Positions 1-64,000 of a DNA stretch of 64,000 nucleotides are shown piece by piece. Under the pieces are notes generated by a model, which was not told the DNA's origin, searched no databases, and saw nothing but the letters and a program-made list of their open reading frames with translations. The translations under genes were made by a program, and so were the position numbers. Numbering within the stretch: the stretch's first letter is position 1; the number at the start of each line of letters is the position of its first letter. This DNA is from a virus, in IMG/VR virus record IMGVR_UViG_3300010158_000027, positions 217,270-281,269 of that record; one strand, written 5' to 3'.

Positions 1-291
1 TATCGAATCATATTCGGGATCGGTAGTGTAGTTAATGATGTCAATAACTCTAATAGTCTTAGATAAATCTTCACTATATTTAGATGTAAACTCTTGAAAA
101 ATGTCAGCAACCATCAATGGTTTATCCGAAGACGTTTTACCCTTTACGATAAAAAAATTCCTAACGTTTATTACTGAGATTTCAGTTTTGGCGTTAGGAA
201 CGGACTCATTTATTTTTTTCACTATAAGACTTGCAAAAATATTACAAAGGTTTTTGCCGTCTAAAAAGTTATAGTATTCTGTTGTATTCAT
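1..291 (-). CDS. Hypothetical protein, N-terminal part (runs off window)
   Basis: The minus strand is open from an ATG at 291 to the window edge, giving 97 codons without a stop, so the rest of the gene lies outside the window. The product starts MNTTEYYNFLDGKNLCNIF and is a mixed alpha/beta-looking soluble protein with no signal peptide or membrane segment. I do not recognise the family. It is the first gene of a minus-strand block that diverges from the plus-strand genes starting at 593. Confidence 0.7.
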   Translation of the reverse strand, partial: MNTTEYYNFLDGKNLCNIFASLIVKKINESVPNAKTEISVINVRNFFIVKGKTSSDKPLMVADIFQEFTSKYSEDLSKTIRVIDIINYTTDPEYDSI

Positions 292-355
292 TTTTTTTTA
301 ATTGAACATTTATTTTAACAATGTTATGTAAAAAAAAATATAGGTTAAATACTAA

Positions 356-502
356 TTATTTTTTATTGTAATATTTTTCAACAATCTTAGTTACAGCCAC
401 CTTAACAGACTCGTTATTTTGTTGTTGTTGTGTTTGTGTTTGTTGTTGTTGTGTTTGAACTTGTGTTTGTTCGTTAGTTTTGTTTTTGCATCCGCACCCC
501 AT
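356..502 (-). CDS. Small glutamine-rich protein with N-terminal MGCGC
   Basis: This 48-residue frame starts MGCGCKNK, continues with a Gln/Thr-rich tract (Q-runs at about residues 12-28) and ends in a short amphipathic helix with a KK tail. The CGC cluster could bind a metal or be modified, but nothing shows it. It sits 65 bases downstream of the gene at 1-291 on the opposite transcription path from 593. A TATTTATA box lies 34 bases upstream on the same strand. Function unknown. Confidence 0.6.
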   Translation of the reverse strand: MGCGCKNKTNEQTQVQTQQQQTQTQQQQNNESVKVAVTKIVEKYYNKK

Positions 503-535
503 GATTAAATTTTTTAGTAAGTTTATCGTTATGTA

Positions 536-543
536 TATAAATA
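536..543 (-). promoter_or_regulatory. TATTTATA box (minus strand)
   Basis: Read on the minus strand the bases are TATTTATA, 34 bases before the ATG at 502. It is one member of a window-wide, orientation-specific set. Confidence 0.45.
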
Positions 544-580
544 TTTGATAACTATAAAAGAATCATTTGTAAATAGAAAC

Positions 581-588
581 TATTTATA
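581..588 (+). promoter_or_regulatory. TATTTATA box before 593 gene
   Basis: TATTTATA ends 5 bases before the ATG at 593. If it is a -10-type element the transcript would be nearly leaderless. Confidence 0.5.
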
Positions 589-592
589 GATT

Positions 593-1789
593 ATGGGATT
601 AAAAAATAACGTCAGAATGGTTTTAAGAGAGCAAGATGAGGAATGGGTGAGCGTTTCACCTGAAGAGTATATGGACTTGTTAAAGTACGTTAACGGTGAT
701 GGATCGATTATAAACCGACTACCAGACTATAAGGGTAAAAAAATTAAAATTGATGGTGATTTAAATTTAAGTTATAATGGTGACATAACAAATATTGATA
801 GTATTGATTACGTTGATGGAAATTTAGATATATCCAAAACGAATATAACTTATTTCGATAAAAATAAAGTTAAAGGTTGGTTCAGATATTATAGTAGTAG
901 AATGGAGCAAATCGAAAATAAAAAGATTTTAGATAAAAAACTTAAAGTCCTTAATGGGTATCGAGAGAATGGTGAATGGAATGTGGAAGATAATGACGAC
1001 GAGGTATCAAATGAAACGGAAGCTCTCTTTTTACATCTTATGGATATCGGATCTGTGGGTGAATATGAAAACGAAGAAGGGGAAACTGTACCTGAGGATA
1101 AATATTTTATTTGGACTGATAGTAATCATAAATATTATGAATGGCTTGGAGATGAAAATGGCGAAAGCGAATGGTTGGTGATACCGGATGATAAGATAGA
1201 TGATGTTGCTAGAGAATATCTGCAGGATAGGATTGATGAGTCAGGTTATGAAACGTTCAGATCGTATGTTTGGGAAAATAATTTAGACACAGATCGAGTT
1301 GACAAATGGTTATATGACTATTATTCGGATGATATAACAAATAATCCAGAGGAATTCGACATCCCAAAAACCCTTTCACATCAACAAAAAAACTACGTTA
1401 ATATTTATACACAAAAAATAGAAAAACTAAAAATCAGATTAAACGACGAGGAGTTAGACGAAAATCAAGTTGAAGAAATTGAAGATGAAATAACCGACAT
1501 CGAAGAAATTATTGAGGACATAAACGATTCTCCAGAGGGGGATTACGACGAGGCGGCTATTGAGGATGAAATAAATGGGCGAGTTAATGATGTTGGTTCT
1601 GATTTTTTAAGACACCTGAAGGATATGGGTTATGATGATGATTATTTTTTAGAATTCGTTGACATCGATGGTGTTATTACCGATATAATTAATGATGACG
1701 GTTATGGTAATATTTTTAATGGTTATGATGGTAGAGATGATGAATATAAGGTAAACAATAAGTGGTACCACGTAATGAGACAAAATTAA
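593..1789 (+). CDS. Acidic hypothetical protein with packaging-type N-terminus and LRR-like segment
   Basis: A 398-residue, very acidic protein. It starts MGLKNNVRMVLREQDEE, a short basic helix ending in LRE that fits the shared N-terminal peptide seen throughout the window. Residues 35-85 contain a short leucine-rich or beta-solenoid-like run (KIDGDLNLSYNGDI, VDGNLDISKTNI). The middle has an acidic coiled coil (about residues 280-310). There are no catalytic motifs I can name. It is followed after 4 bases by another gene with a packaging-type peptide. I infer a virion or late protein; function unknown. Confidence 0.75.
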   Translation: MGLKNNVRMVLREQDEEWVSVSPEEYMDLLKYVNGDGSIINRLPDYKGKKIKIDGDLNLSYNGDITNIDSIDYVDGNLDISKTNITYFDKNKVKGWFRYYSSRMEQIENKKILDKKLKVLNGYRENGEWNVEDNDDEVSNETEALFLHLMDIGSVGEYENEEGETVPEDKYFIWTDSNHKYYEWLGDENGESEWLVIPDDKIDDVAREYLQDRIDESGYETFRSYVWENNLDTDRVDKWLYDYYSDDITNNPEEFDIPKTLSHQQKNYVNIYTQKIEKLKIRLNDEELDENQVEEIEDEITDIEEIIEDINDSPEGDYDEAAIEDEINGRVNDVGSDFLRHLKDMGYDDDYFLEFVDIDGVITDIINDDGYGNIFNGYDGRDDEYKVNNKWYHVMRQN

Positions 1790-1793
1790 TTTT

Positions 1794-2222
1794 ATGAAGC
1801 AATTAATTAAAAAAATATTAAAAGAGGAATCGTTAAAGCATAATCTTAAACAACAGATTAAAGATTATGGTTGGGTAGATACTTCGCAAATGGTTAATGG
1901 ATCAAAAGAGTTGGCAAAATTGGCATTCAATAATGATCCAATGGGGTTTCTACATATGTTTGATGATTTGGATATGGTTCAGCGTAAGTTATCAGCAAAC
2001 TGGACTTTATTTAAACAAGAAAACGGAAATAATTTAATGTTGTTGGATAAAAAAATTATTTATATATCTTATGGTGATATTTGGTCATTTTTGACATATG
2101 GTTTTGGACTTAGAGATTCCCAAGTTAGGGACGTTATAAAGGTATGGTTGGGTGACGTGTACCATTTAAGGGGAATTACTATAGAGGCGGGATTTGATGA
2201 ATTATTCAGCCATATGCGTTAG
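1794..2222 (+). CDS. ILKEES-family paralog 1 (putative packaged protein)
   Basis: 142 residues starting MKQLIKKILKEESLKHNLKQ. It is the first of four paralogs in this window (others at 17422, 59554 and 60769), which share the motif order ILKEES, DYGW, MVNGSxELAKLAFNNDPM, FLHMFDD and SFL. The N-terminus is a basic amphipathic helix ending in LKE-E/S, like the cleaved capsid-targeting peptides of T4 internal proteins. It starts 4 bases after the preceding stop, so it is probably co-transcribed with it. No known domain; function unknown. Confidence 0.75.
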   Translation: MKQLIKKILKEESLKHNLKQQIKDYGWVDTSQMVNGSKELAKLAFNNDPMGFLHMFDDLDMVQRKLSANWTLFKQENGNNLMLLDKKIIYISYGDIWSFLTYGFGLRDSQVRDVIKVWLGDVYHLRGITIEAGFDELFSHMR

Positions 2223-2281
2223 TTGTGTAATTTAAAAGATTTATAATTTACACCCACAAATAGTTTTACTATAATTTATTA

Positions 2282-3028
2282 ATGAAAACAGATTGGTTAT
2301 TCCAGGAACCTATTGATTTAGAACATAAACAATATGTGCTTTTAGATTATCTACAAAAAATAGATAAAAATTTAAATAATTTAAAACTATATCCACAGTT
2401 CCAAGAGATATCGTTACATCTTGCCAGCATCAATTTATTAATCGAAAAGGGTCAATATCTAACAATGAATAGAGTATTGAAGGATCCCGACGATGAAATA
2501 TTATTATCAGATTTAGTTCCCGTCGATTGTCCACAACTAACCCAAGAAGAAATCATCGAAGTGTATCAGGTATGTAAGTACTCAACAGAAAACTTATCCG
2601 ACTATTTTAATCACGCAAAAGCAATCTGGGATATCGTTAATGATGCGGTAGCAATAGACGCAGCTCAAAACCCAAAAAACATTGAACCAAAACAGGGAAT
2701 TTTCTTTTTAACATATAAAAATAAAACGTACTTCTACGAGTTTATCATTAAATCAATTAAAAGAGGTAGTTTAGAAACCAAGTGTCACATAAAAAGAATA
2801 TGTGAATGTGATAAAGAAACGTTCAGACAAAAGATAAAAACGGTTAAAAACTCATTAATTAAAGATTTAAATGAAGAGTCCGTACACAAGCATTTAATAG
2901 TATTTGCTGTGAACCATAATAACGGTTATCCCCTAAAAGAAACCCTACTACCTATAGTTAAACGAAAAATCATGAATTATATGATACAATCAAAAAATAT
3001 TAGACATCGGAAATTGACAAGTAAGTGA
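2282..3028 (+). CDS. Hypothetical protein, 248 aa
   Basis: Soluble 248-residue protein starting MKTDWLFQEPIDLEHKQYVL, with a mostly helical N-terminal half and a basic C-terminus (KRKIMNYMIQSKNIRHRKL). No catalytic motif, signal peptide or membrane segment is visible. The A-rich upstream sequence and long uninterrupted frame support a real gene. Family not recognised. Confidence 0.65.
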   Translation: MKTDWLFQEPIDLEHKQYVLLDYLQKIDKNLNNLKLYPQFQEISLHLASINLLIEKGQYLTMNRVLKDPDDEILLSDLVPVDCPQLTQEEIIEVYQVCKYSTENLSDYFNHAKAIWDIVNDAVAIDAAQNPKNIEPKQGIFFLTYKNKTYFYEFIIKSIKRGSLETKCHIKRICECDKETFRQKIKTVKNSLIKDLNEESVHKHLIVFAVNHNNGYPLKETLLPIVKRKIMNYMIQSKNIRHRKLTSK

Positions 3029-3056
3029 TAATTTAGTATCATTAAATTAAAAAATT

Positions 3057-3194
3057 ATGGAAAAAATTGATGTATTAGTTTTAGAGCAAATGATTAAAGA
3101 AATCCCCAACGATATGGATTTAGGTAGACAAATCAGAAAGATGGTTTTAAGTATTAAAAATGGGAGTACCGATATTAATAACACACCAAAATAA
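3057..3194 (+). CDS. Small hypothetical protein, 45 aa
   Basis: The frame starts MEKIDVLVLEQMIKEIPND and is preceded by the A-rich leader aaaaaatt that is typical of starts in this window. It is an amphipathic, mostly helical micro-protein. It ends 9 bases before the DUF3310 gene and is probably in the same transcript. Function unknown. Confidence 0.55.
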   Translation: MEKIDVLVLEQMIKEIPNDMDLGRQIRKMVLSIKNGSTDINNTPK

Positions 3195-3203
3195 ATAAAA
3201 GAT

Positions 3204-3422
3204 ATGGAACAAGTAAATCACCCTGACCATTACCGATTTGGTAAGGATAATGAATATGAAGCGATTAAAGTGATTGATGCTTGGGGATTGGGATTCTCAC
3301 TGGGTAATACGGTGAAGTATATCTCAAGAGCTGGTAAGAAAGACCCCACTAAAGAGTTAGAAGATTTAAAGAAAGCTAAATTTTATTTAGAACATCACAT
3401 AAACACATTAGAAAACAAATAA
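3204..3422 (+). CDS. DUF3310 phage protein
   Basis: 72 residues with the DUF3310 signature: NHPDHYRFG at the N-terminus, then EAIKVIDAWGLGFSLGNTVK, YISRAGKKD and KAKFYLEH. The family is widespread in tailed phages of many hosts and often lies near nucleotide-metabolism or replication genes; its biochemical role is not established. Full length for the family. A small acidic gene follows 2 bases downstream. Confidence 0.88.
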   Translation: MEQVNHPDHYRFGKDNEYEAIKVIDAWGLGFSLGNTVKYISRAGKKDPTKELEDLKKAKFYLEHHINTLENK

Positions 3423-3424
3423 AG

Positions 3425-3631
3425 ATGACACTAACGGAGGAACAAAAAAATCAGATACTTAATCTGTATGAAGGATTAAAAAATGACGAACAAACACTTG
3501 GCGAGGTACATGAAATCATTGTGGACTTTTGTCTCGACCAAGACATCGTTGATTTATCAGATGATGAAAACGGGGATATGTACGAGGAGTTTTCAAATAA
3601 CACGTGGGATTATTTAGAGAGCATTAAATAA
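3425..3631 (+). CDS. Small acidic hypothetical protein
   Basis: 68 residues, strongly acidic, starting MTLTEEQKNQILNLYEGLKN. It follows the DUF3310 gene by 2 bases, so they are likely translated from one message. No recognisable domain. Confidence 0.6.
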   Translation: MTLTEEQKNQILNLYEGLKNDEQTLGEVHEIIVDFCLDQDIVDLSDDENGDMYEEFSNNTWDYLESIK

Positions 3632-3643
3632 AAAAATAAAATT

Positions 3644-4006
3644 ATGAGAAAAGATGTAGATAAAACATTAACAGAAATTTCACAAGATATTGTTGAATTG
3701 GTTTTAGGTAATAACAATGATAATAGTTTGGAAGTAGAAAAAGTTAGGGGATATTTGATGGATATTTTTGGTTATGATGCTAATTATAAACTTCACATAC
3801 ACACAGAAATTCCATTTGAATATGAAGAAAATTATACATTATTAAGAGATTTGAATGAAGGTGATGTATTCATTACTAAAGCAAATACGGTTTCAATGTA
3901 TTTAAAATGTGTTGGTGACGATAAACATATATTGAGAAATATAAATAGTTGTGATGAATATGAAGTACCACATGGTAAATTTCCAGTGTTTAAAAAAATT
4001 AATTAA
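3644..4006 (+). CDS. Hypothetical protein, 120 aa
   Basis: 120 residues. The N-terminal half looks helical; the C-terminal half (from about residue 68, LRDLNEGDVFITK, then YLKCVGDDKH) looks like a small beta-barrel of the sort common in Bacteroidota phage hypotheticals. Preceded by an A-rich leader and followed 2 bases later by the next gene. Function unknown. Confidence 0.6.
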   Translation: MRKDVDKTLTEISQDIVELVLGNNNDNSLEVEKVRGYLMDIFGYDANYKLHIHTEIPFEYEENYTLLRDLNEGDVFITKANTVSMYLKCVGDDKHILRNINSCDEYEVPHGKFPVFKKIN

Positions 4007-4008
4007 TT

Positions 4009-4206
4009 ATGAAACATTTTGATGATTTAAAATATATTGATTATGTGATTAGATTCACGAATCAACTTGATAGAACAAATGAATTAATGTTAGTTTGTTT
4101 GAACGTTATGAAAGATGAACCAACATTGACAATACGTGAAGTGATTGAAAAATCATTATTTGGTTTAGATATAGAATTGAATGATTTATTAGTTGAAAAA
4201 TCTTAA
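4009..4206 (+). CDS. Hypothetical protein, 65 aa
   Basis: 65-residue helical protein starting MKHFDDLKYIDYVIRF. Its C-terminal stretch IEKSLFGLDIELNDLL is closely repeated in a 24-codon fragment at 6187-6261, on the far side of the cassette-like block. Function unknown. Confidence 0.55.
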   Translation: MKHFDDLKYIDYVIRFTNQLDRTNELMLVCLNVMKDEPTLTIREVIEKSLFGLDIELNDLLVEKS

Positions 4207-4230
4207 TTTGGAACACAAAAGTAGTATTGC

Positions 4231-4326
4231 TCCTAACAGCTGGGTGTATGAGAAGGTTTGCTTAGATGAACTTTAAAATTACCACTAAACTTGATAGCAA
4301 ACTTTCTTATACACCTTGTTAGCACC
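4231..4326 (+). repeat. attC-like inverted-repeat element, copy 1
   Basis: The element is bounded by CTAAC (4233-4237) and GTTAG and contains an imperfect inverted repeat of 19 bases (4243-4261 against 4297-4315, 17 of 19 pairs). Layout and size match an integron attC recombination site. The R'-like core GTTAGCA matches GTTRRRY only partly. A close copy lies at 31412-31510. Flanking genes look like mobile cassettes. Confidence 0.55.
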
Positions 4327-4350
4327 AGTACGGTGATTTTAATATAAAAC

Positions 4351-4381
4351 TTGATTAATTGGAAAATAAGTAGTATATTTG
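4351..4381 (+). promoter_or_regulatory. Bacteroidota-type promoter
   Basis: TTG at 4351 and TATATTTG at 4374-4381, 23 bases apart start to start. The promoter is part of the duplicated module that also carries the attC-like element; the second copy is at 31532-31562. It should drive the genes from 4396. Confidence 0.75.
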
Positions 4382-4395
4382 TAAAAAATAGAATT

Positions 4396-4548
4396 ATGGA
4401 AAATAAAATGGAGATTATTATTACAGATAAAGAAGGTGTTAGACAAGTATCTTCTTTTTCAGAAAACAAAATTAAACATATAACTGAAACCAATCAATGG
4501 GTAGATGTTATTAAAGAAATACTAAAACATATAAATAATAATGACTGA
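4396..4548 (+). CDS. Small hypothetical cassette protein
   Basis: The ATG at 4396, 15 bases after the -7 element, is the likely start and gives 50 residues (MENKMEIIITDKEGVRQ). An in-frame upstream extension would run through the promoter and is rejected. Overlaps the next gene by 8 bases. Function unknown. Confidence 0.55.
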   Translation: MENKMEIIITDKEGVRQVSSFSENKIKHITETNQWVDVIKEILKHINNND

Positions 4549-4753
4549 TATTAATACTTTCATACCATCATTTGGTAATTTTATGAGTTATTGTAGTGAA
4601 AGTGATATTGAAAAAGATTTATTTAAAGAAATTTTTTTTGAGTTTTTGGATAACCCAAAAAAATACAATAATTCAGAAATAATAAAAAAATATTTATCTG
4701 AAAAATTACCTATTAACTCATATATTCAATTAATCAATAAAATAAATTTATAA
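4541..4753 (+). CDS. Small hypothetical protein, 70 aa
   Basis: 70 residues starting MTDINTFIPSFGNFMSYCS, helical and acidic/aromatic. It overlaps the preceding stop by 8 bases and is followed 3 bases later by the next gene, so it is part of a tight operon behind the promoter at 4351. Function unknown. Confidence 0.55.
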   Translation: MTDINTFIPSFGNFMSYCSESDIEKDLFKEIFFEFLDNPKKYNNSEIIKKYLSEKLPINSYIQLINKINL

Positions 4754-4756
4754 AAT

Positions 4757-5371
4757 ATGGAAAAAAAATTTAAAATACCAGAAAATGGGTTAATACCGTT
4801 TGCTGAACGTGGTCAAACTAAAATAAATACTGATGATTCTTTTGAGGCAGAACTTATTGATATCGATATTAAATGGATTGAAGATTGTTCAGATGAAGAA
4901 GTTGAAGAATTTAAAAATAAAGGGTTTGTTGAGAAAACAAACACCAATTACGATAAAAAGTTAGAAAAACTTAAATTAAAACTTCGTGATTCATTAAATA
5001 AATGTGATGTCAATTATGAAAAAAAACCTTATTTTATTAAAAGTTTAAATTTACCATATAAAACGAAAAATGGTGATTATGAACCTAATATTTACAATCA
5101 CCATTTTAATGATTTATCCTTTTGTAAGGAAATAGTGGATGAGACTGATAGTAGAAATCCAGATGATTGGGTTTATTACCCCATTGGGATGTTTTTAAAC
5201 CATAGAATATTTATGGATATTGAAAGTGAATATTCATACCAAGATATTATTAATTTTTTAGATTGGTTTGAAAATTACCTTAAATCTAACTACAAATTTG
5301 TTGGTGATAAAATTTTATTTGGTAATAAAATAGTTAAAATTGAAGAAGTTTTTAAAGTATGTGTAAACTGA
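4757..5371 (+). CDS. Hypothetical protein, 204 aa
   Basis: 204 residues, soluble, with a charged N-terminal helical stretch (about residues 50-80) and an aromatic-rich C-terminal part (NHRIFMDIESEYSYQDIINF). No known domain recognised. Third gene of the operon behind the cassette promoter. Confidence 0.6.
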   Translation: MEKKFKIPENGLIPFAERGQTKINTDDSFEAELIDIDIKWIEDCSDEEVEEFKNKGFVEKTNTNYDKKLEKLKLKLRDSLNKCDVNYEKKPYFIKSLNLPYKTKNGDYEPNIYNHHFNDLSFCKEIVDETDSRNPDDWVYYPIGMFLNHRIFMDIESEYSYQDIINFLDWFENYLKSNYKFVGDKILFGNKIVKIEEVFKVCVN

Positions 5372-5375
5372 AATT

Positions 5376-5849
5376 ATGGAAAATATATTAAAAAGACTTG
5401 AATATAAAATATTTAAGGAATATGGAAAAATAGTTGGTGTTGTAACCGATTATGTGTGGGATTACAAATCGTATCAGAAAGGTATTACTCAACTTGAACA
5501 TAATGAAACACTCAATAAATTTGTCTTATATTATATGAAAGAATTTAACTTAGATGTGGTTATAACATCTGGAGAAATTTGTACAATATTTGAAAATTTT
5601 GATAATTTTTATTTTATAGGTGAAAACGATGTATATAATTATCAAAGATATAAATCTGATATTAGTAAAGATTTTGAACCATTTTTTTTAATAAAAGAGG
5701 ATGGTAATAATATTGGAGTTGTGATTAAAACCAATTTTAGAATCAAATCACATCATATTATATTAACAAATACTGATGGTTCGAATTATAAAATAATTGA
5801 TGTTTGGAAATTACCAAACATTAAACTAATTGAATGTTTTAAAAACTAA
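5376..5849 (+). CDS. Hypothetical protein, 157 aa
   Basis: 157 residues starting MENILKRLEYKIFKEYGKIV, alternating beta-like segments and an aromatic FDNFYFIGENDVYNY motif. No domain recognised. It follows the previous stop by 4 bases. Confidence 0.6.
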   Translation: MENILKRLEYKIFKEYGKIVGVVTDYVWDYKSYQKGITQLEHNETLNKFVLYYMKEFNLDVVITSGEICTIFENFDNFYFIGENDVYNYQRYKSDISKDFEPFFLIKEDGNNIGVVIKTNFRIKSHHIILTNTDGSNYKIIDVWKLPNIKLIECFKN

Positions 5850-5854
5850 AAAAA

Positions 5855-6190
5855 ATGGAAAAAGAAAATTTAAAAAATGGGGTGTACCTCATAAAAGCGG
5901 ATAGTAAAGATTATAAATTAACAGAAGAACGTGAAAGTAAAATAAATTCACTTGAAATTAGTGGTGAACATAAAGAGTTTTTCAAAAACATCTTCAAAGA
6001 AGAACCAACACCAAAACCATCTGATTTATTAGTTGAACTTGTTGGTCAAAATCCATTTTTAAAAATAAAATCTGTAAAGAATGTTGACACTGGTGAAGAT
6101 ATAACTGAAAGATTTACTAGTAAAGATGTTGATGATGTTAATTGTTTATGGACATTAACTAAAAATTTAAAATGGGTTGACAATTTATGA
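5855..6190 (+). CDS. Hypothetical protein, 111 aa
   Basis: 111 residues starting MEKENLKNGVYLIKADSKDY, soluble, no recognisable domain. Last intact gene of the block that begins with the attC-like element; its stop overlaps the start of a short duplicated fragment. Confidence 0.6.
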   Translation: MEKENLKNGVYLIKADSKDYKLTEERESKINSLEISGEHKEFFKNIFKEEPTPKPSDLLVELVGQNPFLKIKSVKNVDTGEDITERFTSKDVDDVNCLWTLTKNLKWVDNL

Positions 6191-6261
6191 GAACGGAAAC
6201 AGAAATTAGAGAAAAATCGTTGTTTGGTTTAGATATACAATTAGATAATTCATTACTAAAT
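6187..6261 (+). pseudogene. Duplicated 3' fragment of the 4009-4206 gene
   Basis: A 24-codon frame encoding IREKSLFGLDIQLDNSLL, nearly the same as IEKSLFGLDIELNDLL at the end of the gene at 4009-4206. It looks like the remnant of a related gene 3' end stranded on the far side of the inserted block. Probably not functional, though it could be a translated micro-peptide. Confidence 0.4.
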
Positions 6262-6275
6262 TAAAAAAAAAAGAA

Positions 6276-7127
6276 ATGATAGAAACAGGAAAAATAATAA
6301 ATGGGGATTGTGTTGAAGTGATGAAAACATTACCTGAGGGGTCGGTTGATCTAGTTGTGACATCGCCCCCATACGGTGTTGGTATCGCTTACGACACTCA
6401 TGATGATGATGTTGAGTTTGAAGAGTATAAAGTATTTGCAAGAAACTGGTTAACAGAAGCATACAACGTACTAAAAGATGATGGGCGTATTGCATTGAAC
6501 ATTCCGTATGAAACCAATCGTCAGAAAAAGGGGGGACGTATCTTTTTTGTTTCTGAGATGTATCAGATCATGAAAGAGATTGGTTTTGGGTTTTTTGGTA
6601 TCGTTGATTTGGAGGAACAATCACCACATAGATCTAAAACGACAGCTTGGGGATCGTGGATGAGTCCTAGCTCGCCCTATATTTATAACCCGAAGGAGTG
6701 TGTAATATTGGCATACAAAAAACTACACATTAAAAAGGTTAAAGGGGAACCACAATGGAAGGGTACACCAACTGACATTGAGCAGGAGGACGGAACCATA
6801 AAAAAGAAAGTTGTGTATGAAGAAACGGATAAGAAAGAATTTATGGAACTTGTTTTTGGTCAGTGGAATTACTTTGCTGATACTAAATCACTCACCAAGG
6901 CGACATTCTCGATGGACATACCGACGAAAGCAATCAAAATATTGTCCTACAAAAACGATATAATTTTGGACCCATTTGCTGGAAGCGGAACTAGTTTGGT
7001 GGCTGCCGAAATCTTAGGGAGACGATGGTTGGGCATTGAGTTATCACCAAATTATGCTGAAGTGGCAAAAACTCGAGTTGAGTATTTTAAAAATTTACAA
7101 ACAGTAGTTGAAGAAATCCAAGAGTAA
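6276..7127 (+). CDS. Site-specific DNA methyltransferase (N6-adenine or N4-cytosine, beta-type order)
   Basis: 283 residues. Catalytic motif IV TSPPY is at residues 29-33 and the SAM-binding motif DPFAGSGT at about 232-239, the order of beta-group amino methyltransferases. The enzyme would transfer methyl groups from S-adenosylmethionine to the exocyclic amine of A or C in phage DNA. No partner restriction gene is adjacent, so it is an orphan, probably protecting phage DNA from host restriction. The stop lies inside a perfect terminator hairpin. A second, divergent paralog is at 53612. Confidence 0.9.
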   Translation: MIETGKIINGDCVEVMKTLPEGSVDLVVTSPPYGVGIAYDTHDDDVEFEEYKVFARNWLTEAYNVLKDDGRIALNIPYETNRQKKGGRIFFVSEMYQIMKEIGFGFFGIVDLEEQSPHRSKTTAWGSWMSPSSPYIYNPKECVILAYKKLHIKKVKGEPQWKGTPTDIEQEDGTIKKKVVYEETDKKEFMELVFGQWNYFADTKSLTKATFSMDIPTKAIKILSYKNDIILDPFAGSGTSLVAAEILGRRWLGIELSPNYAEVAKTRVEYFKNLQTVVEEIQE

Positions 7128-7141
7128 TCTTGGTTTTTTTG
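7118..7141 (+). terminator. Intrinsic terminator after methyltransferase
   Basis: CCAAGA / TCTTGG stem (7118-7123, 7128-7133), 4-base loop, then seven T. The methyltransferase stop codon lies across the stem and loop. Confidence 0.8.
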
Positions 7142-7151
7142 TTTTTAATGG

Positions 7152-7159
7152 TATTTATA
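7152..7159 (+). promoter_or_regulatory. TATTTATA box before DHH gene
   Basis: TATTTATA ends 5 bases before the ATG at 7164 and follows directly after a terminator, so transcription must restart here. Confidence 0.6.
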
Positions 7160-7163
7160 TGGT

Positions 7164-8582
7164 ATGAAGATAATTATAACTGAAAGCCAATACAAACAAC
7201 TTATCAAAGAGTCTGGAATAAGAGACATAGGTAAGATTAGAGATAGATATAAAAAAGCTAAAATATATTTCCATCAAGATTTGGATGGTGTTACAACAGC
7301 TATCGCTATGAAAGCTTATTTGGAGAATCAAGGTATCAAAGTTGTTGATGCTGAAATTATCCAATACGGAGATAAGGAATGGTCGATAAAGAAACCGGAC
7401 GCTAGTGGTGATGTAATGCCTGTATTGGTGGATTTTGCTCACGGTAAACCAATGTTTGTTATTCATACTGATCACCACGATAGCCAAGCTGGTGTTGAAT
7501 CAGGAACGTCAACAAGTTTTAAAAGTTCAAGATCAAACGTTGAAACAATTTCGCAAAGTATATCACCAAAAGAATTATTTCCGAATGATGATATTATATT
7601 AATTTCAACTGTGGATTCTGCAAACTACGCAGTTCAAAACATTAGCCCTGAACAGGTAATGTCTTACTTATTTAAATTTGATAAAGATTCATCATTAAAA
7701 AGAAATAAAATGTTAATGGGGTTAGTAACAAACAAATTGTTATTAGCATTTAAAAACAAACCAGGGTTCTTAGAAACGTTGGTATTGGATTGTACCCCAT
7801 CATTATTAAACATATTGTTAAGAATCAAACAGATTGTCCAAGAAAAAGGATATGCTGACATTCCACAATTAGAAAAGAACAAAGAAGATTATGTATCTTC
7901 AATGAAGAGTCATAAAAACGTTGAAATGGTTGGAAATATTATCAAACAATATGGAGGGGGTTCTATGTTCAAACCGGGTTCATACGACAGATATACCCCA
8001 TTCAGAAACAATCCTGAAGCTGACTTTATAGTTCTTGCTTGGCCGATGGGATTGGTACAAGCGTCTTGTAATCCATTTAAAGAAAGTAGAGCATTGAAAG
8101 GTGTTAACTTAGGTGAGATTAAAGATGAGGTATTAAGTAGATGGGAATCACAATTAAAATCGAAAGAAATCCCCTTATCAACAATTAAATGGGTGTCTGA
8201 AAGTGGTATGAATTCTGAGTCAGTTGGATTTACATTTAAAGACTTTGTTGCGTTATATGGTGAAAAATTTAAACAAATGGGTAATGGACAGAAATTACTT
8301 GATATATTAGGTAATATAATGACTAAACCATTTAAATCATTATCACCAAAACAAATAGAGTTAATGGATAAAATAACTATTAATGCTTGGGATTTGATAC
8401 AATCTAACAGTGGGGGACACAAATGTATTACAAACATTTCAGGACTTAATTATTTAGGTCGACCGTCAAGACCTGGTAAAAATGATAAAGCGGAAGGTGA
8501 GGATTCTGCATCGGTTAAGTTTACTAAGATGATACAAGATCAATTTGTTAAAGTATTACAAGATAAAATAAATAACCAATAA
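7164..8582 (+). CDS. DHH-superfamily phosphoesterase with packaging-type N-terminus
   Basis: 472 residues. Residues 1-17 are MKIIITESQYKQLIKES, the commonest form of the shared N-terminal peptide. The enzyme part then shows HQDLDG (37-42), VDFAHG (89-94) and HTDHHD (101-106), the metal-binding motifs of DHH phosphoesterases such as RecJ and nanoRNases. Manganese-dependent cleavage of short nucleic acids or cyclic dinucleotides is the usual activity; the substrate here is unknown. Its own TATTTATA box and flanking terminators make it a single-gene unit. I infer that the peptide directs it into the virion. Confidence 0.8.
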   Translation: MKIIITESQYKQLIKESGIRDIGKIRDRYKKAKIYFHQDLDGVTTAIAMKAYLENQGIKVVDAEIIQYGDKEWSIKKPDASGDVMPVLVDFAHGKPMFVIHTDHHDSQAGVESGTSTSFKSSRSNVETISQSISPKELFPNDDIILISTVDSANYAVQNISPEQVMSYLFKFDKDSSLKRNKMLMGLVTNKLLLAFKNKPGFLETLVLDCTPSLLNILLRIKQIVQEKGYADIPQLEKNKEDYVSSMKSHKNVEMVGNIIKQYGGGSMFKPGSYDRYTPFRNNPEADFIVLAWPMGLVQASCNPFKESRALKGVNLGEIKDEVLSRWESQLKSKEIPLSTIKWVSESGMNSESVGFTFKDFVALYGEKFKQMGNGQKLLDILGNIMTKPFKSLSPKQIELMDKITINAWDLIQSNSGGHKCITNISGLNYLGRPSRPGKNDKAEGEDSASVKFTKMIQDQFVKVLQDKINNQ

Positions 8583-8600
8583 TTTGGTGGACATAAATGA

Positions 8601-8633
8601 ATGGTTTACTATATTTATAGTAAACCATTTTTT
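8601..8633 (+). terminator. Strong intrinsic terminator
   Basis: Nearly perfect hairpin (TGGTTTACTATA paired with TATAGTAAACCA) followed by TTTTTT, directly after the DHH gene. The hairpin also contains a TATTTATA sequence, so it could act as terminator for one gene and promoter for the next. Confidence 0.8.
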
Positions 8634-10088
8634 ATGCTTTTAACTAACGAGATTAAGATTAGGATCACTGGTAATGTGGGTGATTATTATAGAAAAAATA
8701 ACATTGATGTTAAGTTTAATGAATATAATGATTTGCCAATTGAGTTGGTTAATCCCCAAAGTCATTTAATTGTTGATGCGGTTTGTGATGTGTGTGGTAA
8801 AGAAGTAAAAATTCAATATAGAAGATATAATCAATCGGTTAATAAAGGTGGGTATTACACTTGTTCTGCTAAGTGTGGTAAAAACAAAATGGAGGAAACT
8901 TTTTTAAAGAAATACGGTTCTAAAAGTATATTTAAAACGGATGACTTTAAAGAGAAAAGTAAACAAAGTAATTTATTGAAATGGGGTTCTGAGCATTTTA
9001 GACAAAGTGAAAAATGGAAAAATGAAAGAGGGTTAGTTGAACAACAAAAAAGAAAAGACACTGTGTTTAATCAATTTTTAGTTGAAAACCCAAAAGTTAT
9101 TGGTCAAGATGAAAACCATTTTATTATTAAATGTGGTGTTCATGGGGAATCTAAAATACCTAAAAATTTATATTCTAATAGAAAGATTTGTAAAACTGAG
9201 TTTTGTTGTGAATGTAATCCAATTGATGGTAATATATCAGGGAAAGAGATTTTGTTATACAAATTAATCGGTGAATTATATGATGGAGAGATTATTCAAT
9301 CGTATAAAATAAATCGTAAAGAAATTGATGTTTATTTACCTGAATTAAAGATAGGGTTTGAATTTAATGGTTTAAGATGGCATTCTGAATTATTTGTTGA
9401 TAATGATTATCATATTAAAAAGACCACATTGTGCCGTGAGAATAATGTTAGATTAATACATGTTTTTGAAGATGACTTTGATTTTAAAATTGATATTGTA
9501 AAATCGATTATTGGTAACATTTTAAAAACATCTAACAAAATTTATGGTAGGAAAACAAATATTAGGGTAATCAAGGATAAAGAAATTGTTAAAGATTTTT
9601 TAAATAAAAATCACTTACAGGGGTTTGTTAATACGAATATGAATTATGGGTTATATTATAATGATGAACTGATATCATTAATGACTTTTATGAAAACAAG
9701 AAAGGTATTGAACAAATCACATAAAGATGGTGAATATGAATTAGTTAGATTTTGTAATAAAATTGGTACCTCAGTTGTGGGTGGAGCTTCTAAATTGTTT
9801 AAACAATTCATTAAAGATTATAACCCAAGTAGCGTTTTATCTTATTGTGATATATCTTGGGCTAATGGTGATTTATATAAAAATCTTGGTTTTGAATTAA
9901 TTGGGGTAAGTAAACCAAATTATTATTATGTTATTAATGGTAAGCGGGAAAATAGGATTAATTACCAAAAACATAAATTGGTTAAAAAGGGACATGATGT
10001 GAATTTGACTGAAGTGGAAATTATGTATGGGTTGGGTTATTATAGAATATTTAATTGCGGAAATGAGAAATATCTATATCTGAACTAA
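8634..10088 (+). CDS. Freestanding homing endonuclease, Vsr/EDxHD-like
   Basis: 484 residues from the ATG at 8634; an upstream in-frame start lies inside the terminator hairpin and is rejected. The N-terminal part has a CDVCGKEV ... CSAKCG zinc-binding pair and a KWGSEHF-type DNA-binding repeat. The central part, IGFEFNGLRWHSE then HVFEDDF, looks like the Vsr-fold EDxHD nuclease of homing enzymes such as I-Bth0305I. The C-terminal domain (ELVRFCNKIGTSVVGGASKL) is one often found in T4-like phage endonucleases. It sits between unrelated genes behind a terminator, as freestanding homing genes do. Confidence 0.72.
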   Translation: MLLTNEIKIRITGNVGDYYRKNNIDVKFNEYNDLPIELVNPQSHLIVDAVCDVCGKEVKIQYRRYNQSVNKGGYYTCSAKCGKNKMEETFLKKYGSKSIFKTDDFKEKSKQSNLLKWGSEHFRQSEKWKNERGLVEQQKRKDTVFNQFLVENPKVIGQDENHFIIKCGVHGESKIPKNLYSNRKICKTEFCCECNPIDGNISGKEILLYKLIGELYDGEIIQSYKINRKEIDVYLPELKIGFEFNGLRWHSELFVDNDYHIKKTTLCRENNVRLIHVFEDDFDFKIDIVKSIIGNILKTSNKIYGRKTNIRVIKDKEIVKDFLNKNHLQGFVNTNMNYGLYYNDELISLMTFMKTRKVLNKSHKDGEYELVRFCNKIGTSVVGGASKLFKQFIKDYNPSSVLSYCDISWANGDLYKNLGFELIGVSKPNYYYVINGKRENRINYQKHKLVKKGHDVNLTEVEIMYGLGYYRIFNCGNEKYLYLN

Positions 10089-10170
10089 ATCCCCAATTTT
10101 AAATCCATACTTTTTACTTGTACTATAACCTCAAGGACGAATTCGTTAGAGTATTAAATTCTAAAATTGA

Positions 10171-10527
10171 TTAATATAGGGACGTCTTTACACTGTCCCC
10201 CACTTTAATTCCTAGTGAATCACAGGTACCACCAACAACCTCCAACACTTGATCACCAACTCCAGCGTAGGATTCACATGACGATTCATCATGACATGGT
10301 GGACAGTCACTATGAATGGATGTAATGGTATCACCATTTATGAATATAATATCTAATGGAGTTATACAATCGTACATCCAAAAACTTTGATCACCATTGT
10401 TTGGTAACATAAAAAACATGCCGTTAAAATTCATATCGAAGGTTTTGTTTTGCATCCCTTCACGTATTGTTTTTGGTGTTGCACAAAGCCTACATTTGAA
10501 TGTGTTTTCATTTATAATAATATTCAT
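10171..10527 (-). CDS. DUF192 family protein
   Basis: 118 residues matching DUF192 (COG1430): TIREGMQNKTF, GMFFMLPNNG, SFWMYDCITPLDIIFI, then YAGVGDQVLEVVGG and the closing GD. The fold is known but not the biochemical role; members occur in bacteria and phages. The first residues MNIIINENTF weakly resemble the shared N-terminal peptide. A TATTTATA box lies 5 bases upstream on the same strand. It is an isolated minus-strand gene facing the homing endonuclease. Confidence 0.85.
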   Translation of the reverse strand: MNIIINENTFKCRLCATPKTIREGMQNKTFDMNFNGMFFMLPNNGDQSFWMYDCITPLDIIFINGDTITSIHSDCPPCHDESSCESYAGVGDQVLEVVGGTCDSLGIKVGDSVKTSLY

Positions 10528-10531
10528 ATAA

Positions 10532-10539
10532 TATAAATA
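10532..10539 (-). promoter_or_regulatory. TATTTATA box for DUF192 gene
   Basis: Minus-strand TATTTATA ending 5 bases before the ATG at 10527; shows that the motif orientation follows the gene, not the plus strand. Confidence 0.55.
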
Positions 10540-10678
10540 CCATTAAATCAGGTAATGGGTACTAAATTTAGGATATCTGATGGAAATATTGAAGTTTTTA
10601 TAAGAAACTTTGGCTTTTGGTGTTTTTAGACGTATTTATTATTACTTCCGTAAAATATTCATTTTTTTTATTTAAACG

Positions 10679-10710
10679 TTTGACAAAACAATTTAATAGC
10701 GTTAGATTTG
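10679..10710 (+). promoter_or_regulatory. Bacteroidota-type promoter P1 of the RNA island
   Basis: TTTG at 10679 and TAGATTTG at 10703-10710, 23 bases between TTG and TA. The sequence just downstream, TGTAAAACAA then a hairpin, is repeated after promoter P2 at 10935. Confidence 0.8.
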
Positions 10711-10718
10711 TAAAACAA

Positions 10719-10734
10719 TTAGGAAACGTCCTAA
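10719..10734 (+). other. 5' leader hairpin, copy 1
   Basis: TTAGGA-AACG-TCCTAA, a perfect 6-bp stem with an AACG loop, immediately after the predicted transcription start. Copy 2 at 10974-10989 keeps the GGA-AACG-TCC core but changes the outer bases on both sides (TTA/TAA to ATC/GAT), which is compensatory. Confidence 0.65.
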
Positions 10735-10771
10735 TAAATAAATCGAATTATTAAATTTAAACGATTAAAAT

Positions 10772-10918
10772 ATGAGTGAAGAAATTGAAGTTGTTGAGAG
10801 CAAAATGTTCTACTACTACGGACCTAACGGAGAAAAACTTTACACACCTAACAGCGAGTTCGCCGCTGCTCAGGCTAGTAAATACGAGACTCACGATGTC
10901 TACGCAGAAAAAGCTTAA
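10772..10918 (+). CDS. Highly promoted micro-protein, 48 aa
   Basis: The frame encodes MSEEIEVVESKMFYYYGPNG and so on to AEKA. It has unusually GC-rich codons compared with other genes here (GAG, TAC, GCC, CAC, GTC), as expected of a strongly expressed gene. It is directly behind promoter P1 and its leader hairpin. The tyrosine-rich YYYGPNGEKLYTPNSEF part may form a small beta-hairpin. I do not recognise a family. Confidence 0.75.
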   Translation: MSEEIEVVESKMFYYYGPNGEKLYTPNSEFAAAQASKYETHDVYAEKA

Positions 10919-10934
10919 AAATGTCCACAAGGAC

Positions 10935-10965
10935 TTGTCTAATTGAAAAAAAAGACTTAACATTG
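10935..10965 (+). promoter_or_regulatory. Bacteroidota-type promoter P2 of the RNA island
   Basis: TTG at 10935 and TAACATTG at 10958-10965 (one mismatch to TAnnTTTG), again exactly 23 bases apart, followed by the repeated TGTAAAACAA and a hairpin. No good coding frame follows, so it should drive the structured RNA. Confidence 0.65.
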
Positions 10966-11905
10966 TAAAACAAATCGGAAACGTCCGATAACGTTCTTTG
11001 AAATTCTAAAACCGACCGAAACAGTCACCACAGTTAAAAAAAGTGAATATAACACCTCCCTTTCTTTAAACGTGAAACTAAATTAAGTCATTGGGCCGTG
11101 TATGGTCCATTAAAATAAACCACGAAAGTGGGATAAAGTGAATTTGCGAGTGTTAGTAGATTTGCGTCTTGGGAAACTGAGGTCGAGTACACAAGTGGGA
11201 TATCATCCGACCTTTAGTATTGAGGGCGACGCTTTAGGGAAAGTGGTTGGATGGAACGGCAATGTGGATTGTCAGTCTGAGGAGGGAACTCCAATAAGAA
11301 TAACCCATAGGTATCAAGCGAAAAATATAAATTCCAAATATATAATTGCGGATACCATTATAAAAGGGGACTTAAAACCGAAAGGTAAGATAAAGAACGA
11401 GTGGTGTCGCTATTATCCCTATCAAAGATCTACCAAGATCTTGATATGAAGTAATCTTAAAATATGGAAATGGGGACATTTCACGAGGTAGTCAGGTATT
11501 CTGTTTTTCAAAAGAAAATGGATCCTAAACGGACCGCTACTTTGATTCATCCACAACACACAACTTATTACTAAATTAAGTAAAATTAACTAAAAATAAG
11601 CAAAAGTGTTCGTTACGATATGACGGAAGTTACCCACCTATTCACTGGCTGTCAGTGGAACGTGATAACCGCAAGTTTGACCGTATTTTTATGAAAAATC
11701 TCTAGGACGTCGAAATCCGAATCAGGACGCAATCTTGATGAGACAGGAGTAGTAAGAGAGTAGTTGTATCGTCAAGGAGTGATTGGTCTAACCAATCGGT
11801 AATGAGTGTTACAGGACAAAATCCTGTGGATAAGAGTAGAATACATAATGACTCAAAAGACACTTAATAAAAACTATAATCTCAGGTTTTTTTTAATATT
11901 CAAAT
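10966..11905 (+). ncRNA. Large structured non-coding RNA (candidate, class not identified)
   Basis: About 0.94 kb with no convincing gene, GC-richer than its surroundings and full of stable stems: 10974-10989; 11092-11109; 11120-11131 (CCAC-GAAA-GTGG); 11164-11168 with 11228-11232 enclosing 11180-11185 with 11208-11213; 11281-11292 (GGAG-GGAA-CTCC); 11421-11445; 11467-11482 (GAAATG-GGGA-CATTTC); 11641-11660; 11781-11797; 11811-11827. Three loops are GNRA tetraloops, typical of RNAs with tertiary docking. It starts at promoter P2 and ends at a tRNA-like gene and a terminator. Position and size recall GOLLD and ROOL, large phage RNAs found next to tRNAs, but I cannot assign it to either. The 103-codon frame at 11138-11449 begins with GTG, crosses several stems and is probably chance. 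Confidence 0.65.
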
Positions 11906-11906
11906 A

Positions 11907-11981
11907 TAGCAGGGGGGAGGTAAGGTATTTCATTGGTCTCATAAGCCAACTCAAGCTGGTTCGATTCCGGTCCGATGCTAC
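11907..11981 (+). tRNA. tRNA-Met/Ile2-like, anticodon CAT
   Basis: Anticodon arm TTGGT-CTCATAA-GCCAA (11933-11949) reads CAT at 11940-11942. T-arm GCTGG-TTCGATT-CCGGT (11955-11971) is intact with wobble pairs. The outer acceptor pairs TAGCA/TGCTA form, but the next two positions are G/A and G/G mismatches, so the acceptor stem is imperfect. It lies at the 3' end of the structured RNA, so RNase P cleavage here would define that RNA's 3' end. CAT could be elongator Met or a lysidine-modified Ile tRNA. Confidence 0.7.
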
Positions 11982-11997
11982 AATATAATTAAACTCT

Positions 11998-12020
11998 ACC
12001 CCAAAAAGGTGGGGTTTTTT
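11998..12020 (+). terminator. Terminator after tRNA(CAT)
   Basis: ACCCC / GGGGT stem followed by six T; ends the RNA island transcript. Confidence 0.75.
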
Positions 12021-12053
12021 CGTTTATAATCCTTACTTTTTCAATTAACTATA

Positions 12054-12061
12054 TATTTATA
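12054..12061 (+). promoter_or_regulatory. TATTTATA box upstream of 12096
   Basis: TATTTATA 34 bases before the ATG at 12096, just after a terminator. Confidence 0.5.
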
Positions 12062-12095
12062 TTGGAAGATAAAAAAATTATAAACAAAAAGTATT

Positions 12096-12608
12096 ATGAA
12101 AAAAATAGTTAGACTAACAGAATCGGATTTAACTGATCTTATTAAAAGAATCGTTGAAGAGTCTGAAAACGATATGAAATCAACAGATGAAGATGGTGAT
12201 AATGAAATGTCCAAACAAGATGCGATAGATTTAATTGCCAAATTCCTTGATAAAAAAGTTTTACCAAAACTAGACGACGAGGAAATACGTGATTTGAAAC
12301 GAAAATCAGCACCAAAACGATCAAGAGGTATTCAAGAAGAAGAAATGGATTCTAAAAGTAGAATGTCAAACTTCAAAGAAAAAATGATGATTAGAGGTGG
12401 TTTAGGTACTGCGGCCGCTGGGGTAATCGCAACACTTAGCGAATTCACAGGTTGGTCTGAATCTGCGATGTTATCAAAAATACATTCATTTATTGAACAG
12501 GCAGGAGCTGGTAATTATGCTGGACCTATTTCAGTAGCTATGGTTGCTGCAGGATTGGCGTTAGCTCTTAAAGGTAAAGACGTACAATACAGAAGAACAA
12601 ACAAATAA
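12096..12608 (+). CDS. LTESDLT-family protein with two hydrophobic segments
   Basis: 170 residues starting MKKIVRLTESDLTDLIKRIV, the LTESDLT form of the shared N-terminal peptide, ending in VEES. The middle is highly charged (residues 25-90). The C-terminal part has two hydrophobic, Ala/Gly-rich segments (about 97-113 and 143-160), which may be membrane-active or a packed helical hairpin. No family recognised. Paralogous N-termini are at 16503 and 17903. I infer a packaged protein. Confidence 0.7.
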   Translation: MKKIVRLTESDLTDLIKRIVEESENDMKSTDEDGDNEMSKQDAIDLIAKFLDKKVLPKLDDEEIRDLKRKSAPKRSRGIQEEEMDSKSRMSNFKEKMMIRGGLGTAAAGVIATLSEFTGWSESAMLSKIHSFIEQAGAGNYAGPISVAMVAAGLALALKGKDVQYRRTNK

Positions 12609-12630
12609 TTAAAAAAAATCATATAAAAGA

Positions 12631-12657
12631 AATCCCCCCAATACAGGGGGATTTTTT
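12631..12657 (+). terminator. Intrinsic terminator
   Basis: AATCCCCC / GGGGGATT stem followed by six T after the 12096 gene; it also lies at the 3' end of the converging minus-strand gene. Confidence 0.8.
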
Positions 12658-12661
12658 GGTT

Positions 12662-12994
12662 TCATCTATTTTTTAAATAACCCTCCAAGATCACAATAAC
12701 CGCATCGATTTCATCCTTGTCCTCGTCACTAACTAAATTTGAATTTTTATTTAGGTACATGTATTTCCATAAAACGAAGTAGTGAAAAAGAAACACCAGG
12801 GACAATGTGAATAACGTCACATTAACGAATATTAAATACGGGATAAAAATTGAAAGAAATGATAAAATAAAATTATAATTTCTTGAATTAGAAAGTGATA
12901 AAAACTTATAAGTTAATATCGTTCTTCTCAATTTTAAAGTTGACACATTTTTATACAATTCAGCTTCTTTTTGGATTTTATCTCTGTCTACCAT
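12662..12994 (-). CDS. Small membrane protein, two TM segments
   Basis: 110 residues on the minus strand. An N-terminal charged helix (MVDRDKIQKEAELYKNVS) precedes two adjacent hydrophobic segments at about residues 42-77 (FILSFLSIFIPYLIF, FTLSLVFLFHYFVLW), then an acidic C-terminal tail. Probably in the inner membrane with both ends in the cytoplasm. It is a lone minus-strand gene between plus-strand units. No family recognised; a role in lysis or superinfection exclusion is possible but unproven. Confidence 0.65.
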   Translation of the reverse strand: MVDRDKIQKEAELYKNVSTLKLRRTILTYKFLSLSNSRNYNFILSFLSIFIPYLIFVNVTLFTLSLVFLFHYFVLWKYMYLNKNSNLVSDEDKDEIDAVIVILEGYLKNR

Positions 12995-13093
12995 GTCTTA
13001 AATTTTTATAAAACAAATATATGAATAATTCACTAACCGGCAATTAATAAATGATATTTTTATAATATTCAAGTGAAATTAATTATTTATTTT

Positions 13094-13123
13094 TTTGTCA
13101 TTGAATTAAAAAGCGTATATTTG
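13094..13123 (+). promoter_or_regulatory. Bacteroidota-type promoter
   Basis: TTTG near 13094 and a perfect TATATTTG at 13116-13123, 5 bases before the ATG at 13128. Confidence 0.7.
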
Positions 13124-13127
13124 TTGT

Positions 13128-13538
13128 ATGAAAAACGGATATAAAGTAGGACGAGCAATATCGGATAACCACATTAAGTCGGTTAAAAAATTAATTAAAG
13201 ACAAAGTTTACGTCGTGGAATCGAACGGAAACCCTGAAGGTTGGATATTTGATTATTATATAAATAACTCGATAATCAAAATCACATCGATTAGAAAGTA
13301 TCGACACGCCAATGAAAGGTACCGAGACGACCTAAAATATGCATATGAAATTGACGTTATTATTGATATGACAAATGCTCGTCACAACTCTGATAGGTAT
13401 AGCGCTAGACGAATGGGTAGTATGTTGAGGGGTCCGTTATTACGAAGAATTGATGATGAGTTAAAATATTTCGGAATCGACGCATGTAGATATGCAACAA
13501 TTTCAAAAATTAATTTCCAAACGGGTAGTTTAATATAA
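13128..13538 (+). CDS. Hypothetical protein, 136 aa, basic
   Basis: 136 residues, rich in Arg, Lys and Tyr, starting MKNGYKVGRAISDNHIKSVK. It looks like a compact mixed alpha/beta protein and, from its charge, may bind nucleic acid. No catalytic motif recognised. It starts right behind a host-type promoter, suggesting early expression. Confidence 0.6.
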   Translation: MKNGYKVGRAISDNHIKSVKKLIKDKVYVVESNGNPEGWIFDYYINNSIIKITSIRKYRHANERYRDDLKYAYEIDVIIDMTNARHNSDRYSARRMGSMLRGPLLRRIDDELKYFGIDACRYATISKINFQTGSLI

Positions 13539-13570
13539 AAAAAAGTATTACATTTGTTTAAATCAAAGAT

Positions 13571-13837
13571 ATGGCGACACTAAAACACATAACGATTATT
13601 CATCCTAAATATGGGGAAATATTGAATGAGACATTCATCGATGAGGTACAATTCAAATTGTTTTTAAAAATGATACACTCGTCTATTGAGTTGAAACAAT
13701 CACTATCTACGTTCAACGGGAAGGACTTTTTGATTCACGTACCAACTGAAATCTTAAAAGAGTGTGTGGTTATAGGTGTAGCAAAAGAGGTGTCGATGGT
13801 TGATGTTATGGTTGCAAAATCTAAGTTGGAAGGGTAG
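13571..13837 (+). CDS. Hypothetical protein, 88 aa
   Basis: 88 residues starting MATLKHITIIHPKYGEILNE, a small alpha/beta protein. A TACATTTG sequence lies 14 bases upstream without a clear -33 partner. Function unknown. Confidence 0.6.
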   Translation: MATLKHITIIHPKYGEILNETFIDEVQFKLFLKMIHSSIELKQSLSTFNGKDFLIHVPTEILKECVVIGVAKEVSMVDVMVAKSKLEG

Positions 13838-13900
13838 TTTCTTTGTTTCTCTTTAAAACAAAGTGGTGGTTGCTCGAATCACAATCCGTGATCGACCCTG
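13838..13900 (+). other. Intergenic stretch with two small hairpins
   Basis: Contains CTTTGTTT / AAAACAAAG and ATCAC-AATCC-GTGAT hairpins before the terminator. It may be a short structured 3' UTR or small RNA; no gene seen. Confidence 0.35.
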
Positions 13901-13929
13901 AAAGGTGAGAGAAATCTCACCTTTTTTTT
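13901..13929 (+). terminator. Intrinsic terminator
   Basis: Perfect 10-bp stem AAAGGTGAGA / TCTCACCTTT with GAAA loop, then a T run. Confidence 0.88.
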
Positions 13930-13939
13930 GTTTGTGTGA

Positions 13940-13947
13940 TATTTATT
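13940..13947 (+). promoter_or_regulatory. TATTTATT box before 13951
   Basis: TATTTATT ends 4 bases before the ATG at 13951, directly after the terminator. Confidence 0.5.
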
Positions 13948-13950
13948 ATT

Positions 13951-14322
13951 ATGAATATTAATGAAATCATAAAAAAGGTATTGAAAGAAGAGTTTCTAAC
14001 GAATTCCTTAATATATGAGGATGAGTTTGGATCGGTCGAAGAGGTTAACATTCTAACTGAAGCGGAGTATCAAGGTAGAAATGTGAGTCTTGGTAAAGTC
14101 ATGCAGGGGGATATTAAAAAGTTTAAGGTTTATGTTAAAAACGATAAAGGAAAAGTCGTTAAGGTGAATTTTGGATTTGGTGGTAAATCTGCACATGGGA
14201 AACGAATGGTTATTAAAAAAAATAATCCTGAACGTAGAAAATCGTTTAGAGCGAGAATGAATTGTGACAGTCCAGGTCCCAGATGGAAACCTAGATATTG
14301 GAGCTGTCGGACTTGGAATTAA
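13951..14322 (+). CDS. Basic hypothetical protein with packaging-type N-terminus
   Basis: The ATG at 13951 gives 123 residues starting MNINEIIKKVLKEEF, a class C packaging-type peptide; an earlier in-frame GTG lies within the promoter box and is rejected. The C-terminal half is very basic with a small Gly-rich run (FGFGGKSAHGKRM) and a conserved-looking end (NCDSPGPRWKPRYWSCRTWN) with two Cys. This C-terminus appears often in jumbo and marine phage proteins, but I cannot name its function. It is followed 11 bases later by another peptide-bearing gene. Confidence 0.65.
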   Translation: MNINEIIKKVLKEEFLTNSLIYEDEFGSVEEVNILTEAEYQGRNVSLGKVMQGDIKKFKVYVKNDKGKVVKVNFGFGGKSAHGKRMVIKKNNPERRKSFRARMNCDSPGPRWKPRYWSCRTWN

Positions 14323-14333
14323 AATAAAAAATT

Positions 14334-14633
14334 ATGGGAAAAATTATAGTAACAGAAAAACAACTAGAACGGATGGTTAGAATTCTAAAAGAAAATGATC
14401 ATGATGGTTCTTATATGGCAAAACAACAATTGTTTACCATAGCCACATTGGCATATAAGATGTGGGAAATGATGGAAGAGGGTGAGGAACTTGAAGATTG
14501 GATGGAAACCAAAATCGCTCAAGCCGAACAATCAATAACCGCAGTTGTTAAGTCTCATATGTATGATGACATTGAAGATAGAGCAAAAGGTAGTGGTGGA
14601 ATCGATCTGGATGGATTGATTATTGGTAATTAA
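14334..14633 (+). CDS. Small protein with packaging-type N-terminus
   Basis: 99 residues starting MGKIIVTEKQLERMVRILKE, ending its leader in ILKEN. The remaining 80 residues form an acidic helical domain (YKMWEMMEEGEELEDWMETK). Likely co-transcribed with 13951. Function unknown; packaging inferred from the peptide. Confidence 0.65.
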   Translation: MGKIIVTEKQLERMVRILKENDHDGSYMAKQQLFTIATLAYKMWEMMEEGEELEDWMETKIAQAEQSITAVVKSHMYDDIEDRAKGSGGIDLDGLIIGN

Positions 14634-14659
14634 CCACACAGTACTAAAATATTATCATT

Positions 14660-14689
14660 CCCCCCTTCTTTATTGACTGGGGGTTTTTT
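14660..14689 (+). terminator. Intrinsic terminator
   Basis: CCCCC / GGGGG stem and six T after the 14334 gene. Confidence 0.75.
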
Positions 14690-14708
14690 ATGTCACTCCA
14701 CCGAAAAA

Positions 14709-14737
14709 CCCAACCATCTTTAGTGGTTGGGATGTAA
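14709..14737 (+). repeat. Left-end hairpin of the TnpB element
   Basis: An imperfect palindrome, CCAACCA-TCTTTAG-TGGTTGG. The sequence TCTTTAGTGGTTGGG is almost identical to the one just after the tnpB stop (TCTTTAGTGATTGGG). Paired subterminal hairpins are typical of IS200/IS605-type ends. Confidence 0.5.
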
Positions 14738-14794
14738 GGTGTGAAATAATTTAATATTTTTTTAATAAAATTCTTCTTTTTGTTAAAACCAAGA

Positions 14795-14802
14795 TATTTA
14801 TA
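14795..14802 (+). promoter_or_regulatory. TATTTATA box before tnpB
   Basis: TATTTATA ends 4 bases before the tnpB ATG. The transposon gene carries or captured the phage-type box. Confidence 0.5.
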
Positions 14803-14806
14803 TAAT

Positions 14807-16015
14807 ATGAAGGTTATTAACAAATCATACAAAGTTAGAATTTACCCTAATAAAGAACAAAAAGTTCTTTTGGAAAAACATTTTGGTTGTATTAGATTCG
14901 TATATAATCATTTTTTAAATGTTAGAAATCTGGAATATAAAGAGAATAAAATCAATCTGAATTATGTTGTAACGGCAAATAAACTATCAGAAATGAAAAA
15001 TTTAGAAAATTTTAACTTTCTTAATGAGGTTAATTCACAATCATTACAATGGAGTTTAAAATATTTAGATAACTCATTTAGAAACTTCTTCAGAGGACAA
15101 ACAAAATTCCCTAATTTTAAGAAAAAATCAAATAACCAATCATTTAAAGTACCGGTTAATTCTACATTTAAAATAGAAAAAAATAAAATTATTATCCCTA
15201 AATTTAGAGAAGGTATCCATTTTAGAGGTAAATTAGAATTAAAAAATTTAATTAAATTTAATTCAATTAATATATCCAAAACCGCATCAGGTAAATATTA
15301 TGCTTCATTACAAGGGGAATTTAATTATACACCTAAAGTTCAAAATGATAATAAAGTAGGTATTGACTTAGGTTTAAAAAAGTTTTTAATAACCGATACT
15401 GGTGTTAAATTTGACAATCCTAAATTCCTTAAAAAACAATTAAAAAAATTAAAATACAAACAAAAACAATTAAGTAAAAAAAATAAAGGTTCTAATAATA
15501 GACAAAAACAAAGAATTTTAGTATCTTTAATTCATGAAAAAATAAGTAATAAAAGAAATGATTTTTTACATAAGTTAAGTCAAAAAATAGTTAATGAAAA
15601 TCAAATTATCTGTTTAGAAAACTTATCTGTTAAAAATATGATAAAAAACCATAAATTAGCTCAATCAATATCAGATGTTAGTTGGTCAAAATTTGTTGAT
15701 ATGTTAAAATATAAATCGGATTGGAATGATAGACAATTAGTTCAGATAGATAGGTTCTATCCTAGTTCTAAAAGTTGTTCCGCTTGTCATTATATAAACG
15801 AAGGATTAACATTAAAAGATGGAGAATGGACTTGTCCTTCTTGTAATACACATCACGATAGAGATGTAAATGCTGCTAAAAATATCCTTATACAAGGAAT
15901 AAACATATTGTCTGGTTCGGGAACCGAGTCGGACATTAAACAAAAACCTGTGGAGGCGTTGCGGTTACGCAAGTCTAAGAAACAGGAATCCCATTCATCT
16001 TTAGTGATTGGGTAG
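14807..16015 (+). CDS. tnpB: TnpB, RNA-guided nuclease of IS200/IS605 type (stand-alone)
   Basis: 402 residues from the ATG at 14807. The N-terminus (MKVINKSYKVRIYPNKEQ ... HFGCIRFVYNHFL) is the usual TnpB/OrfB start. The RuvC-like triad is present: D187 in GIDLG, E271 in LENL, D353 in DRDVNAAKN. A zinc ribbon CSAC ... CPSC lies between E271 and D353. All key residues are intact, so it is probably active as an omega-RNA-guided DNA nuclease. No tnpA is present nearby. The 3' end and downstream hairpin probably encode the omega RNA. It sits between two transcription units without breaking a gene. Confidence 0.9.
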   Translation: MKVINKSYKVRIYPNKEQKVLLEKHFGCIRFVYNHFLNVRNLEYKENKINLNYVVTANKLSEMKNLENFNFLNEVNSQSLQWSLKYLDNSFRNFFRGQTKFPNFKKKSNNQSFKVPVNSTFKIEKNKIIIPKFREGIHFRGKLELKNLIKFNSINISKTASGKYYASLQGEFNYTPKVQNDNKVGIDLGLKKFLITDTGVKFDNPKFLKKQLKKLKYKQKQLSKKNKGSNNRQKQRILVSLIHEKISNKRNDFLHKLSQKIVNENQIICLENLSVKNMIKNHKLAQSISDVSWSKFVDMLKYKSDWNDRQLVQIDRFYPSSKSCSACHYINEGLTLKDGEWTCPSCNTHHDRDVNAAKNILIQGINILSGSGTESDIKQKPVEALRLRKSKKQESHSSLVIG

Positions 16016-16019
16016 TTCA
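15920..16019 (+). ncRNA. Putative omega RNA / right end of the TnpB element
   Basis: In TnpB elements the guide RNA overlaps the 3' end of tnpB and the right end. Here the last part of the gene and downstream hairpin (CCCATTCATCTTTAGTGATTGGG, with the central TTTAGTG seen also at the left end) fit that place. Exact boundaries and guide cannot be set by eye. Confidence 0.45.
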
Positions 16020-16042
16020 AGAGGTAAAAAAGATTTAATAAT

Positions 16043-16138
16043 ATGGAAGACACATTAGAATTAATGCACAATGAGTTTATAAACTCAGATGAGTATTATG
16101 TATTTTTACAAAAATTAGACGAAGAACCAAAACTATGA
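16043..16138 (+). CDS. Micro-protein, 31 aa
   Basis: MEDTLELMHNEFINSDEYYV and on to EEPKL. It starts after an A-rich leader and its stop overlaps the next start (ATGA), which suggests translational coupling. Function unknown. Confidence 0.45.
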   Translation: MEDTLELMHNEFINSDEYYVFLQKLDEEPKL

Positions 16139-16452
16139 GTTTAGAAAAATCCTTTTCAGATTATATTGATAAGTTTTATCCACAGCTAAATGATTTAAAG
16201 TTGGGACACCTTTTTGATGGGGACACCACAACATTTTTTTTACAAGATAAAAGTAGAGTAAAATATTTTGTGTTTTTTTATTTTAATAATATTGGGTACG
16301 GCAGAGATTTGAATTGCCCAATGGGACTAGTAGATAATCTTGAAGGGTATTTTGATAATCAAACTGAAGGATTACTTCTTGATTGGTTCATTTCAAACTA
16401 TGAAATACCTTTAAGACGGTTAGTTCCAACAGAATTAGTGAAACGTGTATAA
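16135..16452 (+). CDS. Hypothetical protein, 105 aa
   Basis: 105 residues, aromatic-rich (FFLQDKSRVKYFVFFYF), starting MSLEKSFSDYIDKFYPQLND. Overlaps the preceding micro-gene by 4 bases and ends in a terminator. Function unknown. Confidence 0.6.
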   Translation: MSLEKSFSDYIDKFYPQLNDLKLGHLFDGDTTTFFLQDKSRVKYFVFFYFNNIGYGRDLNCPMGLVDNLEGYFDNQTEGLLLDWFISNYEIPLRRLVPTELVKRV

Positions 16453-16469
16453 AAATATACGTTTTTTTT
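16443..16469 (+). terminator. Intrinsic terminator overlapping stop
   Basis: ACGTGTAT / ATATACGT stem with AAAA loop and a run of T; the 16135 gene stops inside the hairpin. Confidence 0.78.
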
Positions 16470-16480
16470 GTTTATTGGTA

Positions 16481-16488
16481 TATTTATT
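16481..16488 (+). promoter_or_regulatory. TATTTATT box before 16503
   Basis: TATTTATT 14 bases before the ATG at 16503, after a terminator. Confidence 0.5.
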
Positions 16489-16502
16489 AATAAAACGATA
16501 AT

Positions 16503-17282
16503 ATGAAAAAAATTATAAAACTTACAGAATCCGATTTAACACGTATTGTTAGACGAGTGATTAAAGAACGAGACGAACGTGACGAAGAGTGGGGACAAAC
16601 AGATAAAGGTGAAGAGAGACTACAGGATTTAATTGTTGCTGGTCGACGTTTCCTTATGTACACAGGAAATGTCGCTTCGACTTTAGATTTTGACACAGTT
16701 AACCAAATGAATGAATACGAAATAATGCGTCATGTACGTAAAAGAGGAAACGATAAGTTGGCGTCTCGTATTGAAAAGTTATTAAAACAAGAGGGGTTTG
16801 AAGATACTACTATGGGTGTTGACAAGACTTATCCGACTTTGACTTTACCTAAACATTTAGAAAACATGATCAATAATCTTGTTAGTGATAAAACCGAAGG
16901 GTTTAAAGTCAGTGAATATGATAATAAATCTATGTGGGATTTAGATTATATTATTGAGGATATTTTGGCTGCTATTGAAGAAAAAATAGGGATAACAAAG
17001 TTAAACGAATTGTCTGATGTGGTTCTTGATTATATTAACGATTTATTAGATAAATCTGACATTTATCACACAGATGGAGGTGAGTTAGAGGAGGGACACG
17101 ATGATTTTACCACTCGAAATAGATATGACGACTATAGTCAAAAAAATCATAGAAAACTCCCAAAAGGAGCTGTAAAACCAGGGAAATTTGATTTTGAAGG
17201 AACATCTTTAAAATTTAAAGGTAACGATGATGATGATTTCGATCCGTGGAGTTTGGATGATAGCGATGAGGAATACGTATAA
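16503..17282 (+). CDS. LTESDLT-family protein, 259 aa
   Basis: Starts MKKIIKLTESDLTRIVRRVI and ends the leader in KERDE, the LTESDLT form of the shared peptide. The body is acidic and helical with an Asp-rich tail (DDDDFDPWSLDDSDEEY). A middle segment (about residues 110-180) looks like a helical bundle. No enzyme motif seen. I infer a virion-packaged acidic protein, possibly DNA-mimicking at its C-terminus, with low certainty. Confidence 0.7.
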   Translation: MKKIIKLTESDLTRIVRRVIKERDERDEEWGQTDKGEERLQDLIVAGRRFLMYTGNVASTLDFDTVNQMNEYEIMRHVRKRGNDKLASRIEKLLKQEGFEDTTMGVDKTYPTLTLPKHLENMINNLVSDKTEGFKVSEYDNKSMWDLDYIIEDILAAIEEKIGITKLNELSDVVLDYINDLLDKSDIYHTDGGELEEGHDDFTTRNRYDDYSQKNHRKLPKGAVKPGKFDFEGTSLKFKGNDDDDFDPWSLDDSDEEYV

Positions 17283-17421
17283 TATGGATTGTTAGATGAG
17301 ATATTAAAGAAGAGTCGGAACACGTTAAAAATCTATATCGATCGTGGACTAATAAAAAAAGTGGAAATATGGTCGATGTTTTAAAATTACAAAAACAATT
17401 ATCAAAAAAATTTTATACATT

Positions 17422-17856
17422 ATGAAACACATTATTAAAAAAATATTAAAAGAGGAATCGTTTAAACAAAGTCTTAAACAAATGGTTAAAGAGTTTGGTT
17501 GGGAGACTACTGCAGAAATGGTTAACGGATCGGAAGAGTTGTCAAAATCCGGATTCAACAATGATCCAATGGAATTCCTACATATGTTTAATGATTTGGA
17601 TGTCGCTCAAAGTGAGATTAAACCAGATTGGTATTTAGTTAAACAAGAAAACGGAAAAAATTTAATGGCTTACAATAAAAAAAGGGGACTTCTTTACGTA
17701 GTTTATGAAAGTGTTTTGTCATTTTTAACAAAAGGGTTTAAACTTGAATACGATGAAATACTGGCACTTATAAAGAAATGGGCGGATAAGTCATACAATT
17801 TAAAGGGGTTAGAAACACATGGGGTTTACCAATATGCTATTGAGCAGTTGGGTTAA
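17422..17856 (+). CDS. ILKEES-family paralog 2
   Basis: 144 residues starting MKHIIKKILKEESFKQSLKQ. It shares motifs with paralog 1 (MVNGSEELSKSGFNNDPM, FLHMFNDLD, LSFLTKGF) and ends WADKSYNLKG, the stretch that is tandemly repeated in paralogs 3 and 4. Packaging-type N-terminus. Function unknown. Confidence 0.72.
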   Translation: MKHIIKKILKEESFKQSLKQMVKEFGWETTAEMVNGSEELSKSGFNNDPMEFLHMFNDLDVAQSEIKPDWYLVKQENGKNLMAYNKKRGLLYVVYESVLSFLTKGFKLEYDEILALIKKWADKSYNLKGLETHGVYQYAIEQLG

Positions 17857-17902
17857 TCTTACAAAATTATAATTAATAATAAATAAAATAAAAAGTAAAA
17901 TT

Positions 17903-18208
17903 ATGAAAAAGACAGTAAGACTAACAGAAAGCGATTTAACACGTATCGTTAAACGTGTTGTTATTGAACAAAACGAAGAGGATAGAATGGAAGGTGAAGG
18001 TATGTCCATCACAGTAGAAGATATATTTGAGGGGGTTAGAGATGCTCTTGACCAACTGGGAGGATATCGAGATTCGATGAAAACAGAAGCTATGAAATTG
18101 GCAAGAAATATTATGTCTAGTATGCAAGACGACTTGGCTTACGTTACTGAAAATTATGAGGAACAACTTTATGATATACTTGGTGAAGAAGAAGAAGATG
18201 AGTATTAA
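17903..18208 (+). CDS. LTESDLT-family protein, 101 aa
   Basis: Starts MKKTVRLTESDLTRIVKRVV, ends its leader in IEQNEE, and has a helical acidic body with a Glu-rich tail (LGEEEEDEY). Likely co-transcribed with 17422 and ended by the terminator at 18234. Third LTESDLT protein in the window; function unknown. Confidence 0.68.
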   Translation: MKKTVRLTESDLTRIVKRVVIEQNEEDRMEGEGMSITVEDIFEGVRDALDQLGGYRDSMKTEAMKLARNIMSSMQDDLAYVTENYEEQLYDILGEEEEDEY

Positions 18209-18233
18209 ATAACTTAACACATAAAAACTTTAA

Positions 18234-18266
18234 AACCCCCACTTTCTAATACAGGTGGGGTTTTTT
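18234..18266 (+). terminator. Intrinsic terminator
   Basis: CCCCAC / GTGGGG stem and six T after 17903. Confidence 0.82.
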
Positions 18267-18290
18267 ATTTTTAAAAAAGATTAAAAAAGG

Positions 18291-18322
18291 TTTGGCAAAT
18301 CAAAGATGAATACATATCTTTG
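18291..18322 (+). promoter_or_regulatory. Bacteroidota-type promoter
   Basis: TTTG at 18291 and TATCTTTG at 18315-18322. The -7 region and start (TATCTTTGTAAGACA) are the same as at 18688, so the two units share a promoter sequence. Confidence 0.8.
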
Positions 18323-18349
18323 TAAGACACATAAATAAAACGACATATT

Positions 18350-18676
18350 ATGAACAAAGTAGAGATGTTTGAAAACGTACACCAAGAGTTTAAAAAAAGA
18401 GGTTTCGTTACTGATCCAAGAGGTGAGGCGTACGGAAGATGTTTATACAACCCTGAAACAAATGTTTCTATCCATGTTGGAAGTATCGGTAAATCTTCAG
18501 CGGGTATCTCAGTGTTTGATATGTCAAATAACGGTATGAACTGGGGCGAAGCATACAAAAAACTAAAAAATGGTGTAATGGTTAGGTTTAACTTCAATAC
18601 CAAAACTTTTGATAAATTTTATAATACAACATACCAAAATAGAGTAAAAAAATTGAACGTGGCGTTGGTAGATTAA
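18350..18676 (+). CDS. Hypothetical protein, 108 aa
   Basis: 108 residues starting MNKVEMFENVHQEFKKRGFV. Codon use is richer in C/G than most neighbours (TAC, AAC, ATC), consistent with good expression from its own promoter. Mixed alpha/beta, no motif recognised. Function unknown. Confidence 0.65.
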   Translation: MNKVEMFENVHQEFKKRGFVTDPRGEAYGRCLYNPETNVSIHVGSIGKSSAGISVFDMSNNGMNWGEAYKKLKNGVMVRFNFNTKTFDKFYNTTYQNRVKKLNVALVD

Positions 18677-18695
18677 AAATAAAAACATATCTTTG
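18665..18695 (+). promoter_or_regulatory. Bacteroidota-type promoter of second RNA island
   Basis: TTG at 18665 (inside the previous gene) and TATCTTTG at 18688-18695, 23 bases apart. It would drive the structured leader, the 18894 gene and possibly the tRNA-like array. Confidence 0.8.
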
Positions 18696-18893
18696 TAAGA
18701 CAAACAACGGGGGTGGGAAAGTTAGAGATGAGTGTCCTACTCCCGTGATAAGAAAAGAAGTTAATTGAAATAAAAATATGTGGTAGTAAAAAACGGGAAA
18801 CTCGTAAAGTGTATCAACCTGTTAACACAAGATAGTGAAACGAGAGTGTGTGTTAACTACTAAACTACAAAAAATAAATTAAAAATAACCATT
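18696..18893 (+). ncRNA. Structured leader with pseudoknot
   Basis: The first part has ACGGG ... CCCGT closing a domain (about 18708-18747). The second part has stem GTAGT (18783-18787) with ACTAC (18864-18868) around two interleaved stems: CTCGT (18801-18805) with ACGAG (18840-18844), and GTTAACAC (18821-18828) with GTGTTAAC (18850-18857). The interleaving is an H-type pseudoknot. It may be a cis-regulatory leader of the 18894 gene or the 5' domain of a longer RNA. Confidence 0.6.
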
Positions 18894-19166
18894 ATGAAAA
18901 AATTTGAAGATTTAGAGTTTAAAAAAATTGAAGATTCTCCGTATCAAACTGGGGTAACGTCTCGAATGGTGTTCGAAAATGGGTATGGTGTATCTGTTGT
19001 TTCTCATACATATTCGTATGGAGGTAAGGATGGTTTATTTGAGGTTGCCGTTTTGGGTAAAGATGGTGATTTAACTTATGATACTCCAGTGACAAATGAT
19101 GTTATTGGGTATTTGGAACCTGAGGGTGTTGCAGAAATTATGGAACAAGTTCAAGGGTTAAAATAA
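18894..19166 (+). CDS. Hypothetical protein, 90 aa
   Basis: 90 residues starting MKKFEDLEFKKIEDSPYQTG, predicted beta-rich (FENGYGVSVVSHTYSYGG). It follows a 200-base structured leader and precedes the tRNA-like array. Function unknown. Confidence 0.65.
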   Translation: MKKFEDLEFKKIEDSPYQTGVTSRMVFENGYGVSVVSHTYSYGGKDGLFEVAVLGKDGDLTYDTPVTNDVIGYLEPEGVAEIMEQVQGLK

Positions 19167-19172
19167 TATAAT

Positions 19173-19277
19173 AGTCAGGTGGCGGAATTGGTAGACGCTA
19201 AATTAATGAGTGGATAGCGTGCCATTGGGGAAGAACCAAGAAAGTTACGCGTGTTGGTTCGAGACCAGCCCTGGCCA
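19173..19277 (+). ncRNA. tRNA(Leu)-like element 1 with expanded insert
   Basis: Acceptor AGTCAGG (19173-19179) pairs with CCTGGCC (19270-19276) except at the end. D-arm GCG-GAATTGGTAGA-CGC is tRNA(Leu)-type. T-arm GTTGG-TTCGAGA-CCAGC (19253-19269) is complete. Between them are 54 bases (19199-19252) instead of the usual 33-38, with no 7-base anticodon loop on a 5-bp stem; it has a GCGT/ACGC stem enclosing TTGG/CCAA. Not a normal tRNA. Confidence 0.6.
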
Positions 19278-19280
19278 CTA

Positions 19281-19402
19281 AATTAACTGAGGAGCTGAAC
19301 AAAAAGTAGGCAATAAGGAAAGTGAAAATAGGTACGAATGTTTCACTGTGGTAAATGGGACCGTAACTCAAGCGTAAATAGGTTACGATCGGTAGGTTAA
19401 TT
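19281..19402 (+). ncRNA. Structured spacer RNA domain
   Basis: AATTAAC (19281-19287) can pair with GTTAATT (19396-19402), closing a domain with two clear hairpins: AGTGAAA/TTTCACT (19321-19327, 19341-19347) and CGTAAC/GTTACG (19362-19367, 19382-19387), the second extendable by ACCG/CGGT. No gene seen. Confidence 0.5.
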
Positions 19403-19410
19403 TTTTAAAT

Positions 19411-19560
19411 TGTCAGGTGGTGGAATTGGCAGACACAAATTGACGGTTATGGTACATACCGCTATCAAGAGAGCCGAATGTCCGTAAACACTCTATGACT
19501 TCGGAAGGTGGATAGAAACGTTCAAATAGTATCTTGTAGGTTCGATTCCTACTCTGACTA
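19411..19560 (+). ncRNA. tRNA(Leu)-like element 2 with 99-nt insert
   Basis: Acceptor TGTCAGG pairs with TCTGACT (19553-19559). D-arm GTG-GAATTGGCAGA-CAC and T-arm GTAGG-TTCGATT-CCTAC (19536-19552) are perfect. The 99 bases between them (19437-19535) hold a hairpin CGGT-ATG / CAT-ACCG with a 3-base loop and a second domain CTATC ... GATAG enclosing CCGAA ... TTCGG. No anticodon arm can be drawn. Short frames across it are not convincing genes. Confidence 0.6.
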
Positions 19561-19630
19561 CAAAGGAAGTATATGAGAGTCCTGAATGTACACAAAAGAT
19601 CCCTATTGACAGCTGGAAAGACAGCAACAT

Positions 19631-19750
19631 GGTCAGGTGGCGAAAACTGTTGGCGTCAGAGTATAAAACAAAGGGCAGAGCACAAAACACTGAACATGGG
19701 AGAGGCTGAGGAACTTCCATTACTTGCAGGTTCGAATCCTGTCCTGACTA
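19631..19750 (+). ncRNA. tRNA(Leu)-like element 3 with 69-nt insert
   Basis: A full 7-bp acceptor GGTCAGG/CCTGACT, D-stem GCG/CGT with a changed D-loop (AAAACTGTTGG), and T-arm GCAGG-TTCGAAT-CCTGT (19726-19742). The 69-base insert (19657-19725) has an ATGG..CCAT stem but no anticodon arm. Discriminator A at 19750. Confidence 0.6.
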
Positions 19751-19772
19751 CAAAAAATTAAAACAAATAAAT

Positions 19773-19919
19773 ATGGAAGACACAAAACATGCATGCGAAT
19801 GTGGTTCAACATCAGAAGACTTACATACATGTCCATTTGCAGAAGATATCAACGGCGATTATGAATCATTATGTAATTGCTGTTCTGAATGTACGCGTGA
19901 ATGTATGATGGACATTTAA
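19773..19919 (+). CDS. Cysteine-rich small protein, 48 aa
   Basis: MEDTKHACECGSTSEDLHTC, then CPFAEDINGDYESLCNCC and ECTRECMMDI. It has eight Cys and two His in a pattern (CxC, CxxxxxxxxCP, CNCCxxC, C) fit for one or two zinc sites. Similar short Cys-rich proteins are common in Flavobacteria. It lies between tRNA-like elements 3 and 4 with an A-rich leader. Function unknown. Confidence 0.72.
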   Translation: MEDTKHACECGSTSEDLHTCPFAEDINGDYESLCNCCSECTRECMMDI

Positions 19920-19924
19920 CATAT

Positions 19925-20034
19925 AGTCAGGTGGCAGAATGGTAGACGCAGAATAAAGAGGTAAAGGTCAATCCTCTATAAAAAATTGAGTAACCTACGG
20001 GGTTATATTACAGGTTCGAATCCTGTCCTGGCAA
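19925..20034 (+). ncRNA. tRNA(Leu)-like element 4 with 60-nt insert
   Basis: Acceptor AGTCAGG/CCTGGCA (end pair mismatched), D-arm CGAA-like GCA-GAATGGTAGA-CGC, T-arm ACAGG-TTCGAAT-CCTGT (20010-20026) perfect. The insert (19950-20009) has AGAGG/CCTCT with an 11-base loop, then TAACC/GGTTA resembling a class II variable arm. The 11-base loop is too long for an anticodon loop. Confidence 0.6.
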
Positions 20035-20299
20035 CATCGGTTATTTGATCTAGCACTAGGATAATAACAGCCATTAGATGAAGCTAGCGTCGTGAATGGA
20101 GGTGTAAGCTAAGACAGACTTACAAAGTTGGGGTACCAATAGATACAAACCCCCAACACAAACAGATTGACACAAAGGCATGAACAGTGGTGTTGTCGTA
20201 AAGTGTTATAAGATTAATGATAGCTAAAAAATAAATCTTATAACTAGGCTCTCGGCAGTACGTTATACAATCTGAACAGGTGCTTCCTGTTTATTTTTT
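20035..20299 (+). ncRNA. Structured RNA 3' domain ending in terminator
   Basis: Stems: GTTATT with AATAAC (about 20040-20045, 20063-20068) interleaved with CTAGC and GCTAG (about 20051-20055, 20083-20087), a second pseudoknot; TGTAAG/CTTACA (about 20103-20124); GTTGGGG/CCCCAAC (20127-20157); and an 11-bp perfect stem GTTATAAGATT/AATCTTATAAC (about 20205-20244). It ends in AACAGG-TGCTT-CCTGTT plus T run (20275-20299). No coding frame. It is probably the 3' end of the array transcript. Confidence 0.55.
20275..20299 (+). terminator. Intrinsic terminator of tRNA-like array
   Basis: AACAGG / CCTGTT stem with 5-base loop followed by TATTTTTT. Confidence 0.75.
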
Positions 20300-20343
20300 A
20301 CATAATACTTGACAATCTAAAAGTGATGGTTTAATATTATGTA

Positions 20344-20415
20344 AGTCAGTTAGCTCAGTTGGTAGAGCAATCCCCTTAAAAGGACGTGTCATTGGTTCGA
20401 ACCCTTTACTGGCTT
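20344..20415 (+). tRNA. tRNA-like gene of normal length (possible anticodon TAA), degenerate stems
   Basis: Acceptor AGTCAGT/ACTGGCT is 7 bp, D-arm GCTC-AGTTGGTA-GAGC is perfect and the T-loop TTCGAAC is canonical. The loop CTTAAAA would give anticodon TAA (20377-20379), but only two of five anticodon-stem pairs form (ATCCC/GGACG) and the T-stem ATTGG/CCTTT is mostly unpaired. It has class I shape, unusual for Leu(UAA). It could be a decaying or unusual tRNA. Confidence 0.6.
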
Positions 20416-20421
20416 ATTTTT

Positions 20422-21015
20422 TTATTTAATATCCGTTGACTTAATAAGCGTATAACTAAATGAGTTACCGTGAATATCTCTAGCCTTTCTACATATCTTC
20501 ATGAATTCCTCAAAATCTGCCAATTTTTTAAATACCTGACAACCCATCGACCAGTCATTAACATATGTTGAATCCGCACCAGCATGGTGGATATTAATAC
20601 CAAACACCCCCTCCTCAATTTTTGTCTCATCATATTTCATATCACGATTTGCGTCACGATAAACTTTAACGTTTTTAGCCTGACCCAACGCCTCGTATTT
20701 ACCTTGATGTAATCTGATGGTATGAGATCCACGATACTGACCCTCAACCAATCTTGCAATACCACTTTTATTGGTTGTCTCGAGAATACCTTTAGTACCT
20801 GGATCGGTAGTTGCCGGCCAAGAATGGTATTTCCAAACACCCCCCACTTTATAGGATAATGTGATCGTATCATCAAATGAGTTTGTAACTTTTTGACCTG
20901 GTACCATATTTCTAACCCCAATGATATTAACATCATAACCTTTATTGTTGGCATCCTCAAACCAAACGTACCCTTTTGATTTTACCGCTAATTCTACTTG
21001 TTCTTTTGTGTACAT
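20422..21015 (-). CDS. YkuD-like (L,D-transpeptidase-fold) peptidoglycan-active protein
   Basis: 197 residues from the ATG at 21015; a TATTTATA box just upstream supports this start over the earlier in-frame one. INIHHAGADS followed by NDWSMGCQVF gives the H...SxGC active-site pattern of YkuD domains (H143/H144, S156, C159). Such enzymes cut or form peptide bonds in the murein stem peptide. No signal peptide. It lies next to the endolysin cluster but on the opposite strand. L,D-carboxypeptidase or transpeptidase activity is possible. Confidence 0.7.
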   Translation of the reverse strand: MYTKEQVELAVKSKGYVWFEDANNKGYDVNIIGVRNMVPGQKVTNSFDDTITLSYKVGGVWKYHSWPATTDPGTKGILETTNKSGIARLVEGQYRGSHTIRLHQGKYEALGQAKNVKVYRDANRDMKYDETKIEEGVFGINIHHAGADSTYVNDWSMGCQVFKKLADFEEFMKICRKARDIHGNSFSYTLIKSTDIK

Positions 21016-21024
21016 AATTTTAAT

Positions 21025-21032
21025 TATAAATA
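21025..21032 (-). promoter_or_regulatory. TATTTATA box for YkuD-like gene
   Basis: Minus-strand TATTTATA 9 bases before the ATG at 21015; back to back with the plus-strand box at 21055. Confidence 0.5.
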
Positions 21033-21054
21033 TCACCTAAACGCGTTTCTAATA

Positions 21055-21062
21055 TATTTATA
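21055..21062 (+). promoter_or_regulatory. TATTTATA box before lysis genes
   Basis: TATTTATA 65 bases before the ATG at 21128; the longest gap in the set. Confidence 0.4.
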
Positions 21063-21127
21063 TTGATAGGAATCACATGTGGTTGATACCCATTTGAACT
21101 AATAAAAATTTAAAATAAAGATACGTC

Positions 21128-21406
21128 ATGGATGAAAAAACACCTCAAACCAATGGGTTTATTGATACGTTTTTATCTAAACTAAAAGAGCAGTCCTTTA
21201 TTATTATACTCATGTTGGGGGTAATCTACTATCAACACGGTTTGATGGAGGAGAGAGTCTCGTTTTGGCAATCACAATACGAAAAAAAGGATCAACTAAT
21301 AGATAAGACAGCTAAAGAGGATAAGGATGTACTTTTAGATAGAATTGAATATCTTCAAAATCAACGAGACAAATATGTTGAAGAGTCATTAAACGAATTA
21401 AAATAA
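21128..21406 (+). CDS. Single-TM coiled-coil protein, i-spanin- or holin-like
   Basis: 92 residues: a polar N-terminus, one transmembrane segment at about residues 25-40 (FIIILMLGVIYYQHG), then a charged coiled coil to the C-terminus (VSFWQSQYEKKDQLID to ESLNELK). This N-in, C-out layout with a periplasmic coiled coil is like an inner-membrane spanin. It sits 6 bases upstream of the endolysin, which supports a lysis role. A holin role is the alternative. Confidence 0.65.
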   Translation: MDEKTPQTNGFIDTFLSKLKEQSFIIILMLGVIYYQHGLMEERVSFWQSQYEKKDQLIDKTAKEDKDVLLDRIEYLQNQRDKYVEESLNELK

Positions 21407-21412
21407 TAAATT

Positions 21413-22234
21413 ATGTTGTTAAAAATAGGATCGAAAGGTGACGATGTTAAAAAACTCCAAGAAAAATTAAAATTAACATCTGATGGGACATTTGGGCCAA
21501 ATACAGAAAAAAAGGTTAAAGAATGGCAAACAGCCAATGGATTAAATTCTGATGGTGTCGTTGGTGATGCTACATGGGATAAAATGTTTGTCTCTGCGGT
21601 GGTTACTGAAGGGGGACATATTACACCAGTGGCGGGATTAAGTATTGAAAAATTAAAAGGAACGGTTCCTGATAGCGTTTTAGCTCAGATTCCAGATACC
21701 GCAATCAAATTCAACATTACAACAAATCTAAGACTTGCTCACTTTTTATCACAATGTGCTCACGAATCGGGAGGTTTTAAATCGGTATCAGAAAATTTAA
21801 ATTATTCTGCTGATGGGTTAAAAAAAACGTTTGGTAAATACTTTCCTGGTAACTTGTCAGAATCTTATGCTAAAAACCCCGAAAAGATTGCTGCTCGAGT
21901 TTATGGTGGTAGAATGGGTAATGGTGATGAATCATCAAAAGAAGGTTATAAATTTCGTGGGAGAGGTTATCTGCAAACCACAGGCAAAGAGAATTATACA
22001 AGATTTACAAACTTTATTGGTGAAGATTGTGTGAGTAATCCCGATCTTGTGGCAACAAAATATCCATTATCCTCCTCGGCGTTTTTCTTCACGTCAAATA
22101 AACTTTGGTCTATTTGTGACAAAGGGGCTGACGTAGATACGATTACCGCAGTAACTAAAAGAGTAAATGGAGGGATTTTGGGGTTAGATGAGCGAATTAA
22201 AGAGTTCAACAAAATATACTCATTACTGTCGTAA
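21413..22234 (+). CDS. Endolysin: peptidoglycan-binding domain plus GH19 muramidase/chitinase-type domain
   Basis: 273 residues. Residues 1-58 are a PG_binding_1 repeat (GSKGDDVKKLQEKL, DGTFGPNTEKKVKEWQ, DGVVGDATW). Residues 95-273 are a glycoside hydrolase 19 domain: AHESGG with catalytic Glu118, then FRGRGYLQTTG (181-191) and a C-terminal WSICDKG. It would cut murein glycan strands at lysis. No signal peptide, so release needs a holin; candidate membrane partners are at 21128 and 23167. Confidence 0.9.
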   Translation: MLLKIGSKGDDVKKLQEKLKLTSDGTFGPNTEKKVKEWQTANGLNSDGVVGDATWDKMFVSAVVTEGGHITPVAGLSIEKLKGTVPDSVLAQIPDTAIKFNITTNLRLAHFLSQCAHESGGFKSVSENLNYSADGLKKTFGKYFPGNLSESYAKNPEKIAARVYGGRMGNGDESSKEGYKFRGRGYLQTTGKENYTRFTNFIGEDCVSNPDLVATKYPLSSSAFFFTSNKLWSICDKGADVDTITAVTKRVNGGILGLDERIKEFNKIYSLLS

Positions 22235-22271
22235 TTTTTATACTTTTTTATACTTTTTTACATTTCCACGA

Positions 22272-22279
22272 TATTTATA
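22272..22279 (+). promoter_or_regulatory. TATTTATA box before 22283
   Basis: TATTTATA ends 4 bases before the ATG at 22283. Confidence 0.5.
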
Positions 22280-22282
22280 ATT

Positions 22283-22420
22283 ATGGAAAGAAAAACTTTA
22301 ATTATTACTAAAGAAACGCATCAAAAATTAAAAGAATATTGTAAAAATAATTCTATTAAATTAAATGATTGGGTTGATAAATTAATACTTAATGAAATAA
22401 AAAAGTATGATGGAAAATAA
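22283..22420 (+). CDS. Small ribbon-helix-helix-like protein, 45 aa
   Basis: MERKTLIITKETHQKLKEYC then NNSIKLNDWVDKLILNEIKK. The pattern of a short beta strand (TLIITKE) and two helices is that of a ribbon-helix-helix DNA-binding protein. Its 3' end overlaps the start of the GIY-YIG gene by about 11 bases, so the two are probably co-translated; it may repress or accompany the endonuclease. Confidence 0.55.
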   Translation: MERKTLIITKETHQKLKEYCKNNSIKLNDWVDKLILNEIKKYDGK

Positions 22421-23063
22421 TTGGTATGTTTATCGTCATATTAGAAAGGATAAGAACGAACCTTTTTATATCGGTATTGGTAATAAAAAAAATTATGCAA
22501 GAGCATATCAAACTAACCCTAATAGGCGTAATGAGATTTGGGTAAAAATATTTATTAAAACTGATATTGAAATTGAAATTATTTTAGAAGGTTTAAGTAA
22601 AACTCAAGCTTCTGAAAAAGAAAAAGAATTTATTAAGTTATATGGTAGAAAAAATTTAAATACTGGATCATTAACAAATATGACCGATGGGGGTGACGGT
22701 GTATGGAATTGTGCTAGATCGGAGGAAACCAAAGAAAAGATAAGACAACAAAAATTAGGGGATAAAAATCCAATGTTCGGTAAATTTCAATCGGATGAAA
22801 CAAAATTAAAAAAAAGTAAAGCATTAACAGGACAAAAAAGGTCGGAGGAAGTTAAGAAAAAACAATCAATAAGTTCAATTAAATCGGGTCAGGCAAAATC
22901 TGTTGATGTGTTTAAGTTTGATGATAATGAATATATCGGAAGATTTTATGCGATTTCGGAAGCTTGTAGAGTTTTAGGTTTTTACCACGCAAACAGTAAA
23001 GCTAGTTTAGTTGCAAATGGTAAAAGAAATCATACCCACGGATACGTGTTTAAATATGTGTAG
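22407..23063 (+). CDS. GIY-YIG homing endonuclease with NUMOD motifs
   Basis: 218 residues. The GIY-YIG nuclease core opens with WYVYRHIRKDKNEPFYIGIG. NUMOD3-type repeats follow (GDKNPMFGKF, then LTGQKRSEEVKKKQS), and the C-terminal NUMOD1-like DNA-binding part has VDVFKFDDNEYIGRF and EACRVLGFYHANSKASLV. Freestanding homing endonuclease, placed between the endolysin and the holin-like gene without breaking either. Start at 22407 or the next codon (ATGATG). Confidence 0.88.
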   Translation: MMENNWYVYRHIRKDKNEPFYIGIGNKKNYARAYQTNPNRRNEIWVKIFIKTDIEIEIILEGLSKTQASEKEKEFIKLYGRKNLNTGSLTNMTDGGDGVWNCARSEETKEKIRQQKLGDKNPMFGKFQSDETKLKKSKALTGQKRSEEVKKKQSISSIKSGQAKSVDVFKFDDNEYIGRFYAISEACRVLGFYHANSKASLVANGKRNHTHGYVFKYV

Positions 23064-23131
23064 TTCCCTCGATTAATGGGCTCTCTGATAGACTAAAATA
23101 CTTCAAGGTATACCATAACTTACTTAAGTGA

Positions 23132-23139
23132 TATTTATT
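23132..23139 (+). promoter_or_regulatory. TATTTATT box before holin-like gene
   Basis: TATTTATT 27 bases before the ATG at 23167. Confidence 0.45.
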
Positions 23140-23166
23140 ATAAAATAAACTTTTAAATTTTAAATT

Positions 23167-23334
23167 ATGAAATTATCTAAAGAACAAATTATGGGAATTA
23201 TTAGACACGCATTTACATTCGTAGGTGGTATCTTCGTAATGAAGGGACTTGTGAGTGAAACAATGATCGTTGAGATCGTTGGTGCGGCAATGACATTCAC
23301 AGGTGCGGTTTGGTCTATTATTGACAAAAAATAA
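23167..23334 (+). CDS. Holin-like small membrane protein (Pam3 gp28 type)
   Basis: 55 residues: MKLSKEQIMGIIRHAFTFVG, first TM with GGIFVMKGLV, a short polar turn (SETMIVE), second TM with VGAAMTFTGAVWSIID and a KK tail. The two-helix form RHA-TFxGG ... VGA--T--GAxWSIxDKK matches the Pam3 gp28 family of phage holins. It has its own box and terminator and lies 0.9 kb past the endolysin, with a homing endonuclease gene between. Confidence 0.78.
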   Translation: MKLSKEQIMGIIRHAFTFVGGIFVMKGLVSETMIVEIVGAAMTFTGAVWSIIDKK

Positions 23335-23360
23335 TTTTAAAATTAAATTAACAATTAAAA

Positions 23361-23385
23361 TCCCCATATAATGTGGGGGTTTTTA
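23361..23385 (+). terminator. Intrinsic terminator after holin-like gene
   Basis: TCCCCATATAATGTGGGGG hairpin then TTTTT. Confidence 0.8.
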
Positions 23386-23396
23386 GTTTAACGATA

Positions 23397-23404
23397 TATT
23401 TATA
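23397..23404 (+). promoter_or_regulatory. TATTTATA box before 23432
   Basis: TATTTATA 27 bases before the ATG at 23432, after a terminator. Confidence 0.5.
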
Positions 23405-23431
23405 TAACGGTACAAAAAATAATAATAACAA

Positions 23432-24040
23432 ATGGTAAATTACGTAAATATTATAATCGCATTTATAACGGGGGTATTAGGTCCAATTTTAATAGTCTAT
23501 ATTAAGAGTAAATTGGAAAAGAAAGAAAAACCAGACATGGTTAAAGAAACGTTAAGAGTTGCTGAAATGGTAACAAACAAAATCGAACATATTAAAGAGG
23601 AGTTTAAGGCGGATAGGGTTTGGATAACACAATTCCACAACGGAGGTAACTTTTATCCAACAGGTAAATCCATGGCTAAATTCTCAATCATGTACGAAAC
23701 GGTACATCCAGGTGTTGCGTCAGTTCAAAGTAATTTCCATAACATACCAGTTAATCTGTTTTCAAAATCAATTAATCGATTATTAAGTGACGATTTTATT
23801 GAAATCCCTGATTTTAAAGATGAAACGGTAGCAACATACGGATTAAAGTATATTGCTGAAGATACTGGATCTAAATCTGGATATCTATTTGCTATTAAAA
23901 CAATTGACGATAAGTTTATAGGGACACTAGGTCTTGATTTCACAAAAAGAAAAACCAAATTAGATATCGAAGCGATCAACCACCTATTGGTCCACGCAAC
24001 ATCACTCGGTGGTGTATTGATGACACACTTACAACAATGA
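23432..24040 (+). CDS. Membrane-anchored GAF-like protein
   Basis: 202 residues. N-terminal transmembrane anchor (NIIIAFITGVLGPILIVYI, about residues 5-24), a short linker, then a soluble domain with VWITQFHNGGNFYPTGKSMA and YLFAIKTIDDKFIGTLGLDF, which look like strands of a GAF-type sensory fold. No output domain is present. It overlaps the next gene by 4 bases. Role unknown; perhaps sensing at the inner membrane near lysis. Confidence 0.6.
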   Translation: MVNYVNIIIAFITGVLGPILIVYIKSKLEKKEKPDMVKETLRVAEMVTNKIEHIKEEFKADRVWITQFHNGGNFYPTGKSMAKFSIMYETVHPGVASVQSNFHNIPVNLFSKSINRLLSDDFIEIPDFKDETVATYGLKYIAEDTGSKSGYLFAIKTIDDKFIGTLGLDFTKRKTKLDIEAINHLLVHATSLGGVLMTHLQQ

Positions 24041-24693
24041 GACAAGTATTAATTGAACAATTAGTAAAGAGAATCAAACAGACGTTAGTTACCGAAAGGA
24101 AGACTGATGAAATTTCATTGAAACTATCCAGAATGGTAATCAAACAGTTTAAAAAAAATGAGAATTTTGAACTGTATAATCTAAGTTTTGAAAGAGGTGA
24201 CGAATATGCTGTCTTCGATTTTAAATGTTATTTTTTAGAGGATGAAGAAATGGATGATCCGTTTTCGATACAGGCTGAAGCTGACATGGAGGAAATATTT
24301 ATCGAGATTACGTTTAACCCTAATGCTTTTCCAGAAAACATGAACGACTTGGTTGCTGAAGTAAAAGAAACGATAGAGCACGAATTGGAACATGTTGAAC
24401 AGCAAAATTTCCAAGACAAGGAAACATATAACGATGAAGAGTATAGTCACAAAGACGAAGATTTTAATTTTAAATATTTAACATCAAAAATTGAAATACC
24501 AGCATATGTTAGGGGTCTCATTAAAAGATCAAAAACCAAAAGAATTTCTTTAGAAGACGCCATGGATGAATGGTTCGAAGAAAACAAAAGGAAATTTAAA
24601 GATCACAAAAAAGAATGGGCATTAATTAAACAAACATGGTTGGATTATGCAAATCAAATGAGATCAAAAGGAAATATCAAAAAATTTAAGTAA
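24037..24693 (+). CDS. HExxH metallopeptidase-like protein with packaging-type N-terminus
   Basis: 218 residues starting MRQVLIEQLVKRIKQTLVTE, a basic helix ending LVTER like the shared peptide. The zinc motif HELEH is near residue 113, inside TIEHELEHVEQQNF, followed about 40 residues later by KIEIPAYVRG, where Glu could be the third ligand (gluzincin-like ExxA). A second HExxH protein of similar layout is at 38050. Start overlaps the preceding stop (ATGA). Peptidase activity is inferred only. Confidence 0.65.
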   Translation: MRQVLIEQLVKRIKQTLVTERKTDEISLKLSRMVIKQFKKNENFELYNLSFERGDEYAVFDFKCYFLEDEEMDDPFSIQAEADMEEIFIEITFNPNAFPENMNDLVAEVKETIEHELEHVEQQNFQDKETYNDEEYSHKDEDFNFKYLTSKIEIPAYVRGLIKRSKTKRISLEDAMDEWFEENKRKFKDHKKEWALIKQTWLDYANQMRSKGNIKKFK

Positions 24694-24736
24694 CCCATTG
24701 TCTTATCCTTATTTTATACTTAATTTTTATAAAAAT

Positions 24737-25174
24737 ATGGGTATGTTAAAAAATAAGATTAAAAGATTAGTAAAACGTTTTAGAGTAAAGTTTTATAGAT
24801 GGGAAAAGGGGTCTAGTTGGTTTAAAACACCTGCGGAACCAACAGGGTATGAGAATATCTGTAAGGCTATTTGTCGAAAAATGATTAATCATCCAGATTC
24901 TAAATTTACAATCGCACCACTTTCACATAAGAGGTATATTATCAACAAACCGTTAGACATATTTATTATTATTGTTGATTCCAAAATTGAGATAACAAAC
25001 CACGTTTATCACTACGTTATTAATTTAGGTGAAAGGGACGTTAATAAAATTATTGAGCATTTTGACAATAAAGTTGATAATATCCGAGTTCAATACGAGG
25101 GAGAAATTAAATCACAAATCGAAAACACATTACATAGCATTTATGACAAAATCACCAACAGTCAAAACCCCTAA
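24737..25174 (+). CDS. Basic hypothetical protein, 145 aa
   Basis: From the ATG at 24737 the protein starts MGMLKNKIKRLVKRFRVKFY, very basic, then a mixed alpha/beta part. An upstream non-ATG extension is possible but less likely. No domain recognised. Confidence 0.5.
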   Translation: MGMLKNKIKRLVKRFRVKFYRWEKGSSWFKTPAEPTGYENICKAICRKMINHPDSKFTIAPLSHKRYIINKPLDIFIIIVDSKIEITNHVYHYVINLGERDVNKIIEHFDNKVDNIRVQYEGEIKSQIENTLHSIYDKITNSQNP

Positions 25175-25340
25175 AGGTATTGGGGAGTTAGATAATATTT
25201 ATATCTCCGAATTAGGATTCTTAATGGTTAAAATCTATTTTAAAAATGGGACATATATAACTTACAATTTAGGCAAACACGATGAAAACAATAATGTATT
25301 CACCGATAAAATAAACAATTTCAATATAGTTGATTTATGA
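25143..25340 (+). CDS. Hypothetical protein, 65 aa
   Basis: The ATG at 25143 gives MTKSPTVKTPKGIGELDNIY, a small beta-rich protein; longer upstream extension would run fully inside the 24737 gene. It overlaps that gene by 32 bases. Function unknown. Confidence 0.5.
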   Translation: MTKSPTVKTPKGIGELDNIYISELGFLMVKIYFKNGTYITYNLGKHDENNNVFTDKINNFNIVDL

Positions 25341-25423
25341 GAAAAATTTATATATTTTTTTGGTGGTTATGGAATTATCCTGAAATTGTATGGATGAAAT
25401 TTAAATCATATTTTAAAAAATGA
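25337..25423 (+). CDS. Micro-protein, 28 aa, aromatic
   Basis: MRKIYIFFWWLWNYPEIVWM then KFKSYFKK. The start overlaps the preceding stop (ATGA). The aromatic first half could insert into a membrane and the end is basic. Low-confidence gene supported by coupling. Confidence 0.4.
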   Translation: MRKIYIFFWWLWNYPEIVWMKFKSYFKK

Positions 25424-25435
25424 CAATCCAACAGA

Positions 25436-25672
25436 ATGAAAAAATTAATTAGTATATTTGGGGTATTAATTTTGTTATCATGTAAGTCTAAGACTTATAA
25501 ATACCAGATTAATGGTGAGGTATACATACCATCGGCAGAATCAAATCGAAGGTATCCGGCAACATGGTATACCGATACGATATCCTTCGATAGTGAAACT
25601 GCTTATTATTTTAATAGTGACGGTAGTGAGGTTAGAATTGAACCACCTTATATTTTAAAATATAATAAATAA
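25436..25672 (+). CDS. Small lipoprotein
   Basis: 78 residues with a type II signal peptide: MKKLISIFGVLILLSC, lipobox LLSC with the lipid-bearing Cys at 16, followed by KSKT. The mature part is about 60 residues, aromatic and probably beta (VRIEPPYILKYNK). Expected on the periplasmic face of a membrane. It could serve as outer-membrane spanin or superinfection factor; not proven. Confidence 0.75.
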   Translation: MKKLISIFGVLILLSCKSKTYKYQINGEVYIPSAESNRRYPATWYTDTISFDSETAYYFNSDGSEVRIEPPYILKYNK

Positions 25673-25683
25673 AAATAAGTGAT

Positions 25684-25941
25684 ATGACGGAAAGAGAATT
25701 AATACTTTTAGGGTTTAAAAGTGAAGAAATGGGAGAGCACGAAGATGATGAAACGTATTACTACGTTTTAGATATTGTCGATGGTATTACCTTTATTACA
25801 CGAACCAATGATGAGATTAAAGATGATGAATGGTATGTTGAATTTTTTAATACAGACCCCTCAGTTAGGTTCCACGATTTTAAGGAAGTACAATTATTAA
25901 TCAATCAATTAACAAACGCCATTGTCAAAAATGAAATTTAA
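25684..25941 (+). CDS. Small acidic hypothetical protein
   Basis: 85 residues starting MTERELILLGFKSEEMGEHE. This layout (LLGFK--E---DDETYYYVLDI, then FHDFKEVQLLINQLTNAI) is common in Bacteroidota phages, function unknown. Overlaps the next gene by 11 bases. Confidence 0.6.
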   Translation: MTERELILLGFKSEEMGEHEDDETYYYVLDIVDGITFITRTNDEIKDDEWYVEFFNTDPSVRFHDFKEVQLLINQLTNAIVKNEI

Positions 25942-26311
25942 GATACCAACACATGATCCATACACTGGTGAATTAAATCCCCATTACGAGGAACTCACCG
26001 GAGAAAAACATCCACATTTAATTGAATATAATGAGGATGAAACCAGTCATTGTTTTAATCTACAATCACTTATCGGTAAAGAATTTAGATACGATGGTAA
26101 GTATGGGATTTCTAATTGGACGGACAAGGTTAAAAATATCGAACCAAATTCAAACATCTATCCCAATCCGTTAGAATCGATAAGGGCAACCAAAAGTGGA
26201 AACGTAACCAAACCATATAAAATGGTTGGATACACCTATAATTTACATGTTAGATCAACAAGGGGTGAACAACTTTACGAGTTTGAGAAGTGTATATTTT
26301 TAGATAATTAA
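25931..26311 (+). CDS. Hypothetical protein, 126 aa
   Basis: From the ATG at 25931 (an in-frame TTG 9 bases earlier is less likely): MKFKIPTHDPYTGELNPHYE and a beta-rich remainder. No recognisable motif. Confidence 0.55.
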   Translation: MKFKIPTHDPYTGELNPHYEELTGEKHPHLIEYNEDETSHCFNLQSLIGKEFRYDGKYGISNWTDKVKNIEPNSNIYPNPLESIRATKSGNVTKPYKMVGYTYNLHVRSTRGEQLYEFEKCIFLDN

Positions 26312-26327
26312 AAAACATATTAGACTA

Positions 26328-26942
26328 ATGGATATTTTTAACACAAAAATAGATTTGACCAAAATAACGTGCCATTCTGGAGGGGCGGTGGGATCAGATA
26401 CCGTTTGGGACGAGATTGGTGAAGAGTTTGGTGTCAAAACCAATGCTTATTCCTATAGAACAAAGTCGCACGTATCTCAGAATAAGGTGGAGATTTCCGA
26501 CCAAGATTATGAAGAAGGTGTTATTCAAATAACCAAAGCAAACGAAATTTTGGGTAGGTTTGGTATTCATAAATATATGAATCTATTGGCTAGAAACTGG
26601 TCGCAGGTTAAATATTCAAAACAAGTTTTTGCGATTGGTACTATAATCGAAGCTGGCGGGAAATCCGTTAAAGGATACAAAAACAAGTCTAAAAATGACG
26701 TAGTTGATGGTGGTACAGGATATGCCGTTATGATGGCAATCAATCAAAAAAACGATGCTTATGTTTTCGACCAAATTAAAGATAAGTGGTTTAAATGGGA
26801 TTATGACTCTCTTAGGTTTGCGGAGTTAAAAGATGTTCCTTCGATTACAGAACAGGATTTTGCGGGTATAGGAACAAGAGAGATTCGACCGAACGGAATA
26901 CAAGCAATCAGAGATGTTTATACAAAAACATTTATTAAATAA
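26328..26942 (+). CDS. SLOG/LOG-like Rossmann protein
   Basis: 204 residues. CHSGGAVGSDTVWDEIGEEF (residues 15-34) is the nucleotide-binding glycine motif of SLOG-superfamily proteins (SMF/DprA/LOG relatives often found in phages). GGTGYAVMMAI and GIGTREI are further conserved blocks. Such proteins bind or cleave nucleotide-derived ligands; the substrate is unknown here. Ended by a terminator. Confidence 0.72.
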   Translation: MDIFNTKIDLTKITCHSGGAVGSDTVWDEIGEEFGVKTNAYSYRTKSHVSQNKVEISDQDYEEGVIQITKANEILGRFGIHKYMNLLARNWSQVKYSKQVFAIGTIIEAGGKSVKGYKNKSKNDVVDGGTGYAVMMAINQKNDAYVFDQIKDKWFKWDYDSLRFAELKDVPSITEQDFAGIGTREIRPNGIQAIRDVYTKTFIK

Positions 26943-26956
26943 AAAAAACAACAATT

Positions 26957-26990
26957 AAATCCTCATCTGACAAGTTGGGGATTGTTTTTT
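26957..26990 (+). terminator. Intrinsic terminator
   Basis: AATCC-rich stem pairing with GGATT, 9-base loop, then seven T. Confidence 0.7.
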
Positions 26991-27016
26991 TAAAATAAAA
27001 TTTCTATATTTACAAT

Positions 27017-27421
27017 ATGGAAAAGCGAAGTAAACACTACGGAGACGTGGTAAAGTGGATAGAAAAGGTAATTGACTCTTGCGAGACATATCGGCAATCA
27101 ATTACCGTACTTAAATTAATCAGAAATTTTCGTCAACAATTAATTAATAAATCTCCAGAGACGTATTGGGGAAGTTACCATTACGACATTATTAGTCCAC
27201 TCGAAAGTAGATTAAGGAGTCGACAATATACTATCACATCGACACTAAATGATGGGGAGGATATCGACAAATTAAAAAAAAAACTTGAGGATTTAACAGA
27301 TAAGTACTCAAGGGTTGTAACCATCCAATCTGATCCAAAATATCTTGGAACGTTTGAGGATGACAGGAACCAAATTGCGAAGGAAATAAAACTGGTAAAA
27401 CGTAAAATTAACAATAAATAA
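27017..27421 (+). CDS. Helical hypothetical protein, 134 aa
   Basis: 134 residues starting MEKRSKHYGDVVKWIEKVID, largely helical with a C-terminal coiled coil (DIDKLKKKLEDLTDKYSRVV). It ends immediately before the next ATG. Function unknown. Confidence 0.6.
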   Translation: MEKRSKHYGDVVKWIEKVIDSCETYRQSITVLKLIRNFRQQLINKSPETYWGSYHYDIISPLESRLRSRQYTITSTLNDGEDIDKLKKKLEDLTDKYSRVVTIQSDPKYLGTFEDDRNQIAKEIKLVKRKINNK

Positions 27422-27697
27422 ATGATTGGTATGTTGAAAAATTTTGTAAAATGGTTTGAAATAAACTGTGGATGGTTTTTTACACATGGTAGAAAACAAG
27501 CTGCGTGGGCGGAATACTTAAGAAAAAAATATGGTAAAGAGGAAACTAAAAAACCAACTCGTATCACGTTTAGTCCAACACCTAAATGTTTAATTTGTGA
27601 AACTGACATGGAAACAATAAAATTAAACCAACCATTTTGTGGTGGATGTCTATCTGTTTTGACGGGATTAGTTAAAAATAAGAAAGATGAAATTTAA
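27422..27697 (+). CDS. Small zinc-ribbon protein
   Basis: 91 residues. C-terminal CLICETDMET then FCGGCLSVL supplies two CxxC knuckles about 17 residues apart. The N-terminus (MIGMLKNFVKWFEINCGWFF) is aromatic. Starts directly after the preceding stop. Role unknown. Confidence 0.62.
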   Translation: MIGMLKNFVKWFEINCGWFFTHGRKQAAWAEYLRKKYGKEETKKPTRITFSPTPKCLICETDMETIKLNQPFCGGCLSVLTGLVKNKKDEI

Positions 27698-27706
27698 ATA
27701 TAAGTT

Positions 27707-28999
27707 ATGAATACATTAGATAAAAAATACACAGATTTACTCCGAGATATATTAGATAATGGAGTCCGCAAGGAGGATCGTACTGGGACAGGCACACTTT
27801 CAGTATTCGGAAGACAGATTCGTCATAATATGTCTGAAGGATTTCCATTGATTACATCAAAGAAGATGTATTTTAAGGGTATTGTAACCGAACTATTATG
27901 GTTTTTAAGAGGTGATACAAACATTAAATTCCTAATTGATAATAGTTGTCATATTTGGGATGGAGACGCTTATCAAGCTTATTGTGAGCGATATTGGGAA
28001 TTAGATGAGATAGATAAAATAAAATATGGTAGTTCATATTATAATAACGAAACTAATGAGTATGAGTTCGAAACATATTCAAAAGAAGAATTCGTTGACT
28101 ATATCAAAACAAATGATGAGTTTGCTAAGAAGTACGGAGATTTAGGCCCAGTTTACGGGAAGCAGTGGAGAGATTGGAAGCATATTAAAGAAGGCGGTTA
28201 CTTACTTAAAAATGGAAATGAAGGTACAGGAACAACAACTAAACATATTGACCAAATCGCAAACCTAATCAACGACCTTAAAACAAACCCAGACTCACGT
28301 AGGTTAATGGTTTCAGCGTGGCATGTTGGTGATATAGATGAAATGACATTGCCGCCATGCCATTTCGGATTTCAAGTTTATACAAGAGAGTTTAGTTTGG
28401 ACGAGAGAAAACAAATATTTGAAGATAGAGGATACGTTTGCGATCTATGGCCATTTAATGGTGACTGGCATGGTGAATATGATGGATTTGGAATACCACG
28501 CAGAGCAATCTCATTAATGTGGTCGCAAAGATCGTGTGATATTTTTTTGGGAATCCCATTCAACATCGCTTCTTATGGGTTGTTATTAGAAATCATTGCT
28601 AAAACAGTTAATATGGTTCCTGATGAATTGATTGGAAACTTGGGTGATACTCATTTATATTCAAATCACATTGAACAAGCAAAGGAACAAATAGGTAGAG
28701 AATTAACATATAAAGAACGTTATGATATTTGGTTTGAGAATAATTACCAAACTGGTATGGAATATAATTTAGATGTCGAACAAGACTTTAATAATAATGT
28801 TGGTGAAGATTACATGACTGTACCACCTTATAGGTCGAGAGAACCTTTTCCATTACCAACATTAAAAATAAATTCAGGAAATGATAATTGGCATTTATTA
28901 GGTATCAACGAAATCATTAATAGTTTAGATCCAGATATTACTTTTAAAATAGAGAACTATCAATCACATCCGACAATTAAAGCACCACTATCAAATTAA
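27707..28999 (+). CDS. thyA: Thymidylate synthase (ThyA type) with insertions
   Basis: 430 residues, against about 264-315 for typical ThyA. Conserved blocks: DRTGTGTLSVFG (24-35), FPLITSKKMYFKGIVTELLW, GPVYGKQWR, the active site LPPCHFGFQVY with Cys218, SQRSCDIFLGIPFNIASYG and LGDTHLYSNH. Two extra segments explain the length: about residues 95-140 and about 226-266, the latter between the active-site strand and the RRAIS-SQRS block. It methylates dUMP to dTMP using methylene-tetrahydrofolate, feeding phage DNA synthesis. No dCMP hydroxymethylase signature was checked beyond the active site. Confidence 0.93.
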   Translation: MNTLDKKYTDLLRDILDNGVRKEDRTGTGTLSVFGRQIRHNMSEGFPLITSKKMYFKGIVTELLWFLRGDTNIKFLIDNSCHIWDGDAYQAYCERYWELDEIDKIKYGSSYYNNETNEYEFETYSKEEFVDYIKTNDEFAKKYGDLGPVYGKQWRDWKHIKEGGYLLKNGNEGTGTTTKHIDQIANLINDLKTNPDSRRLMVSAWHVGDIDEMTLPPCHFGFQVYTREFSLDERKQIFEDRGYVCDLWPFNGDWHGEYDGFGIPRRAISLMWSQRSCDIFLGIPFNIASYGLLLEIIAKTVNMVPDELIGNLGDTHLYSNHIEQAKEQIGRELTYKERYDIWFENNYQTGMEYNLDVEQDFNNNVGEDYMTVPPYRSREPFPLPTLKINSGNDNWHLLGINEIINSLDPDITFKIENYQSHPTIKAPLSN

Positions 29000-29005
29000 T
29001 CGATT

Positions 29006-29242
29006 ATGAAAACAGGAACCATTAGACATAAAGACAATATCGGGGTTTATATTGAATATGAACCAAGAAAAGTTTACGGATATTATAAGAACGAAGAGAT
29101 CTGTAAAATATATTATAGTGAAATAATATTGAACCCAGACATATTTGCACCTGAGGTTAGTGTTGGAGATAAGGTGTCGTTTATTATTAAAACATATGGA
29201 ACTGGTGATGGTTCATTTTATGTTGCAGAAATAGTTGATTAA
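29006..29242 (+). CDS. Small beta-rich hypothetical protein
   Basis: 78 residues starting MKTGTIRHKDNIGVYIEYEP. The strand-rich pattern with GDKVSFII resembles a cold-shock or OB-like fold (KVSF near the end), but no RNP motif is clear. Follows thyA by 6 bases. Confidence 0.55.
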   Translation: MKTGTIRHKDNIGVYIEYEPRKVYGYYKNEEICKIYYSEIILNPDIFAPEVSVGDKVSFIIKTYGTGDGSFYVAEIVD

Positions 29243-29265
29243 CATTAATCGGATAACTATATTTG
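29235..29265 (+). promoter_or_regulatory. Bacteroidota-type promoter
   Basis: TTG at 29235 and TATATTTG at 29258-29265, 23 bases apart; serves the genes from 29289. Confidence 0.8.
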
Positions 29266-29288
29266 TATAGGTAAACAAAATTGAAATT

Positions 29289-29495
29289 ATGGAGAAAGAA
29301 AATAACAAATGGACAAGAGATCAAGGAGAATTGGATAAGCAAAGACTCCTCGAAGCATTAAAGGAAATTTCCGTCTCAGAAGAGGATTTGGAATGGGTTA
29401 GTGATAAATTAGATGGGATAATCGACGAGAAAGAAAAAAATGAAACAAAAGGTAATATTAGTGATAATAACTTTAATAATCGTTTACACTTATAG
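29289..29495 (+). CDS. Small charged hypothetical protein
   Basis: 68 residues starting MEKENNKWTRDQGELDKQRL, helical and highly charged. First gene after the promoter at 29235. Function unknown. Confidence 0.55.
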   Translation: MEKENNKWTRDQGELDKQRLLEALKEISVSEEDLEWVSDKLDGIIDEKEKNETKGNISDNNFNNRLHL

Positions 29496-29546
29496 TTATA
29501 CCCAATCAAAGTACTATACCCCTTTTTAAAAATTAAACCACATAAT

Positions 29547-29867
29547 ATGGAACCAATAGTTAATAAATTAAATTTTGATTTACCAGAAACACCAGACTTT
29601 AATCTGGACAATATTGTAAACGAATTCATTCAGGAGCAACTAAAAAGGGAAGATGAAATTTTTACATCAGCTTTAAGAAAAATGGCTGAACCACCAATAA
29701 AGGGTGAGATTACAAAAGGTAAGGTAAAGTGGAGAGGAATACGGATTGTTCAACATAATGATGGATTTAAATATACAAAATGGTTAGAGCAAAGAGGTAA
29801 ACAGATTAGTCCAAAAATTATATTTGACGGTATTATTAATAATGATTTAAATTATGAAAGCGAGTGA
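29547..29867 (+). CDS. Hypothetical protein, 106 aa
   Basis: 106 residues starting MEPIVNKLNFDLPETPDFNL. The C-terminal half (GKVKWRGIRIVQHNDGFKYT) looks like a small beta domain. Overlaps the next gene by 14 bases. Confidence 0.55.
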   Translation: MEPIVNKLNFDLPETPDFNLDNIVNEFIQEQLKREDEIFTSALRKMAEPPIKGEITKGKVKWRGIRIVQHNDGFKYTKWLEQRGKQISPKIIFDGIINNDLNYESE

Positions 29868-30330
29868 TTTAAGGATTGGGAATTGGGTAAAAATAAAAGA
29901 AGAGTTTTCAGAAAGAGACATTCCTTTAGAAACATTAGAATTTCAAATTGAAGGGTTTAATGATGGAAGTAACAGATACGAAGAAGGAGCAAAACAAATT
30001 TTATTTTGGAGTATAAAAAATAAAGTTTTTGGGACTACAACTAGTGGGTCTTATGATATAGAATGTGAACCTATTTTATTAACAGAAGAGTGGTTGTTGA
30101 AGTTTGGTTTTAAAAAAGAAAACAATACCACATATTCAATAAGTGACAAATTAAGTTCTAGTGAAGTGGGAAAATGGTATTTTTTTAAAAATGAAAACAA
30201 TTCGTTTACACCACATATAAAAAGAGAAAATAAGTTTAGCTGGATTGGAAAAGAAATTAAATACGTACACCAACTACAAAACCTATACTTTGCTCTTACT
30301 GGAGAAGAACTTTTATTAAAAGAAATATGA
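29854..30330 (+). CDS. Hypothetical protein of a Bacteroidota phage family
   Basis: 158 residues with MKASDLRIGNWVKI at the start, LTEEWLLKFGFKK in the middle and YVHQLQNLYFALTGEEL at the end. This trio is a frequently seen family in Bacteroidota phages and prophages; its function is unknown. Full length. Confidence 0.75.
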   Translation: MKASDLRIGNWVKIKEEFSERDIPLETLEFQIEGFNDGSNRYEEGAKQILFWSIKNKVFGTTTSGSYDIECEPILLTEEWLLKFGFKKENNTTYSISDKLSSSEVGKWYFFKNENNSFTPHIKRENKFSWIGKEIKYVHQLQNLYFALTGEELLLKEI

Positions 30331-30493
30331 ATAAAGAAAGAATTAGGATGGACTGAACAAACGAGGACAGAAGGACATAGGCAATTTGTTTCTTTGGTTA
30401 AACCACAAATGTAGCCTTGTTGCTAACGGTTGAGGGTTTATTTAGTGGCGACTTTACGCACAAAACTTAATTAGAAATACAAAACTTGATAAT
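30331..30493 (+). other. Remnant attC-like site and cassette junction
   Basis: No gene. Contains GTTGCTAACGGTTGAGGG (30420-30438), the left core of an integron-type site like those further downstream, without a complete right arm. Probably a truncated cassette boundary. Confidence 0.4.
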
Positions 30494-30787
30494 ATGAAAA
30501 CTGATAATTTGAAACACGAAACTAAGCCATTGAATAAACCCTTTGTTATGCGAAGTTTTTTTAAGAAACCAAGTAAGATTATAGAGGTGGAAATCCCAAA
30601 AGGTTTTTTCAATTGTGGCGTAAGTGTATGCAACCACTTTTTTGCAGATACAAATAATAGCGTAGATTGGAAAACGCTTAAATTTCCATTACCAAAACCA
30701 TTAGGTAAAAAATGGGAGATATTAAGATATGATATTGTGAATGAAGAAAAAACCATTGTAGAATTAGTTTCTCGTGGGTGGTTCTAA
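30494..30787 (+). CDS. Cassette-borne hypothetical protein, 97 aa
   Basis: 97 residues starting MKTDNLKHETKPLNKPFVMR; no family recognised. It starts shortly after a truncated attC-like site and ends before another short TAACG core, so it looks like an integron-type gene cassette. Confidence 0.58.
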   Translation: MKTDNLKHETKPLNKPFVMRSFFKKPSKIIEVEIPKGFFNCGVSVCNHFFADTNNSVDWKTLKFPLPKPLGKKWEILRYDIVNEEKTIVELVSRGWF

Positions 30788-30854
30788 AATTTCGCATAAC
30801 GATACTCAGATATATGGAGTTTTTTCTTAAATTGAAATAATAAACTTAAATAAT

Positions 30855-31094
30855 ATGAATAAAGATAATAAGAACACAGAAGTTAATGACACAGATAAAA
30901 AATTACATATATCTGATGTTAGAAATAGTATTCAAGAACGGATTAAAGGACATAAAAACAACATCAGTAGTTGTTTAGAGTTAATACAGACTAAAGGTAG
31001 AGAAACTGATGTTGTTATTAACTTATCAGTTAGTATTAGGAACTCAGAAATTAGAATATCTGAACTGGAATTAGTTCTTGAATATTGTTTCTAA
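30855..31094 (+). CDS. Cassette-borne hypothetical protein, 79 aa
   Basis: 79 residues starting MNKDNKNTEVNDTDKKLHIS, charged helical. Its TAA stop lies within the CTAACG core of the attC-like site at 31091, a common arrangement in integron cassettes. Function unknown. Confidence 0.58.
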   Translation: MNKDNKNTEVNDTDKKLHISDVRNSIQERIKGHKNNISSCLELIQTKGRETDVVINLSVSIRNSEIRISELELVLEYCF

Positions 31095-31166
31095 CGTTTT
31101 GCAACTACGCTTAACGGCTATCGGAAGCGAACGTTTCAAGCCGTTGAGTGTAGATGCTGTTAGGTG
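31091..31166 (+). repeat. attC-like site, cassette boundary
   Basis: CTAACG at 31091 and GTTAGGT at 31159-31165; the latter fits the R' consensus GTTRRRY exactly. Between them an imperfect 15-bp inverted repeat (31105-31119 with 31139-31153, 13 pairs) would fold into the attC hairpin. The upstream gene's stop codon is inside the core. No integrase is visible in the window. Confidence 0.65.
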
Positions 31167-31195
31167 CAGTATTTTTAACAAGTAAATTTAAAATT

Positions 31196-31417
31196 ATGAT
31201 AATTGATTACAATAAAATAATAGAAAAGCATTTAGGTGTTAATACTCCTCAATGGATAAAAGACAATGTATATAGTTGCATTAAAGAAATAGAAGAGCAA
31301 AATAAAAAAGAATGCAGTTATATCTCAGATGGAAGGTTTACATCAGGCAATTGTCTTTATTGCGGAAAATCCAAATACACTCACGGTTTATCGGTAGGTT
31401 CGTGCTATTGCAGCTAA
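31196..31417 (+). CDS. Cassette-borne small Cys-rich protein
   Basis: From the ATG at 31196 (the earlier in-frame ATG lies in the attC arm): MIIDYNKIIEKHLGVNTPQW and a C-terminal part with five Cys and one His (NCLYCGKSKYTH, SCYCS) able to bind zinc. The TAA stop is part of the next CTAACG core. 73 residues; function unknown. Confidence 0.6.
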   Translation: MIIDYNKIIEKHLGVNTPQWIKDNVYSCIKEIEEQNKKECSYISDGRFTSGNCLYCGKSKYTHGLSVGSCYCS

Positions 31418-31510
31418 CGATTGGGTGTATGAGAAGGTTTGCTTAGATGAACTTTCAAATTACCACGAATACTCATAGCAAACTTTCTTATACACCTTGT
31501 TACAACCAGT
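31412..31510 (+). repeat. attC-like inverted-repeat element, copy 2
   Basis: Close copy of 4231-4326: the same 19-base arm (31424-31442) and its partner (31478-31496). Left core GCTAACG includes the stop of the 31196 gene; right core GTTACAA is degenerate. It is followed by the same promoter as copy 1. Confidence 0.62.
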
Positions 31511-31531
31511 ACGGTTAATTTAAGATAAAAC

Positions 31532-31562
31532 TTGACTAATTGGAAAATAAGTAGTATATTTG
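31532..31562 (+). promoter_or_regulatory. Bacteroidota-type promoter, copy 2 of module
   Basis: TTG at 31532 and TATATTTG at 31555-31562, 23 bases apart; almost identical over 30 bases to 4351-4381. ATG of the next gene is 5 bases further. Confidence 0.78.
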
Positions 31563-31566
31563 TATT

Positions 31567-31761
31567 ATGGAAGAAGAAAAACACATTATTGAAACTTTAG
31601 CTAATATTGGCGTAGAAAAAGAAACAACGCTTGAAATAATGCACGAACTCTTATTTAATTCAAGTAACTACGCTGATAATCAAGATGCGATTGACACTAT
31701 GTTACAAGAAAAATTGGGGATTGATTTATACATAACATTAACACAATATAAAAAAATATGA
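31567..31761 (+). CDS. Small hypothetical protein, 64 aa
   Basis: 64 residues starting MEEEKHIIETLANIGVEKET, helical. Expressed from the duplicated promoter; overlaps the next start by 4 bases. Function unknown. Confidence 0.55.
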   Translation: MEEEKHIIETLANIGVEKETTLEIMHELLFNSSNYADNQDAIDTMLQEKLGIDLYITLTQYKKI

Positions 31762-32123
31762 AAAACAGATTTTACATAAAAAACTTTGAAGAAGCCGCTT
31801 CATTGAGGAAAAAAGAATTAGACGATGCTTTGGTTGAAAAATACGAAAAACTCTTATTTCTAGAGAATATCCCAACTGAAGATAAATTAGAATTATCTCA
31901 ATTGTATGAAGATTTTACTAAGTTTTTAATAAATGTTGATAATTGTGAAGAAAATTTTCAAACTCTCTTCATTCCGATAACTAAAAAACTATATACTGAG
32001 TTTAAAGAAACTGATTTTATTAAAATATTTGAAATGTATTCAGAGTGGTGTGTTAATTCTAAACTAGAGAATGACGATGAAATATTTAAAGGGTTTATGA
32101 CGTACTATAAATCGAAGCGATAA
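31758..32123 (+). CDS. Helical hypothetical protein, 121 aa
   Basis: 121 residues starting MKNRFYIKNFEEAASLRKKE, all-helical appearance. Coupled to the preceding gene by ATGA overlap. Function unknown. Confidence 0.55.
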   Translation: MKNRFYIKNFEEAASLRKKELDDALVEKYEKLLFLENIPTEDKLELSQLYEDFTKFLINVDNCEENFQTLFIPITKKLYTEFKETDFIKIFEMYSEWCVNSKLENDDEIFKGFMTYYKSKR

Positions 32124-32174
32124 TGTAGTATTGGTTATAACTAGTGGCTATACGAACTTTAAATTGTATAAAAA

Positions 32175-32294
32175 ATGAAAGTTATTGAAAAACAGTTAGA
32201 TAACCATACAATCAAAATTATGATTATTTCTCATAGATTTAATAACTTTCCTAATCTTGACTCAGAAGGATGTTTAATACTTAAAAGAATATGA
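32175..32294 (+). CDS. Micro-protein, 39 aa
   Basis: MKVIEKQLDNHTIKIMIISH and on to LILKRI. Its stop overlaps the ATG of the response regulator (ATGA), suggesting coupling. Function unknown. Confidence 0.42.
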   Translation: MKVIEKQLDNHTIKIMIISHRFNNFPNLDSEGCLILKRI

Positions 32295-32650
32295 AAAATA
32301 AAATGCTTATAGTGGACGATGAGGAGGATATCTTAATATTCTTATCATATCACTTTAATAAAAATGGTTTCGATGTTACAACAGCATTAGATGGAGCCAT
32401 AGGGTTATCTGAATTTGAAAAGAAAAAATTCGATATTGTTATAACGGATATACGTATGCCAAATATGGATGGTATAGAAATGTGTGGTGAGATAAAAAAA
32501 CAAGATGATACAACCCCAATCATATTTTTAACTGCGGTTACAGATGATTATAAAATATTGCACGCAATGCGAACAGGTGCGTCCCAGTTTGTTGATAAAC
32601 CAATCAAACTAGATGAACTAACAGATATCGTTAACGGTTTAATTAATTAA
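32291..32650 (+). CDS. Single-domain response regulator (CheY-like receiver)
   Basis: 119 residues, only a receiver domain: acidic pocket D9-D10-E11, phospho-acceptor D53 in VITDIRMPNMDG, conserved T81 and K103 (FVDKPIKL). All residues needed for phosphorylation are present. There is no output domain and no kinase gene nearby, so it should act through protein contacts, perhaps by intercepting host signalling. Uncommon in phages. Confidence 0.88.
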   Translation: MKNKMLIVDDEEDILIFLSYHFNKNGFDVTTALDGAIGLSEFEKKKFDIVITDIRMPNMDGIEMCGEIKKQDDTTPIIFLTAVTDDYKILHAMRTGASQFVDKPIKLDELTDIVNGLIN

Positions 32651-32651
32651 A

Positions 32652-32975
32652 ATGACAAAAGAGCAAATTTTAAAATACGGAGAAATACAATACCTAAAAG
32701 GTAGATTGGATGAACTAGATAAGGCGTTCCCAGAATTGATGGATGTGTATGGTAGCAGAAAACTTGATCAACGAATCGAGAAGTACATCCAAAAACTAAA
32801 AAACGTGGACGAGATTTCGTATTACCTATATGAGGTTGAATTAAAAACAACAAGAAAGTCTAAGGAACGAAGTAAAAGGGACATCAAGGATCTTTTGGAG
32901 CAAATCATAATTAATGAGAATATAGCTAATGAGGATATCCTTGAGAGAATTAAAAAACAAATCGATACTTACTAG
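32652..32975 (+). CDS. Helical hypothetical protein, 107 aa
   Basis: 107 residues, highly charged and helical, starting MTKEQILKYGEIQYLKGRLD; it starts 2 bases after the response regulator and may be its partner. No family recognised. Confidence 0.58.
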   Translation: MTKEQILKYGEIQYLKGRLDELDKAFPELMDVYGSRKLDQRIEKYIQKLKNVDEISYYLYEVELKTTRKSKERSKRDIKDLLEQIIINENIANEDILERIKKQIDTY

Positions 32976-32992
32976 AAAAGTTAAAGAACTTA

Positions 32993-33025
32993 TTGGTGAT
33001 AATTCAAAATAATTTAGTATATTTG
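32993..33025 (+). promoter_or_regulatory. Bacteroidota-type promoter
   Basis: TATATTTG at 33018-33025 with a TTG at 32993; ATG of the phosphoesterase 5 bases downstream. Confidence 0.68.
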
Positions 33026-33029
33026 TAAC

Positions 33030-33728
33030 ATGAAAACAATTAAGTTAACAATAATTTCTGATACGCATAATAAGCATAAACATCTAACAGGTGATTTACC
33101 TGGCGGATCATTATTGTTGCATTCTGGAGACATATCTTCTATGGGTTACGAACACGAGATTCGTGAGTTCGCAAAATGGTACGATGGTTTGAACTATGAT
33201 AACAAAATATTTATTGCGGGTAACCACGATTGGGGTTTCCAAAACAACGTTGAGAAAGTCAAAGGTATCTTAACAGGATACAAAACTATTGACTACATCC
33301 AAGATGAGTTAATGACTGTCCAAGACGGTGATGGTCCTGAGATTAAAATTTGGGGTTCTCCTTGGCAACCTGAGTTCTACAATTGGGCGTTTAACTTACC
33401 TAAAAACGGTGAAGAGTTGAAAGCAAAATGGGATATGATACCTGAAGGGATTGATATCTTAATTACTCACGGACCGGCTTGGGGAATATTGGATGATGTT
33501 GAAGGTAACCGCAATGTTCACTTGGGTTGTGAATTACTTGCGGAGCGAATCAAACAAATCAAACCTAAAATCCACATCTGTGGTCACATCCATAGTGGAC
33601 ACGGACACTACTTCGATGGACACACCCATTACTTCAATGCGTCTGTATTGAACGAGAGATATCTTTATTCTCATGAGCCATGGAATATTGATTGGAACCC
33701 AATTACTAATGAAATTAAATTTTTATAA
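33030..33728 (+). CDS. Calcineurin-like metallophosphoesterase
   Basis: 232 residues with the full set of metal motifs: SDTHNKH, LLHSGDIS, AGNHDW, LITHGP and HICGHIHSGHGHY. It is close in layout to class III MPPED-type phosphodiesterases. Two-metal hydrolysis of a phosphoester; the substrate (nucleic acid end, cyclic nucleotide or protein) is not evident. Own promoter. A second, unrelated metallophosphoesterase is at 36539. Confidence 0.88.
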   Translation: MKTIKLTIISDTHNKHKHLTGDLPGGSLLLHSGDISSMGYEHEIREFAKWYDGLNYDNKIFIAGNHDWGFQNNVEKVKGILTGYKTIDYIQDELMTVQDGDGPEIKIWGSPWQPEFYNWAFNLPKNGEELKAKWDMIPEGIDILITHGPAWGILDDVEGNRNVHLGCELLAERIKQIKPKIHICGHIHSGHGHYFDGHTHYFNASVLNERYLYSHEPWNIDWNPITNEIKFL

Positions 33729-33755
33729 TGAGTAAGAATTTATAGATAGTGCTGT

Positions 33756-34889
33756 TTAGTCAGTACTATCTTTAAGTGTTTTAGATTGTAAAGGTGGATC
33801 AAGTAAAAACTTATCATTCAACCAATGTCTTAATTCGTTCTCAACAAAAAATTCAGGTACCGGTTCATCGTCTGGTTTTTCACTTGCAATTTCAGAGATG
33901 TATCTTGCGAACTTAACTTTATATCTATCGTTTAACATTGTCATTAAACCATCTGATATGAAAAATACTCTCGAGAATGGATCGGTTAATCCGAGTTCAC
34001 CCTCCGTTAAATTAAATGATTTTAAAACCACTTTACCCCACCACGTTTTGTAGTTATCAGTCTCCTCTAATGTGGGTCTTAATATTTTATTAACAGCTCT
34101 TATTGATGATGCCACAAACCCCGCAATTGCTAGTTGTGGTAAAAACCATGGCAGTAATCTAATGGTAGCTTTAAATCCACCCTCACCTACATGTTTTAAT
34201 AATCTTTTATTGGTTGATGACTCTACTAATGCTTTTAACTGACCAAAAGTGATTTCACCTTGAGCACTACAAAACTTTTCAGAATCACATATGTTTTTTA
34301 TTGCGACTTCCGAAGGATTGATATCCTCGTTAACTGATTTTTTAAATTTACCTTTAAGTTTGCCAAACACACTTTTAAGTGAATAGACGGTTGCTGACAG
34401 AGCGGCTCCCGATAATAGTTTTTCCACATTGTCTGAACTAATATTATTATTTTTAATAATATCATCGATAATTTTCATTGTTGGATTTAAAAGTAATGCG
34501 AACCCTAGAATATCTAGTAACGAATAGGTAACCCCTATTAAGTTTTTTGCCACAGCATTTAAAACATCTTTTACGTTCGTTACAAAATTAATAACACTTT
34601 TAAGTAATGGCATTAAACCTTTCTCTCTAACCTTTTCTAATAACGTAATTCCTTCACTATCTTTTATAATAAGGGCGAATGATGTTATAATTAAAAGGAT
34701 GATGTCTTTTTCATTCATTGAAACTCCAGATCCCGAAAGTAATCTTTCAACAGGACCGATGAATGCACCAATACCTGTTCCGAACGTGAATAAAATACCT
34801 GAATTAATTTTTAAATCATTCAATGTGTCCTTTAAGGTGCTTTCTATTAGTATCCCTTTATATTGTTCTTCTGTGATTACTATCTTCAT
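33756..34889 (-). CDS. Membrane-segment-containing protein with packaging-type N-terminus
   Basis: 377 residues starting MKIVITEEQYKGILIEST, the shared peptide ending IES. The rest has several hydrophobic stretches (about residues 32-50, 62-75, 90-150 and 245-265) divided by charged loops. It could be an internal virion protein that enters the host membrane on DNA delivery; this is inference. Two TATTTATA boxes lie just upstream on the same strand. It is a lone minus-strand gene in a plus-strand region. Confidence 0.68.
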   Translation of the reverse strand: MKIVITEEQYKGILIESTLKDTLNDLKINSGILFTFGTGIGAFIGPVERLLSGSGVSMNEKDIILLIITSFALIIKDSEGITLLEKVREKGLMPLLKSVINFVTNVKDVLNAVAKNLIGVTYSLLDILGFALLLNPTMKIIDDIIKNNNISSDNVEKLLSGAALSATVYSLKSVFGKLKGKFKKSVNEDINPSEVAIKNICDSEKFCSAQGEITFGQLKALVESSTNKRLLKHVGEGGFKATIRLLPWFLPQLAIAGFVASSIRAVNKILRPTLEETDNYKTWWGKVVLKSFNLTEGELGLTDPFSRVFFISDGLMTMLNDRYKVKFARYISEIASEKPDDEPVPEFFVENELRHWLNDKFLLDPPLQSKTLKDSTD

Positions 34890-34893
34890 TAAT

Positions 34894-34913
34894 TATAAAT
34901 ATCAATATAAATA
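34894..34913 (-). promoter_or_regulatory. Double TATTTATA box
   Basis: Two minus-strand TATTTATA copies (34894-34901 and 34906-34913) 4 and 16 bases before the ATG at 34889. Confidence 0.55.
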
Positions 34914-34914
34914 G

Positions 34915-34946
34915 TTTGGTTTTGATAAATAAATCACATACATTTG
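34915..34946 (+). promoter_or_regulatory. Bacteroidota-type promoter
   Basis: TTTG at 34915 and TACATTTG at 34939-34946, 23 bases from TTG to TA; starts the repeat-containing gene at 34952. Confidence 0.7.
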
Positions 34947-34951
34947 TAATT

Positions 34952-35533
34952 ATGGATAAGAAACAAAATTTAGAGAATTTAATATTTGACATTTTTGATA
35001 AAGAAATTGATGGTGCTGACGTTTATCATAATAATGGTAGTGATTGGATAATTTTTACGGAGGAAAAAAAATGGGTTACTGAGTTTACCGAGACAAAAAC
35101 GTTATGGTATAACTACCAACACTTCAATGAGTTATTGGTGTATTTTGGTATGGATGTAAGTGAATCCACCGAGTATATTAAAAAGTGGTACGAAGAAAGA
35201 TTCATATTTAAACCGAAGGTTGAGAATACCATTCAAAATGGGGTGAAGCACACCAGCAAAGATATTAGTTTCAAACGATTTAGAGTTGATCATACCATTC
35301 AAAATGGGGTGAAGTACACCCATTTTAAAACATTTAAAGTTCCTAAATCTGTTGAAGATACCATTCAAAATGGGGTGAAGTCCACCTTCAAATCTTGGAA
35401 CAATAATATTACAAGCGTTGAAAATACCATTCAAAATGGGGTAAAAGATATCAGACGCACCCGACTAAATAATATTACAAGCGTTGAAAATACCATTCAA
35501 AATGGTGTGAAAGATACTATAAATATTATGTAG
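34952..35533 (+). CDS. Protein with 22-residue TIQNGVK repeats
   Basis: 193 residues from the ATG at 34952. The N-terminal 85 residues are an acidic unknown domain (MDKKQNLENLIFDIFDKEID). The C-terminal part is five repeats of exactly 22 codons, each with a conserved TIQNGVK core and 14-15 variable residues. The conserved 23 bases of each unit contain CCATT-CAA-AATGG, a palindrome, so the constraint may be on DNA or RNA as well as protein. Function unknown. Confidence 0.72.
   Translation: MDKKQNLENLIFDIFDKEIDGADVYHNNGSDWIIFTEEKKWVTEFTETKTLWYNYQHFNELLVYFGMDVSESTEYIKKWYEERFIFKPKVENTIQNGVKHTSKDISFKRFRVDHTIQNGVKYTHFKTFKVPKSVEDTIQNGVKSTFKSWNNNITSVENTIQNGVKDIRRTRLNNITSVENTIQNGVKDTINIM
35226..35512 (+). 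repeat. Five direct repeats, 23 bp core, exact 66-bp period
   Basis: Cores start at 35226, 35292, 35358, 35424 and 35490, each exactly 66 bp apart. Core 1-3 read ATACCATTCAAAATGGGGTG plus AAG; cores 4 and 5 each have one or two changes. The 43-bp intervals differ, but intervals 3 and 4 share AATATTACAAGCGTTGAAA, so the array grew by duplication. Repeats are in frame in the 34952 gene. Confidence 0.9.
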
Positions 35534-35538
35534 CGAAT

Positions 35539-35928
35539 ATGGAAAAGACACTAACGATATGCCGTGGAATTCCCGGAGCAGGAAAATCGACATTCGCCAA
35601 AACATTGGGTGGACAACACTACGAAGCTGATCAATATTTTATTGATGAAAAAGGTAACTACCAATTCGACATTACCAAAATTAAAGATGCCCACAAGTGG
35701 TGCCAAGGAATGGTTCAATCTGACATGGTATTGGAATGCCCGAAGATTGTCGTGTCAAACACCTTCACGCAAGAGTGGGAGATAAACCCTTATTTTGAAT
35801 TGGCAAAGGAGTATGGGTATAAAGTGTTTACTATCATTGTTGAGAATAGACATAATGGTAAAAACGCGCATGAAGTTCCAGAAGATAAAATACAAATGAT
35901 GAAAGATAGGTTCGAGGTTAACCTTTAA
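35539..35928 (+). CDS. P-loop kinase, polynucleotide-kinase-like
   Basis: 129 residues. Walker A GIPGAGKST at 10-18 follows MEKTLTICR; YEADQYF and KIKDAHKWCQ follow as in AAA_33/zeta-type and T4 Pnk 5'-kinase domains; VVSNTFTQEWE resembles the next conserved block. It probably phosphorylates nucleic acid 5' ends or a small molecule. No phosphatase domain is fused, but HAD phosphatases and an RNA ligase occur further on. Its 3' end overlaps the converging nuclease gene by 11 bases. Confidence 0.78.
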   Translation: MEKTLTICRGIPGAGKSTFAKTLGGQHYEADQYFIDEKGNYQFDITKIKDAHKWCQGMVQSDMVLECPKIVVSNTFTQEWEINPYFELAKEYGYKVFTIIVENRHNGKNAHEVPEDKIQMMKDRFEVNL

Positions 35929-36511
35929 CTAAAAACTTTTTAAAATCAGTTGTTGATGGTTTTTTATTTTTAAAATAATATATTTCGGTTTTACCTTCAT
36001 ATGTGATTTTTTTATAATACGCATCTGGAACGGTAGCGCCTGAGGTCAAAACTTTAGACGTCTTACTGAACTCACATATTATCTCAACTAAAACTATTTT
36101 ATATTTTAAAGCCAGACTTCGTTCATACTCCTCCAATAATCTCCAAGTGGTTCGATTAAGATCTTGATGTTGTAGTGAACAATTTAAATAGGTAAACGTT
36201 TTTTTCAATATATCTATAGTACAATTAAAATCAGCAGCAGGAGCCATGTGACCCTTGTCCCAGATATTATCATCGTAGTCTTTATTGTCTGAAGTAATGA
36301 TTGAATCACAAATATAAAAATCGAGACCCTTTCTCGATGCTGTACCTGATGGACATTGAACGGAATACTTTACAGATATTGGTTGTTGTAATTTTTCCGA
36401 ATAGATAATTTTAAATATGTCACTTTTAATGACAACACTATCTCTTAAAACTTTTTGAGATAATAATAAAAGGGGAAAAATAAAAAATAAGGATAATAAA
36501 AACTTTTTCAT
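35918..36511 (-). CDS. Secreted DNA/RNA non-specific endonuclease (NUC1, beta-beta-alpha-Me)
   Basis: 197 residues from the ATG at 36511. The N-terminus MKKFLLSLFFIFPLLLLSQ is a Sec signal peptide. The catalytic block DKGHMAPAADF (His88) with TFTYLNCSLQHQDLNRTTW and LLEEYER matches the NucA/endonuclease G family, with the downstream Asn for magnesium. Signal peptide and family suggest action in the periplasm or outside the cell, for example destroying incoming DNA of rival phages or extracellular DNA. The role is inferred. Confidence 0.82.
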   Translation of the reverse strand: MKKFLLSLFFIFPLLLLSQKVLRDSVVIKSDIFKIIYSEKLQQPISVKYSVQCPSGTASRKGLDFYICDSIITSDNKDYDDNIWDKGHMAPAADFNCTIDILKKTFTYLNCSLQHQDLNRTTWRLLEEYERSLALKYKIVLVEIICEFSKTSKVLTSGATVPDAYYKKITYEGKTEIYYFKNKKPSTTDFKKFLVKG

Positions 36512-36538
36512 TCTAATAAATATAACTACATTTGTATT

Positions 36539-37192
36539 ATGAGTTTTAAAAAAATACAAACAACAGGTAGGGTCTGGTTTACTTCAGATACCCATTTTTC
36601 GCACAAAAATATTTGTCGTGGGGTAACGGATTGGCGAACCAAAGATGGTGAAGTACCAATCGATGCGACTAGAGATTTTTTGACGGTTGAAAAAATGAAT
36701 GCAAGATTGGTGGATAACATTAACCATTTTGTTAATCAAAACGATACTCTAATTATGTTGGGTGACGTTTCATTTGGGGGGTTTGAAAACATTGAGATAT
36801 TTTTGGATAGACTAATATGTAAAAATATTCACCTAATACTGGGAAATCATGATCACCACATTGAAAACAATAGAGAGAATATACGAAGTAAATTTTTGAG
36901 TGTGTCTCACTATTTGGAGGTGAGTATAAACGACCGTAAATTTGTTTTGTGTCACTACCCACTCCAAAGTTGGCATGGGATGTCCAAAGGGGTTATCCAC
37001 CTTCATGGGCACATTCATTCAGGATGTAAAAATAAATTTGGTAATGGTAAAAAAATGGATGTCGGTGTAGATGGAAACGGGTTGGATCCGTATAGTATTG
37101 ATGAGATAATTAAAATTATGTCTAAACGTTCGATCGGTTCCGAGATATCAGATGATCACCATTTAGATGGGATGGTTGGGGTTGTGGGATAA
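36539..37192 (+). CDS. Calcineurin-like metallophosphoesterase 2
   Basis: 217 residues: FTSDTHFSHKNI, MLGDVSFGG, LILGNHDHHIE, VLCHYPLQSWHG and HLHGHIHSG form the metal centre. This compact type (like YfcE-related phage enzymes) hydrolyses phosphoesters; substrate unknown. A TACATTTG -7 element ends 4 bases before the ATG. Divergent from the secreted nuclease. Confidence 0.87.
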   Translation: MSFKKIQTTGRVWFTSDTHFSHKNICRGVTDWRTKDGEVPIDATRDFLTVEKMNARLVDNINHFVNQNDTLIMLGDVSFGGFENIEIFLDRLICKNIHLILGNHDHHIENNRENIRSKFLSVSHYLEVSINDRKFVLCHYPLQSWHGMSKGVIHLHGHIHSGCKNKFGNGKKMDVGVDGNGLDPYSIDEIIKIMSKRSIGSEISDDHHLDGMVGVVG

Positions 37193-37207
37193 ATCGCAAC
37201 TCCAATA

Positions 37208-37215
37208 TATTTATA
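37208..37215 (+). promoter_or_regulatory. TATTTATA box before lysozyme
   Basis: TATTTATA ends 3 bases before the ATG at 37219. Confidence 0.55.
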
Positions 37216-37218
37216 GGT

Positions 37219-38040
37219 ATGAAAATTATTATAACAGAATCACAATTCAAACTGATCAACGAAGCAATTTCTGACGATTCAGATTTTATAGATTACATTA
37301 AAGATGTAGAAGGAAAGGTTATCGATAAACCGACTGGGTTACACAAAGCATATACCGATAAAGTTGGGGTAGTAACGATTGGGTACGGACATTCAAAAAA
37401 CAGGGACTCGAAGGTTAAACTTGGTATGAAAATACCCGAAACGGAGGCGATTAAACTTTTAAAAAAGGATTTAAAATATGATGAATCTGTTGTTAGAGAC
37501 TATGTTACTAAAAATTTCCCAAAATATACGTTAGATGATGAACAAGTTAAAATGTTAATCGATTATAATTATAATGTTGGGTTAAGTAAGTTCCCTAATT
37601 TTGTGAAAGCTGTCGTTACCAAAGATTGGGACACAGCAAAAAAAGAATACAAAAGATATGCGGGAGGAACAGAATTAACAGATAGAAATCAAAAATTTTA
37701 TAATTTATTTTTAGCGAACAAACGAGGGAAAAAAACACAACCGAGTAGTGAGGAATTAAAATATTCAAGAATCGGTAAAACGCTATATCCGAGAAATACG
37801 TCAGATCATGATTATGCGAACGTTAGAACTGAACCAACAATTAATAATGGGTGGGTTGATAATATCATTGATACGATTAAATGGCCGAATCCTGTTGGTA
37901 AAGTGGTACGTGAATGGGTTGATGGGCAACACAATACTTGGTTTTATGTTGAATTACCTAAAGGTACCAGCTACTTCAATACTCATGGATGGGTTAGATT
38001 TGATGTTGTTGTTACTAATAAAAATGAAAAGTTCCTTTAA
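37219..38040 (+). CDS. GH24 lysozyme with packaging-type N-terminus and SH3-like C-terminus
   Basis: 273 residues. Residues 1-16 MKIIITESQFKLINEA form the shared peptide. A T4-type lysozyme domain follows: DVEGK with Glu31, AYTDKVGVVTIGYGHS with Asp47 and Thr53, and DYNYNVGLSKF. The C-terminal 90 residues (YANVRTEPTI, TWFYVELPKG, HGWVRFDVV) look like a bacterial SH3 domain for wall binding. Because the main endolysin is elsewhere, I infer a virion-associated lysozyme used at entry. Confidence 0.85.
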   Translation: MKIIITESQFKLINEAISDDSDFIDYIKDVEGKVIDKPTGLHKAYTDKVGVVTIGYGHSKNRDSKVKLGMKIPETEAIKLLKKDLKYDESVVRDYVTKNFPKYTLDDEQVKMLIDYNYNVGLSKFPNFVKAVVTKDWDTAKKEYKRYAGGTELTDRNQKFYNLFLANKRGKKTQPSSEELKYSRIGKTLYPRNTSDHDYANVRTEPTINNGWVDNIIDTIKWPNPVGKVVREWVDGQHNTWFYVELPKGTSYFNTHGWVRFDVVVTNKNEKFL

Positions 38041-38049
38041 AAAATACGT

Positions 38050-39291
38050 ATGGCAAAAATTATTATAACTGAAAAACAAATGGACTTAATGGTTACACAA
38101 CTATTAAGCGAAGCGGTGGGTGTACCCAAAAGTATTATAGAATCAGCAAGTGAACTGTATGAGATTGTTTTGAGTCAAATAAAAAACTTGGATAGACATG
38201 ACACCAAACAAGTGTTTTACGAAGAAGATTTAAATTTATCGATATCTGATTATATAATTGACGAGTTAGATTTAACGGTAACTATCGACGAAATAGATGG
38301 GTATGATGGACCAGTTGTTATGGCTTCAGCTGGAGTTTCAAATGACTTTACATTTGATAGAAACGTATTAATGAAGGTAAACTATAAAGATAATTCTATT
38401 GACTTATATTTAAATTTCATATCACCAGAAAGTGGATGGGAACCTCAAGAGGTTTATCAATTATTTATTGAGGATAGAGTTAATTTAATATCTATCCTTG
38501 CTCATGAAATGAAACATAAGTTTGATAAACAAAAAAAGCTTGCAGATTTAATAGGTAGTGATGCTGATTACCAAACGTACTCAAGTTCAGGATTGGAGTT
38601 TGGAATTCCAATAATCAATGAGTTTATGAGGTATAGTTATTTTATACAAGGGGTTGAGAATCTTGTTCGACCAACTGAAATGGCAACGAGAATGAAATTA
38701 AATGGTATCACAAGGGATAAATTTAGAGACTTTTTTGAAAACGATAAGGTAATTGTCGAATTAAAACAGATTAGAAATTTTAGTTATGATTATTTGGTTG
38801 AAAAACTAAAAGAACAAATGGATAGAGTAGAAGGGTTATTATCTCATGCGAATGTCCCATACGAAACTATGAGTGAGGATGAAAAAATAGAGGTAGTTAT
38901 GGACATTGTCTATGTTAATTTACTATCCGCTAAAAAAGATAATTTTGATCGTATGACATCAGATGGTAATGAAATGAGGAGGGCTTTAATGAGAAGTTTA
39001 GGTATGGGTAATAACGATGAAGACGAGGGGTTTGATAGTGTAAGAAACAAGTTTTTAAATCATATAAGTAAATACCAAAATAACGTTCACAAGTTTTTTG
39101 TTGATGAATGTGAACGGTTTAATTATGAGGCAACCAAGTTAATTAAAAAGATTTCTAAAATTTATTCATTAATTCCATCGGATAATGAACAAACAAACGA
39201 ATCGATAATTAATTGGGAACTACACCAAAAATTAATGGAAAAAAGATACGGTAAACGAAAAATCGAAACCGACTTTAAATTCAAAAAATAA
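38050..39291 (+). CDS. HExxH metallopeptidase-like protein 2 with packaging-type N-terminus
   Basis: 413 residues starting MAKIIITEKQMDLMVTQLLS and the leader end LLSEA, the closest match to the T4 IxE-A cleavage site in this window. ILAHEMKHKFDKQKKLADL carries HExxH (HEMKH, about residues 156-160), and VRPTEMATRMKL about 65 residues later offers a Glu as third zinc ligand. The C-terminal half is helical. It follows the lysozyme by 9 bases, so both are likely made together. Peptidase function inferred. Confidence 0.7.
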   Translation: MAKIIITEKQMDLMVTQLLSEAVGVPKSIIESASELYEIVLSQIKNLDRHDTKQVFYEEDLNLSISDYIIDELDLTVTIDEIDGYDGPVVMASAGVSNDFTFDRNVLMKVNYKDNSIDLYLNFISPESGWEPQEVYQLFIEDRVNLISILAHEMKHKFDKQKKLADLIGSDADYQTYSSSGLEFGIPIINEFMRYSYFIQGVENLVRPTEMATRMKLNGITRDKFRDFFENDKVIVELKQIRNFSYDYLVEKLKEQMDRVEGLLSHANVPYETMSEDEKIEVVMDIVYVNLLSAKKDNFDRMTSDGNEMRRALMRSLGMGNNDEDEGFDSVRNKFLNHISKYQNNVHKFFVDECERFNYEATKLIKKISKIYSLIPSDNEQTNESIINWELHQKLMEKRYGKRKIETDFKFKK

Positions 39292-39309
39292 TAGTTAATT
39301 ACTAATATG

Positions 39310-39396
39310 TTAACCTATACCTTTTGATTCTAAATATCTATTCTCAACAATTAAGTTTATTTTCTTAAAGTTTTTAAGTTTATCTGATTTTCTCAT
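39310..39396 (-). CDS. Micro-protein, 28 aa
   Basis: MRKSDKLKNFKKINLIVENR then YLESKGIG, basic helical, lying just after the tail-fibre gene on the same strand. Short basic peptides of this form often accompany late genes in Bacteroidota phages. Could be an assembly factor; unproven. Confidence 0.45.
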   Translation of the reverse strand: MRKSDKLKNFKKINLIVENRYLESKGIG

Positions 39397-39408
39397 AATT
39401 TTTTTTTA

Positions 39409-41718
39409 TTATCCTATTTTAATTAATGTTAATACTCTATTATATAATGTCCAATCATTAGTATTTGTGTTTGTTCTATAATATGGTGCAACTGCTGTTG
39501 AACCATTCGCAGTTAAAATCCATTGTGTAGCTACAGAACCACGTTGAGAATGATTACCAAAATTACTTACCCTAACAGTGGTTGCTGTTTGTATTGAAGC
39601 ACCATAAAATATAGCAACATCAATCCAATCATTAATGTTAGTTGATGTTTCAATATCGCTTGTAAAATTAACTAAATACGTTCCAGCAGCTGGGGTTATT
39701 GAGATATTAGGAAAAACTGTATATGATGTGTCTCCAACAGCAACAGAAGTTGTTGAAGAATCTATATAATTTGTTAATGATGAACTAGATGGAGATGACC
39801 AAGTTCCATTACCACTAGCATCTGAAGTTAATACATAACCAACAGTTCCACCTGATGATATTTGTATCGTACTTGTTACGGTTTTACCACTAACAACTAA
39901 TTTATCAGATGGTGAAGACACCCCAATACCAACATTACCTGTTGGACTAACTACAAAAGGTGATGCGTCTGGATTTGTTGAATCCTCAACAACCAATGCA
40001 TTGCCAGAACCAGTTTGTGTGATTCTAACAAGGTCAGAAGATGAATTACCACTAAACCATGATTGGGTCCCACCACTCACTATAATGTTACCATTTACTG
40101 TTAAACCTGTCATTGTATTAAACAATGTACTAAACGTACCACCAGTATTATTAGTATAAGTAAATGTATTATTTGAATATGTACTACCAGTTACACGTAT
40201 ATCTGTTGGTAAATTACTATAAGTTGTGGCTGATATTGTTGTAGCTGTTAATGCTTTTATTGATGTAGTACCAGTTACTGTTAAATTTCCATTTACTGTT
40301 AAACCACTTACAGTATTAAACAATGTACTAAACGTACCACCAGTATTATTAGTATAAGTAAATGTATTATTTGAATATGTACTACCAGTTACACGTACAT
40401 CTAAAGGTAAACCTTGATATGTCGTTGCTGATATTGTTGTAGCTGTTAATGCTTTTATTGATGTAGTACCAGTTACTGTTAAATTTCCATTTACTGTTAA
40501 GCCACTTACAGTATTAAATAATGTATTAAATGTACCCCCAGAATTATTGGTGTAAGTAAATGTATTATTTGAATAAGTACCACCAGTTATACGTACATCT
40601 AAAGGTAAACCTTGATATGTCGTTGCTGATATTGTTGGTACATATAATGTCCCAGACATAGTATCACCACTTTTATTTAATTTTGTAGTTAAATTAGATT
40701 GAATTATTTGTATAGTACTACAACCACTTAAATTTTCACAATTTAATGCACTACTACTACTAAATGGTGTTATACAATATGAATAATGGTTTGAACCTTC
40801 ACTAAATAATGTTATTGTTTTAGTTGAAAAACCAGTATTTGTTGCATTAACTTTAATTAATATTCTATCACTTGAATTGATAGAACAACCACTAAAATAA
40901 CCATCTGTTAATATCATTGTAACATTTGGTGACTCTAAAATGTTATCTGTAGGGTCTGTTGAAAAAAGATATGTTTCACTACCACCACTTGCTCTAATAT
41001 AAACATCACAATATAAATCAAAATTAGCACTTGAATCCTCTTTATATGTGTGTAAATAAAAACTCCAATACGCTGCCGGTATTAATGAAGTGTTTGGATA
41101 TCCGACAGGAGTTAAAAAAGATTCTATTGTTGAACTAGTTCCACTAGGTATAGATACAGTTGCGAATTGTTCACCACTATTTGATTCGATAGGACTGAAT
41201 TCTTTATACGGTGATTGTGTTTGTGATATGTTTAAATAATAAACTTGACCACCTGCACCACCAATTGGTAAACCATTAACGGTAAAATTATTATCAGCAT
41301 TATTTCTAAACGTTATTTCTCCATTGGTATACGTACCACCAGTAACAAAAACATCTAAAGGTAAATTTTGATAGGTTGTTGCCGATATTGTATTAACATT
41401 GATGGAATCTAAACTGGTTGTCCCTGTAACGGTTAAATTTCCATTTATGGTTAAACCTGTTAATGAATTTATCGACGCACTAAAGGTACTACCTGAGTTA
41501 TCGTATAAGGTAAATGTGTTTTCATTATATGTGAATCCTGTGATGGTAGCATTAGTACTGGCAGAAACGGAACTTAAAACGTAATTTTTTAAATCAGTTA
41601 TTTTAGTGTTTTTAGTGGTACCTTCAGCCACATCATAATTCACTAAAACAAGTAAATCGTTTAGTGTGTACCCCGAACTACCAACGTAGTCCAATTCTGA
41701 TATTAATCTATCTTCCAT
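39409..41718 (-). CDS. Repetitive tail-fibre-like protein
   Basis: 769 residues, rich in Thr, Ser, Asn and Gly. The N-terminus (MEDRLISELDYVGSSGYTLN) looks like a baseplate-attachment segment. From about residue 80 there are at least four near-identical blocks (TVNGNLTVTGTTS, TISATTY, LPLDVRVTG, STYSNNTFTYTN, GGTFSTLFN) of roughly 60 residues, typical of beta-helical fibres. A part near residue 560 (NVGIGVSSPSDKLVVSG) is the usual fibre-to-tip transition. The last 140 residues are unique and may bind the receptor. Together with the 41723 gene it forms a minus-strand structural unit. Confidence 0.82.
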   Translation of the reverse strand: MEDRLISELDYVGSSGYTLNDLLVLVNYDVAEGTTKNTKITDLKNYVLSSVSASTNATITGFTYNENTFTLYDNSGSTFSASINSLTGLTINGNLTVTGTTSLDSINVNTISATTYQNLPLDVFVTGGTYTNGEITFRNNADNNFTVNGLPIGGAGGQVYYLNISQTQSPYKEFSPIESNSGEQFATVSIPSGTSSTIESFLTPVGYPNTSLIPAAYWSFYLHTYKEDSSANFDLYCDVYIRASGGSETYLFSTDPTDNILESPNVTMILTDGYFSGCSINSSDRILIKVNATNTGFSTKTITLFSEGSNHYSYCITPFSSSSALNCENLSGCSTIQIIQSNLTTKLNKSGDTMSGTLYVPTISATTYQGLPLDVRITGGTYSNNTFTYTNNSGGTFNTLFNTVSGLTVNGNLTVTGTTSIKALTATTISATTYQGLPLDVRVTGSTYSNNTFTYTNNTGGTFSTLFNTVSGLTVNGNLTVTGTTSIKALTATTISATTYSNLPTDIRVTGSTYSNNTFTYTNNTGGTFSTLFNTMTGLTVNGNIIVSGGTQSWFSGNSSSDLVRITQTGSGNALVVEDSTNPDASPFVVSPTGNVGIGVSSPSDKLVVSGKTVTSTIQISSGGTVGYVLTSDASGNGTWSSPSSSSLTNYIDSSTTSVAVGDTSYTVFPNISITPAAGTYLVNFTSDIETSTNINDWIDVAIFYGASIQTATTVRVSNFGNHSQRGSVATQWILTANGSTAVAPYYRTNTNTNDWTLYNRVLTLIKIG
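40080..40640 (-). repeat. Internal repeats of fibre gene
   Basis: Three tandem units of about 180 bp (approximately 40080-40260, 40260-40440, 40440-40640) nearly identical at the DNA level, which can vary in number by recombination. Confidence 0.7.
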
Positions 41719-41722
41719 TTTT

Positions 41723-42025
41723 TTAACTATTTAAACCATTAAATCCGCCAATTTGAACTGAGTTACATTGATTGACGTTATTATTTTCACCATCCGTCCA
41801 TTTAGGTTTTGGTGTGTTATATGTTACCATTTCCCCCTCATAGGTGATTTCACCCGTTATTTCCGATATGGTTTGTCCTGTCACTAAAAACCCGGTGACT
41901 TCCGTACGGTAATATTGGTATTTACAACCAACATCGTTACCCGTCCTTTTATATATTAATCTAAATAACCCATTTTGAGTTACAATTTTTTTTAAATTTT
42001 GAGTTAAAATTTTATATGTCGACAT
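41723..42025 (-). CDS. Hypothetical structural protein, 100 aa
   Basis: 100 residues starting MSTYKILTQNLKKIVTQNGL. The body is beta-rich (GDVGCKYQYYRTEVTGFLVT, GEITYEGEMVTYNTPKPKW). It lies 4 bases upstream of the fibre gene on the same strand and is probably a tail or fibre-associated protein. Confidence 0.62.
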   Translation of the reverse strand: MSTYKILTQNLKKIVTQNGLFRLIYKRTGNDVGCKYQYYRTEVTGFLVTGQTISEITGEITYEGEMVTYNTPKPKWTDGENNNVNQCNSVQIGGFNGLNS

Positions 42026-42094
42026 TTACGAAAAATTTTAATATAAATACTTTTATAAATAGTTTTATCCAAATTAGTTTCATATATTTGTTCT

Positions 42095-42268
42095 ATGAAA
42101 AAACCTTGCAAAGAGTGTCCCCACTTTATACGTAATCGTAACAACGATACTATTGTTGATTTTGCTGAGAGAACCGGTAAGAAACACAATTGTCATATGA
42201 CTGAAGGAAAAAAAGATTTGTGGAATGTAACGGATAAAAAATTGGAATGTTATGGAAGTAAAAACTAA
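42095..42268 (+). CDS. Small Cys/His protein, DUF6283-like
   Basis: 57 residues: MKKPCKECPHFIRN at the start, then KKHNCHM and LECYGS. The CxxCP ... CH ... C pattern matches small zinc-binding-like proteins (DUF6283 type) frequent in phages. A TATATTTG element ends 4 bases before the ATG. Overlaps the next gene by 17 bases. Confidence 0.68.
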   Translation: MKKPCKECPHFIRNRNNDTIVDFAERTGKKHNCHMTEGKKDLWNVTDKKLECYGSKN

Positions 42269-42566
42269 ATTTGGAACCTATATAGAAATGGAAACAGAAA
42301 CAAGTACAAAGAAAACTGGTGATAAGATCACAGTATTCGTTGAAAGATTGAAAAAAATTGGAATTGAAGTAAACCTTGCTGGTAACTATCCCTGGATTTA
42401 TATTAATGATATCTGTGGTAAAAGAGTTACTGAAACATTCGAGGGGAATCATGGGTTTACTTTAATCTTTCTTCCAGGAAGAAATGACAGTCCACCATCT
42501 GAATTTACAGATATTGGAGAAATATTCAAACTAATACGAAAGTACGCTGAACAAAAAAATGGATAA
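42252..42566 (+). CDS. Hypothetical protein, 104 aa
   Basis: 104 residues starting MEVKTKFGTYIEMETETSTK, alpha/beta, with KITVFVERLKKIGIEVNLAG and YPWIYINDICGKRV. This form is common among phage-encoded unknowns. Overlaps genes on both sides. Confidence 0.58.
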   Translation: MEVKTKFGTYIEMETETSTKKTGDKITVFVERLKKIGIEVNLAGNYPWIYINDICGKRVTETFEGNHGFTLIFLPGRNDSPPSEFTDIGEIFKLIRKYAEQKNG

Positions 42567-43113
42567 CATGGAAAAAAATAACATTGATATTTCTAACCTT
42601 ACAATTGATGAGTTAGTATCATTAAGAGAAGACATAAATGATCGGATTCGCGACTACGAGGATGGGTTTATCTATATCTGTAATGTCCGTTCGTATGGTA
42701 GAAATTGGAAGGAACATCCTAAAAATGCTGCCAATCTACAGGAACTTTGTTATCAATATTACGGAGAAGACGGTATCGTTGATATATTCACAACAAATCC
42801 TAATCTAGAAATCGACAATTACGGAGGAACGTATTTTATTGAATCGGAAGAAGATTATACTAAATGGAAAACGTATACCAATGAGGGTAGTTACATTAAA
42901 GGTGTTGAAGTCGATTGGGAAAGGTTGGATGAGTGGATTTCTTCGAAAGGTGATGCGGTTAGGGATTGGCATGGAGGATATCGTCCATCCGAACCTCTCA
43001 CATCGAAAGAGGAACTCCAATTGATGAAAGAAGATCATTCAAATAGGGTTATTGATTTCATCGAACCAAAATCGTTTAATAATTATTCGAATGATGACGA
43101 TGATGTTGAGTAA
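42559..43113 (+). CDS. Acidic hypothetical protein, 184 aa
   Basis: 184 residues starting MDNMEKNNIDISNLTIDELV, acidic with an Asp-rich tail (SNDDDDVE). An alternative start is 9 bases later. No domain recognised. Confidence 0.6.
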   Translation: MDNMEKNNIDISNLTIDELVSLREDINDRIRDYEDGFIYICNVRSYGRNWKEHPKNAANLQELCYQYYGEDGIVDIFTTNPNLEIDNYGGTYFIESEEDYTKWKTYTNEGSYIKGVEVDWERLDEWISSKGDAVRDWHGGYRPSEPLTSKEELQLMKEDHSNRVIDFIEPKSFNNYSNDDDDVE

Positions 43114-43136
43114 TTGAAAAACATTTAGTATATTTG
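43106..43136 (+). promoter_or_regulatory. Bacteroidota-type promoter before RNA ligase
   Basis: TTG at 43106 and TATATTTG at 43129-43136, 23 bases apart. Confidence 0.78.
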
Positions 43137-43183
43137 TAACATGAAACATTTATCAGTGAGTATAAATTTAAAACTTGGAAGTC

Positions 43184-44317
43184 ATGGAAAATCAAAATAG
43201 TGTTGCGTATGTAGGAAAAATAGGTTCGGTGGTTGAAATACCAGGAGCTGACAACATAGAATTGGTGACTGTCGGTGGGTGGAATGCCATAACCAAAAAG
43301 GGTGAATACCAGATTGGCGATAAAATGGTTGTTGCTACTACAGATGCGGTAATACCACAAGCGTTATCTGACTTGATGGAAGTTACTAACTACCTTCGTA
43401 AAGGTCAAAGAGTTCGTACAGTAAAACTTCGTGGAGTTTACTCTGAGTGTTTGTTAATACCATTCAAATTTTTGTCACCAAAATCTTTGGAAAGTAATGT
43501 TAATGATGGTGACGACATGATGGGGATATTGGGTATTGTTAAATACGAACCACCAGTAAAAACCGTTCAGTTGAGTGTTGGGGGACGTAAAGTAAAATAC
43601 CACCAAAATCCCAACTTCAAGGTGTATCACAAATTCCCTAATCAAAAAAACGTACCTGATATGTTCAATGAGGAAGATGAGGTTGTAATCACTCGTAAAC
43701 TACACGGAACAAATTCCAGATATGGAATTGTGAGAAAGAAAAGACTTTCTTTATTGGATCGTGTTAAAATCTTTTTTGGTAATAAATGGGCGGGATTCGA
43801 GTTTGTAATGGGTAGTCATAACGTTGAGAAAGGTTCCGACTCACAAGGATTCTACGATACTGACGTATGGAAAACAATTGCTGAAAACTACAGAATACGA
43901 GGTAATTTATGGAAACACGTAAAGGACACATACGAACCATACGACTTATCTGAAGGTGTTATTATATATGGTGAAATCTACGGGGCTGGTATACAAAAAA
44001 ACTATGACTATGGTTTAACCGATATAGAATTTGCGGGGTTCGATGTTGAAGTTGATGGTACTTACCAATCACACATAAATGAAATGGTACACTTCAATTG
44101 CTTAGATTTACCACAGGTTGAAGTGTTGTATCGTGGTAATTGGGATAAGGGAATACAAGATAATTTTGTGTTTGATAATTTCATAGAGGGAACTAAAGTA
44201 CCACACGAAGGTATAGTTGTAAAATCTGTAACAGGTGTTCGTTCTAAGGTTTCCAAAGTGATAAACCCTGGATATTTAATAGCGAGTGAAAAACATAATT
44301 ACGGTGATTCACATTGA
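43184..44317 (+). CDS. RNA ligase, DRB0094/Rnl5-like
   Basis: 377 residues. Nucleotidyl-transferase motif I is ITRKLHGTNSRYG with Lys172 as adenylate acceptor; IIYGEIYGAGIQKNYDYG is motif IIIa-IV-like and HEGIVVKS is motif IV/V. The N-terminal 120 residues look like an OB-fold (IGSVVEIPGADNIELVTVGG). It joins RNA 5'-phosphate to 3'-OH ends. With the P-loop kinase at 35539 and HAD proteins at 46382 and 46795 it could repair host- or phage-cut tRNAs. An upstream TTG start is less likely. Confidence 0.82.
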   Translation: MENQNSVAYVGKIGSVVEIPGADNIELVTVGGWNAITKKGEYQIGDKMVVATTDAVIPQALSDLMEVTNYLRKGQRVRTVKLRGVYSECLLIPFKFLSPKSLESNVNDGDDMMGILGIVKYEPPVKTVQLSVGGRKVKYHQNPNFKVYHKFPNQKNVPDMFNEEDEVVITRKLHGTNSRYGIVRKKRLSLLDRVKIFFGNKWAGFEFVMGSHNVEKGSDSQGFYDTDVWKTIAENYRIRGNLWKHVKDTYEPYDLSEGVIIYGEIYGAGIQKNYDYGLTDIEFAGFDVEVDGTYQSHINEMVHFNCLDLPQVEVLYRGNWDKGIQDNFVFDNFIEGTKVPHEGIVVKSVTGVRSKVSKVINPGYLIASEKHNYGDSH

Positions 44318-44358
44318 TAGATTCACTTTTATTAATTAACTTTACAAAAAAATGAAAT

Positions 44359-44625
44359 ATGGGATGGATTAGCGTTGATGTTGACTTGAGCGATGTTTGG
44401 AGTGGAATGGATAGAAGTGACAAAAGAAATATGGCGGAATGGTTATATGATGATGGAAGTTTAGGTTCACACCCAAATCCTGAAATACGAAGACTGGTGA
44501 GGGGTGATGAGGAATCGAACGGTGAAAAAGAGTTAAGAGATAATCTATCGAAGTTATGGAATGGACATTATCAATTAACAAACGAAGAGGAGAATTTAAT
44601 AAAACAAATAGCAAATAGATTATGA
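44359..44625 (+). CDS. Hypothetical protein, 88 aa
   Basis: 88 residues starting MGWISVDVDLSDVWSGMDRS, helical and acidic, with a pattern seen in small phage proteins. Overlaps the next gene by 4 bases. Confidence 0.55.
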   Translation: MGWISVDVDLSDVWSGMDRSDKRNMAEWLYDDGSLGSHPNPEIRRLVRGDEESNGEKELRDNLSKLWNGHYQLTNEEENLIKQIANRL

Positions 44626-44858
44626 TGTCAAGAGAAATTATTTATGGTGTGTGTGATAAAACTGGAAATTGTGATTCATATTTTGGGTTCTTTAAACATG
44701 AAGATGACGCAAAAAAAGAAGTCAAAATCCAAGCAGATAGAATGAAAGAGGACTTAGGTATTATGGATATTGTCGTAAAAGACGGTAGGGCTGTCACTAT
44801 GGAAACTGATAAACTTGAAAAAATATTAATTATAATACACGGTTATGTTATTAGATGA
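44622..44858 (+). CDS. Hypothetical protein, 78 aa
   Basis: 78 residues starting MMSREIIYGVCDKTGNCDSY, small alpha/beta. Overlaps genes on either side; function unknown. Confidence 0.55.
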   Translation: MMSREIIYGVCDKTGNCDSYFGFFKHEDDAKKEVKIQADRMKEDLGIMDIVVKDGRAVTMETDKLEKILIIIHGYVIR

Positions 44859-45075
44859 CGAAAAAAAACCTTTAGGGTTAAAGGTGAGCGATTTTATCAC
44901 CACAAATATAATTTGGTACTTATTATTCTCTTTAATATATTGGGATTTTAACGTAACTAATTGGTGGTTAGTTCAGAGTGCATGGGGTAGATTTATTCTG
45001 ATTATTATGGAATATGGTATAATGAGAACCTCCTTTAATGAAAAAAGAAACGGAAAAAAAGATGGAAAAATTTAA
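44845..45075 (+). CDS. Small membrane protein
   Basis: 76 residues with two probable membrane segments (IIWYLLFSLIYWDFNV and WGRFILIIMEYGIM) and a very basic tail (NEKRNGKKDGKI). Overlaps both neighbours by 14 bases. Function unknown. Confidence 0.55.
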   Translation: MLLDDEKKPLGLKVSDFITTNIIWYLLFSLIYWDFNVTNWWLVQSAWGRFILIIMEYGIMRTSFNEKRNGKKDGKI

Positions 45076-45268
45076 AATTTATGCAAGATTTGCCAATGAC
45101 ATGGCGTATTACAGTAGAATAAACATTAATGTCGAAAGTTTAAAAGATCCACATATACTTGCAGAAGAAGTTTTCTGTACTGTTGATGGTGTTAGAATTG
45201 CGATAAAAAGAAAAGATTGGGACGATTTAAACAATCACATCCTGGAGGAGTATGAACTAAATAATTAA
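45062..45268 (+). CDS. Hypothetical protein, 68 aa
   Basis: From the ATG at 45062: MEKFKIYARFANDMAYYSRI; an ATG 24 bases upstream is also possible. Small alpha/beta; no motif. Confidence 0.52.
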   Translation: MEKFKIYARFANDMAYYSRININVESLKDPHILAEEVFCTVDGVRIAIKRKDWDDLNNHILEEYELNN

Positions 45269-45277
45269 AAAATAGTC

Positions 45278-46216
45278 ATGAAACATTTAAATACCAACAA
45301 TAGAATTTCAGATGAAGATTATAATGAGATGCTTAATGAGGTGACACCAGATTTAGATATACCATCTTGTTGGAGTAATTTAAAAAACGATGAATACGCC
45401 CCAGCATATGTTACAGTACCTAAAGTCCCTGCTGGGGTTTACGAGATTGGTTGGAACTCCAATTTACAATCCCACACATTAAAAAAACAACCATTTAAAA
45501 CCGATGAGTTGTATCATCTACCATCCTACGAGATAACCGACATTTTACTGGATATCGATAATTTTTGGGATCGGGCGGATAACTATAAGAAATACAATTA
45601 TATTCACAAAAGGGGTATTTTAATGTATGGGGAACCTGGATGTGGTAAATCGGGAATCATCCAATTAATTTCACAACAGTTAATTGAAAAGGATGGTATT
45701 GTATTAAATGTTAAAGATGAGGAAGATGTGGACAGATTTACATCATTTATTGCGACATTTAGAAAGGTGGAACCTAACCGACCGTTAGTTGTTTTATTGG
45801 AGGACATCGATTCTTTGGCTGGGGAAAACAGATTTCAAACTGCCAGACTATTAAACATCCTTGATGGTGTAAAACAAATCGATGGTGTGGTATATATCGC
45901 AACGACTAACTACCCTGAAAAATTGCAAGAACGTATCACAAACAGACCCTCACGATTCGATAGACGTTACCAAGTGGAATTACCTAACGAAGAGATTAGA
46001 AGAGCATACATCAACCACAAACTAAATGAGGATGATTTAAAAAATGTTAATATTGAAGAGTGGATTAAAAAAACTGAAGGTATGTCATTGTCACATCTAA
46101 AAGAAGTTGTAATTTCGGTTATAGTTATGGGTCGAAGTTTTGAAGAGACGATGAGTAATCTCGAAGGATTAAAAAGGGCACCAACGATTAAGGGAAATGG
46201 TAAAGTAGGTTTTTAA
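45278..46216 (+). CDS. AAA+ ATPase, BCS1-like core
   Basis: 312 residues. Walker A GEPGCGKS (118-125), Walker B VVLLEDID (171-178), sensor 1 ATTNYPEKL and arginine finger region RPSRFDRRY, all intact. The N-terminal 100 residues are unlike BCS1 and may be a substrate adaptor. An energy-dependent unfoldase or remodelling role is likely; T4-like phages carry comparable AAA proteins of unknown target. Confidence 0.85.
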   Translation: MKHLNTNNRISDEDYNEMLNEVTPDLDIPSCWSNLKNDEYAPAYVTVPKVPAGVYEIGWNSNLQSHTLKKQPFKTDELYHLPSYEITDILLDIDNFWDRADNYKKYNYIHKRGILMYGEPGCGKSGIIQLISQQLIEKDGIVLNVKDEEDVDRFTSFIATFRKVEPNRPLVVLLEDIDSLAGENRFQTARLLNILDGVKQIDGVVYIATTNYPEKLQERITNRPSRFDRRYQVELPNEEIRRAYINHKLNEDDLKNVNIEEWIKKTEGMSLSHLKEVVISVIVMGRSFEETMSNLEGLKRAPTIKGNGKVGF

Positions 46217-46230
46217 ATAAAAAAAACGGT

Positions 46231-46380
46231 ATGAGCAGAAATTTTGAAATATTCTTATTGGTAATTTACGGAATTAACATGGTGATGAATATAATGTCAA
46301 AAGATTGGATGGTTGCCAATGGTTGGATTTGCGCGGCATTAGCGCAAGTAAGAGTACTATCTTTAATACGTAAAGATTAA
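46231..46380 (+). CDS. Small membrane protein, 49 aa
   Basis: MSRNFEIFLLVIYGINMVMN followed by a second hydrophobic part (NGWICAALAQVRVLSLI). Two short hydrophobic segments and a basic end. Sits between the ATPase and HAD genes in the same operon. Function unknown. Confidence 0.55.
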   Translation: MSRNFEIFLLVIYGINMVMNIMSKDWMVANGWICAALAQVRVLSLIRKD

Positions 46381-46381
46381 T

Positions 46382-46798
46382 ATGAAACATCACGCAAACT
46401 TTTTTGTTAATAGGTTGGTAACTGAATGGTTAAAGAACGGTAAGATTATAATTGGTTGTGATCTTGATGATACCATCATACCTTACAATGAAGAAATTAA
46501 AGACAACTGTAAAAAAATGGTTAATTTGATTTTGGAATGTCAAGAAGAAGGTATTATATTTTTAATTAACACGGCAAGAAGTGAATACCAATTAGAGAAG
46601 GCTAAACAACAAGTTGAAGAAATGGGTATTATTGTTCACGGAGTTAATAAAATGCATGATGAGTGGGATAAACCATACGGTGTGAATGGTAAATTATATG
46701 CTAACATTTTTTTAGATGATAGGGGGGGATTTTGGGACACGTATCGGACATTAACTACCGCACTAACAATAGTTAAACAGGAAAGGAAAAAACTATGA
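46382..46798 (+). CDS. HAD-superfamily phosphatase-like protein 1
   Basis: 138 residues. Motif I DLDDT (27-31), motif II NTARSE, and motif III/IV IFLDDRGG. Compact cap-less HAD domain of the type acting on nucleotides or nucleic acid ends. Overlaps the second HAD gene by 4 bases. Confidence 0.82.
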   Translation: MKHHANFFVNRLVTEWLKNGKIIIGCDLDDTIIPYNEEIKDNCKKMVNLILECQEEGIIFLINTARSEYQLEKAKQQVEEMGIIVHGVNKMHDEWDKPYGVNGKLYANIFLDDRGGFWDTYRTLTTALTIVKQERKKL

Positions 46799-47373
46799 AA
46801 TTGATTTTTTTGGATCACGACGGAGTTATTGCTCTTTCCAACAATTGGGGAGGACGAACAAAGAAATTTGCGAAGTATCGTTCATCGAATCCCGATTCTA
46901 GTAAAAATATTAACGATGCTCCAGTGACTTTTCGTTTTGATGATTTTGATAAAAAGGCAATTAAAATCCTTAACAAGATACTCGAAGAAACGGGGGCGGA
47001 AATTGTTGTATCATCAGATTGGAAACTATATGCGACATTAGAAGAGCTTGGTGAATATTATGAAGAGCAAGGAATTATTAAAAAACCAATTGCGTTAACT
47101 GATAACTTAAAAGATTGTACCGTACATGGTGATGATTTTATATGGTCGACAATGTGGGATTCGGAACAAATGCGAACAATTGAAATAAAACAATATCTTC
47201 ACGATCATCCTGAAGTAACACATTGGGTGGCTATTGATGATTTAAATATGGGTAAAATTGGTGAGCCATGGAAAGATTTATGGGCGATAGATAATTTTGT
47301 GTTAACTCCGAAGTCTAACGAGGGGATAAAACAATTGGGTATTAAAGAAAAGATTTTAAACTACTTAGGGTGA
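46795..47373 (+). CDS. HAD-superfamily protein 2
   Basis: 192 residues. Motif I FLDHDGVI (5-12), motif II VVSSDWK, motif III region and acidic motif IV AIDDLNM. It resembles HAD domains from RNA-repair proteins (HAD_SAK type), which remove 3'-phosphates. Coupled to the preceding HAD gene and overlaps the next by 4 bases. With an RNA ligase 2.5 kb upstream, an end-healing role is plausible. Confidence 0.8.
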   Translation: MKLIFLDHDGVIALSNNWGGRTKKFAKYRSSNPDSSKNINDAPVTFRFDDFDKKAIKILNKILEETGAEIVVSSDWKLYATLEELGEYYEEQGIIKKPIALTDNLKDCTVHGDDFIWSTMWDSEQMRTIEIKQYLHDHPEVTHWVAIDDLNMGKIGEPWKDLWAIDNFVLTPKSNEGIKQLGIKEKILNYLG

Positions 47374-47684
47374 AAAATATAAAACAAATATTCAAAGGTA
47401 ATGAGCATCTAATGGATTTAAGTCCTGTTGAAGAGTTAATTGATTATACCCAAGAACTTGAAGGACAAACATTGGAAAGAAAAGTTGAAGATAACTACGA
47501 TAAAGAACATATGTTAAAATCGATGTTACAGGATATTTTAAGTAGTTGTCGTGATATGGAAGATACAAATCAATTGGCTGACAGATATCCTGGTATGTAT
47601 GAAAAAAGTGATGCGGAATCTTTAGTTAAAAACTTAAAGACTTATATTTTGGATATGAACTATAAAAATAAATTAGGCATATGA
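47370..47684 (+). CDS. Hypothetical protein, 104 aa (GTG start)
   Basis: Starts with GTG overlapping the previous TGA (GTGA). 104 residues, helical and charged, starting MKNIKQIFKGNEHLMDLSPV. Function unknown. Confidence 0.58.
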   Translation: MKNIKQIFKGNEHLMDLSPVEELIDYTQELEGQTLERKVEDNYDKEHMLKSMLQDILSSCRDMEDTNQLADRYPGMYEKSDAESLVKNLKTYILDMNYKNKLGI

Positions 47685-47714
47685 AGGAAATAAAAACATT
47701 AATAAAATTAAGAA

Positions 47715-48032
47715 ATGAAAGAAATATTTAAATTATTTGTAGTTAAAGAGGAGCCGTACCTAACAATCGATGAGGATGTTATTATTGGTGATAAAGCGAT
47801 TGTGACAGTAAATGGAATGTTCCCAAGTTTGGTTGATTGTGCCAATAATGAGCAGATAGGTTTATTTCAAAATCCGATAACAACAATGACAAAAAGACAT
47901 AAAGTGGTTATGGGTCCTAGCGATTTCACAATAGAATCGGGGATTAAAGAACAATTAATCATGAGTGAAACATCTATTAATGTTGGATTTGAGAATGGTG
48001 AAGTAATCTTTATCGATAAAGGTGCGATATAA
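47715..48032 (+). CDS. Hypothetical protein, 105 aa
   Basis: 105 residues starting MKEIFKLFVVKEEPYLTIDE, beta-rich; the segment DDVIIGDKAIVTVNGMFPSL is strand-like. This kind of small protein is common in phages; no function known. Confidence 0.58.
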   Translation: MKEIFKLFVVKEEPYLTIDEDVIIGDKAIVTVNGMFPSLVDCANNEQIGLFQNPITTMTKRHKVVMGPSDFTIESGIKEQLIMSETSINVGFENGEVIFIDKGAI

Positions 48033-48043
48033 AGATTCGTTCG

Positions 48044-48051
48044 TATTTATA
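48044..48051 (+). promoter_or_regulatory. TATTTATA box before 48056
   Basis: TATTTATA ends 4 bases before the ATG at 48056. Confidence 0.5.
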
Positions 48052-48055
48052 ATGT

Positions 48056-48412
48056 ATGTCAATTGGAAACGCGGTAAAAAGTTATGTTAGAGAATTTTAT
48101 GAGGTAACGTATTACCCCAAAAAAAAACAAATAGTATTACATGATGAAATTGAATCACATAATAAAAAGACTTTTATTGATATCGGCAGCGTTGGTGGAG
48201 TTAAGATAACATTATGTTGGGGTAAAATTGAAGAAGTTACTGGGATTCAATACCACCACAAGGAATTTCAAACAGAATTAAATAAATTATTTTTTGACTT
48301 AATAATGGAAAAAAAGGCAAAAGATTTTTTTAAATTACTACTGGATGAAGGTATTCCAGTCAATTTAGAGTTTAAAGATGTGATTAATGAGTTCACATTA
48401 TTAAATGAATAG
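48056..48412 (+). CDS. Hypothetical protein, 118 aa
   Basis: 118 residues starting MSIGNAVKSYVREFYEVTYY, alpha/beta. Its own TATTTATA box puts it with the presumed late set although it lacks the shared N-terminal peptide. Confidence 0.6.
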   Translation: MSIGNAVKSYVREFYEVTYYPKKKQIVLHDEIESHNKKTFIDIGSVGGVKITLCWGKIEEVTGIQYHHKEFQTELNKLFFDLIMEKKAKDFFKLLLDEGIPVNLEFKDVINEFTLLNE

Positions 48413-48413
48413 A

Positions 48414-48421
48414 TATTTATA
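48414..48421 (+). promoter_or_regulatory. TATTTATA box before 48425
   Basis: TATTTATA ends 3 bases before the ATG at 48425. Confidence 0.5.
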
Positions 48422-48424
48422 AAT

Positions 48425-48778
48425 ATGGTACGTAAAGTTTTAATAACCGAAGAAGAAAAAAACGATATATCTGATCAATACAACGATATTGATAGATCCA
48501 TTTTAAATTTCCTTTTAAGGCGGTTAGAAAAAAAAGAAAGACAAATTGGTGAAGATCCCCCAATGAATGTTATTGAGATATCATTTAAGGGATTACCGGG
48601 TTATGGGTTCAATAATTTTCATGGTCGAAAATCGATGGAAAAAAAAGTTATCGATATGTTAACGGACAAAGAGGTGATTGATTTGGGAGAATATAATCCA
48701 AGTACTTTAGATACAAATAGACAAAAGGTTATTAAAACGATTAGACAGTTTTTAAATTTTGTAATGCCAAAAAGATAA
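48425..48778 (+). CDS. Hypothetical protein with packaging-like N-terminus
   Basis: 117 residues starting MVRKVLITEEEKNDISDQYN, a looser version of the shared ITExQ peptide. The body is basic (RRLEKKERQIGE and KKVIDMLTDKEVID). Function unknown. Confidence 0.6.
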   Translation: MVRKVLITEEEKNDISDQYNDIDRSILNFLLRRLEKKERQIGEDPPMNVIEISFKGLPGYGFNNFHGRKSMEKKVIDMLTDKEVIDLGEYNPSTLDTNRQKVIKTIRQFLNFVMPKR

Positions 48779-48780
48779 CA

Positions 48781-49182
48781 ATGATTGAAGAAAACTTAAA
48801 AATAAAAAACACACTTAAAAAACTTTATGAAAACCAAGAGTTTGAAAGTTCATTTGAAGATGAGGTAAACTCATGGAACGATAATGAAATAGTTTATGAA
48901 GAATATGTTTTTAGATATTTTATGAAGGTTGGTAAAGTATTAGGTGAAGGAGATAGAACCGTTGCAGGTATTAACGTTATAATAAGTGACATACAAAAAG
49001 ATGATGATGATTATTATTACGATTGGGTAGAAAACGAATACAGTGAATTTAAATGGTACATCACACATTTACACGATATGTTAATTGAAGACATGGCAAC
49101 TGACTTTCCAATTTCTATTCATCTTACTTTTTATGGTTATGACGAGTATGAGAATTTACCTTTAGATAAAAAAAACCTATAA
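48781..49182 (+). CDS. Acidic hypothetical protein, 133 aa
   Basis: 133 residues starting MIEENLKIKNTLKKLYENQE, which may be a divergent packaging peptide (LKKLYEN). The rest is acidic with aromatic clusters (DDDDYYYDWVENEYSEFKWY). Function unknown. Confidence 0.58.
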   Translation: MIEENLKIKNTLKKLYENQEFESSFEDEVNSWNDNEIVYEEYVFRYFMKVGKVLGEGDRTVAGINVIISDIQKDDDDYYYDWVENEYSEFKWYITHLHDMLIEDMATDFPISIHLTFYGYDEYENLPLDKKNL

Positions 49183-49198
49183 TTAAATCAAAAACATT

Positions 49199-49552
49199 AT
49201 GGCACACCCAATACTTCATGCAAAAAGTTCCGCAAAAAAGTTTGGCGGAAAATGGGAGGATTATATTCATCTTCATAATTATCTTGACGAAACTAAGAGT
49301 TGGTATGGACATTCCTTTCACAGAATGTGGAGACACCACTCAGAAGGGATTTTTGAGATGGAACAAAGGTTTGGTCCTGAGTTTAAAAATAGTGATGGTA
49401 AAACCGTTTATACTCGATACGTGGGAGAACAACACGTAAAAGAAGACTGTGATGGGTACATACCAACGGCGAGAGAATGGTTCTTAATTGTAGAAAATAA
49501 ACAAAGACCCCTATGGGCAACAAGGACTCAGAAGTTAGAATTTGAGGATTGA
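49199..49552 (+). CDS. DUF6915-like protein
   Basis: 117 residues: MAHPILHAKSSAKKFGGKWE, then YIHLHNYLDETKSWYGHSFH, WRHHSEGIFEMEQRFG and YVGEQHVKEDCDGYIPT. This His-rich series is the DUF6915 family, common in phages and mobile elements; function unknown, though the conserved His residues suggest a metal site. Full length. Confidence 0.8.
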   Translation: MAHPILHAKSSAKKFGGKWEDYIHLHNYLDETKSWYGHSFHRMWRHHSEGIFEMEQRFGPEFKNSDGKTVYTRYVGEQHVKEDCDGYIPTAREWFLIVENKQRPLWATRTQKLEFED

Positions 49553-49554
49553 TA

Positions 49555-49562
49555 TATTTATT
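49555..49562 (+). promoter_or_regulatory. TATTTATT box before 49566
   Basis: TATTTATT ends 3 bases before the ATG at 49566. Confidence 0.45.
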
Positions 49563-49565
49563 AAT

Positions 49566-50321
49566 ATGAACAACATTAAAATATCAGAAAAAGATAAACA
49601 AATACTAAATAGGTATAACCACTTTTTAATGGCGGTTGTTGGTGAAGAAGGGATATTTACGTATGCACATGTATCTGATTATGATGGGTTAGATGGTATT
49701 GATGCGTTAAGTAGTTCAGGGGGTCATGAATTAGACACTAAAAGTGAGGGGTATAACCTATTAAATGATTTAGTTGATGGGTTTTTAAGAGAAAATAGTA
49801 ATGAATTTGTGGATTATCTTTATTGTGATGAGTGCACAGGGTATGGGTACGTTTATGTAAGGTATAATCCATTTAATAGTACCTTTAGTGTTAATTTAGA
49901 AATTGGAACTAGAGGGGGTAATACCTACGAACATGACTTCACTTTTGAAAGGTTAAAAAACCAACCACAGGGACAATGGGGAGAAAGATATGCGGAACTT
50001 AAAAAATTGGGCGATTCTAACTTCATTGAAAAAATGAAAGAAGATTATGGAAATACTTTAGAGATTTCATATGAGGGTGGTGGTGATAGTGGACAAATTA
50101 ATGACTACGGAGATACCGATCACGGAAGTGTTCATATAAATAGTGATATTGAATATGTCGGTTATGAGGTAATTGCCACCCATTATAGTGGTTGGGAAAA
50201 TAATGAAGGTGGTGATGGTAGAATAACATTTGATTTTGAAAATAAAACAGTAACATTACATCACACCGAAAATTTTGATGATTCAGAAACAGAAGATCTA
50301 GGTGAATTTAAATTAGTATAA
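49566..50321 (+). CDS. Hypothetical protein, 251 aa
   Basis: The ATG at 49566 (MNNIKISEKDKQILNRYNHF) is chosen because the TATTTATT box lies just upstream; an in-frame extension would overlap the DUF6915 gene. The protein is acidic, Gly- and aromatic-rich (YCDECTGYGYVYVRYNPFN) and looks beta-rich. Ends on the first base of the next gene's start. Confidence 0.62.
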   Translation: MNNIKISEKDKQILNRYNHFLMAVVGEEGIFTYAHVSDYDGLDGIDALSSSGGHELDTKSEGYNLLNDLVDGFLRENSNEFVDYLYCDECTGYGYVYVRYNPFNSTFSVNLEIGTRGGNTYEHDFTFERLKNQPQGQWGERYAELKKLGDSNFIEKMKEDYGNTLEISYEGGGDSGQINDYGDTDHGSVHINSDIEYVGYEVIATHYSGWENNEGGDGRITFDFENKTVTLHHTENFDDSETEDLGEFKLV

Positions 50322-51202
50322 TGGAAAATTTAAACGAAAATATTAGTAGAATTAAAACCCTGATGTTGGTTGAAGAGGACGAACAACAGGGATCATTATT
50401 TGCCAACAGGGGTACACCCATCAGTATAAATTCAAACGATTTTGTGGTAGCATTTAAAGAAAAGGTATACTTTATTTTAAAGGATTTATACAAATCAAAT
50501 TGGGATAGTGATAGTAGTAGAGGGCCTGGAGGTCGTGGTGGAGGAGTTGTTGGTATACATACTGTATATGATTTGTTAAATAAAAAAGGATTAACTGATT
50601 ACGACCCTGAAGGTGGTGATTGGTCGATACTAAACTATTTTGATACCAACCCACAAGTTAGAAAAACTATTGTTGGTGAGTACGAAAAAGAGACAGGAAA
50701 TATAATGGATAACACTGAAGTAATGAAGGAATTTATTACGTGGATGTCAAAAAATAGAAATAAATTATTTAAAAATGGGCCAATATTTGATAGTCTAATT
50801 TTAAAAAATACGCAATCACTTTATCAAGGTGAGTTAAACGAAAGAACAGCGTACGACTACTTAACCAACGCATTGAAGAAACTTAAAAATTGGAAATTAA
50901 AGGGTAGATCAATTCCTGGATCTAAAACAGATAGAGGTGGTATTGATTTTGTTATGGTTAATGAAATAAACGGAAAAGAGGCGAAGTTCCAAGTCAAACC
51001 ATTAACTAGTTTAAAAAGAGTAGGAAATTTTTATAAAATAATGAGTTATAATATACGGGAAATAGATAAAAAACCTGTAGATTATTTGGTTTTCGCATCT
51101 AGCGACACTGAAAAAGTTTACATTTTTAAAAATACGACAAGTAGATATACTATTTTAGATAAAGACAACATCCAATTTGAGGATGCACCAATAGCGTTTT
51201 AA
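50321..51202 (+). CDS. PD-(D/E)XK nuclease-like protein with packaging-type N-terminus
   Basis: 293 residues. The N-terminus MENLNENISRIKTLMLVEED resembles the shared peptide (LMLVE-E). In the C-terminal half GELNERTAYDYL, GGIDFVMVNE and KEAKFQVKPLT provide the E, D and QxK of a restriction-endonuclease-like core. Near the start RGPGGRGGGVVG is a flexible basic loop. Nuclease function is inferred from the motif order; no cognate methyltransferase is adjacent. Confidence 0.6.
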   Translation: MENLNENISRIKTLMLVEEDEQQGSLFANRGTPISINSNDFVVAFKEKVYFILKDLYKSNWDSDSSRGPGGRGGGVVGIHTVYDLLNKKGLTDYDPEGGDWSILNYFDTNPQVRKTIVGEYEKETGNIMDNTEVMKEFITWMSKNRNKLFKNGPIFDSLILKNTQSLYQGELNERTAYDYLTNALKKLKNWKLKGRSIPGSKTDRGGIDFVMVNEINGKEAKFQVKPLTSLKRVGNFYKIMSYNIREIDKKPVDYLVFASSDTEKVYIFKNTTSRYTILDKDNIQFEDAPIAF

Positions 51203-51204
51203 TT

Positions 51205-52296
51205 ATGAATGTGGACGATTTAGTTGATAGTTTTAATGGTGATAAATATGACGAGGATATTCAACCATACTTTAATGACATTCTCAACTTTTTAAAGTAC
51301 GCCAATAAATCTGGGTTTATTGATGATTTAGATTTGTATTTTATCCCTAATGATGAATTTGAGGATGTCTTACCATACTTGGAGGAGTTGGGTAAAGTTG
51401 GAGATTTAGATTATGAAAGTGTTCCTAATGACTTTAAAAACATATTATTATTACATCAGTTAAATAATAACCCACAAGAAACATTAAATTATGTAATGAA
51501 AAATCTGGTTACTGATGTTCATTTTATGAATGGAGGTTATTATTTATATATTAGAGATAGGGATGAACCTGCCAAACTTTTTCGTGATGGTACTACTCGT
51601 AGTTATGCAGAAGCTGTTTTGGATGAAGATGCGTGGGAACCATTTTATGATACCGTAAATAATGTGTATGATGACGTTATTGATGATTTAAATGAGAAAA
51701 ATATTAATAATTTATCTGAATATATTATTAAACGCATTGGCGGTCAGGAATTATCAACTGACGATTATGATGATGATTTATTTCACACCTTTTCTAATGA
51801 ACAAGGAACCGATGGAACCTTTCAAATAACTGGTGAGAATGTGATGAGGTTAATTAAAGATAAAACAGCCATGATGGAGATGTTAAATGTCGAGTTAGAC
51901 GAATTAAAGTGGGAATTGGATTCTTTACATACGAATTCCTATAACACTGCTTATGGATCAGAAATCTATGATAATGTGTGGGGAGAGTTATCAAGGTATT
52001 TTGTGCCCTCATCTTGGGAGACAGTGACAACAGAACGATCTGACGGAAAAAAAGTGTATCATGAGTACATTAAAATTCATGATTTCCAACAAGTTATATA
52101 CGATTTCATATATACAAATAAAACATACGCACAGTATAATGATGGATCATTAGAATATTATGGTCAGTATGTTGACGTAATTAAAGCAATGATGAAAGAT
52201 GGTGCCTACGAATACTTGGACTTTAGAACTCCTGACTATCCAGATTGGAGCTTAACTAAAAAATACATAAATGATAGTTTTAACGATTATATATAA
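51205..52296 (+). CDS. Acidic hypothetical protein, 363 aa
   Basis: 363 residues, very acidic, starting MNVDDLVDSFNGDKYDEDIQ, largely helical with a repeated aromatic pattern. Composition resembles the 593-1789 protein. No motif recognised. It lies between two nuclease-like proteins and might act with them. Confidence 0.62.
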   Translation: MNVDDLVDSFNGDKYDEDIQPYFNDILNFLKYANKSGFIDDLDLYFIPNDEFEDVLPYLEELGKVGDLDYESVPNDFKNILLLHQLNNNPQETLNYVMKNLVTDVHFMNGGYYLYIRDRDEPAKLFRDGTTRSYAEAVLDEDAWEPFYDTVNNVYDDVIDDLNEKNINNLSEYIIKRIGGQELSTDDYDDDLFHTFSNEQGTDGTFQITGENVMRLIKDKTAMMEMLNVELDELKWELDSLHTNSYNTAYGSEIYDNVWGELSRYFVPSSWETVTTERSDGKKVYHEYIKIHDFQQVIYDFIYTNKTYAQYNDGSLEYYGQYVDVIKAMMKDGAYEYLDFRTPDYPDWSLTKKYINDSFNDYI

Positions 52297-52299
52297 AAG

Positions 52300-53331
52300 A
52301 TGGAGAATATATATTACACAATTGCTGAACAAAAAATGGAAAAACTAAGTCACGTTTTAAACGAGATAGAGGGTGAAGATTTAAAAAGACTTATGTCAAG
52401 GGAACTTCAAAAAATTAAATTGATTCCTTTAGATATGTTTAGCTCTAAAGATGCGATAAGTAACATTATAAGTGCTGAAATATCAAGAAAAACTATAGAG
52501 TTTAATAGGACTATTCCGTCTTTAATGTCCTTAAATCTTACACAAGTAAGTACGAGATCTAAATTTAGATTTGATAATTACTATAAAAGATTTTACACAT
52601 CAAGAAATAGAGGATTTGATTTTGAGGGGATGATAGCAGGATTTTTAAATGGAGATATATCAACAGATAAATCATCACCATTCGATATCACCGCTGGTGG
52701 AAATAAAATATCATTAAAAACTTTAAAAAATGAAGGGGAGTCTGTTGTTGTTAAATCTATCGCTAACAGCTTAAAAAAGTATTATGAGTCTTATAACGGA
52801 TCACCTGAAAACAAAGCCGAACTTAGAACTATATTCTCATCAACAAACCCAATAAAATTTTTAGTTGATTCTAAAAACAACGATTTAGTAAATATTGCTG
52901 AGGACGTTATTAGAATGTCTTTAGAGGGTATCGACTCATTATTAATTGGAATACCAAAAGAGGATAATAAAATTGATTTATATTATTTTAGTAAAGAAAA
53001 AGTGGTACAATTGGCAGCTAATCGTGGATCGGCAATGGCACCTAAAAGTTCTGGATCAAAACAATTAAGATTATCATCCAATATTTTAAGTGAAGCTGAC
53101 ATGACTGGAACAATAACTTTTCCCAATTTAACGGATAAAGATTATGAAGACTTTCTTGTTGGTGATGAAACAACAACCAAGACAATACAAACACTAAATA
53201 GTTTTGGTAGTAAATACGGAGTAAGAGGATTGGGTGGACAATTACCCCAAGACATTATTATGGATTTGGCTAAAAGTGACCAATTCATTACCGACATGAA
53301 CTTTATTCTCGGAAATCAAAAAGAGGAATGA
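52300..53331 (+). CDS. PD-(D/E)XK nuclease-like protein 2
   Basis: 343 residues starting MENIYYTIAEQKMEKLSHVL, with the leader end LNEIEGE like the shared peptide. RGFDFEGMIAGFL, SPFDITAGG and KISLKTLK give E, D and SxK in the order of a restriction-endonuclease-like fold. The rest is helical. A target-cutting role, perhaps against host DNA, is inferred. The stop overlaps the next gene (ATGA). Confidence 0.6.
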   Translation: MENIYYTIAEQKMEKLSHVLNEIEGEDLKRLMSRELQKIKLIPLDMFSSKDAISNIISAEISRKTIEFNRTIPSLMSLNLTQVSTRSKFRFDNYYKRFYTSRNRGFDFEGMIAGFLNGDISTDKSSPFDITAGGNKISLKTLKNEGESVVVKSIANSLKKYYESYNGSPENKAELRTIFSSTNPIKFLVDSKNNDLVNIAEDVIRMSLEGIDSLLIGIPKEDNKIDLYYFSKEKVVQLAANRGSAMAPKSSGSKQLRLSSNILSEADMTGTITFPNLTDKDYEDFLVGDETTTKTIQTLNSFGSKYGVRGLGGQLPQDIIMDLAKSDQFITDMNFILGNQKEE

Positions 53332-53564
53332 ATATTATAGTTACAAAAGAACAGTTAAACATATTAAGAGAAAACAATCCAAAAGAGTTTAATTGTGATA
53401 AGTGCGACCATACTTGGACAATAAACCCAGAAGATAATGATCCGTATTTTTGTCATATATGTGGTTATGACACCCACAAAAAAAAGTGTGACTATGACAA
53501 ACTCGAAGACTTTTGGAAAAATCACAAAAAAGACGACATCGTAAAGGAAAACAAAATTAAATAA
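53328..53564 (+). CDS. Zinc-ribbon protein with packaging-type N-terminus
   Basis: 78 residues: MNIIVTKEQLNILREN is the shared peptide, then a zinc ribbon FNCDKCDHTW ... FCHICGYD (two CxxC pairs about 20 residues apart) and a charged tail. It may be a packaged nucleic-acid- or protein-binding factor. Coupled to 52300. Confidence 0.72.
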   Translation: MNIIVTKEQLNILRENNPKEFNCDKCDHTWTINPEDNDPYFCHICGYDTHKKKCDYDKLEDFWKNHKKDDIVKENKIK

Positions 53565-53611
53565 TCCATTAACGATTTGATTAATCAAACTAATTCCATT
53601 ATATTTTTATT

Positions 53612-54424
53612 ATGGAAAAAAATAAAATCTATTTGGAGGATAATTTAGAAACCCTATCAAAAACTACTGACAATTATTATGATATGGTGATAACCTCACC
53701 ACCTTATGATGGTATTAGGAAATACAATGGATTTGTTTTTGACATCGATACCTTAACTACCGAACTATATAGGACCACAAAAAATGGTGGAGTAGTTGTA
53801 TGGGTTGTCAACGATCAAGTAGTAAAGGGATCGGAAACAGGAACAAGTTTCAGGCAAGTTTTAAAATTCATGGAAGCAGGATTTCTATTACACGACACTA
53901 TGATATATGAGAAAAACTCGAGTTCATACCCCGCAAGTTCAAAAAGTAATAGATACACTCAGATTTTTGAGTACATGTTTGTGTTTTCAAAGGGTAAACC
54001 AAAAACTGTAAATTTAATATGTGATAAACCAAACAAATGGGCGGGTCACACAAACTGGGGTAAAAACACAAAACGTATTGGTGATAATGAGCAATTGGTT
54101 GAGGTTGGGAATATTAAACCCGTACCTGACTTTAGCCCAAGAAATAATATTTGGAGATACGTTAATGGTGGAGGGTTCGCATCAAAAGATAAGATAGCAC
54201 ATAAACATCCAGCAATATTTCCAGAGGAGTTGGTTAAAGATCATCTTATTAGTTGGACAAATGAAGGTGATTTGGTTTATGATCCGTTTATTGGTTCAGG
54301 GACTGTTGCTAAGATGTGTATATTATTGAATAGGGATTACATTGGTAGTGAGATATCTGAAGAGTATGTTGACATCTGTAATGAAAGGATAGAAATCACA
54401 AAAAAAACATTAGAAAAAGTTTGA
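53612..54424 (+). CDS. Site-specific DNA methyltransferase 2 (beta-type order)
   Basis: 270 residues. TSPPY at 28-32 and DPFIGSGT at 224-231, again the beta order. The middle (NNIWRYVNGGGF, HPAIFPEELVKDHL) is typical of N4-cytosine/N6-adenine enzymes of the DpnA/CcrM-like group. Divergent from the 6276 enzyme, so it probably has another target. No restriction partner recognised next to it, though two nuclease-like genes lie 0.3-3 kb upstream. Confidence 0.9.
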   Translation: MEKNKIYLEDNLETLSKTTDNYYDMVITSPPYDGIRKYNGFVFDIDTLTTELYRTTKNGGVVVWVVNDQVVKGSETGTSFRQVLKFMEAGFLLHDTMIYEKNSSSYPASSKSNRYTQIFEYMFVFSKGKPKTVNLICDKPNKWAGHTNWGKNTKRIGDNEQLVEVGNIKPVPDFSPRNNIWRYVNGGGFASKDKIAHKHPAIFPEELVKDHLISWTNEGDLVYDPFIGSGTVAKMCILLNRDYIGSEISEEYVDICNERIEITKKTLEKV

Positions 54425-54451
54425 ATAATCGAAATAGTTTATATAAATTTG
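54421..54451 (+). promoter_or_regulatory. Bacteroidota-type promoter
   Basis: TTG at 54421 and TAAATTTG at 54444-54451, 23 bases apart; drives the 54488 gene. Confidence 0.72.
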
Positions 54452-54487
54452 TACTATTATTAATCATTTAAAAAATAAACAAAAATT

Positions 54488-54739
54488 ATGGCAACAAAAA
54501 CAGGAAACAAAGGACGTTACATTTGCAAAGTTGGTTACTTGGATATCTACGCGAAAGATACCTTAAAGTCTAAAAAAGAGACTACACGCAATTGTGCGAA
54601 AGGTGAGGTTAAATCGACAGTTTATAACATCCTTCACGGAAAAAAAGTGTCTTTAGCTAATTTAAATAGTAAAGAATCTGCAGTTGCCAAAGCGATTGAA
54701 TTGATGGGGAATAAAGTGGAACTTTACGGGTTAATTTAA
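54488..54739 (+). CDS. Small basic protein, 83 aa
   Basis: 83 residues starting MATKTGNKGRYICKVGYLDI, basic, with GC-richer codons than neighbours (TAC, ATC, GGA, CGT), so probably well expressed from its own promoter. Might bind nucleic acid. Ends with a perfect terminator. Confidence 0.65.
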   Translation: MATKTGNKGRYICKVGYLDIYAKDTLKSKKETTRNCAKGEVKSTVYNILHGKKVSLANLNSKESAVAKAIELMGNKVELYGLI

Positions 54740-54760
54740 ATCCATCTATTATAAATAATA

Positions 54761-54787
54761 AAGTCAGGATTATGTCCTGACTTTTTT
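54761..54787 (+). terminator. Intrinsic terminator
   Basis: Perfect 9-bp stem AAGTCAGGA / TCCTGACTT with 5-base loop and six T. Confidence 0.88.
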
Positions 54788-54798
54788 AGTTTGTATGG

Positions 54799-54806
54799 TA
54801 TTTATA
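54799..54806 (+). promoter_or_regulatory. TATTTATA box before 54810
   Basis: TATTTATA ends 3 bases before the ATG at 54810, right after a terminator. Confidence 0.55.
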
Positions 54807-54809
54807 TGT

Positions 54810-55232
54810 ATGGAATTTAAAAAGGGGGATTTACGACTATTTGAAGAAAAAACTGAGAGCAGTGTTTTCAAAAAAGTATTGTCCAAATTTATGGAGATTA
54901 AAAACAAAGCGAAGTTAGAAATCGAAGAAACAAAAGCCCTTGTTCGAATTATAGTTTATGCTGTAAAGTCGTACTCAAAAAATAGAGAATTCGATTTAGA
55001 TAAAAAAGATATGAAGTTTATCCAGGGACAATCTGCCGATGTAATTAAAAACCTATTAATGGTTACCATATCGCTCATCCCAATTCCAATTCCTGTAGTA
55101 CCATTTTTAATTATATTTGGTAAAAAAATAGGTATCGATATATTACCTAAAGAACATGAAATTCCAGAAAAAGGTAAGAAAAAAGATAAACCAAACGAAT
55201 CGGTAATCATTGAATCACCAAAGAGAAACTAA
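54810..55232 (+). CDS. LETM1-like membrane-associated protein
   Basis: 140 residues from the ATG at 54810, chosen because the box lies just upstream. FIQGQSADVIKNLLMVTISL then PIPIPVVPFLIIFGKKIGID is the single hydrophobic, proline-rich segment; this QSxDxIK ... P-P-P ... GKKxGI form resembles LETM1-domain-like proteins found in some large phages. The N-terminus (MEFKKGDLRLFEE) may be a variant of the packaging peptide. Function unknown. Confidence 0.58.
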   Translation: MEFKKGDLRLFEEKTESSVFKKVLSKFMEIKNKAKLEIEETKALVRIIVYAVKSYSKNREFDLDKKDMKFIQGQSADVIKNLLMVTISLIPIPIPVVPFLIIFGKKIGIDILPKEHEIPEKGKKKDKPNESVIIESPKRN

Positions 55233-55233
55233 A

Positions 55234-55803
55234 ATGAATATAATAATAACTGAAGCCCAATATAACTCATTAACGGAGGAAAATCTTAGAGAGTTTTTAT
55301 ATTCTCTTTGGAATAACCAAAAAAAACATGGGGAAGAACCAACTTTTGATGAAATCATTTATCAGGTTAGCGATATTAGAAAAGACAGTAACGAAGATTA
55401 TGAAATTATACGACCGATATGGTATGACTATAACGGGGGATATGATAAGTTACTCCAAGAAATAAAAGATGTGGTAGAGCATGATGAAATACAAATAAAA
55501 GGTGAAAGTAATCTTGATATTATTATTTTTGTAACTGAGGTAATCTCTTATGGTGTAAAATACGAAGCAGGGATAATTGAAATTAACTGTAAAGTTGTTG
55601 GTGGTAAAGTTGATGGTTATGTTTATCATGACGAAACGGGTGAACAGACTTTGGTACCAAACATGGACATATTTGAGATGTTTAGAGAATTAGAATACGA
55701 TACGGAGTATTTCGAAGAGTTTATAAAATCGGAGTGTTACGACTACATGTATGAAAGACTAAAACATTTTGGTGTACCAATAGGTGTAAATCTCGAATTT
55801 TAA
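55234..55803 (+). CDS. Packaging-peptide protein, tandem family member 1
   Basis: 189 residues from the ATG at 55234: MNIIITEAQYNSLTEEN then an acidic domain. WYDYNGGYDKLLQEI and the C-terminal part resemble the next gene (GEFLGGWDKMIEKT), so the two are distant paralogs. First of four consecutive genes with the same N-terminal peptide. Confidence 0.7.
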   Translation: MNIIITEAQYNSLTEENLREFLYSLWNNQKKHGEEPTFDEIIYQVSDIRKDSNEDYEIIRPIWYDYNGGYDKLLQEIKDVVEHDEIQIKGESNLDIIIFVTEVISYGVKYEAGIIEINCKVVGGKVDGYVYHDETGEQTLVPNMDIFEMFRELEYDTEYFEEFIKSECYDYMYERLKHFGVPIGVNLEF

Positions 55804-55805
55804 TT

Positions 55806-56372
55806 ATGAAAATAATAATAACAGAAACGCAATACCATAAATTGATGGAATCTTTTTCAGATGAAGAGGAGAAAGCAAAACGTGCGTTGTTTAAAATTTG
55901 GCAAAGCGAACTTGATAGTGGTGAGGAAATTGAATTAGACCCCAAGGTGTTAGACTACATTAACTACACCCCAACAAGTTGGAAAGATATTTACACACTA
56001 TATGGTGAGTTTCTTGGTGGTTGGGATAAGATGATTGAAAAAACCCACCAACTAATGGATGATAAAACTTTCGACACTATGGATTATGATGGTAGAGGTG
56101 GTTATGATTTTAGATTTAAGGTTACTAGTTGGGCTTATACAGAAAAAGAACATAATGTAATACACGTTAACTACATGATAGAACGTGACGGTGAAGTAAC
56201 CTTAATGACTGATGGGAAAACACATACATTAAAAGATGTCAGTAATGATAAAGATTTATGGTGGGAAGTCGAAAGTGAAATGATATCTATATTTGATGAG
56301 ATTATGTTTGAGGATATCACAAAAAAGACGGGAATAATTGTGTATGGTGAAAATTTTTGGATAGAAGAATGA
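55806..56372 (+). CDS. Packaging-peptide protein, tandem family member 2
   Basis: 188 residues: MKIIITETQYHKLMES then an acidic domain with FLGGWDKMIEKT, KVTSWAYTEKEHNVIHVNYM and a Glu-rich end. Follows member 1 by 2 bases; overlaps member 3 by 4 bases. Confidence 0.7.
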   Translation: MKIIITETQYHKLMESFSDEEEKAKRALFKIWQSELDSGEEIELDPKVLDYINYTPTSWKDIYTLYGEFLGGWDKMIEKTHQLMDDKTFDTMDYDGRGGYDFRFKVTSWAYTEKEHNVIHVNYMIERDGEVTLMTDGKTHTLKDVSNDKDLWWEVESEMISIFDEIMFEDITKKTGIIVYGENFWIEE

Positions 56373-56767
56373 GAATAATAATAACGGAGAATCAATATAA
56401 AATGTTATTGGAATCAAATACTGAATCCATGCAAAATGTTATTGATATGGCTTTTGAATCATTAAAGGAAAAATGTGAAGAGGGGGAGGATTTTGATGTG
56501 ACGTATATTGAATCCCAACTTAATGTGACTGAAGAAATAAAAGTCGTTGATGTTCAGAAAACGACAGCAAAAAACTACTTAACAGGTAAAGAAAGTAGTC
56601 TTTTGTTTGTTACTGTTGACATATACATTCACTCAATTTATGAATCAATAGATGCTGATGAAATGATACATGAATTAAGATTAGAGTGTGAAGAAATAGT
56701 CGGTAAAGGTAACATTAGATTAAAGGTGAGAGATGTTATAAATAATAACACAAATAGACAGTGGTAA
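56369..56767 (+). CDS. Packaging-peptide protein, tandem family member 3
   Basis: 132 residues from the ATG at 56369 overlapping the previous stop (ATGA): MRIIITENQYKMLLES. The remainder has beta strands (LLFVTVDIYIHSIYE) and an acidic helix. Function unknown. Confidence 0.68.
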   Translation: MRIIITENQYKMLLESNTESMQNVIDMAFESLKEKCEEGEDFDVTYIESQLNVTEEIKVVDVQKTTAKNYLTGKESSLLFVTVDIYIHSIYESIDADEMIHELRLECEEIVGKGNIRLKVRDVINNNTNRQW

Positions 56768-56770
56768 AAT

Positions 56771-57382
56771 ATGAAAATAATAGTAACGGAGGACCAGTTT
56801 AAATTACTCCAAGAAAACGATAATGATTTTATTAAAACTAAATCCGTTATAGTCTCTATGTATGATCAAGGAATGTCCATTTACGACATTAAAAATTATA
56901 CTGGGTTGGATTATGATGTTATCATTCTATGTCTAAAGGATAAAAAAATAATAAGTGGGGGTGATTGTGAAGAGATTTATGATTTATTATACCATTATCT
57001 TTATCGTACTGAGTTTATTATTAAAGATTACAAATATAGTGATGGGTCAACAATTACGATTGACATGGATGGTAACGCCACTGCAGAGTTTGAGTATACG
57101 GCTGCCGATGGTGACCAAGTATATGGTTATGGTACATTTTTATGGGATGGTGGTTGTGATTGGCCCTTAGATGCCGATTATTTTAAGTCTGGATATGATA
57201 GAATAGATGATCCTAAATTTTATGGTAACATTGATTGGTCGTTATATAATGATGAATTTATAAAAATAGAAACGATGGATGATATAATTAATTTTTTTAA
57301 TAATCATTATTTTGAATTAATAAAAAGTCCGATAGATAAGTTAATTGATGAGTATAGGGCGGATTTACTTGAAATGGACTAA
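56771..57382 (+). CDS. Packaging-peptide protein, tandem family member 4
   Basis: 203 residues: MKIIVTEDQFKLLQEND, then a helix-turn-helix-like segment (MYDQGMSIYDIKNYTGLDYD) followed by an Asp/Tyr-rich beta part. The HTH-like piece resembles Mor/homeodomain-like DNA binding but is short. Last gene of the four-gene run. Confidence 0.68.
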   Translation: MKIIVTEDQFKLLQENDNDFIKTKSVIVSMYDQGMSIYDIKNYTGLDYDVIILCLKDKKIISGGDCEEIYDLLYHYLYRTEFIIKDYKYSDGSTITIDMDGNATAEFEYTAADGDQVYGYGTFLWDGGCDWPLDADYFKSGYDRIDDPKFYGNIDWSLYNDEFIKIETMDDIINFFNNHYFELIKSPIDKLIDEYRADLLEMD

Positions 57383-57433
57383 AAACTATTATATACTTAA
57401 ACGATACCGACATCAAAAAATTAAATTAAAATT

Positions 57434-57757
57434 ATGGAAATTACAACGTTAGAATTACAAGAAAAAATTAAAAATGGTGAGAAATTAATCGTGGACTTCT
57501 GGGCTAATTTTTGTGGTCCGTGTAGGATGATGAAACCTGTGTTCGATAAAGTTTCTGATGAGTTTAGAAACGAAAACTCGGATGTGAAACTTTACACAAT
57601 GGACATCGATCAAAATAGAGAATATGTAACCACATTGGGTATTAGAAGTATACCAACGATTAAATCGTTTTCGGATGGTCAGATGACTAACACCGTTGTT
57701 GGTATGGTTAGTGAAGAAGGTATTAAACAATTAGTTAAAAATTTAATAAATGATTAA
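57434..57757 (+). CDS. Thioredoxin
   Basis: 107 residues, full length. Active site WANFCGPCRMMKP with Cys27 and Cys30, cis-proline in SIPTIKSF. A cytoplasmic disulfide reductase that can supply electrons to ribonucleotide reductase; phages often carry one. Its stop overlaps the ATG of the next gene (TAATG). Confidence 0.93.
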   Translation: MEITTLELQEKIKNGEKLIVDFWANFCGPCRMMKPVFDKVSDEFRNENSDVKLYTMDIDQNREYVTTLGIRSIPTIKSFSDGQMTNTVVGMVSEEGIKQLVKNLIND

Positions 57758-57930
57758 TGAAAAAATATATACTAGTGTTTACAATTTTAATTATATTTGT
57801 ATCATGTAAAACCACGAAAGATGCGAACTGTGATGCTTATAGCCAAATTTTTAAAAAAACCGACGTTAAATACCGAAGAAATAAACAAGACATTAGACAA
57901 GATGTCTGTGTTTATAAACACATCTATTGA
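57757..57930 (+). CDS. Small lipoprotein, 57 aa
   Basis: MKKYILVFTILIIFVSCKTT: type II signal with lipobox FVSC, then DANCDAYSQIF. CDAY-type mini lipoproteins are frequent in Flavobacteria. The start overlaps the thioredoxin stop. The C-terminal half overlaps, in another frame, sequence that can extend the next gene, so a frameshift between the two is possible. Confidence 0.6.
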   Translation: MKKYILVFTILIIFVSCKTTKDANCDAYSQIFKKTDVKYRRNKQDIRQDVCVYKHIY

Positions 57931-58174
57931 ATCTGTAAATGAACAGGATGAATGTATAATCGTTATCGATAAAGATATTAATGCGATAGTGTTTTACGAT
58001 AAGATTAGAAGTAATTTATATTACGACAGGAATATTTTAGGTAAGGGTTTGGAAAAAGGATTTCCCAATAATACAACGGAGACTAAAAATGGTGCGGTTG
58101 AAAGGTTCTTTAAAGAAAAATACCCCAAACTTATAGTGAAAAAGGTGACATCAAAAGTGTTAACAACATCATAA
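57902..58174 (+). CDS. Hypothetical protein, at least 90 aa
   Basis: The frame is open from 57797; the ATG at 57902 (MSVFINTSIESVNEQDECII) gives the least overlap with the lipoprotein. Upstream in-frame starts at 57821 and 57833 would add a plausible helical stretch. Alpha/beta, no motif. Start uncertain. Confidence 0.5.
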   Translation: MSVFINTSIESVNEQDECIIVIDKDINAIVFYDKIRSNLYYDRNILGKGLEKGFPNNTTETKNGAVERFFKEKYPKLIVKKVTSKVLTTS

Positions 58175-58176
58175 GA

Positions 58177-58662
58177 TCATTGCCTTATGAATTGCCATAC
58201 GATATCGTCAGTATCTATATCATATTCGTTTTCTAAAATTTCACCTACATCATACAACTGTTGTTGGTCGGAATTTAAAAAAGTAAGGAATAACCAAGGC
58301 GAACCAGTCACGAATTGCCACTTATAATCAACGCCCAATTCCTCTAATGATGAAAACAGATAACTATATGCCAATGAATTATCTATTGAGTCCTCATTTG
58401 ATAGATACCGTATGTCAAATTCCTCAAAAGTATAACCAACTAAAGGTAAAAATTCTTGAAGTTCCTCTTCATAGACACCATTATCTAAATCAATGATGGT
58501 ATCATAATATTTTTGGTCAAAATAACCAGAACTTTTCCATAGTTTACGGTGGTCCACAATGACGTCGAATATTAAGTCATCAGAATAAACGTTGATATCA
58601 TAAGTAATTTTATCACTATTAAACACATTAGAATCGATAAGTGCTTTTATTTTTTTGTTCAT
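58177..58662 (-). CDS. Acidic hypothetical protein, 161 aa
   Basis: 161 residues on the minus strand from the ATG at 58662: MNKKIKALIDSNVFNSDKIT. Acidic and aromatic-rich, ending DDIVWQFIRQ. A TATTTATT box lies just upstream on the same strand. Isolated minus-strand gene; function unknown. Confidence 0.62.
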   Translation of the reverse strand: MNKKIKALIDSNVFNSDKITYDINVYSDDLIFDVIVDHRKLWKSSGYFDQKYYDTIIDLDNGVYEEELQEFLPLVGYTFEEFDIRYLSNEDSIDNSLAYSYLFSSLEELGVDYKWQFVTGSPWLFLTFLNSDQQQLYDVGEILENEYDIDTDDIVWQFIRQ

Positions 58663-58665
58663 AAT

Positions 58666-58673
58666 AATAAATA
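58666..58673 (-). promoter_or_regulatory. TATTTATT box (minus strand)
   Basis: Minus-strand TATTTATT 3 bases before the ATG at 58662. Confidence 0.45.
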
Positions 58674-58686
58674 TATTAAAATTTGT

Positions 58687-58717
58687 TTGGCAGTATAGTA
58701 AATATGGTATATCTTCG
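58687..58717 (+). promoter_or_regulatory. Bacteroidota-type promoter
   Basis: TTG at 58687 and TATCTTCG at 58710-58717 (one mismatch to TAnnTTTG), 23 bases apart; drives the DUF932 gene. Confidence 0.6.
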
Positions 58718-58741
58718 TAAAACATTTAAAACGATATAGAT

Positions 58742-59494
58742 ATGATGACATCAGAACAAATTAAAGCAATTGCACCTTCAATATTCTCAACTTCAGCATC
58801 TCCGAAGATGTCAGATAAGTACGTATTCGTACCAACGGTAGACATTTTGGAAAACTTTGAAAGAGAGGGTTGGGAAATTGCGTCAGCAAAACAAACAGGG
58901 AGAGGTATATATGGTGTCCATGAAATCCGTTTACGTAATGGGGAACTACCAAACGTGGGTGATACATTGGTTGAGGCAATCATTCGTAACTCACACAATG
59001 GAACAACAACATTGGGTGTTAGTGCGGGTCTCCACCGCGTGATCTGTAAAAATGGATTAACGGTTCCCACCGCACTTGCGGAGTCTTTTAATGTTAGACA
59101 CCAACGATTCGATTTGGATGACGTAAAACGACTTACTGAGTCATTTGCAGGTAAACTACCGAAGATTGAGGGATCTGTTAATAGAATGATGGAACGTATC
59201 ATGACAACAGATGAAAAAATTGATTTTGTTCGTAGATCATCTGAGATTCGATTCAGTAAAGAAAAAGTTTTAAATAACATGGAAATCGTTGGTTTAATAA
59301 CTCCAAACCGTTCCGAAGATGAGGGTGACGATATGTGGAAGTTATTCAATGTAGTACAAGAAAAGTTCGTCAGAGGAGGGTTAGAGTATTCATCACCAAA
59401 AGGACGAAGAACTAAACTTAAAGGGCTACAAAACATAATGGCTGTGAACCAAGTGAACACCAAACTTTGGGAACTTGCTGAGGAAATGATTTAA
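58742..59494 (+). CDS. DUF932 family protein
   Basis: 250 residues: MSDKYVFVPTVDILENFERE, GWEIASAKQTGRG, IRNSHNGTTTLGVSAGLHRV and ICKNGLTVPT form the DUF932 signature shared by phage and plasmid proteins (YfjQ-like). Function not settled. The 3' part is helical and basic. Own promoter and terminator; GC-richer codons suggest good expression. Start at 58742 or the next codon. Confidence 0.82.
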   Translation: MMTSEQIKAIAPSIFSTSASPKMSDKYVFVPTVDILENFEREGWEIASAKQTGRGIYGVHEIRLRNGELPNVGDTLVEAIIRNSHNGTTTLGVSAGLHRVICKNGLTVPTALAESFNVRHQRFDLDDVKRLTESFAGKLPKIEGSVNRMMERIMTTDEKIDFVRRSSEIRFSKEKVLNNMEIVGLITPNRSEDEGDDMWKLFNVVQEKFVRGGLEYSSPKGRRTKLKGLQNIMAVNQVNTKLWELAEEMI

Positions 59495-59501
59495 TCATTT
59501 G

Positions 59502-59529
59502 AAATGTGGAGGTAACACTCCACATTTTT
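59502..59529 (+). terminator. Intrinsic terminator
   Basis: Stem AAATGTGGAG / CTCCACATTT with 6-base loop and a T run. Confidence 0.85.
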
Positions 59530-59540
59530 GTTTTATAGGG

Positions 59541-59548
59541 TATTTATA
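59541..59548 (+). promoter_or_regulatory. TATTTATA box before 59554
   Basis: TATTTATA ends 5 bases before the ATG at 59554, after a terminator. Confidence 0.55.
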
Positions 59549-59553
59549 GTATT

Positions 59554-60066
59554 ATGAAAGAACTGATTAGGAACATATTAAAAGAGGAATCATTAAAGCA
59601 AAGTCTTAGACAGCAAGTTAAAGATTATGGTTGGAAAGATACCGCAGAAATGGTTAATGGATCAGAAGAGTTGGCAAAATTGGCGTTCAATAATGATCCA
59701 ATGGAATTTTTACACATGTTTGATGATATGGATTTTGTTCAGTCAAAAATTGAAAAAGACTGGACATTATTTAGATTTGAAAAAGGGCATAATCTGATGA
59801 TTTACGATAGAAAAGATGAGTATGTTTACATAGATTATTCTGACATTTGGTCATTTTTGGAAGATGGTTTCGAACTTAACTACTCTGAGACGCAGGAACT
59901 TACAACAAGATGGTTGGAAGAAGTATACAAATTAAGGGGAGTCACAACACATAGATGGGGCAAGACTAATGAATTCTTGGTGGATGAAGCATACAAATTA
60001 AGGGGAGTCACAACTCCAAACAGGTTATTCTTATCTATAAACCGGTGGATGAAGCATACAATTTAA
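59554..60066 (+). CDS. ILKEES-family paralog 3 with repeated C-terminus
   Basis: 170 residues starting MKELIRNILKEESLKQSLRQ. Shares MVNGSEELAKLAFNNDPM and FLHMFDDMDFVQ with its paralogs. The C-terminus carries duplicated units (EVYKLRGVTT, DEAYKLRGVTT, then a frame-shifted third copy in RWMKHTI), each about 66-69 bases. The last unit runs into the next gene start, suggesting recombination between gene ends. Confidence 0.74.
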   Translation: MKELIRNILKEESLKQSLRQQVKDYGWKDTAEMVNGSEELAKLAFNNDPMEFLHMFDDMDFVQSKIEKDWTLFRFEKGHNLMIYDRKDEYVYIDYSDIWSFLEDGFELNYSETQELTTRWLEEVYKLRGVTTHRWGKTNEFLVDEAYKLRGVTTPNRLFLSINRWMKHTI

Positions 60067-60073
60067 GAAAGAA

Positions 60074-60718
60074 ATGAAACAGTTAATTAAACAAATATTA
60101 TTACAAGAGGTAAATAAGAAATACTCTAAACCAACACCAAGTGTGGAAAAACTAATCTATAATTGGTTGGATAACTATATTTCAGGAGCGCAGATGTATC
60201 ACGAAAAACACTATGAGTTTAATTATGGTTTTGAATGGTGTAATGATGGTATGGAAATAATGAGTTTTGATTTAGCGTTTGAATATATTGATGAATACCA
60301 TAGTAATAGAGTAAAAAATAGTGAAAGGAATTTTGATAGGGGAACTTTACAGATGCCTAAAGACATAATCCAAGAAATGCTTACGGACATTCCTGTAAGA
60401 AAAAACTATTTAATATATGTTATTGAGGAGTGGTTCGAGGACACACTATTAGATAAGGTTTCAACTATGATTGGAAGAGACGATATTTCAATTGATGAGT
60501 TTGAGGAATATCCAGAAACGGCACTAGTTTGCGTTCCACCACAAACAAAACCTGAAGGGTTAACTGATGATCAAATGATCGACTATATTGTTTCAAATAC
60601 TTTGCATAGAAAGGAACATTTAGAAAGGAGTATGTTGGAAGATCCTGATTTTGATTTAGAAAAATTGTATTTAGATATACTGAAGATGGGTGAGAGTAAA
60701 AGATTAAGAGGACAATAA
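60074..60718 (+). CDS. Packaging-peptide protein, 214 aa
   Basis: Starts MKQLIKQILLQEVNKKYSKP, class C peptide with ILLQE-V as end. The body is acidic and helical (YNWLDNYISGAQMYHEKHYE). No motif recognised. It starts 7 bases after paralog 3. Confidence 0.66.
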   Translation: MKQLIKQILLQEVNKKYSKPTPSVEKLIYNWLDNYISGAQMYHEKHYEFNYGFEWCNDGMEIMSFDLAFEYIDEYHSNRVKNSERNFDRGTLQMPKDIIQEMLTDIPVRKNYLIYVIEEWFEDTLLDKVSTMIGRDDISIDEFEEYPETALVCVPPQTKPEGLTDDQMIDYIVSNTLHRKEHLERSMLEDPDFDLEKLYLDILKMGESKRLRGQ

Positions 60719-60753
60719 CAGATTGGAAACGTCCACATTTTAATTTTATGGGA

Positions 60754-60761
60754 TATTTATA
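60754..60761 (+). promoter_or_regulatory. TATTTATA box before 60769
   Basis: TATTTATA ends 7 bases before the ATG at 60769. Confidence 0.5.
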
Positions 60762-60768
60762 ATGATAT

Positions 60769-61293
60769 ATGAAACAGTTAATTAAACAAATACTAAAAGA
60801 GGAATCGTTAAAGCATAATCTTAAACAACAGATTAAGGATTATGGATGGAGAGATACCGCAGAAATGGTTAATGGATCAAAAGAGTTGGCAAAATTAGCA
60901 TTCGATAATGATCCGATGGAATTCCTACATATGTTTGATGATATGGATGTTGTTCAGAGCGAATCTGACATAAATTGGACTTTATTTAGATATGAAAAAA
61001 GAAATAATCTAATGGTTCACAATAAAAAAAATAAATATGTTTACATAGATTATTCTGACATTTGGTTATTTTTGAAAGAAGGTTTTGGACTTAAACACTC
61101 TGACATACAGGCATTTACAACGAGATGGGTGGATGAATCATACAATTTAAAGGGAGTCACAACTGACTCGTCGTTTAAAATCTTTATTATCGAGGTGGAT
61201 GAATCATACAATTTAAAGGGAGTCACAACCAAACGAGGGATAAGCAGGGACGCAATCATGGTGGATGAAGCATACAATTTAAGAAAGAAATGA
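60769..61293 (+). CDS. ILKEES-family paralog 4 with repeated C-terminus
   Basis: 174 residues starting MKQLIKQILKEESLKHNLKQ. Closest to paralog 1 at the N-terminus. The C-terminus has three units: VDESYNLKGVTT, VDESYNLKGVTT and VDEAYNLRKK, with 34 bases almost identical at about 61127-61161 and 61195-61228. The stop overlaps the next ATG (ATGA). Confidence 0.75.
   Translation: MKQLIKQILKEESLKHNLKQQIKDYGWRDTAEMVNGSKELAKLAFDNDPMEFLHMFDDMDVVQSESDINWTLFRYEKRNNLMVHNKKNKYVYIDYSDIWLFLKEGFGLKHSDIQAFTTRWVDESYNLKGVTTDSSFKIFIIEVDESYNLKGVTTKRGISRDAIMVDEAYNLRKK
61127..61282 (+). repeat. C-terminal tandem repeat of paralog 4
   Basis: Three copies of GTGGATGAATCATACAATTT or close variants at about 61127, 61195 and 61260, spaced 65-68 bases. 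The same unit ends paralog 3 (about 59921, 59981, 60044). Confidence 0.72.
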
Positions 61294-61763
61294 AACAGTT
61301 AATTAAACAAATATTAAAAGAGGAAACTGAAGATGATCGCGTTAGAGTATCCAAAGGTATCAATGCGTTGGTTAGTTTAGTGAAGAACACTTTTCCATTT
61401 ATTGTTGGTTGGGTTTGGGCCAAAGAGGATTGGGATGAGGGTATGTTTGGGATATATATACACTTAGTTATTGATCAAAAAAAAGTTAAAGAGATTTATG
61501 GTTTAAATTATAGATCATGGTATGATGGTAAACATAGTGTACTACAAAAGGCAATCAACGATAAATCGACATATGCGTACCCCATTAGTTTATTGGATTA
61601 CGAATCGGAAGGTATTGATGCTTATGAGGAAAATAGGGCAATTAAAGATTTAGTTAACGATACGTATGAGATTATACCTGATGAGTATAAAGTGGAAGTA
61701 AATAAACCATACTTTTATCAAGAAGCCAAAACTCTTGAAATTGACAGTTATATTTTTGTTTAA
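61290..61763 (+). CDS. Packaging-peptide protein, 157 aa
   Basis: Starts MKQLIKQILKEETEDDRVRV, class C peptide. The body is alpha/beta with VGWVWAKEDWDEGMFGIYIH. Overlaps both neighbours by a base or a codon, so translation is coupled. Function unknown. Confidence 0.68.
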   Translation: MKQLIKQILKEETEDDRVRVSKGINALVSLVKNTFPFIVGWVWAKEDWDEGMFGIYIHLVIDQKKVKEIYGLNYRSWYDGKHSVLQKAINDKSTYAYPISLLDYESEGIDAYEENRAIKDLVNDTYEIIPDEYKVEVNKPYFYQEAKTLEIDSYIFV

Positions 61764-62935
61764 TGAAAAATCTGATACGACATATATTAAAGGAAGAAAC
61801 TAATAACGTTAAGTTAGTTAAGGATATTGTACTTGCTATGTTTGATAATGTTAAGTTTGTAGAATATGTTCCCGAAAGAAATGAGATTATGGTTTTTTAT
61901 ACTAATCGTGATAACCGACAAATGTTGATACCCACCGAAGTATGTGATAAGATTAGTCAATACACTGGTTTAGATGTAGTTCCTTGGCATATAGGTAGAG
62001 AATCCGATAATCAACCTGATTTTTATATAGATACTGAGGAGTATGAGGAACCCCCTAATGAAAAGAATCTAAGGGCTATTAAAACAATATTGCCCCAAGT
62101 TAGTTGGGATGGGCTTTGTGATATATGGGTGGAGTACTGTGAAGAAGATGACGATTACGAAATTAGATCTAAATCAATCAAAAGACATTATCTTTCAGAC
62201 GATACTGACATAATAGATGAGTTATTTTCTTTAAAAAACATTTTAAAATCTATGGGGTTAAAGGTGGGGGTTTTTGCTCCAATACCGGTTGATAGTTGCG
62301 AAGATGATGTGGAGTCTATTAATGAAGATAAAGAAACACCAAATGAAATAGAAAAGAATCTACGAGCCATTAGAACGGTATTGTCACAAGTTAGTTGGGA
62401 TGGTTTATGTGATATATGGGTAGAATATAGCAAGACGGATGGGGAATATGAAATTCGATCTAAATATGTGGGAGAATCGTTTACCATTGAGGATAGTAAA
62501 GATTTAGATTTTTTAGAAAACGCAATACGATCAATGGGTTTAAGTGTTTATATATACACGCCATGGTTTGTTGATAGTTGTGAAGATGATGTGAAGTTCA
62601 TTAACGAGTCTAAAGAAAACTCAACAAAAGAACTCATTTATAGGGTTTTAAATGACTTGGTATTACCACAATACGATCACGTTATTTGTGGGTTTGAATT
62701 ACATAATGTCGATGATAAATATTTAGACAATGATCTTAATTATCCAGGAGTTGATGTTACATTTATTGGTGGTAAAGGTACAAAACTATATCCACAAACA
62801 TCAGGCATTCAAAAAATGTATGATGATGTATTGGGTGAGATTTGGGACACAGTGTACGATTACACGGGTATTTCACTTGAACTATATTCAAAATACGTTA
62901 AAGATTGCGGAAAAGAAAACATCTACTTAAGGTAA
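61763..62935 (+). CDS. Packaging-peptide protein with internal duplication, 390 aa
   Basis: Starts MKNLIRHILKEETNNVKLVK. Residues about 95-185 and 195-285 are two copies of one domain, each with EKNLRAIxTxLxQVSWDGLC, DIWVEY and a closing PVDSCEDDV or FVDSCEDDV. A third, different domain ends the protein. The duplication is also clear in the DNA. Function unknown. Confidence 0.7.
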   Translation: MKNLIRHILKEETNNVKLVKDIVLAMFDNVKFVEYVPERNEIMVFYTNRDNRQMLIPTEVCDKISQYTGLDVVPWHIGRESDNQPDFYIDTEEYEEPPNEKNLRAIKTILPQVSWDGLCDIWVEYCEEDDDYEIRSKSIKRHYLSDDTDIIDELFSLKNILKSMGLKVGVFAPIPVDSCEDDVESINEDKETPNEIEKNLRAIRTVLSQVSWDGLCDIWVEYSKTDGEYEIRSKYVGESFTIEDSKDLDFLENAIRSMGLSVYIYTPWFVDSCEDDVKFINESKENSTKELIYRVLNDLVLPQYDHVICGFELHNVDDKYLDNDLNYPGVDVTFIGGKGTKLYPQTSGIQKMYDDVLGEIWDTVYDYTGISLELYSKYVKDCGKENIYLR

Positions 62936-62950
62936 TATTTTAATTTTGTT

Positions 62951-62982
62951 TTTGACTAACCAATTTAATTTCACTATATTTG
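62951..62982 (+). promoter_or_regulatory. Bacteroidota-type promoter
   Basis: TTG at 62952 and TATATTTG at 62975-62982, 23 bases apart; starts a run of small genes to the window end. Confidence 0.8.
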
Positions 62983-62986
62983 AAAT

Positions 62987-63022
62987 ATGAAACAGACGGC
63001 AGTCGAATATTACATATTTTAA
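62987..63022 (+). pseudogene. Truncated MKQTAVE gene start
   Basis: ATG five bases after the promoter encodes MKQTAVEYYIF and stops. It resembles the start of the gene at 63427 (MEKTAVEWLEE), so it seems the remnant of a paralog whose body was lost. Confidence 0.4.
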
Positions 63023-63027
63023 GAGTT

Positions 63028-63207
63028 ATGAGAATTGAAACTATAGAGAATCAGATTGTTTTAAAGGAGATATATAATTCTATTACTCTTGAAACTAAGG
63101 AGGGCAAACAATTACACATCTGCATGAGGGATTATGGTTATGAGATGAAATTGGATGATGGTAATTGGCATTTAATAACAGATGAAAAAGACTTTAAAGG
63201 ATTATGA
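63028..63207 (+). CDS. Hypothetical protein, 59 aa
   Basis: From the ATG at 63028: MRIETIENQIVLKEIYNSIT; the in-frame upstream sequence overlaps the promoter and is rejected. Small alpha/beta. Overlaps the next gene by 4 bases. Confidence 0.55.
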   Translation: MRIETIENQIVLKEIYNSITLETKEGKQLHICMRDYGYEMKLDDGNWHLITDEKDFKGL

Positions 63208-63425
63208 TAACACCAAAAGAAAAGGCAAAAGAATTATTTGATAAAATGAGTAGTCAAACGTACTCGTATCAACCATACGCAGGAGCACACTATTCAGTTG
63301 AAGAAATTGGGTGGGAAGCTGGAAAAAAATGTGCATTAATTTTAGTAGATGGACTAATTGAAAACACAGATAGGGCCGAAGTCGAATATTGGAATCAAGT
63401 AAAATCTGAAATAGAAAAACTATAA
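63204..63425 (+). CDS. Hypothetical protein of a Bacteroidota phage family
   Basis: 73 residues: MITPKEKAKELFDKMSSQTY, then KKCALILVDGLIEN and YWNQVKSEIEKL. This K-CALI-VDEII ... YW-EVK-EIEKL form recurs in Bacteroidota phages; function unknown. Confidence 0.7.
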   Translation: MITPKEKAKELFDKMSSQTYSYQPYAGAHYSVEEIGWEAGKKCALILVDGLIENTDRAEVEYWNQVKSEIEKL

Positions 63426-63426
63426 C

Positions 63427-63648
63427 ATGGAAAAAACCGCAGTAGAATGGTTAGAAGAAAAGTGGAACAGCTACGATTTAAACGTAGGTAAATCAGGTTT
63501 TGGGTTATTACTTAAACAAGCAATAGAAAAGGAGAAGCAACAGATTATTGATGCTCATATTGATGGATTTTATAGTCCACCATTTGGTCCTAGAAGTAGA
63601 AATGGAGAGGCAAAAGACTATTATAATAAAACATTCAAATCAGAATAA
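63427..63648 (+). CDS. MEKTAVEWLE-type phage protein
   Basis: 73 residues: MEKTAVEWLEEKWNSYDLNV, then FGLLLKQAIEKEKQQIIDAH, a family frequent in Bacteroidota phages, function unknown. A truncated paralog start is at 62987. Confidence 0.7.
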   Translation: MEKTAVEWLEEKWNSYDLNVGKSGFGLLLKQAIEKEKQQIIDAHIDGFYSPPFGPRSRNGEAKDYYNKTFKSE

Positions 63649-63649
63649 G

Positions 63650-63811
63650 ATGAAAAAATTAATAGGTAAAATCCAATGTAAGTTAGGATGGCATAATTGG
63701 TCTGCTAAAATACAAGACTATCTAGATGAATTTGGATGTGTTCCAAAAGGATGGGTAGTACCAAAAGTTGCTAAGTGTAATAGATGTGGTAAAACCTTTA
63801 AACCAGAATAA
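63650..63811 (+). CDS. Small zinc-binding-like protein, 53 aa
   Basis: From the ATG at 63650, just after the preceding stop: MKKLIGKIQCKLGWHNWSAK and a final CNRCGKTFKPE. The Cys, His and CxxC could form one zinc site. The gene junction AATCAGAATAAGATGAA is repeated before the next two genes. Confidence 0.62.
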   Translation: MKKLIGKIQCKLGWHNWSAKIQDYLDEFGCVPKGWVVPKVAKCNRCGKTFKPE

Positions 63812-63812
63812 G

Positions 63813-63983
63813 ATGAAAAAACACTTTCACAAATTACCATTTAAGTTTAAACTATGGTGGGCAAAACAATTTCTTTATATGTTTAAAGGATTTGGATCAA
63901 CATTTAATGATGACATTATCTTATATAATGAGTTAAAACTTTGGGTTGAAACAAAAGGAAAACCAACAAGTAAAAACCTTTAA
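63813..63983 (+). CDS. Small basic protein, 56 aa
   Basis: From the ATG at 63813: MKKHFHKLPFKFKLWWAKQF, aromatic and basic. Starts right after the preceding stop. Function unknown. Another ATG follows at 63995 and runs out of the window. Confidence 0.55.
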   Translation: MKKHFHKLPFKFKLWWAKQFLYMFKGFGSTFNDDIILYNELKLWVETKGKPTSKNL

Positions 63984-64000
63984 ATCAAAATAAGATGGAA

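What the first reader, a model, noticed from the sequence alone, without database searches (positions are those of the whole stretch)
593..62935. About 27 unrelated proteins share a short N-terminal peptide that looks like a phage capsid-targeting sequence
Seen directly: three related N-terminal forms. Class A, M-K-I-I-I/V-T-E-x-Q-Y/F-xx-L-xx-E then S/A/N (7164, 14334, 34889 minus, 37219, 38050, 53328, 55234, 55806, 56369, 56771). Class B, MKK-x-x-x-LTESDLT (12096, 16503, 17903). Class C, MK-x-LI-K/R-xILKEE-S/T (1794, 17422, 59554, 60769, 61290, 61763; looser at 13951 and 60074). Weaker variants start 593, 24037, 48425, 50321 and 52300. After the peptide the proteins are unrelated: GH24 lysozyme, DHH phosphoesterase, HExxH proteins, PD-(D/E)XK-like proteins, zinc ribbon, many unknowns. 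Established: T4 internal proteins and Alt carry an N-terminal capsid-targeting peptide cut by the gp21 protease after (L/I)xE. Most peptides here end in exactly such a site. Inference: a modular address tag sends a set of effectors into the capsid for delivery to the host.
Basis: partly seen in the sequence, partly recalled or inferred. Interest (0 to 1): 0.88.

Follow-up and report, generated by a model that had tools for sequence, protein, structure and literature searches.

The report
Capsid-loading tags on jumbo-phage proteins
Dozens of otherwise unrelated proteins of an uncultured T4-like giant phage start with short, interchangeable address tags ending in the cut site of the phage's head protease, so they are probably loaded into the virus head and enter the host cell with the DNA, which gives a sequence key for finding hundreds of unknown phage effector proteins.

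Summary
All 26 listed starts are real ORF starts at the stated coordinates, and tags of classes A-C exceed shuffled expectation by over 100-fold (29 observed, about 0.1 expected).

Comparative evidence is strong. In 118 class B proteins from other viral contigs, residue 22 is E in 116, residue 20 is always I/L/V/M, residue 21 varies, and conservation ends right after it: the (L/I)xE site of gp21. The same lineage's capsid protein has an invariant INE at T4's known gp23 cut. Five tag classes exist (A-E). In 27 of 127 multi-member cargo families different phages put different tag classes on the same cargo, and similarity often resumes right at the E. A model of one tagged protein has a disordered tag with the fold starting at the predicted cut.

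Not shown: packaging, cleavage or injection. The tags do not resemble T4's own capsid-targeting sequence beyond the cut site. Some class C proteins are paralogs. Verdict: a new, greatly expanded variant of the known T4 capsid-targeting system.

The parts
7164..8582 (+). Class A tag MKIIITESQYKQLIKE|SG (cut after residue 16) on a DHH-like protein, 472 aa
   Evidence: one homolog (L356) carries a class C tag instead
14334..14633 (+). Class A tag MGKIIVTEKQLERMVRILKE|ND, 99 aa
33756..34889 (-). Class A tag MKIVITEEQYKGILIE|ST, 377 aa
37219..38040 (+). Class A tag MKIIITESQFKLINE|AI on a GH24 lysozyme (Pfam match from residue 42)
   Evidence: an untagged homolog (L448) begins just before its lysozyme domain
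38050..39291 (+). Class A tag MAKIIITEKQMDLMVTQLLSE|AV, 413 aa, with HExxH at residue 152
53328..53564 (+). Class A tag MNIIVTKEQLNILRE|NN on a small zinc-ribbon-like protein (two CxxC)
55234..55803 (+). Class A tag MNIIITEAQYNSLTE|EN; in the AlphaFold2 model the tag is disordered and the first long helix starts at residue 15; no PDB fold match
55806..56372 (+). Class A tag MKIIITETQYHKLME|SF; paralog of 55234
56369..56767 (+). Class A tag MRIIITENQYKMLLE|SN, 132 aa
56771..57382 (+). Class A tag MKIIVTEDQFKLLQE|ND, 203 aa
12096..12608 (+). Class B tag MKKIVRLTESDLTDLIKRIVEE|SE, 170 aa
16503..17282 (+). Class B tag MKKIIKLTESDLTRIVRRVIKE|RD, 259 aa
17903..18208 (+). Class B tag MKKTVRLTESDLTRIVKRVVIE|QN, 101 aa
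1794..2222 (+). Class C tag MKQLIKKILKE|ES, 142 aa; one of four paralogs in the window
17422..17856 (+). Class C tag MKHIIKKILKE|ES; paralog of 1794
59554..60066 (+). Class C tag MKELIRNILKE|ES; paralog of 1794
60074..60718 (+). Class C tag MKQLIKQILLQE|VN, 214 aa
60769..61293 (+). Class C tag MKQLIKQILKE|ES; paralog of 1794
61290..61763 (+). Class C tag MKQLIKQILKE|ET, 157 aa
61763..62935 (+). Class C tag MKNLIRHILKE|ET, 390 aa
13951..14322 (+). Looser class C tag MNINEIIKKVLKE|EF; homologs carry class A or B tags
593..1789 (+). Weak variant MGLKNNVRMVLRE|QDEEW; homologs carry class C (L272) and class B (L421) tags, with similarity resuming after the E
   Evidence: read from printed sequences
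24037..24693 (+). Weak variant MRQVLIEQLVKRIKQTLVTE|RK, 218 aa, with HExxH at residue 115
   Evidence: no independent support
48425..48778 (+). Class E-like variant MVRKVLITE|EEK; cargo family otherwise carries class C tags
50321..51202 (+). Class D tag MENLNENISRIKTLMLVE|ED; relatives in L252, L329, L311
52300..53331 (+). Weak variant MENIYYTIAEQKMEKLSHVLNE|IE, 343 aa
   Evidence: no independent support

Best explanation
The peptides are capsid-targeting propeptides of the T4 type. While the prohead forms, each tag (11-22 residues, ending in an amphipathic stretch) binds the scaffold core, so its cargo is enclosed when the shell closes. The gp21-type protease of the same phage then cuts after (L/I/V)xE. 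This frees the cargo and removes the tag. The cargo stays with the packaged DNA and enters the next host with it, acting at the start of infection (cell-wall enzymes, nucleotide/phosphoesterase-like enzymes, probable counter-defence proteins). Shown computationally: the tags, the conserved cut motif, the protease, the T4-type head genes, and exchange of tags between cargoes. Inferred: binding to the core, packaging, cleavage, injection and cargo functions.
For: The record encodes Peptidase_S77, portal, terminase and gp23-like capsid protein. Class B: E22 in 116/118, residue 20 I/L/V/M in 118/118, residue 21 variable, information at background from residue 24; residues 14-22 were not in the search pattern. 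Class A: [LIVM]xE ending at residue 14-16 in 86/118 against 4.9% of internal 5-mers; class D: 39/46 against 13% of internal 9-mers. Capsid protein: I-N-E at residues 58-60 in 81/81 and A61 in 80/81, aligned with T4 gp23 LTE|A. 107 tagged proteins of unrelated cargo, aligned, keep only M1, K2 and E22 at 90% or more. Tag exchange: 27 of 127 multi-member cargo families carry more than one class; some junctions fall right at the E, e.g. L321 FLIE|NQEVVDRILDKIS versus L149 VINE|NQEEVDRILDKIS. Tag DNA varies mostly at third codon positions, so the peptide is what is conserved. AlphaFold2: tag disordered, first long helix begins at residue 15. All 30 large tag-bearing contigs that contain gp23 also contain S77; the 13 without S77 also lack gp23 and look like fragments. 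Class B tags: 0 matches in 84,980 prokaryote genomes. In T4 the same layout is experimentally proven (PMC9026906, PMC12373910).
Against: No virion proteome, cleavage assay or packaging experiment exists for this lineage. A profile trained on these tags does not single out T4's processed head proteins (AUC 0.61, p 0.11), so the tag itself is not T4's CTS sequence. For class C the KEE was part of the search pattern, so its cut site is not independent evidence, and whether the cut is KE|E or KEE|S is open. 32 of 118 class A proteins lack [LIVM]xE at residues 14-16. The S77 association is confounded by shared ancestry. Most cargoes have no recognisable domain, so 'effector' is inference.
Confidence: 0.83

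Rival explanations
1. The tags do recruit proteins into the prohead core and are cut by the protease, but most cargoes are assembly-core or structural helpers that are degraded or stay in the particle, rather than effectors injected into the host.
For: In T4 the same protease also cuts core proteins gp22, gp67 and gp68 into fragments (PMC5694885). One tagged gene (L003:3713-4174) lies in a region of structural-looking genes and one relative (L015) lies near the capsid gene. PHROG 'minor head protein' matches one tagged protein.
Against: Cargoes are very diverse (407 families under relaxed definitions), include enzymes (GH24, M23, DHH-like, 2H/Acb1-like), and in this record most lie outside the head module.
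Confidence: 0.2
2. The tags address the proteins to a different place (membrane, a replication compartment or the tail), and the (L/I)xE ending is a coincidental helix cap.
For: The tags look amphipathic, and amphipathic N-terminal helices can serve other targeting routes (general knowledge).
Against: Conservation stops right after the E in class B, and other classes with different spacing end in the same motif. The same motif is invariant at the capsid protein's maturation site. P2 is free to vary while P3 and P1 are not, as expected for a protease site rather than a helix cap.
Confidence: 0.08
3. The shared N-termini are a recombination or expression cassette: a 5' gene end with its promoter and ribosome site that was copied in front of many genes, with no address function.
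For: A TATTTAT motif 10-25 nt upstream is enriched before tagged genes (50% versus 26%), and before the protease (89%) and scaffold-like (94%) genes, so shared upstream sequence exists.
Against: Within class B tags, nucleotide differences concentrate at third codon positions (0.47 versus 0.17 at second), so selection acts on the peptide. Classes with different sequence converge on the same end motif and replace each other on the same cargo.
Confidence: 0.05
4. Chance similarity of short lysine- and isoleucine-rich starts in an AT-rich genome.
For: The window is 32% GC, which favours K, I and N codons.
Against: 29 observed against about 0.1 expected in shuffles; scrambled pattern 0 against at least 119 stretches; reversed-pattern controls 0 in 16 large records.
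Confidence: 0.001

Closest known systems
T4 capsid targeting sequence (CTS) of internal proteins IPI, IPII, IPIII, with Alt, cut by gp21
   Same: Short N-terminal propeptide on otherwise unrelated proteins, (L/I)xE end, Peptidase_S77 protease, gp23/gp20-type head, polymorphic cargo set
   Different: Different tag sequences in at least five interchangeable classes; about 30-35 tagged proteins in this genome instead of a handful; cargo largely unknown, with lysozyme, DHH-like and 2H/Acb1-like members; uncultured phages of probable Bacteroidota hosts. A profile of these tags does not retrieve T4's CTS proteins.
Processed internal head/ejection proteins of phiKZ-like giants (SPN3US, phiKZ)
   Same: Giant phage packaging many proteins with N-terminal propeptides removed by a prohead protease, with a free middle residue and E at the cut
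   Different: There the propeptides are mostly over 100 residues and the cut motifs are AxE/SxE (PMC5694885); here 11-22 residues and (L/I)xE, in a T4-type head
Phage P1 DarA/Hdf internal head proteins
   Same: Defence-against-restriction proteins associated with the head (PMC12810830, PMC9024508; titles and abstracts only)
   Different: No family of interchangeable short tags on dozens of cargoes is described in what I read
Flavobacterium phage vB_FspM_immuto (closest isolates among those listed)
   Same: 42% identical capsid protein, annotated prohead protease, and several repeated short N-termini ending in LxE/IxE
   Different: Smaller genome (160 kb), fewer and different tags (MENFDLKKFLVEN...ILKE type three times, MKKQILSEQF..M..LAGIITE twice)

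Membership tests
T4-type capsid-targeting propeptide system (broad sense) | Short N-terminal peptide shared by proteins that are otherwise unrelated | tested here: met
   35 tagged proteins in 31 cargo families in this record; 407 families across loci under relaxed definitions
T4-type capsid-targeting propeptide system (broad sense) | Peptide ends in the (L/I)xE cut motif of the prohead protease | tested here: met
   Class B 116/118, class D 39/46, class A 86/118, against 5-13% background for A and D
T4-type capsid-targeting propeptide system (broad sense) | gp21-family (Peptidase_S77) prohead protease in the same genome | tested here: met
   E 6.9e-24, over the curated cut-off; in all 30 large tag contigs that contain gp23
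T4-type capsid-targeting propeptide system (broad sense) | T4-type head: gp23-like capsid protein matured by cleavage, gp20-like portal, scaffold | tested here: met
   phrog_138 5e-66, phrog_213 3e-60; invariant INE at T4's cut. The scaffold is assigned by position only
T4-type capsid-targeting propeptide system (broad sense) | Tag is necessary and sufficient for packaging and is removed in the virion | not testable with these tools
   Needs virion proteomics or packaging of a tagged reporter
T-even CTS sequence family (MKTYQEFIAE type, narrow sense) | Tag sequence similarity to T4's CTS beyond the cut site | tested here: not met
   Profile from these tags ranks T4's processed head proteins only weakly above the rest (AUC 0.61, p 0.11)
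phiKZ-like internal head proteins | AxE/SxE cut motif and long propeptides | tested here: not met
   P3 is L/I/V and tags are 11-22 residues

The most novel reading that the evidence does not exclude
A widespread lineage of uncultured jumbo T4-like phages carries a general protein-loading system in which at least five interchangeable tag classes bring 30 or more different effectors per virion into the head. Scanning for the tags then reads out a hidden repertoire of hundreds of pre-packaged effector families that act before any phage gene is expressed. Different classes may bind different core proteins and so set copy number or position.
Probability: 0.55. Interest if true: 0.86.

Novelty: new variant of a known kind. 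Interest (0 to 1): 0.74.

Why it matters
T4 has three internal proteins, and they took decades to be tied to inhibition of restriction enzymes (PMC12373910). Here one phage carries roughly ten times as many tagged proteins, and related contigs carry hundreds of families. If right, an N-terminal scan becomes an address book for injected phage proteins that homology searches cannot name, including candidates for new counter-defence functions. It also gives predicted cut positions that one proteomics experiment on an isolate could test, and several ready-made tags for loading proteins into phage heads.

Tried and rejected
(1) Blind test on T4: a profile built from this record's tags was used to rank 248 T4 proteins; the ten processed head proteins were only weakly enriched (AUC 0.61, p 0.11), so I dropped the claim that the tag itself resembles T4's CTS. 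(2) tblastn of tag peptides against named phage records gave nothing; short queries make this weak evidence. (3) 'GH24 carries three tag classes' was rejected on inspection: the B- and C-tagged members share only a LysM-like stretch with it; the swap claim rests on longer alignments instead. (5) Foldseek of the best model gave no significant PDB match. The DHH-family model was poor (mean pLDDT 68.6) and was not searched. (6) T4 late-promoter consensus TATAAATA is not enriched upstream of tagged genes.
Full report
**What was checked.** All N-termini in the finding are present at the stated coordinates. The window is positions 217270-281269 of a 281,269-base virus record. I read the rest of the record in stretches and scanned every start. 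The same tags recur outside the window, mainly in the first 15 kb and the last 63 kb of the record, with single cases at 58376, 84174 and 189793. Among 1,722 ATG N-termini the observed counts are A 13, B 7 and C 9. Shuffling residues within each N-terminus gives 0.03, 0.04 and 0.02.

**The phage.** The record encodes a head-maturation protease (Peptidase_S77 E 6.9e-24; phrog_207 1.7e-43), a terminase, a portal (phrog_213), and a gp23-like capsid protein (phrog_138 5e-66). A 495-aa gene between protease and capsid sits where T4 has its scaffold gp22; it has no family match, so that assignment rests on position. The nearest named relatives by capsid protein are an uncultured huge phage (LR756508), Microcystis phage Mel-JY01, Flavobacterium phage immuto and Rhodothermus phage RM378. 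Signal peptides ending in ...SQ (for example L002:15896, L003:1184) and the immuto kinship suggest a Bacteroidota host (inference).

**The tag ends in a protease site.** I pulled tagged genes from other viral contigs with DNA patterns covering roughly the first 13 codons and obtained 363 distinct tagged proteins. For class B, residues 14 to 22 were not constrained by the pattern, yet residue 20 is I/L/V/M in 118 of 118, residue 21 is variable (N, K, S, R, L, M), residue 22 is E in 116 of 118, and information falls to background from residue 24. Class A ends in [LIVM]xE at residue 14-16 in 86 of 118, against 4.9% of internal 5-mers. Class D does so in 39 of 46 distinct proteins, against 13% of internal 9-mers. 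When 107 tagged proteins with unrelated cargo were aligned without guidance, the only columns conserved at 90% or more were M1, K2 and E22. For class C the KEE was part of the pattern, so it gives no independent support.

**A positive control in the same lineage.** T4 gp21 removes the first 65 residues of gp23 (PMC5694885), which ends at its FLTE|A site. In this record's capsid protein and 80 relatives the aligned residues are L57, I58, N59 and E60 in 81 of 81 and A61 in 80 of 81, followed by a drop in conservation; immuto has IVSE|A. The commonest residue before E in class B is also N (40 of 118), giving 'INE'.

**Peptide, not DNA.** In class B codons 14-22, pairwise nucleotide differences are 0.27, 0.17 and 0.47 at codon positions 1, 2 and 3, against about 0.7 at all positions in codons 26-38. 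Selection therefore acts on the peptide, not on a DNA or RNA element.

**Tags are interchangeable.** After removal of the tag the strict set falls in 167 cargo families. With five classes there are 407 families, 127 with more than one member, and 27 of those carry different tag classes in different phages. Several junctions fall at the predicted cut (read from the printed sequences): L321 (A) ...KFLIE|NQEVVDRILDKIS and L149 (B) ...NRVINE|NQEEVDRILDKIS; L207 (A) ...LQKE|GLHDTSWENDEGDK and L391 (D) ...GVINE|GLHDTSWENDEGDK. Contig L267 carries an A-tagged and a C-tagged copy of the same cargo. In L356 a C tag stands in front of what looks like the remnant of an A tag. Window 593, a weak case, has relatives with class C (VLNE|QDEEWVDVSPE) and class B (IIKE|TEDEYYRISPE) tags. 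A caution: the 'GH24 with three classes' entry comes from a shared LysM-like stretch and is not counted as a swap.

**Structure.** The AlphaFold2 model of the 55234 protein (22-sequence alignment, mean pLDDT 88.5) has residues 1-11 almost wholly below pLDDT 50, and its first long helix starts at residue 15, the predicted cut. Foldseek finds no significant PDB match. In the lower-quality DHH-family model residues 13-19, around the predicted cut, are low-confidence.

**Association with the protease.** Of 44 tag-bearing contigs of at least 100 kb, 31 have S77. All 30 that contain gp23 have S77; the 13 that lack S77 also lack gp23 and are probably fragments without the head module. This is consistent but confounded by common ancestry. 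Class B tags were not found in any of 84,980 prokaryote genomes.

**Co-expression hint.** TATTTAT lies mostly 10-25 nt upstream of 50% of tagged genes; it precedes 89% of protease genes and 94% of scaffold-like genes, against 26% of other genes and 0 of 6 thymidylate synthase genes. The capsid gene lacks it (1 of 67). The complementary motif ATAAATA is not enriched before tagged genes. This suggests a shared late promoter, but it is untested.

**Cargo.** Pfam and PHROGs recognise few cargoes: GH24 lysozyme (37219), a weak DHH-like match (7164) and a DUF6576 protein in this record. In relatives there are peptidoglycan-binding and M23 peptidase domains, cell-wall hydrolase, AAA_33/zeta-toxin-like, endonuclease families, and a 2H protein matching Acb1 (anti-CBASS) below its cut-off (20.1 versus 27 bits). 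The record also has an untagged lysin-like gene (21413) whose likely immuto counterpart, an annotated chitinase, sits beside a holin, so the tagged lysozyme need not be the lysis enzyme.

**Known system and difference.** In T4, the first 10 residues of IPIII suffice for packaging, targeting and cut residues have been mapped, and internal proteins are injected (PMC9026906). IPI, IPII and IPIII share only this leader and block different type IV restriction enzymes, and at least ten internal proteins are known from related phages (PMC12373910). Every feature of that system that can be tested in sequence is met here, except similarity of the tag sequence itself, which was tested and not met. I therefore call it a new variant of a known kind. 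New are the number of tagged proteins, the five exchangeable classes, the phage group and the cargo. No paper in the library contains the tag strings LTESDLT or MKIIITE.

**Confidence.** That these are propeptides cut by the prohead protease and used for loading the head: about 0.83. That most cargoes are injected effectors rather than assembly helpers: about 0.6.

Noticed in passing
L002:4957-7734 (record 64957-67734): The portal gene carries an intein-like insertion: the portal match covers only residues 412-806, residues about 38-362 match HNH endonucleases, and the insert begins CIAGETKI and ends FSHN before T. Immuto's portal lacks it.
   Followed up: partly
upstream of tagged, protease and scaffold-like genes, own record and relatives: TATTTAT lies shortly before the ATG of half of the tagged genes and about 90% of protease and scaffold-like genes, a possible late promoter of this phage group.
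   Followed up: partly
G021 (IMG/VR contig of locus L238, 268,739 bases): 31-35 kb and 233-238 kb: Two Peptidase_S77 genes and two gp23 genes in one contig: two head modules, or a chimeric assembly.
   Followed up: no
L385:12064-12606 (minus), also L401 and L354: Class C-tagged 2H phosphoesterase-like protein with a sub-threshold match to the anti-CBASS protein Acb1; a pre-packaged anti-CBASS enzyme would be notable.
   Followed up: partly
MW353175.1 (L093, L094), immuto: The cultured Flavobacterium phage has its own repeated N-termini (MENFDLKKFLVEN type three times, MKKQILSEQF(R/K)RMQ(K/F)LAGIITE twice), making it a testable isolate.
   Followed up: partly
window 14780-16015: ORF whose start (MKVINKSYKVRIYPNKEQKVLLEKHFGCIRFVYNHF) looks like a TnpB-type protein; not searched against any library.
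   Followed up: no
window 6276-7127 and 53612-54424: Two ORFs with a TSPPY motif near the start, typical of DNA methyltransferases; not searched.
   Followed up: no
window 55234-55803 and homologs: The largest tagged cargo family has a confident predicted fold (pLDDT 88.5) without a significant match in the PDB.
   Followed up: partly

Follow-up and report, generated by a model that had tools for sequence, protein, structure and literature searches.

The tRNA operon of bacteriophage T4 carries two stable RNAs, C and D, whose function is unknown. As stable phage RNAs within a tRNA cluster they resemble the elements described here; neither is known to have a leucine-type chassis with exchangeable cargo. 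Larger structured phage RNAs, GOLLD and ROOL, are also found near tRNA islands, and some GOLLD RNAs carry linker tRNAs (PMC12286853). These differ from the present elements in their length of hundreds of nucleotides, their single conserved folds and their cages, and neither family matched the elements in Rfam searches.

With tmRNA (RF00023) the elements share tRNA-like ends and the replacement of the anticodon arm, which in tmRNA gives way to a large pseudoknotted insert. The first-pass annotation of this locus had judged the elements too short for tmRNA, and this holds, as they are far shorter, of the Leu rather than the Ala type, and without a conserved insert; the RF00023 model gave them 8.7 bits over 17 nt against a cut-off of 47. 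A common tmRNA-type tag appears unlikely in inserts that range from 22 to 145 nt and are completely variable in sequence. In the engineered tRNA scaffold (PMC3753655), the acceptor, D- and T-arms are likewise kept, a structured RNA stands in for the anticodon stem-loop, and the tRNA machinery of the host serves maturation and stability. That scaffold is man-made, whereas the phage elements are natural and Leu-type, have the variable arm replaced as well, and carry hundreds of cargos.

A further molecule for comparison is tRNA(Leu), with which the elements share the bacterial D-arm, A15-U48, G18G19 and A73; unlike it, they have neither an anticodon nor a class II variable arm, and their acceptor is not that of the tRNA-Leu of the same phages. 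In E. coli, the leucine set comprises A73, A15-U48, G18G19, A20a and the D/T-loop contacts and excludes the anticodon and variable arm, and a tRNA(Leu) deprived of both arms is still leucylated (PMC9976931).

Four tRNA(Leu)-like elements and their surroundings

The window, that is, the whole stretch of 64,000 nucleotides that was analysed, contains the following features in and around the array (positions are those of the window).

18237..18260, + strand: intrinsic-terminator-like site upstream of the array (consensus match only)
18894..19166, + strand: gene for a 90-aa protein (phrog_4074, function unknown), ending 6 nt before element 1
19173..19277, + strand: element 1; acceptor 19173-19179/19270-19276, Leu-type D-arm 19180-19198, cargo 19199-19252 (54 nt, family F1), T-arm 19253-19269, A73 at 19277
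19411..19560, + strand: element 2; acceptor 19411-19417/19553-19559, D-arm 19418-19436, cargo 19437-19535 (99 nt), T-arm 19536-19552, A73 at 19560
19631..19750, + strand: element 3; acceptor 19631-19637/19743-19749, D-arm 19638-19656, cargo 19657-19725 (69 nt, module E3), T-arm 19726-19742, A73 at 19750
19925..20034, + strand: element 4; acceptor 19925-19931/20027-20033, D-arm 19932-19949, cargo 19950-20009 (60 nt), T-arm 20010-20026, A73 at 20034
20273..20293, + strand: intrinsic-terminator-like site downstream of the array (consensus match only)
20343..20416, + strand: fifth tRNA-like gene, whose anticodon loop has 8 nt or is abnormal in another way, beyond the array terminator

Four tRNA(Leu)-like elements had been reported at 19173-20034 from the sequence alone, and both their coordinates and their insert lengths (54, 99, 69 and 60 nt) proved exact to the base. 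Common to the four are a GTCAGG/CCTGRC acceptor, a D-arm of the tRNA-Leu type, which is degenerate in element 3, a T-arm whose loop reads TTCGANN, and A73. In all of them the insert replaces the anticodon and variable arms together, and they are not ordinary tRNAs. One correction concerns pair 1-72, which is weak or mismatched in the window copies (A.C, T.T, G.T and A.A) and is A-U in most relatives. An independent scan recovered elements 1-3 at 19173-19276, 19411-19559 and 19631-19749, each followed by the discriminator A; the inserts it delimited are 54, 99 and 69 nt long. Element 4 (19925-20034, 60-nt insert) was missed by the scan because its D-stem is short, and is visible in the sequence itself; its cargo holds an AGAGG/CCTCT hairpin whose loop, TCAAT, is able to pair with a downstream ATTGA.

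A valid anticodon arm hidden in these elements would have made them ordinary tRNAs, and none was found by ARAGORN, Rfam or the sequence scan. ARAGORN called no tRNA at the four elements of the window, and a 5-bp/7-nt anticodon stem-loop was absent from the elements of the window and from those of the loci fetched through a neighbouring protein. The Rfam tRNA model (RF00005, cut-off 29) gave 26.0 bits to element 4 and 24.9 to element 3, skipping the anticodon arm, and did not list elements 1 and 2; some relatives score above its gathering cut-off. Across the whole 281,269-base record, the acceptor/T-arm signature occurs only in the four elements and, with two mismatches, in the tRNA-like gene at 20343, so that a chance origin is negligible. 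Two ordinary tRNA genes lie elsewhere in the record, at about 82.8 kb. When the window elements were folded one by one in silico, none was significantly stable (z -1.4 to +0.4).

At the sequence level, the chassis holds the residues on which leucyl-tRNA synthetase relies (A73, A14, A15-U48, G18G19 and the D/T-loop contacts), and the acceptor, D- and T-arms are present with the residues of the tRNA tertiary pairs. The D-arm matches an annotated enterobacterial tRNA-Leu exactly over 22 nt. Among the matches listed, 216 of the 230 Leu-type copies have U48 and 206 have A73; in some chassis copies position 73 is G, T or C, or the D-arm is not of the Leu type. Beyond position 73, the bases are similar to those that follow ordinary tRNAs of these phages, and the same 3' maturation is therefore expected.

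Decoys for anticodon nucleases had been suggested as one purpose of the elements. They do sit among tRNAs, and the record has a gene for an RNA ligase, an enzyme also encoded by phages that mend cut tRNAs. However, the anticodon stem-loop, which those enzymes cut, is the very part that is missing, and the cargo sequences are widely different; the suggestion is not supported, and we regard it as very improbable. The alternative offered with it, stable small RNAs, fits better.

Several other features of the neighbourhood were recorded. The phrog_4074 gene is followed by chassis-type elements with other cargo also in contigs L489, L516 and L527. Terminator-like sites such as those bracketing the array are about as many as chance predicts. 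The tRNA-like gene at 20343 is probably a related curiosity and no member of the array; a relative with loop changes, GCAATCCCC..GGACGTG, is found in L541, and similar 'ttaa' or 'ta' tRNA calls in L076, L077 and L079. Three non-coding stretches of the array, at 18676-18890, 19278-19410 and 20040-20160, have long closing helices, and the first and third are about 97% identical to L010, where other parts differ. These stretches are probably further structured RNAs, which would make the array an RNA island. A hairpin, GACAGCTNGGAAAGACNGC, at 19609-19628 recurs in L010, L086, L133 and L232 just 5' of several chassis elements, as a recurrent leader. The 3' domain of a GOLLD RNA (277 bits) lies in the same record at 11484-11888, 7.3 kb upstream of the array. 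An RNA ligase at 43175-44317 (phrog_968, E 2.7e-57) is suggestive of tRNA repair, and a thymidylate synthase of 430 aa at 27707-28999 has its family matched in two stretches, as if interrupted by an insertion.

Breadth of the class in viral contigs

Searches of IMG/VR viral contigs, a partly redundant set made up mostly of fragments, returned the 5'-half pattern in more than 100 contigs among the matches listed. In the loci fetched, inserts within a GTCRGG acceptor rose from at least 162 to at least 342 distinct sequences, mostly 27-99 nt long, the latter grouping into at least 262 sequence clusters. The final tally stands at no fewer than 358 distinct inserts in at least 316 loci of diverse viral contigs; these counts are lower bounds, and since three of the scans were seeded with the chassis, its identity is partly ascertained. 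Singletons account for 209 of the 262 clusters among the matches listed, and conservation of cargo is thus demonstrated only for the families examined below.

The absence of the anticodon arm goes with the acceptor. Among the matches listed in chassis-found loci, 46 GTCRGG acceptors had a normal anticodon arm and 378 did not, against 485 with and 99 without among tRNA-like matches with other acceptors. Because these loci had been found by chassis sequence, a chassis-blind recount was made on 80 loci fetched solely through the neighbouring 90-aa protein. There, the arm was missing in all 9 GTCRGG acceptors and normal in 75 of 89 others, and the 14 exceptions include several relatives of the chassis (e.g., AGTCTTG/CAAGACT). 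Genuine tRNA-Leu genes in these phages are intact, with normal arms and other acceptors. Together with the acceptor counts, this indicates that the elements are a separate class and not broken tRNA-Leu genes; nor, judged by sequence, are their counterparts in related loci normal tRNAs, an outcome that would have spoken against the first-pass annotation.

Elements and tRNAs form same-strand arrays: among the matches listed, all 330 elements share the strand of whichever tRNA or element is closest, at a median gap of 166 nt. In bacterial genomes, the strict chassis was found in only three MAG contigs, which are probably phage sequence binned with the host. In sequenced phages, no DNA resembled the region or any of the F1, F2 and E3 cargos, the matches being limited to chassis pieces and the element of Flavobacterium phage FL-1 described below. 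Rfam holds no family of this kind; at gathering scores, tRNA was the only family to overlap the elements in the window and related loci, and no other family matched cargo. An open-access literature search found neither phage tRNAs lacking the anticodon arm nor a class like this one. Conditional on that open-access check, this class of RNA is apparently undescribed. It would have escaped notice because its elements are for the most part passed over by tRNA finders and Rfam, or recorded as odd tRNAs.

Two further observations concern the same islands. A second chassis type, GTCAGG-AGYGTAATGAGG..., has an insert of 27-68 nt in total that starts with GTGCCRAGTCC and ends near GGTTGCTCATT; pairing is possible between AATGAG and CTCATT, and this type is found at L074:7146-7260 and L076:7404-7518 and in L098, L104, L149, L168 and L186. 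Rfam also reported a freshwater-1 sRNA (RF02979, 85 bits) at L079:9176-9237 (- strand), in the same kind of tRNA/RNA island.

Pairing and exchange of the cargo

Cargo families were sought with cargo-only patterns, chosen to avoid chassis bias. The core of the element 1 cargo (F1) was found in 40 viral contigs (30 distinct copies) and a second cargo, F2, in 50 contigs (34 distinct copies). Copies not cut by contig ends had a complete chassis in all but three cases (L421, L438 and L474), in which the 5' half of the chassis has diverged. Across 20 aligned F1 elements, 99.1% of cells were paired against 95.4% in shuffles, and 10 pairs were changed on both sides against 1.5 (0/500 shuffles reached this); the double changes come from the acceptor, the T-stem and the cargo helix GCGT/ACGC. 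Across 22 aligned F2 elements, with a structure that includes a cargo pseudoknot, 10 double-change pairs were counted against 2.3 (0/500), mostly in chassis helices, with one pair from each of the two crossing cargo helices. The shuffles ignore relatedness, and their counts are not probabilities; the F1 and F2 signal was lost when partners were slid by 1-3 columns. Because the automatic scanner demands a paired acceptor and T-stem, its pairing percentages are biased, and the covariation counts for F1, F2 and E3 are unaffected by this.

Even wholly different acceptors remain paired, as in L417 (AGTGGTA/TGCCGCT) and L556 (AGTCTTG/CAAGACT). The comparative evidence shows that pairing in the chassis is maintained by selection, and comparison of copies likewise shows several cargo families with a conserved, covarying structure. 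These observations bear on whether the elements are decaying tRNA genes or tRNA-Leu pseudogenes, for which the odd anticodon loops of some adjacent tRNA-like genes could be cited. Covariation in both chassis and cargo, the paired acceptors of L417 and L556, and the intact tRNA-Leu genes with other acceptors in the same phages all argue against decay, which we consider scarcely tenable.

The position of the cargo helices is also informative. Of 211 non-redundant inserts among the matches listed, 46% have a helix of 5 bp directly next to the T-stem, and 27.5% one of 6 bp; the corresponding values for shuffled inserts are 26.5 ± 2.6% and 11.6 ± 1.8%. If the elements were intron-bearing tRNAs that become normal after splicing, the insert would be in the right location, and the phage RNA ligase of the record is compatible with this. 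However, anticodon-stem halves at the insert ends were no more frequent than in shuffled sequences (28.9% vs 25.9 ± 3.1% of 211 inserts), Rfam reported no group I intron in the window or 21 related loci, and the cargo helices adjoin the T-stem; we give splicing hardly any credence.

The cargo of element 3 (E3) was found in 15 viral contigs, inside a chassis in eight distinct contexts (window counted), and alone with its own closing helix in L010, L088, L576 and L579 (GTAATAA/TTATTAC, TTAGTTCAAG../CTTTTGAGCTAA, TTGATG/CATCAA and GAGGTA/TACCTT, respectively); in L572 it is preceded by the 5' half of a chassis. Its closing helix has 12 double-change cells against 4.0 in shuffles (0/500). Judged by its sequence contexts, E3 is an autonomous RNA module, and the comparative evidence shows cargo and chassis to be separable modules. 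E3 is not alone in this: the cargo of L489, among others, lies free between elements in L241, L086 and L133. From the free-standing cargos and the helices abutting the T-stem, the chassis appears to replace a simple closing helix. The E3 core (19657-19725) is G-rich, AGGGCAGGGCAC...GGGAGAGG..GAGG, with nearly invariant G-runs, and a G-quadruplex-like core is possible.

Sites that correspond between related phages carry different cargo. At the position of element 4, L010 has a 35-nt cargo in place of 60 nt, with the same T-arm and 3' flank as the window; its copy of the element 2 cargo (98% identical) is carried by a chassis whose 5' half differs; and after the phrog_4074 gene, the cargos of L489, L516 and L527 differ from that of the window. 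By these alignments, cargo differs among related phages at orthologous positions. The chassis could accordingly be seen as chiefly a recombination cassette, with conserved ends promoting swaps and a minor RNA product, and the same place with different cargo (L010 against the window; the sites after phrog_4074) favours this. Selection on RNA pairing is evident in chassis and cargo alike, however, and exchange is compatible with an RNA function and may be an added feature; as the main explanation, the cassette is improbable.

We consider it probable that the elements combine a fixed tRNA(Leu)-type chassis with an exchangeable, self-folding RNA domain and form a widespread phage RNA class, a natural tRNA scaffold. 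The original description of a tRNA chassis with variable RNA cargo is strongly supported by the cargo families, the covarying acceptor, T-arm and cargo helices, the free cargo copies and the swaps at orthologous sites.

Possible function and hosts

If the chassis works as its tRNA features suggest, the transcript of the array would be cut by host RNase P and RNase Z, CCA would be added, leucylation would be possible, and each cargo would be released as a compact, nuclease-resistant small RNA. Less certainly, the cargo domains may bind, block or titrate host factors, such as RNA-sensing or RNA-cleaving defences, which would account for their fast turnover. Action on host factors is favoured because the cargos turn over fast, contain pseudoknots, match nothing in their own genome and have no partner gene. 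The longest exact match of each cargo to its own genome was within the shuffled range, so that an antisense or spacer-like origin is unsupported, and no dedicated partner gene was found, the neighbours being diverse and protein clusters reaching at most 24 of 316 loci among the matches listed.

Phage escape mutants have silenced a type III toxin with pseudo-ToxI (PMC5086642). Type III antitoxin RNAs and pseudo-ToxI are, like the cargos, short and pseudoknotted, and are a model for what a pseudoknotted cargo could do. Unlike the elements, type III antitoxin RNAs are tandem repeats cut by the toxin itself and have no tRNA chassis, and the Rfam searches returned no match to them. By analogy, and hypothetically, the pseudo-ToxI escape route may serve as a precedent for phage RNA inhibitors.

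The bait, on the other hand, might be the chassis. In such a case the elements would be decoys against enzymes that attack tRNA outside the anticodon, for instance 3'-tail nucleases such as Cas12a3 or modifiers of the acceptor or aminoacyl end, and the cargo would only block translational use. The conserved part is indeed the acceptor, T-arm and 3' end. Cas12a3, whose recognition involves the tail, acceptor and T-arm, cuts tRNAs even when they are truncated (PMC12851939), and by analogy could be a precedent for a defence that an anticodon-less tRNA body might decoy. This leaves unexplained why cargos are conserved with compensatory changes and are also present without a chassis, and we find it unlikely.

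Regarding the natural tRNA scaffold, our fuller proposal is tentative: the elements may form an open-ended arsenal of RNA effectors on a shared leucyl-tRNA chassis, swapped, matured by the tRNA enzymes of the host, possibly aminoacylated and conveyed by its tRNA-binding factors, with proteins of the host or of its defences as targets. Such an arsenal would be the RNA counterpart of phage accessory genes for anti-defence proteins. The scaffold itself, if real, would add a new class to the non-coding RNAs of phages and show that nature anticipated the tRNA-scaffold technique, and its cargos, as self-contained RNA domains tested by evolution, would amount to hundreds of candidate RNA inhibitors, aptamers or sRNAs. 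The class also opens to test the role of non-tRNA stable RNAs in phage tRNA islands.

A cultured carrier makes the elements open to experiment. In Flavobacterium phage FL-1, an element that lacks annotation lies at about 19625-19797 of KY421186.2. Its cargo, 123 nt long, shares 70.5% identity over 95 nt (E 8e-9) with the cargo of L349, and one helix has changed entirely between the two and is still paired (GTTACA/TGTAAC vs GAGCAA/TTGCTC). Within phage records, the nearest relatives of a neighbouring 204-aa protein are in Bacteroides and crAss-like phages, which together with the FL-1 element makes Bacteroidota hosts likely. Additionally, the cultured jumbo phage pT24 of Tenacibaculum (L416) has two near-identical tRNA-Undet genes at 3790-3868 and 4157-4235, in which the anticodon region, GTTCGCGGGTATATTACCCTCGAAAGGTC, spans 29 nt; a single 'tRNA-Sup' is annotated there as well.
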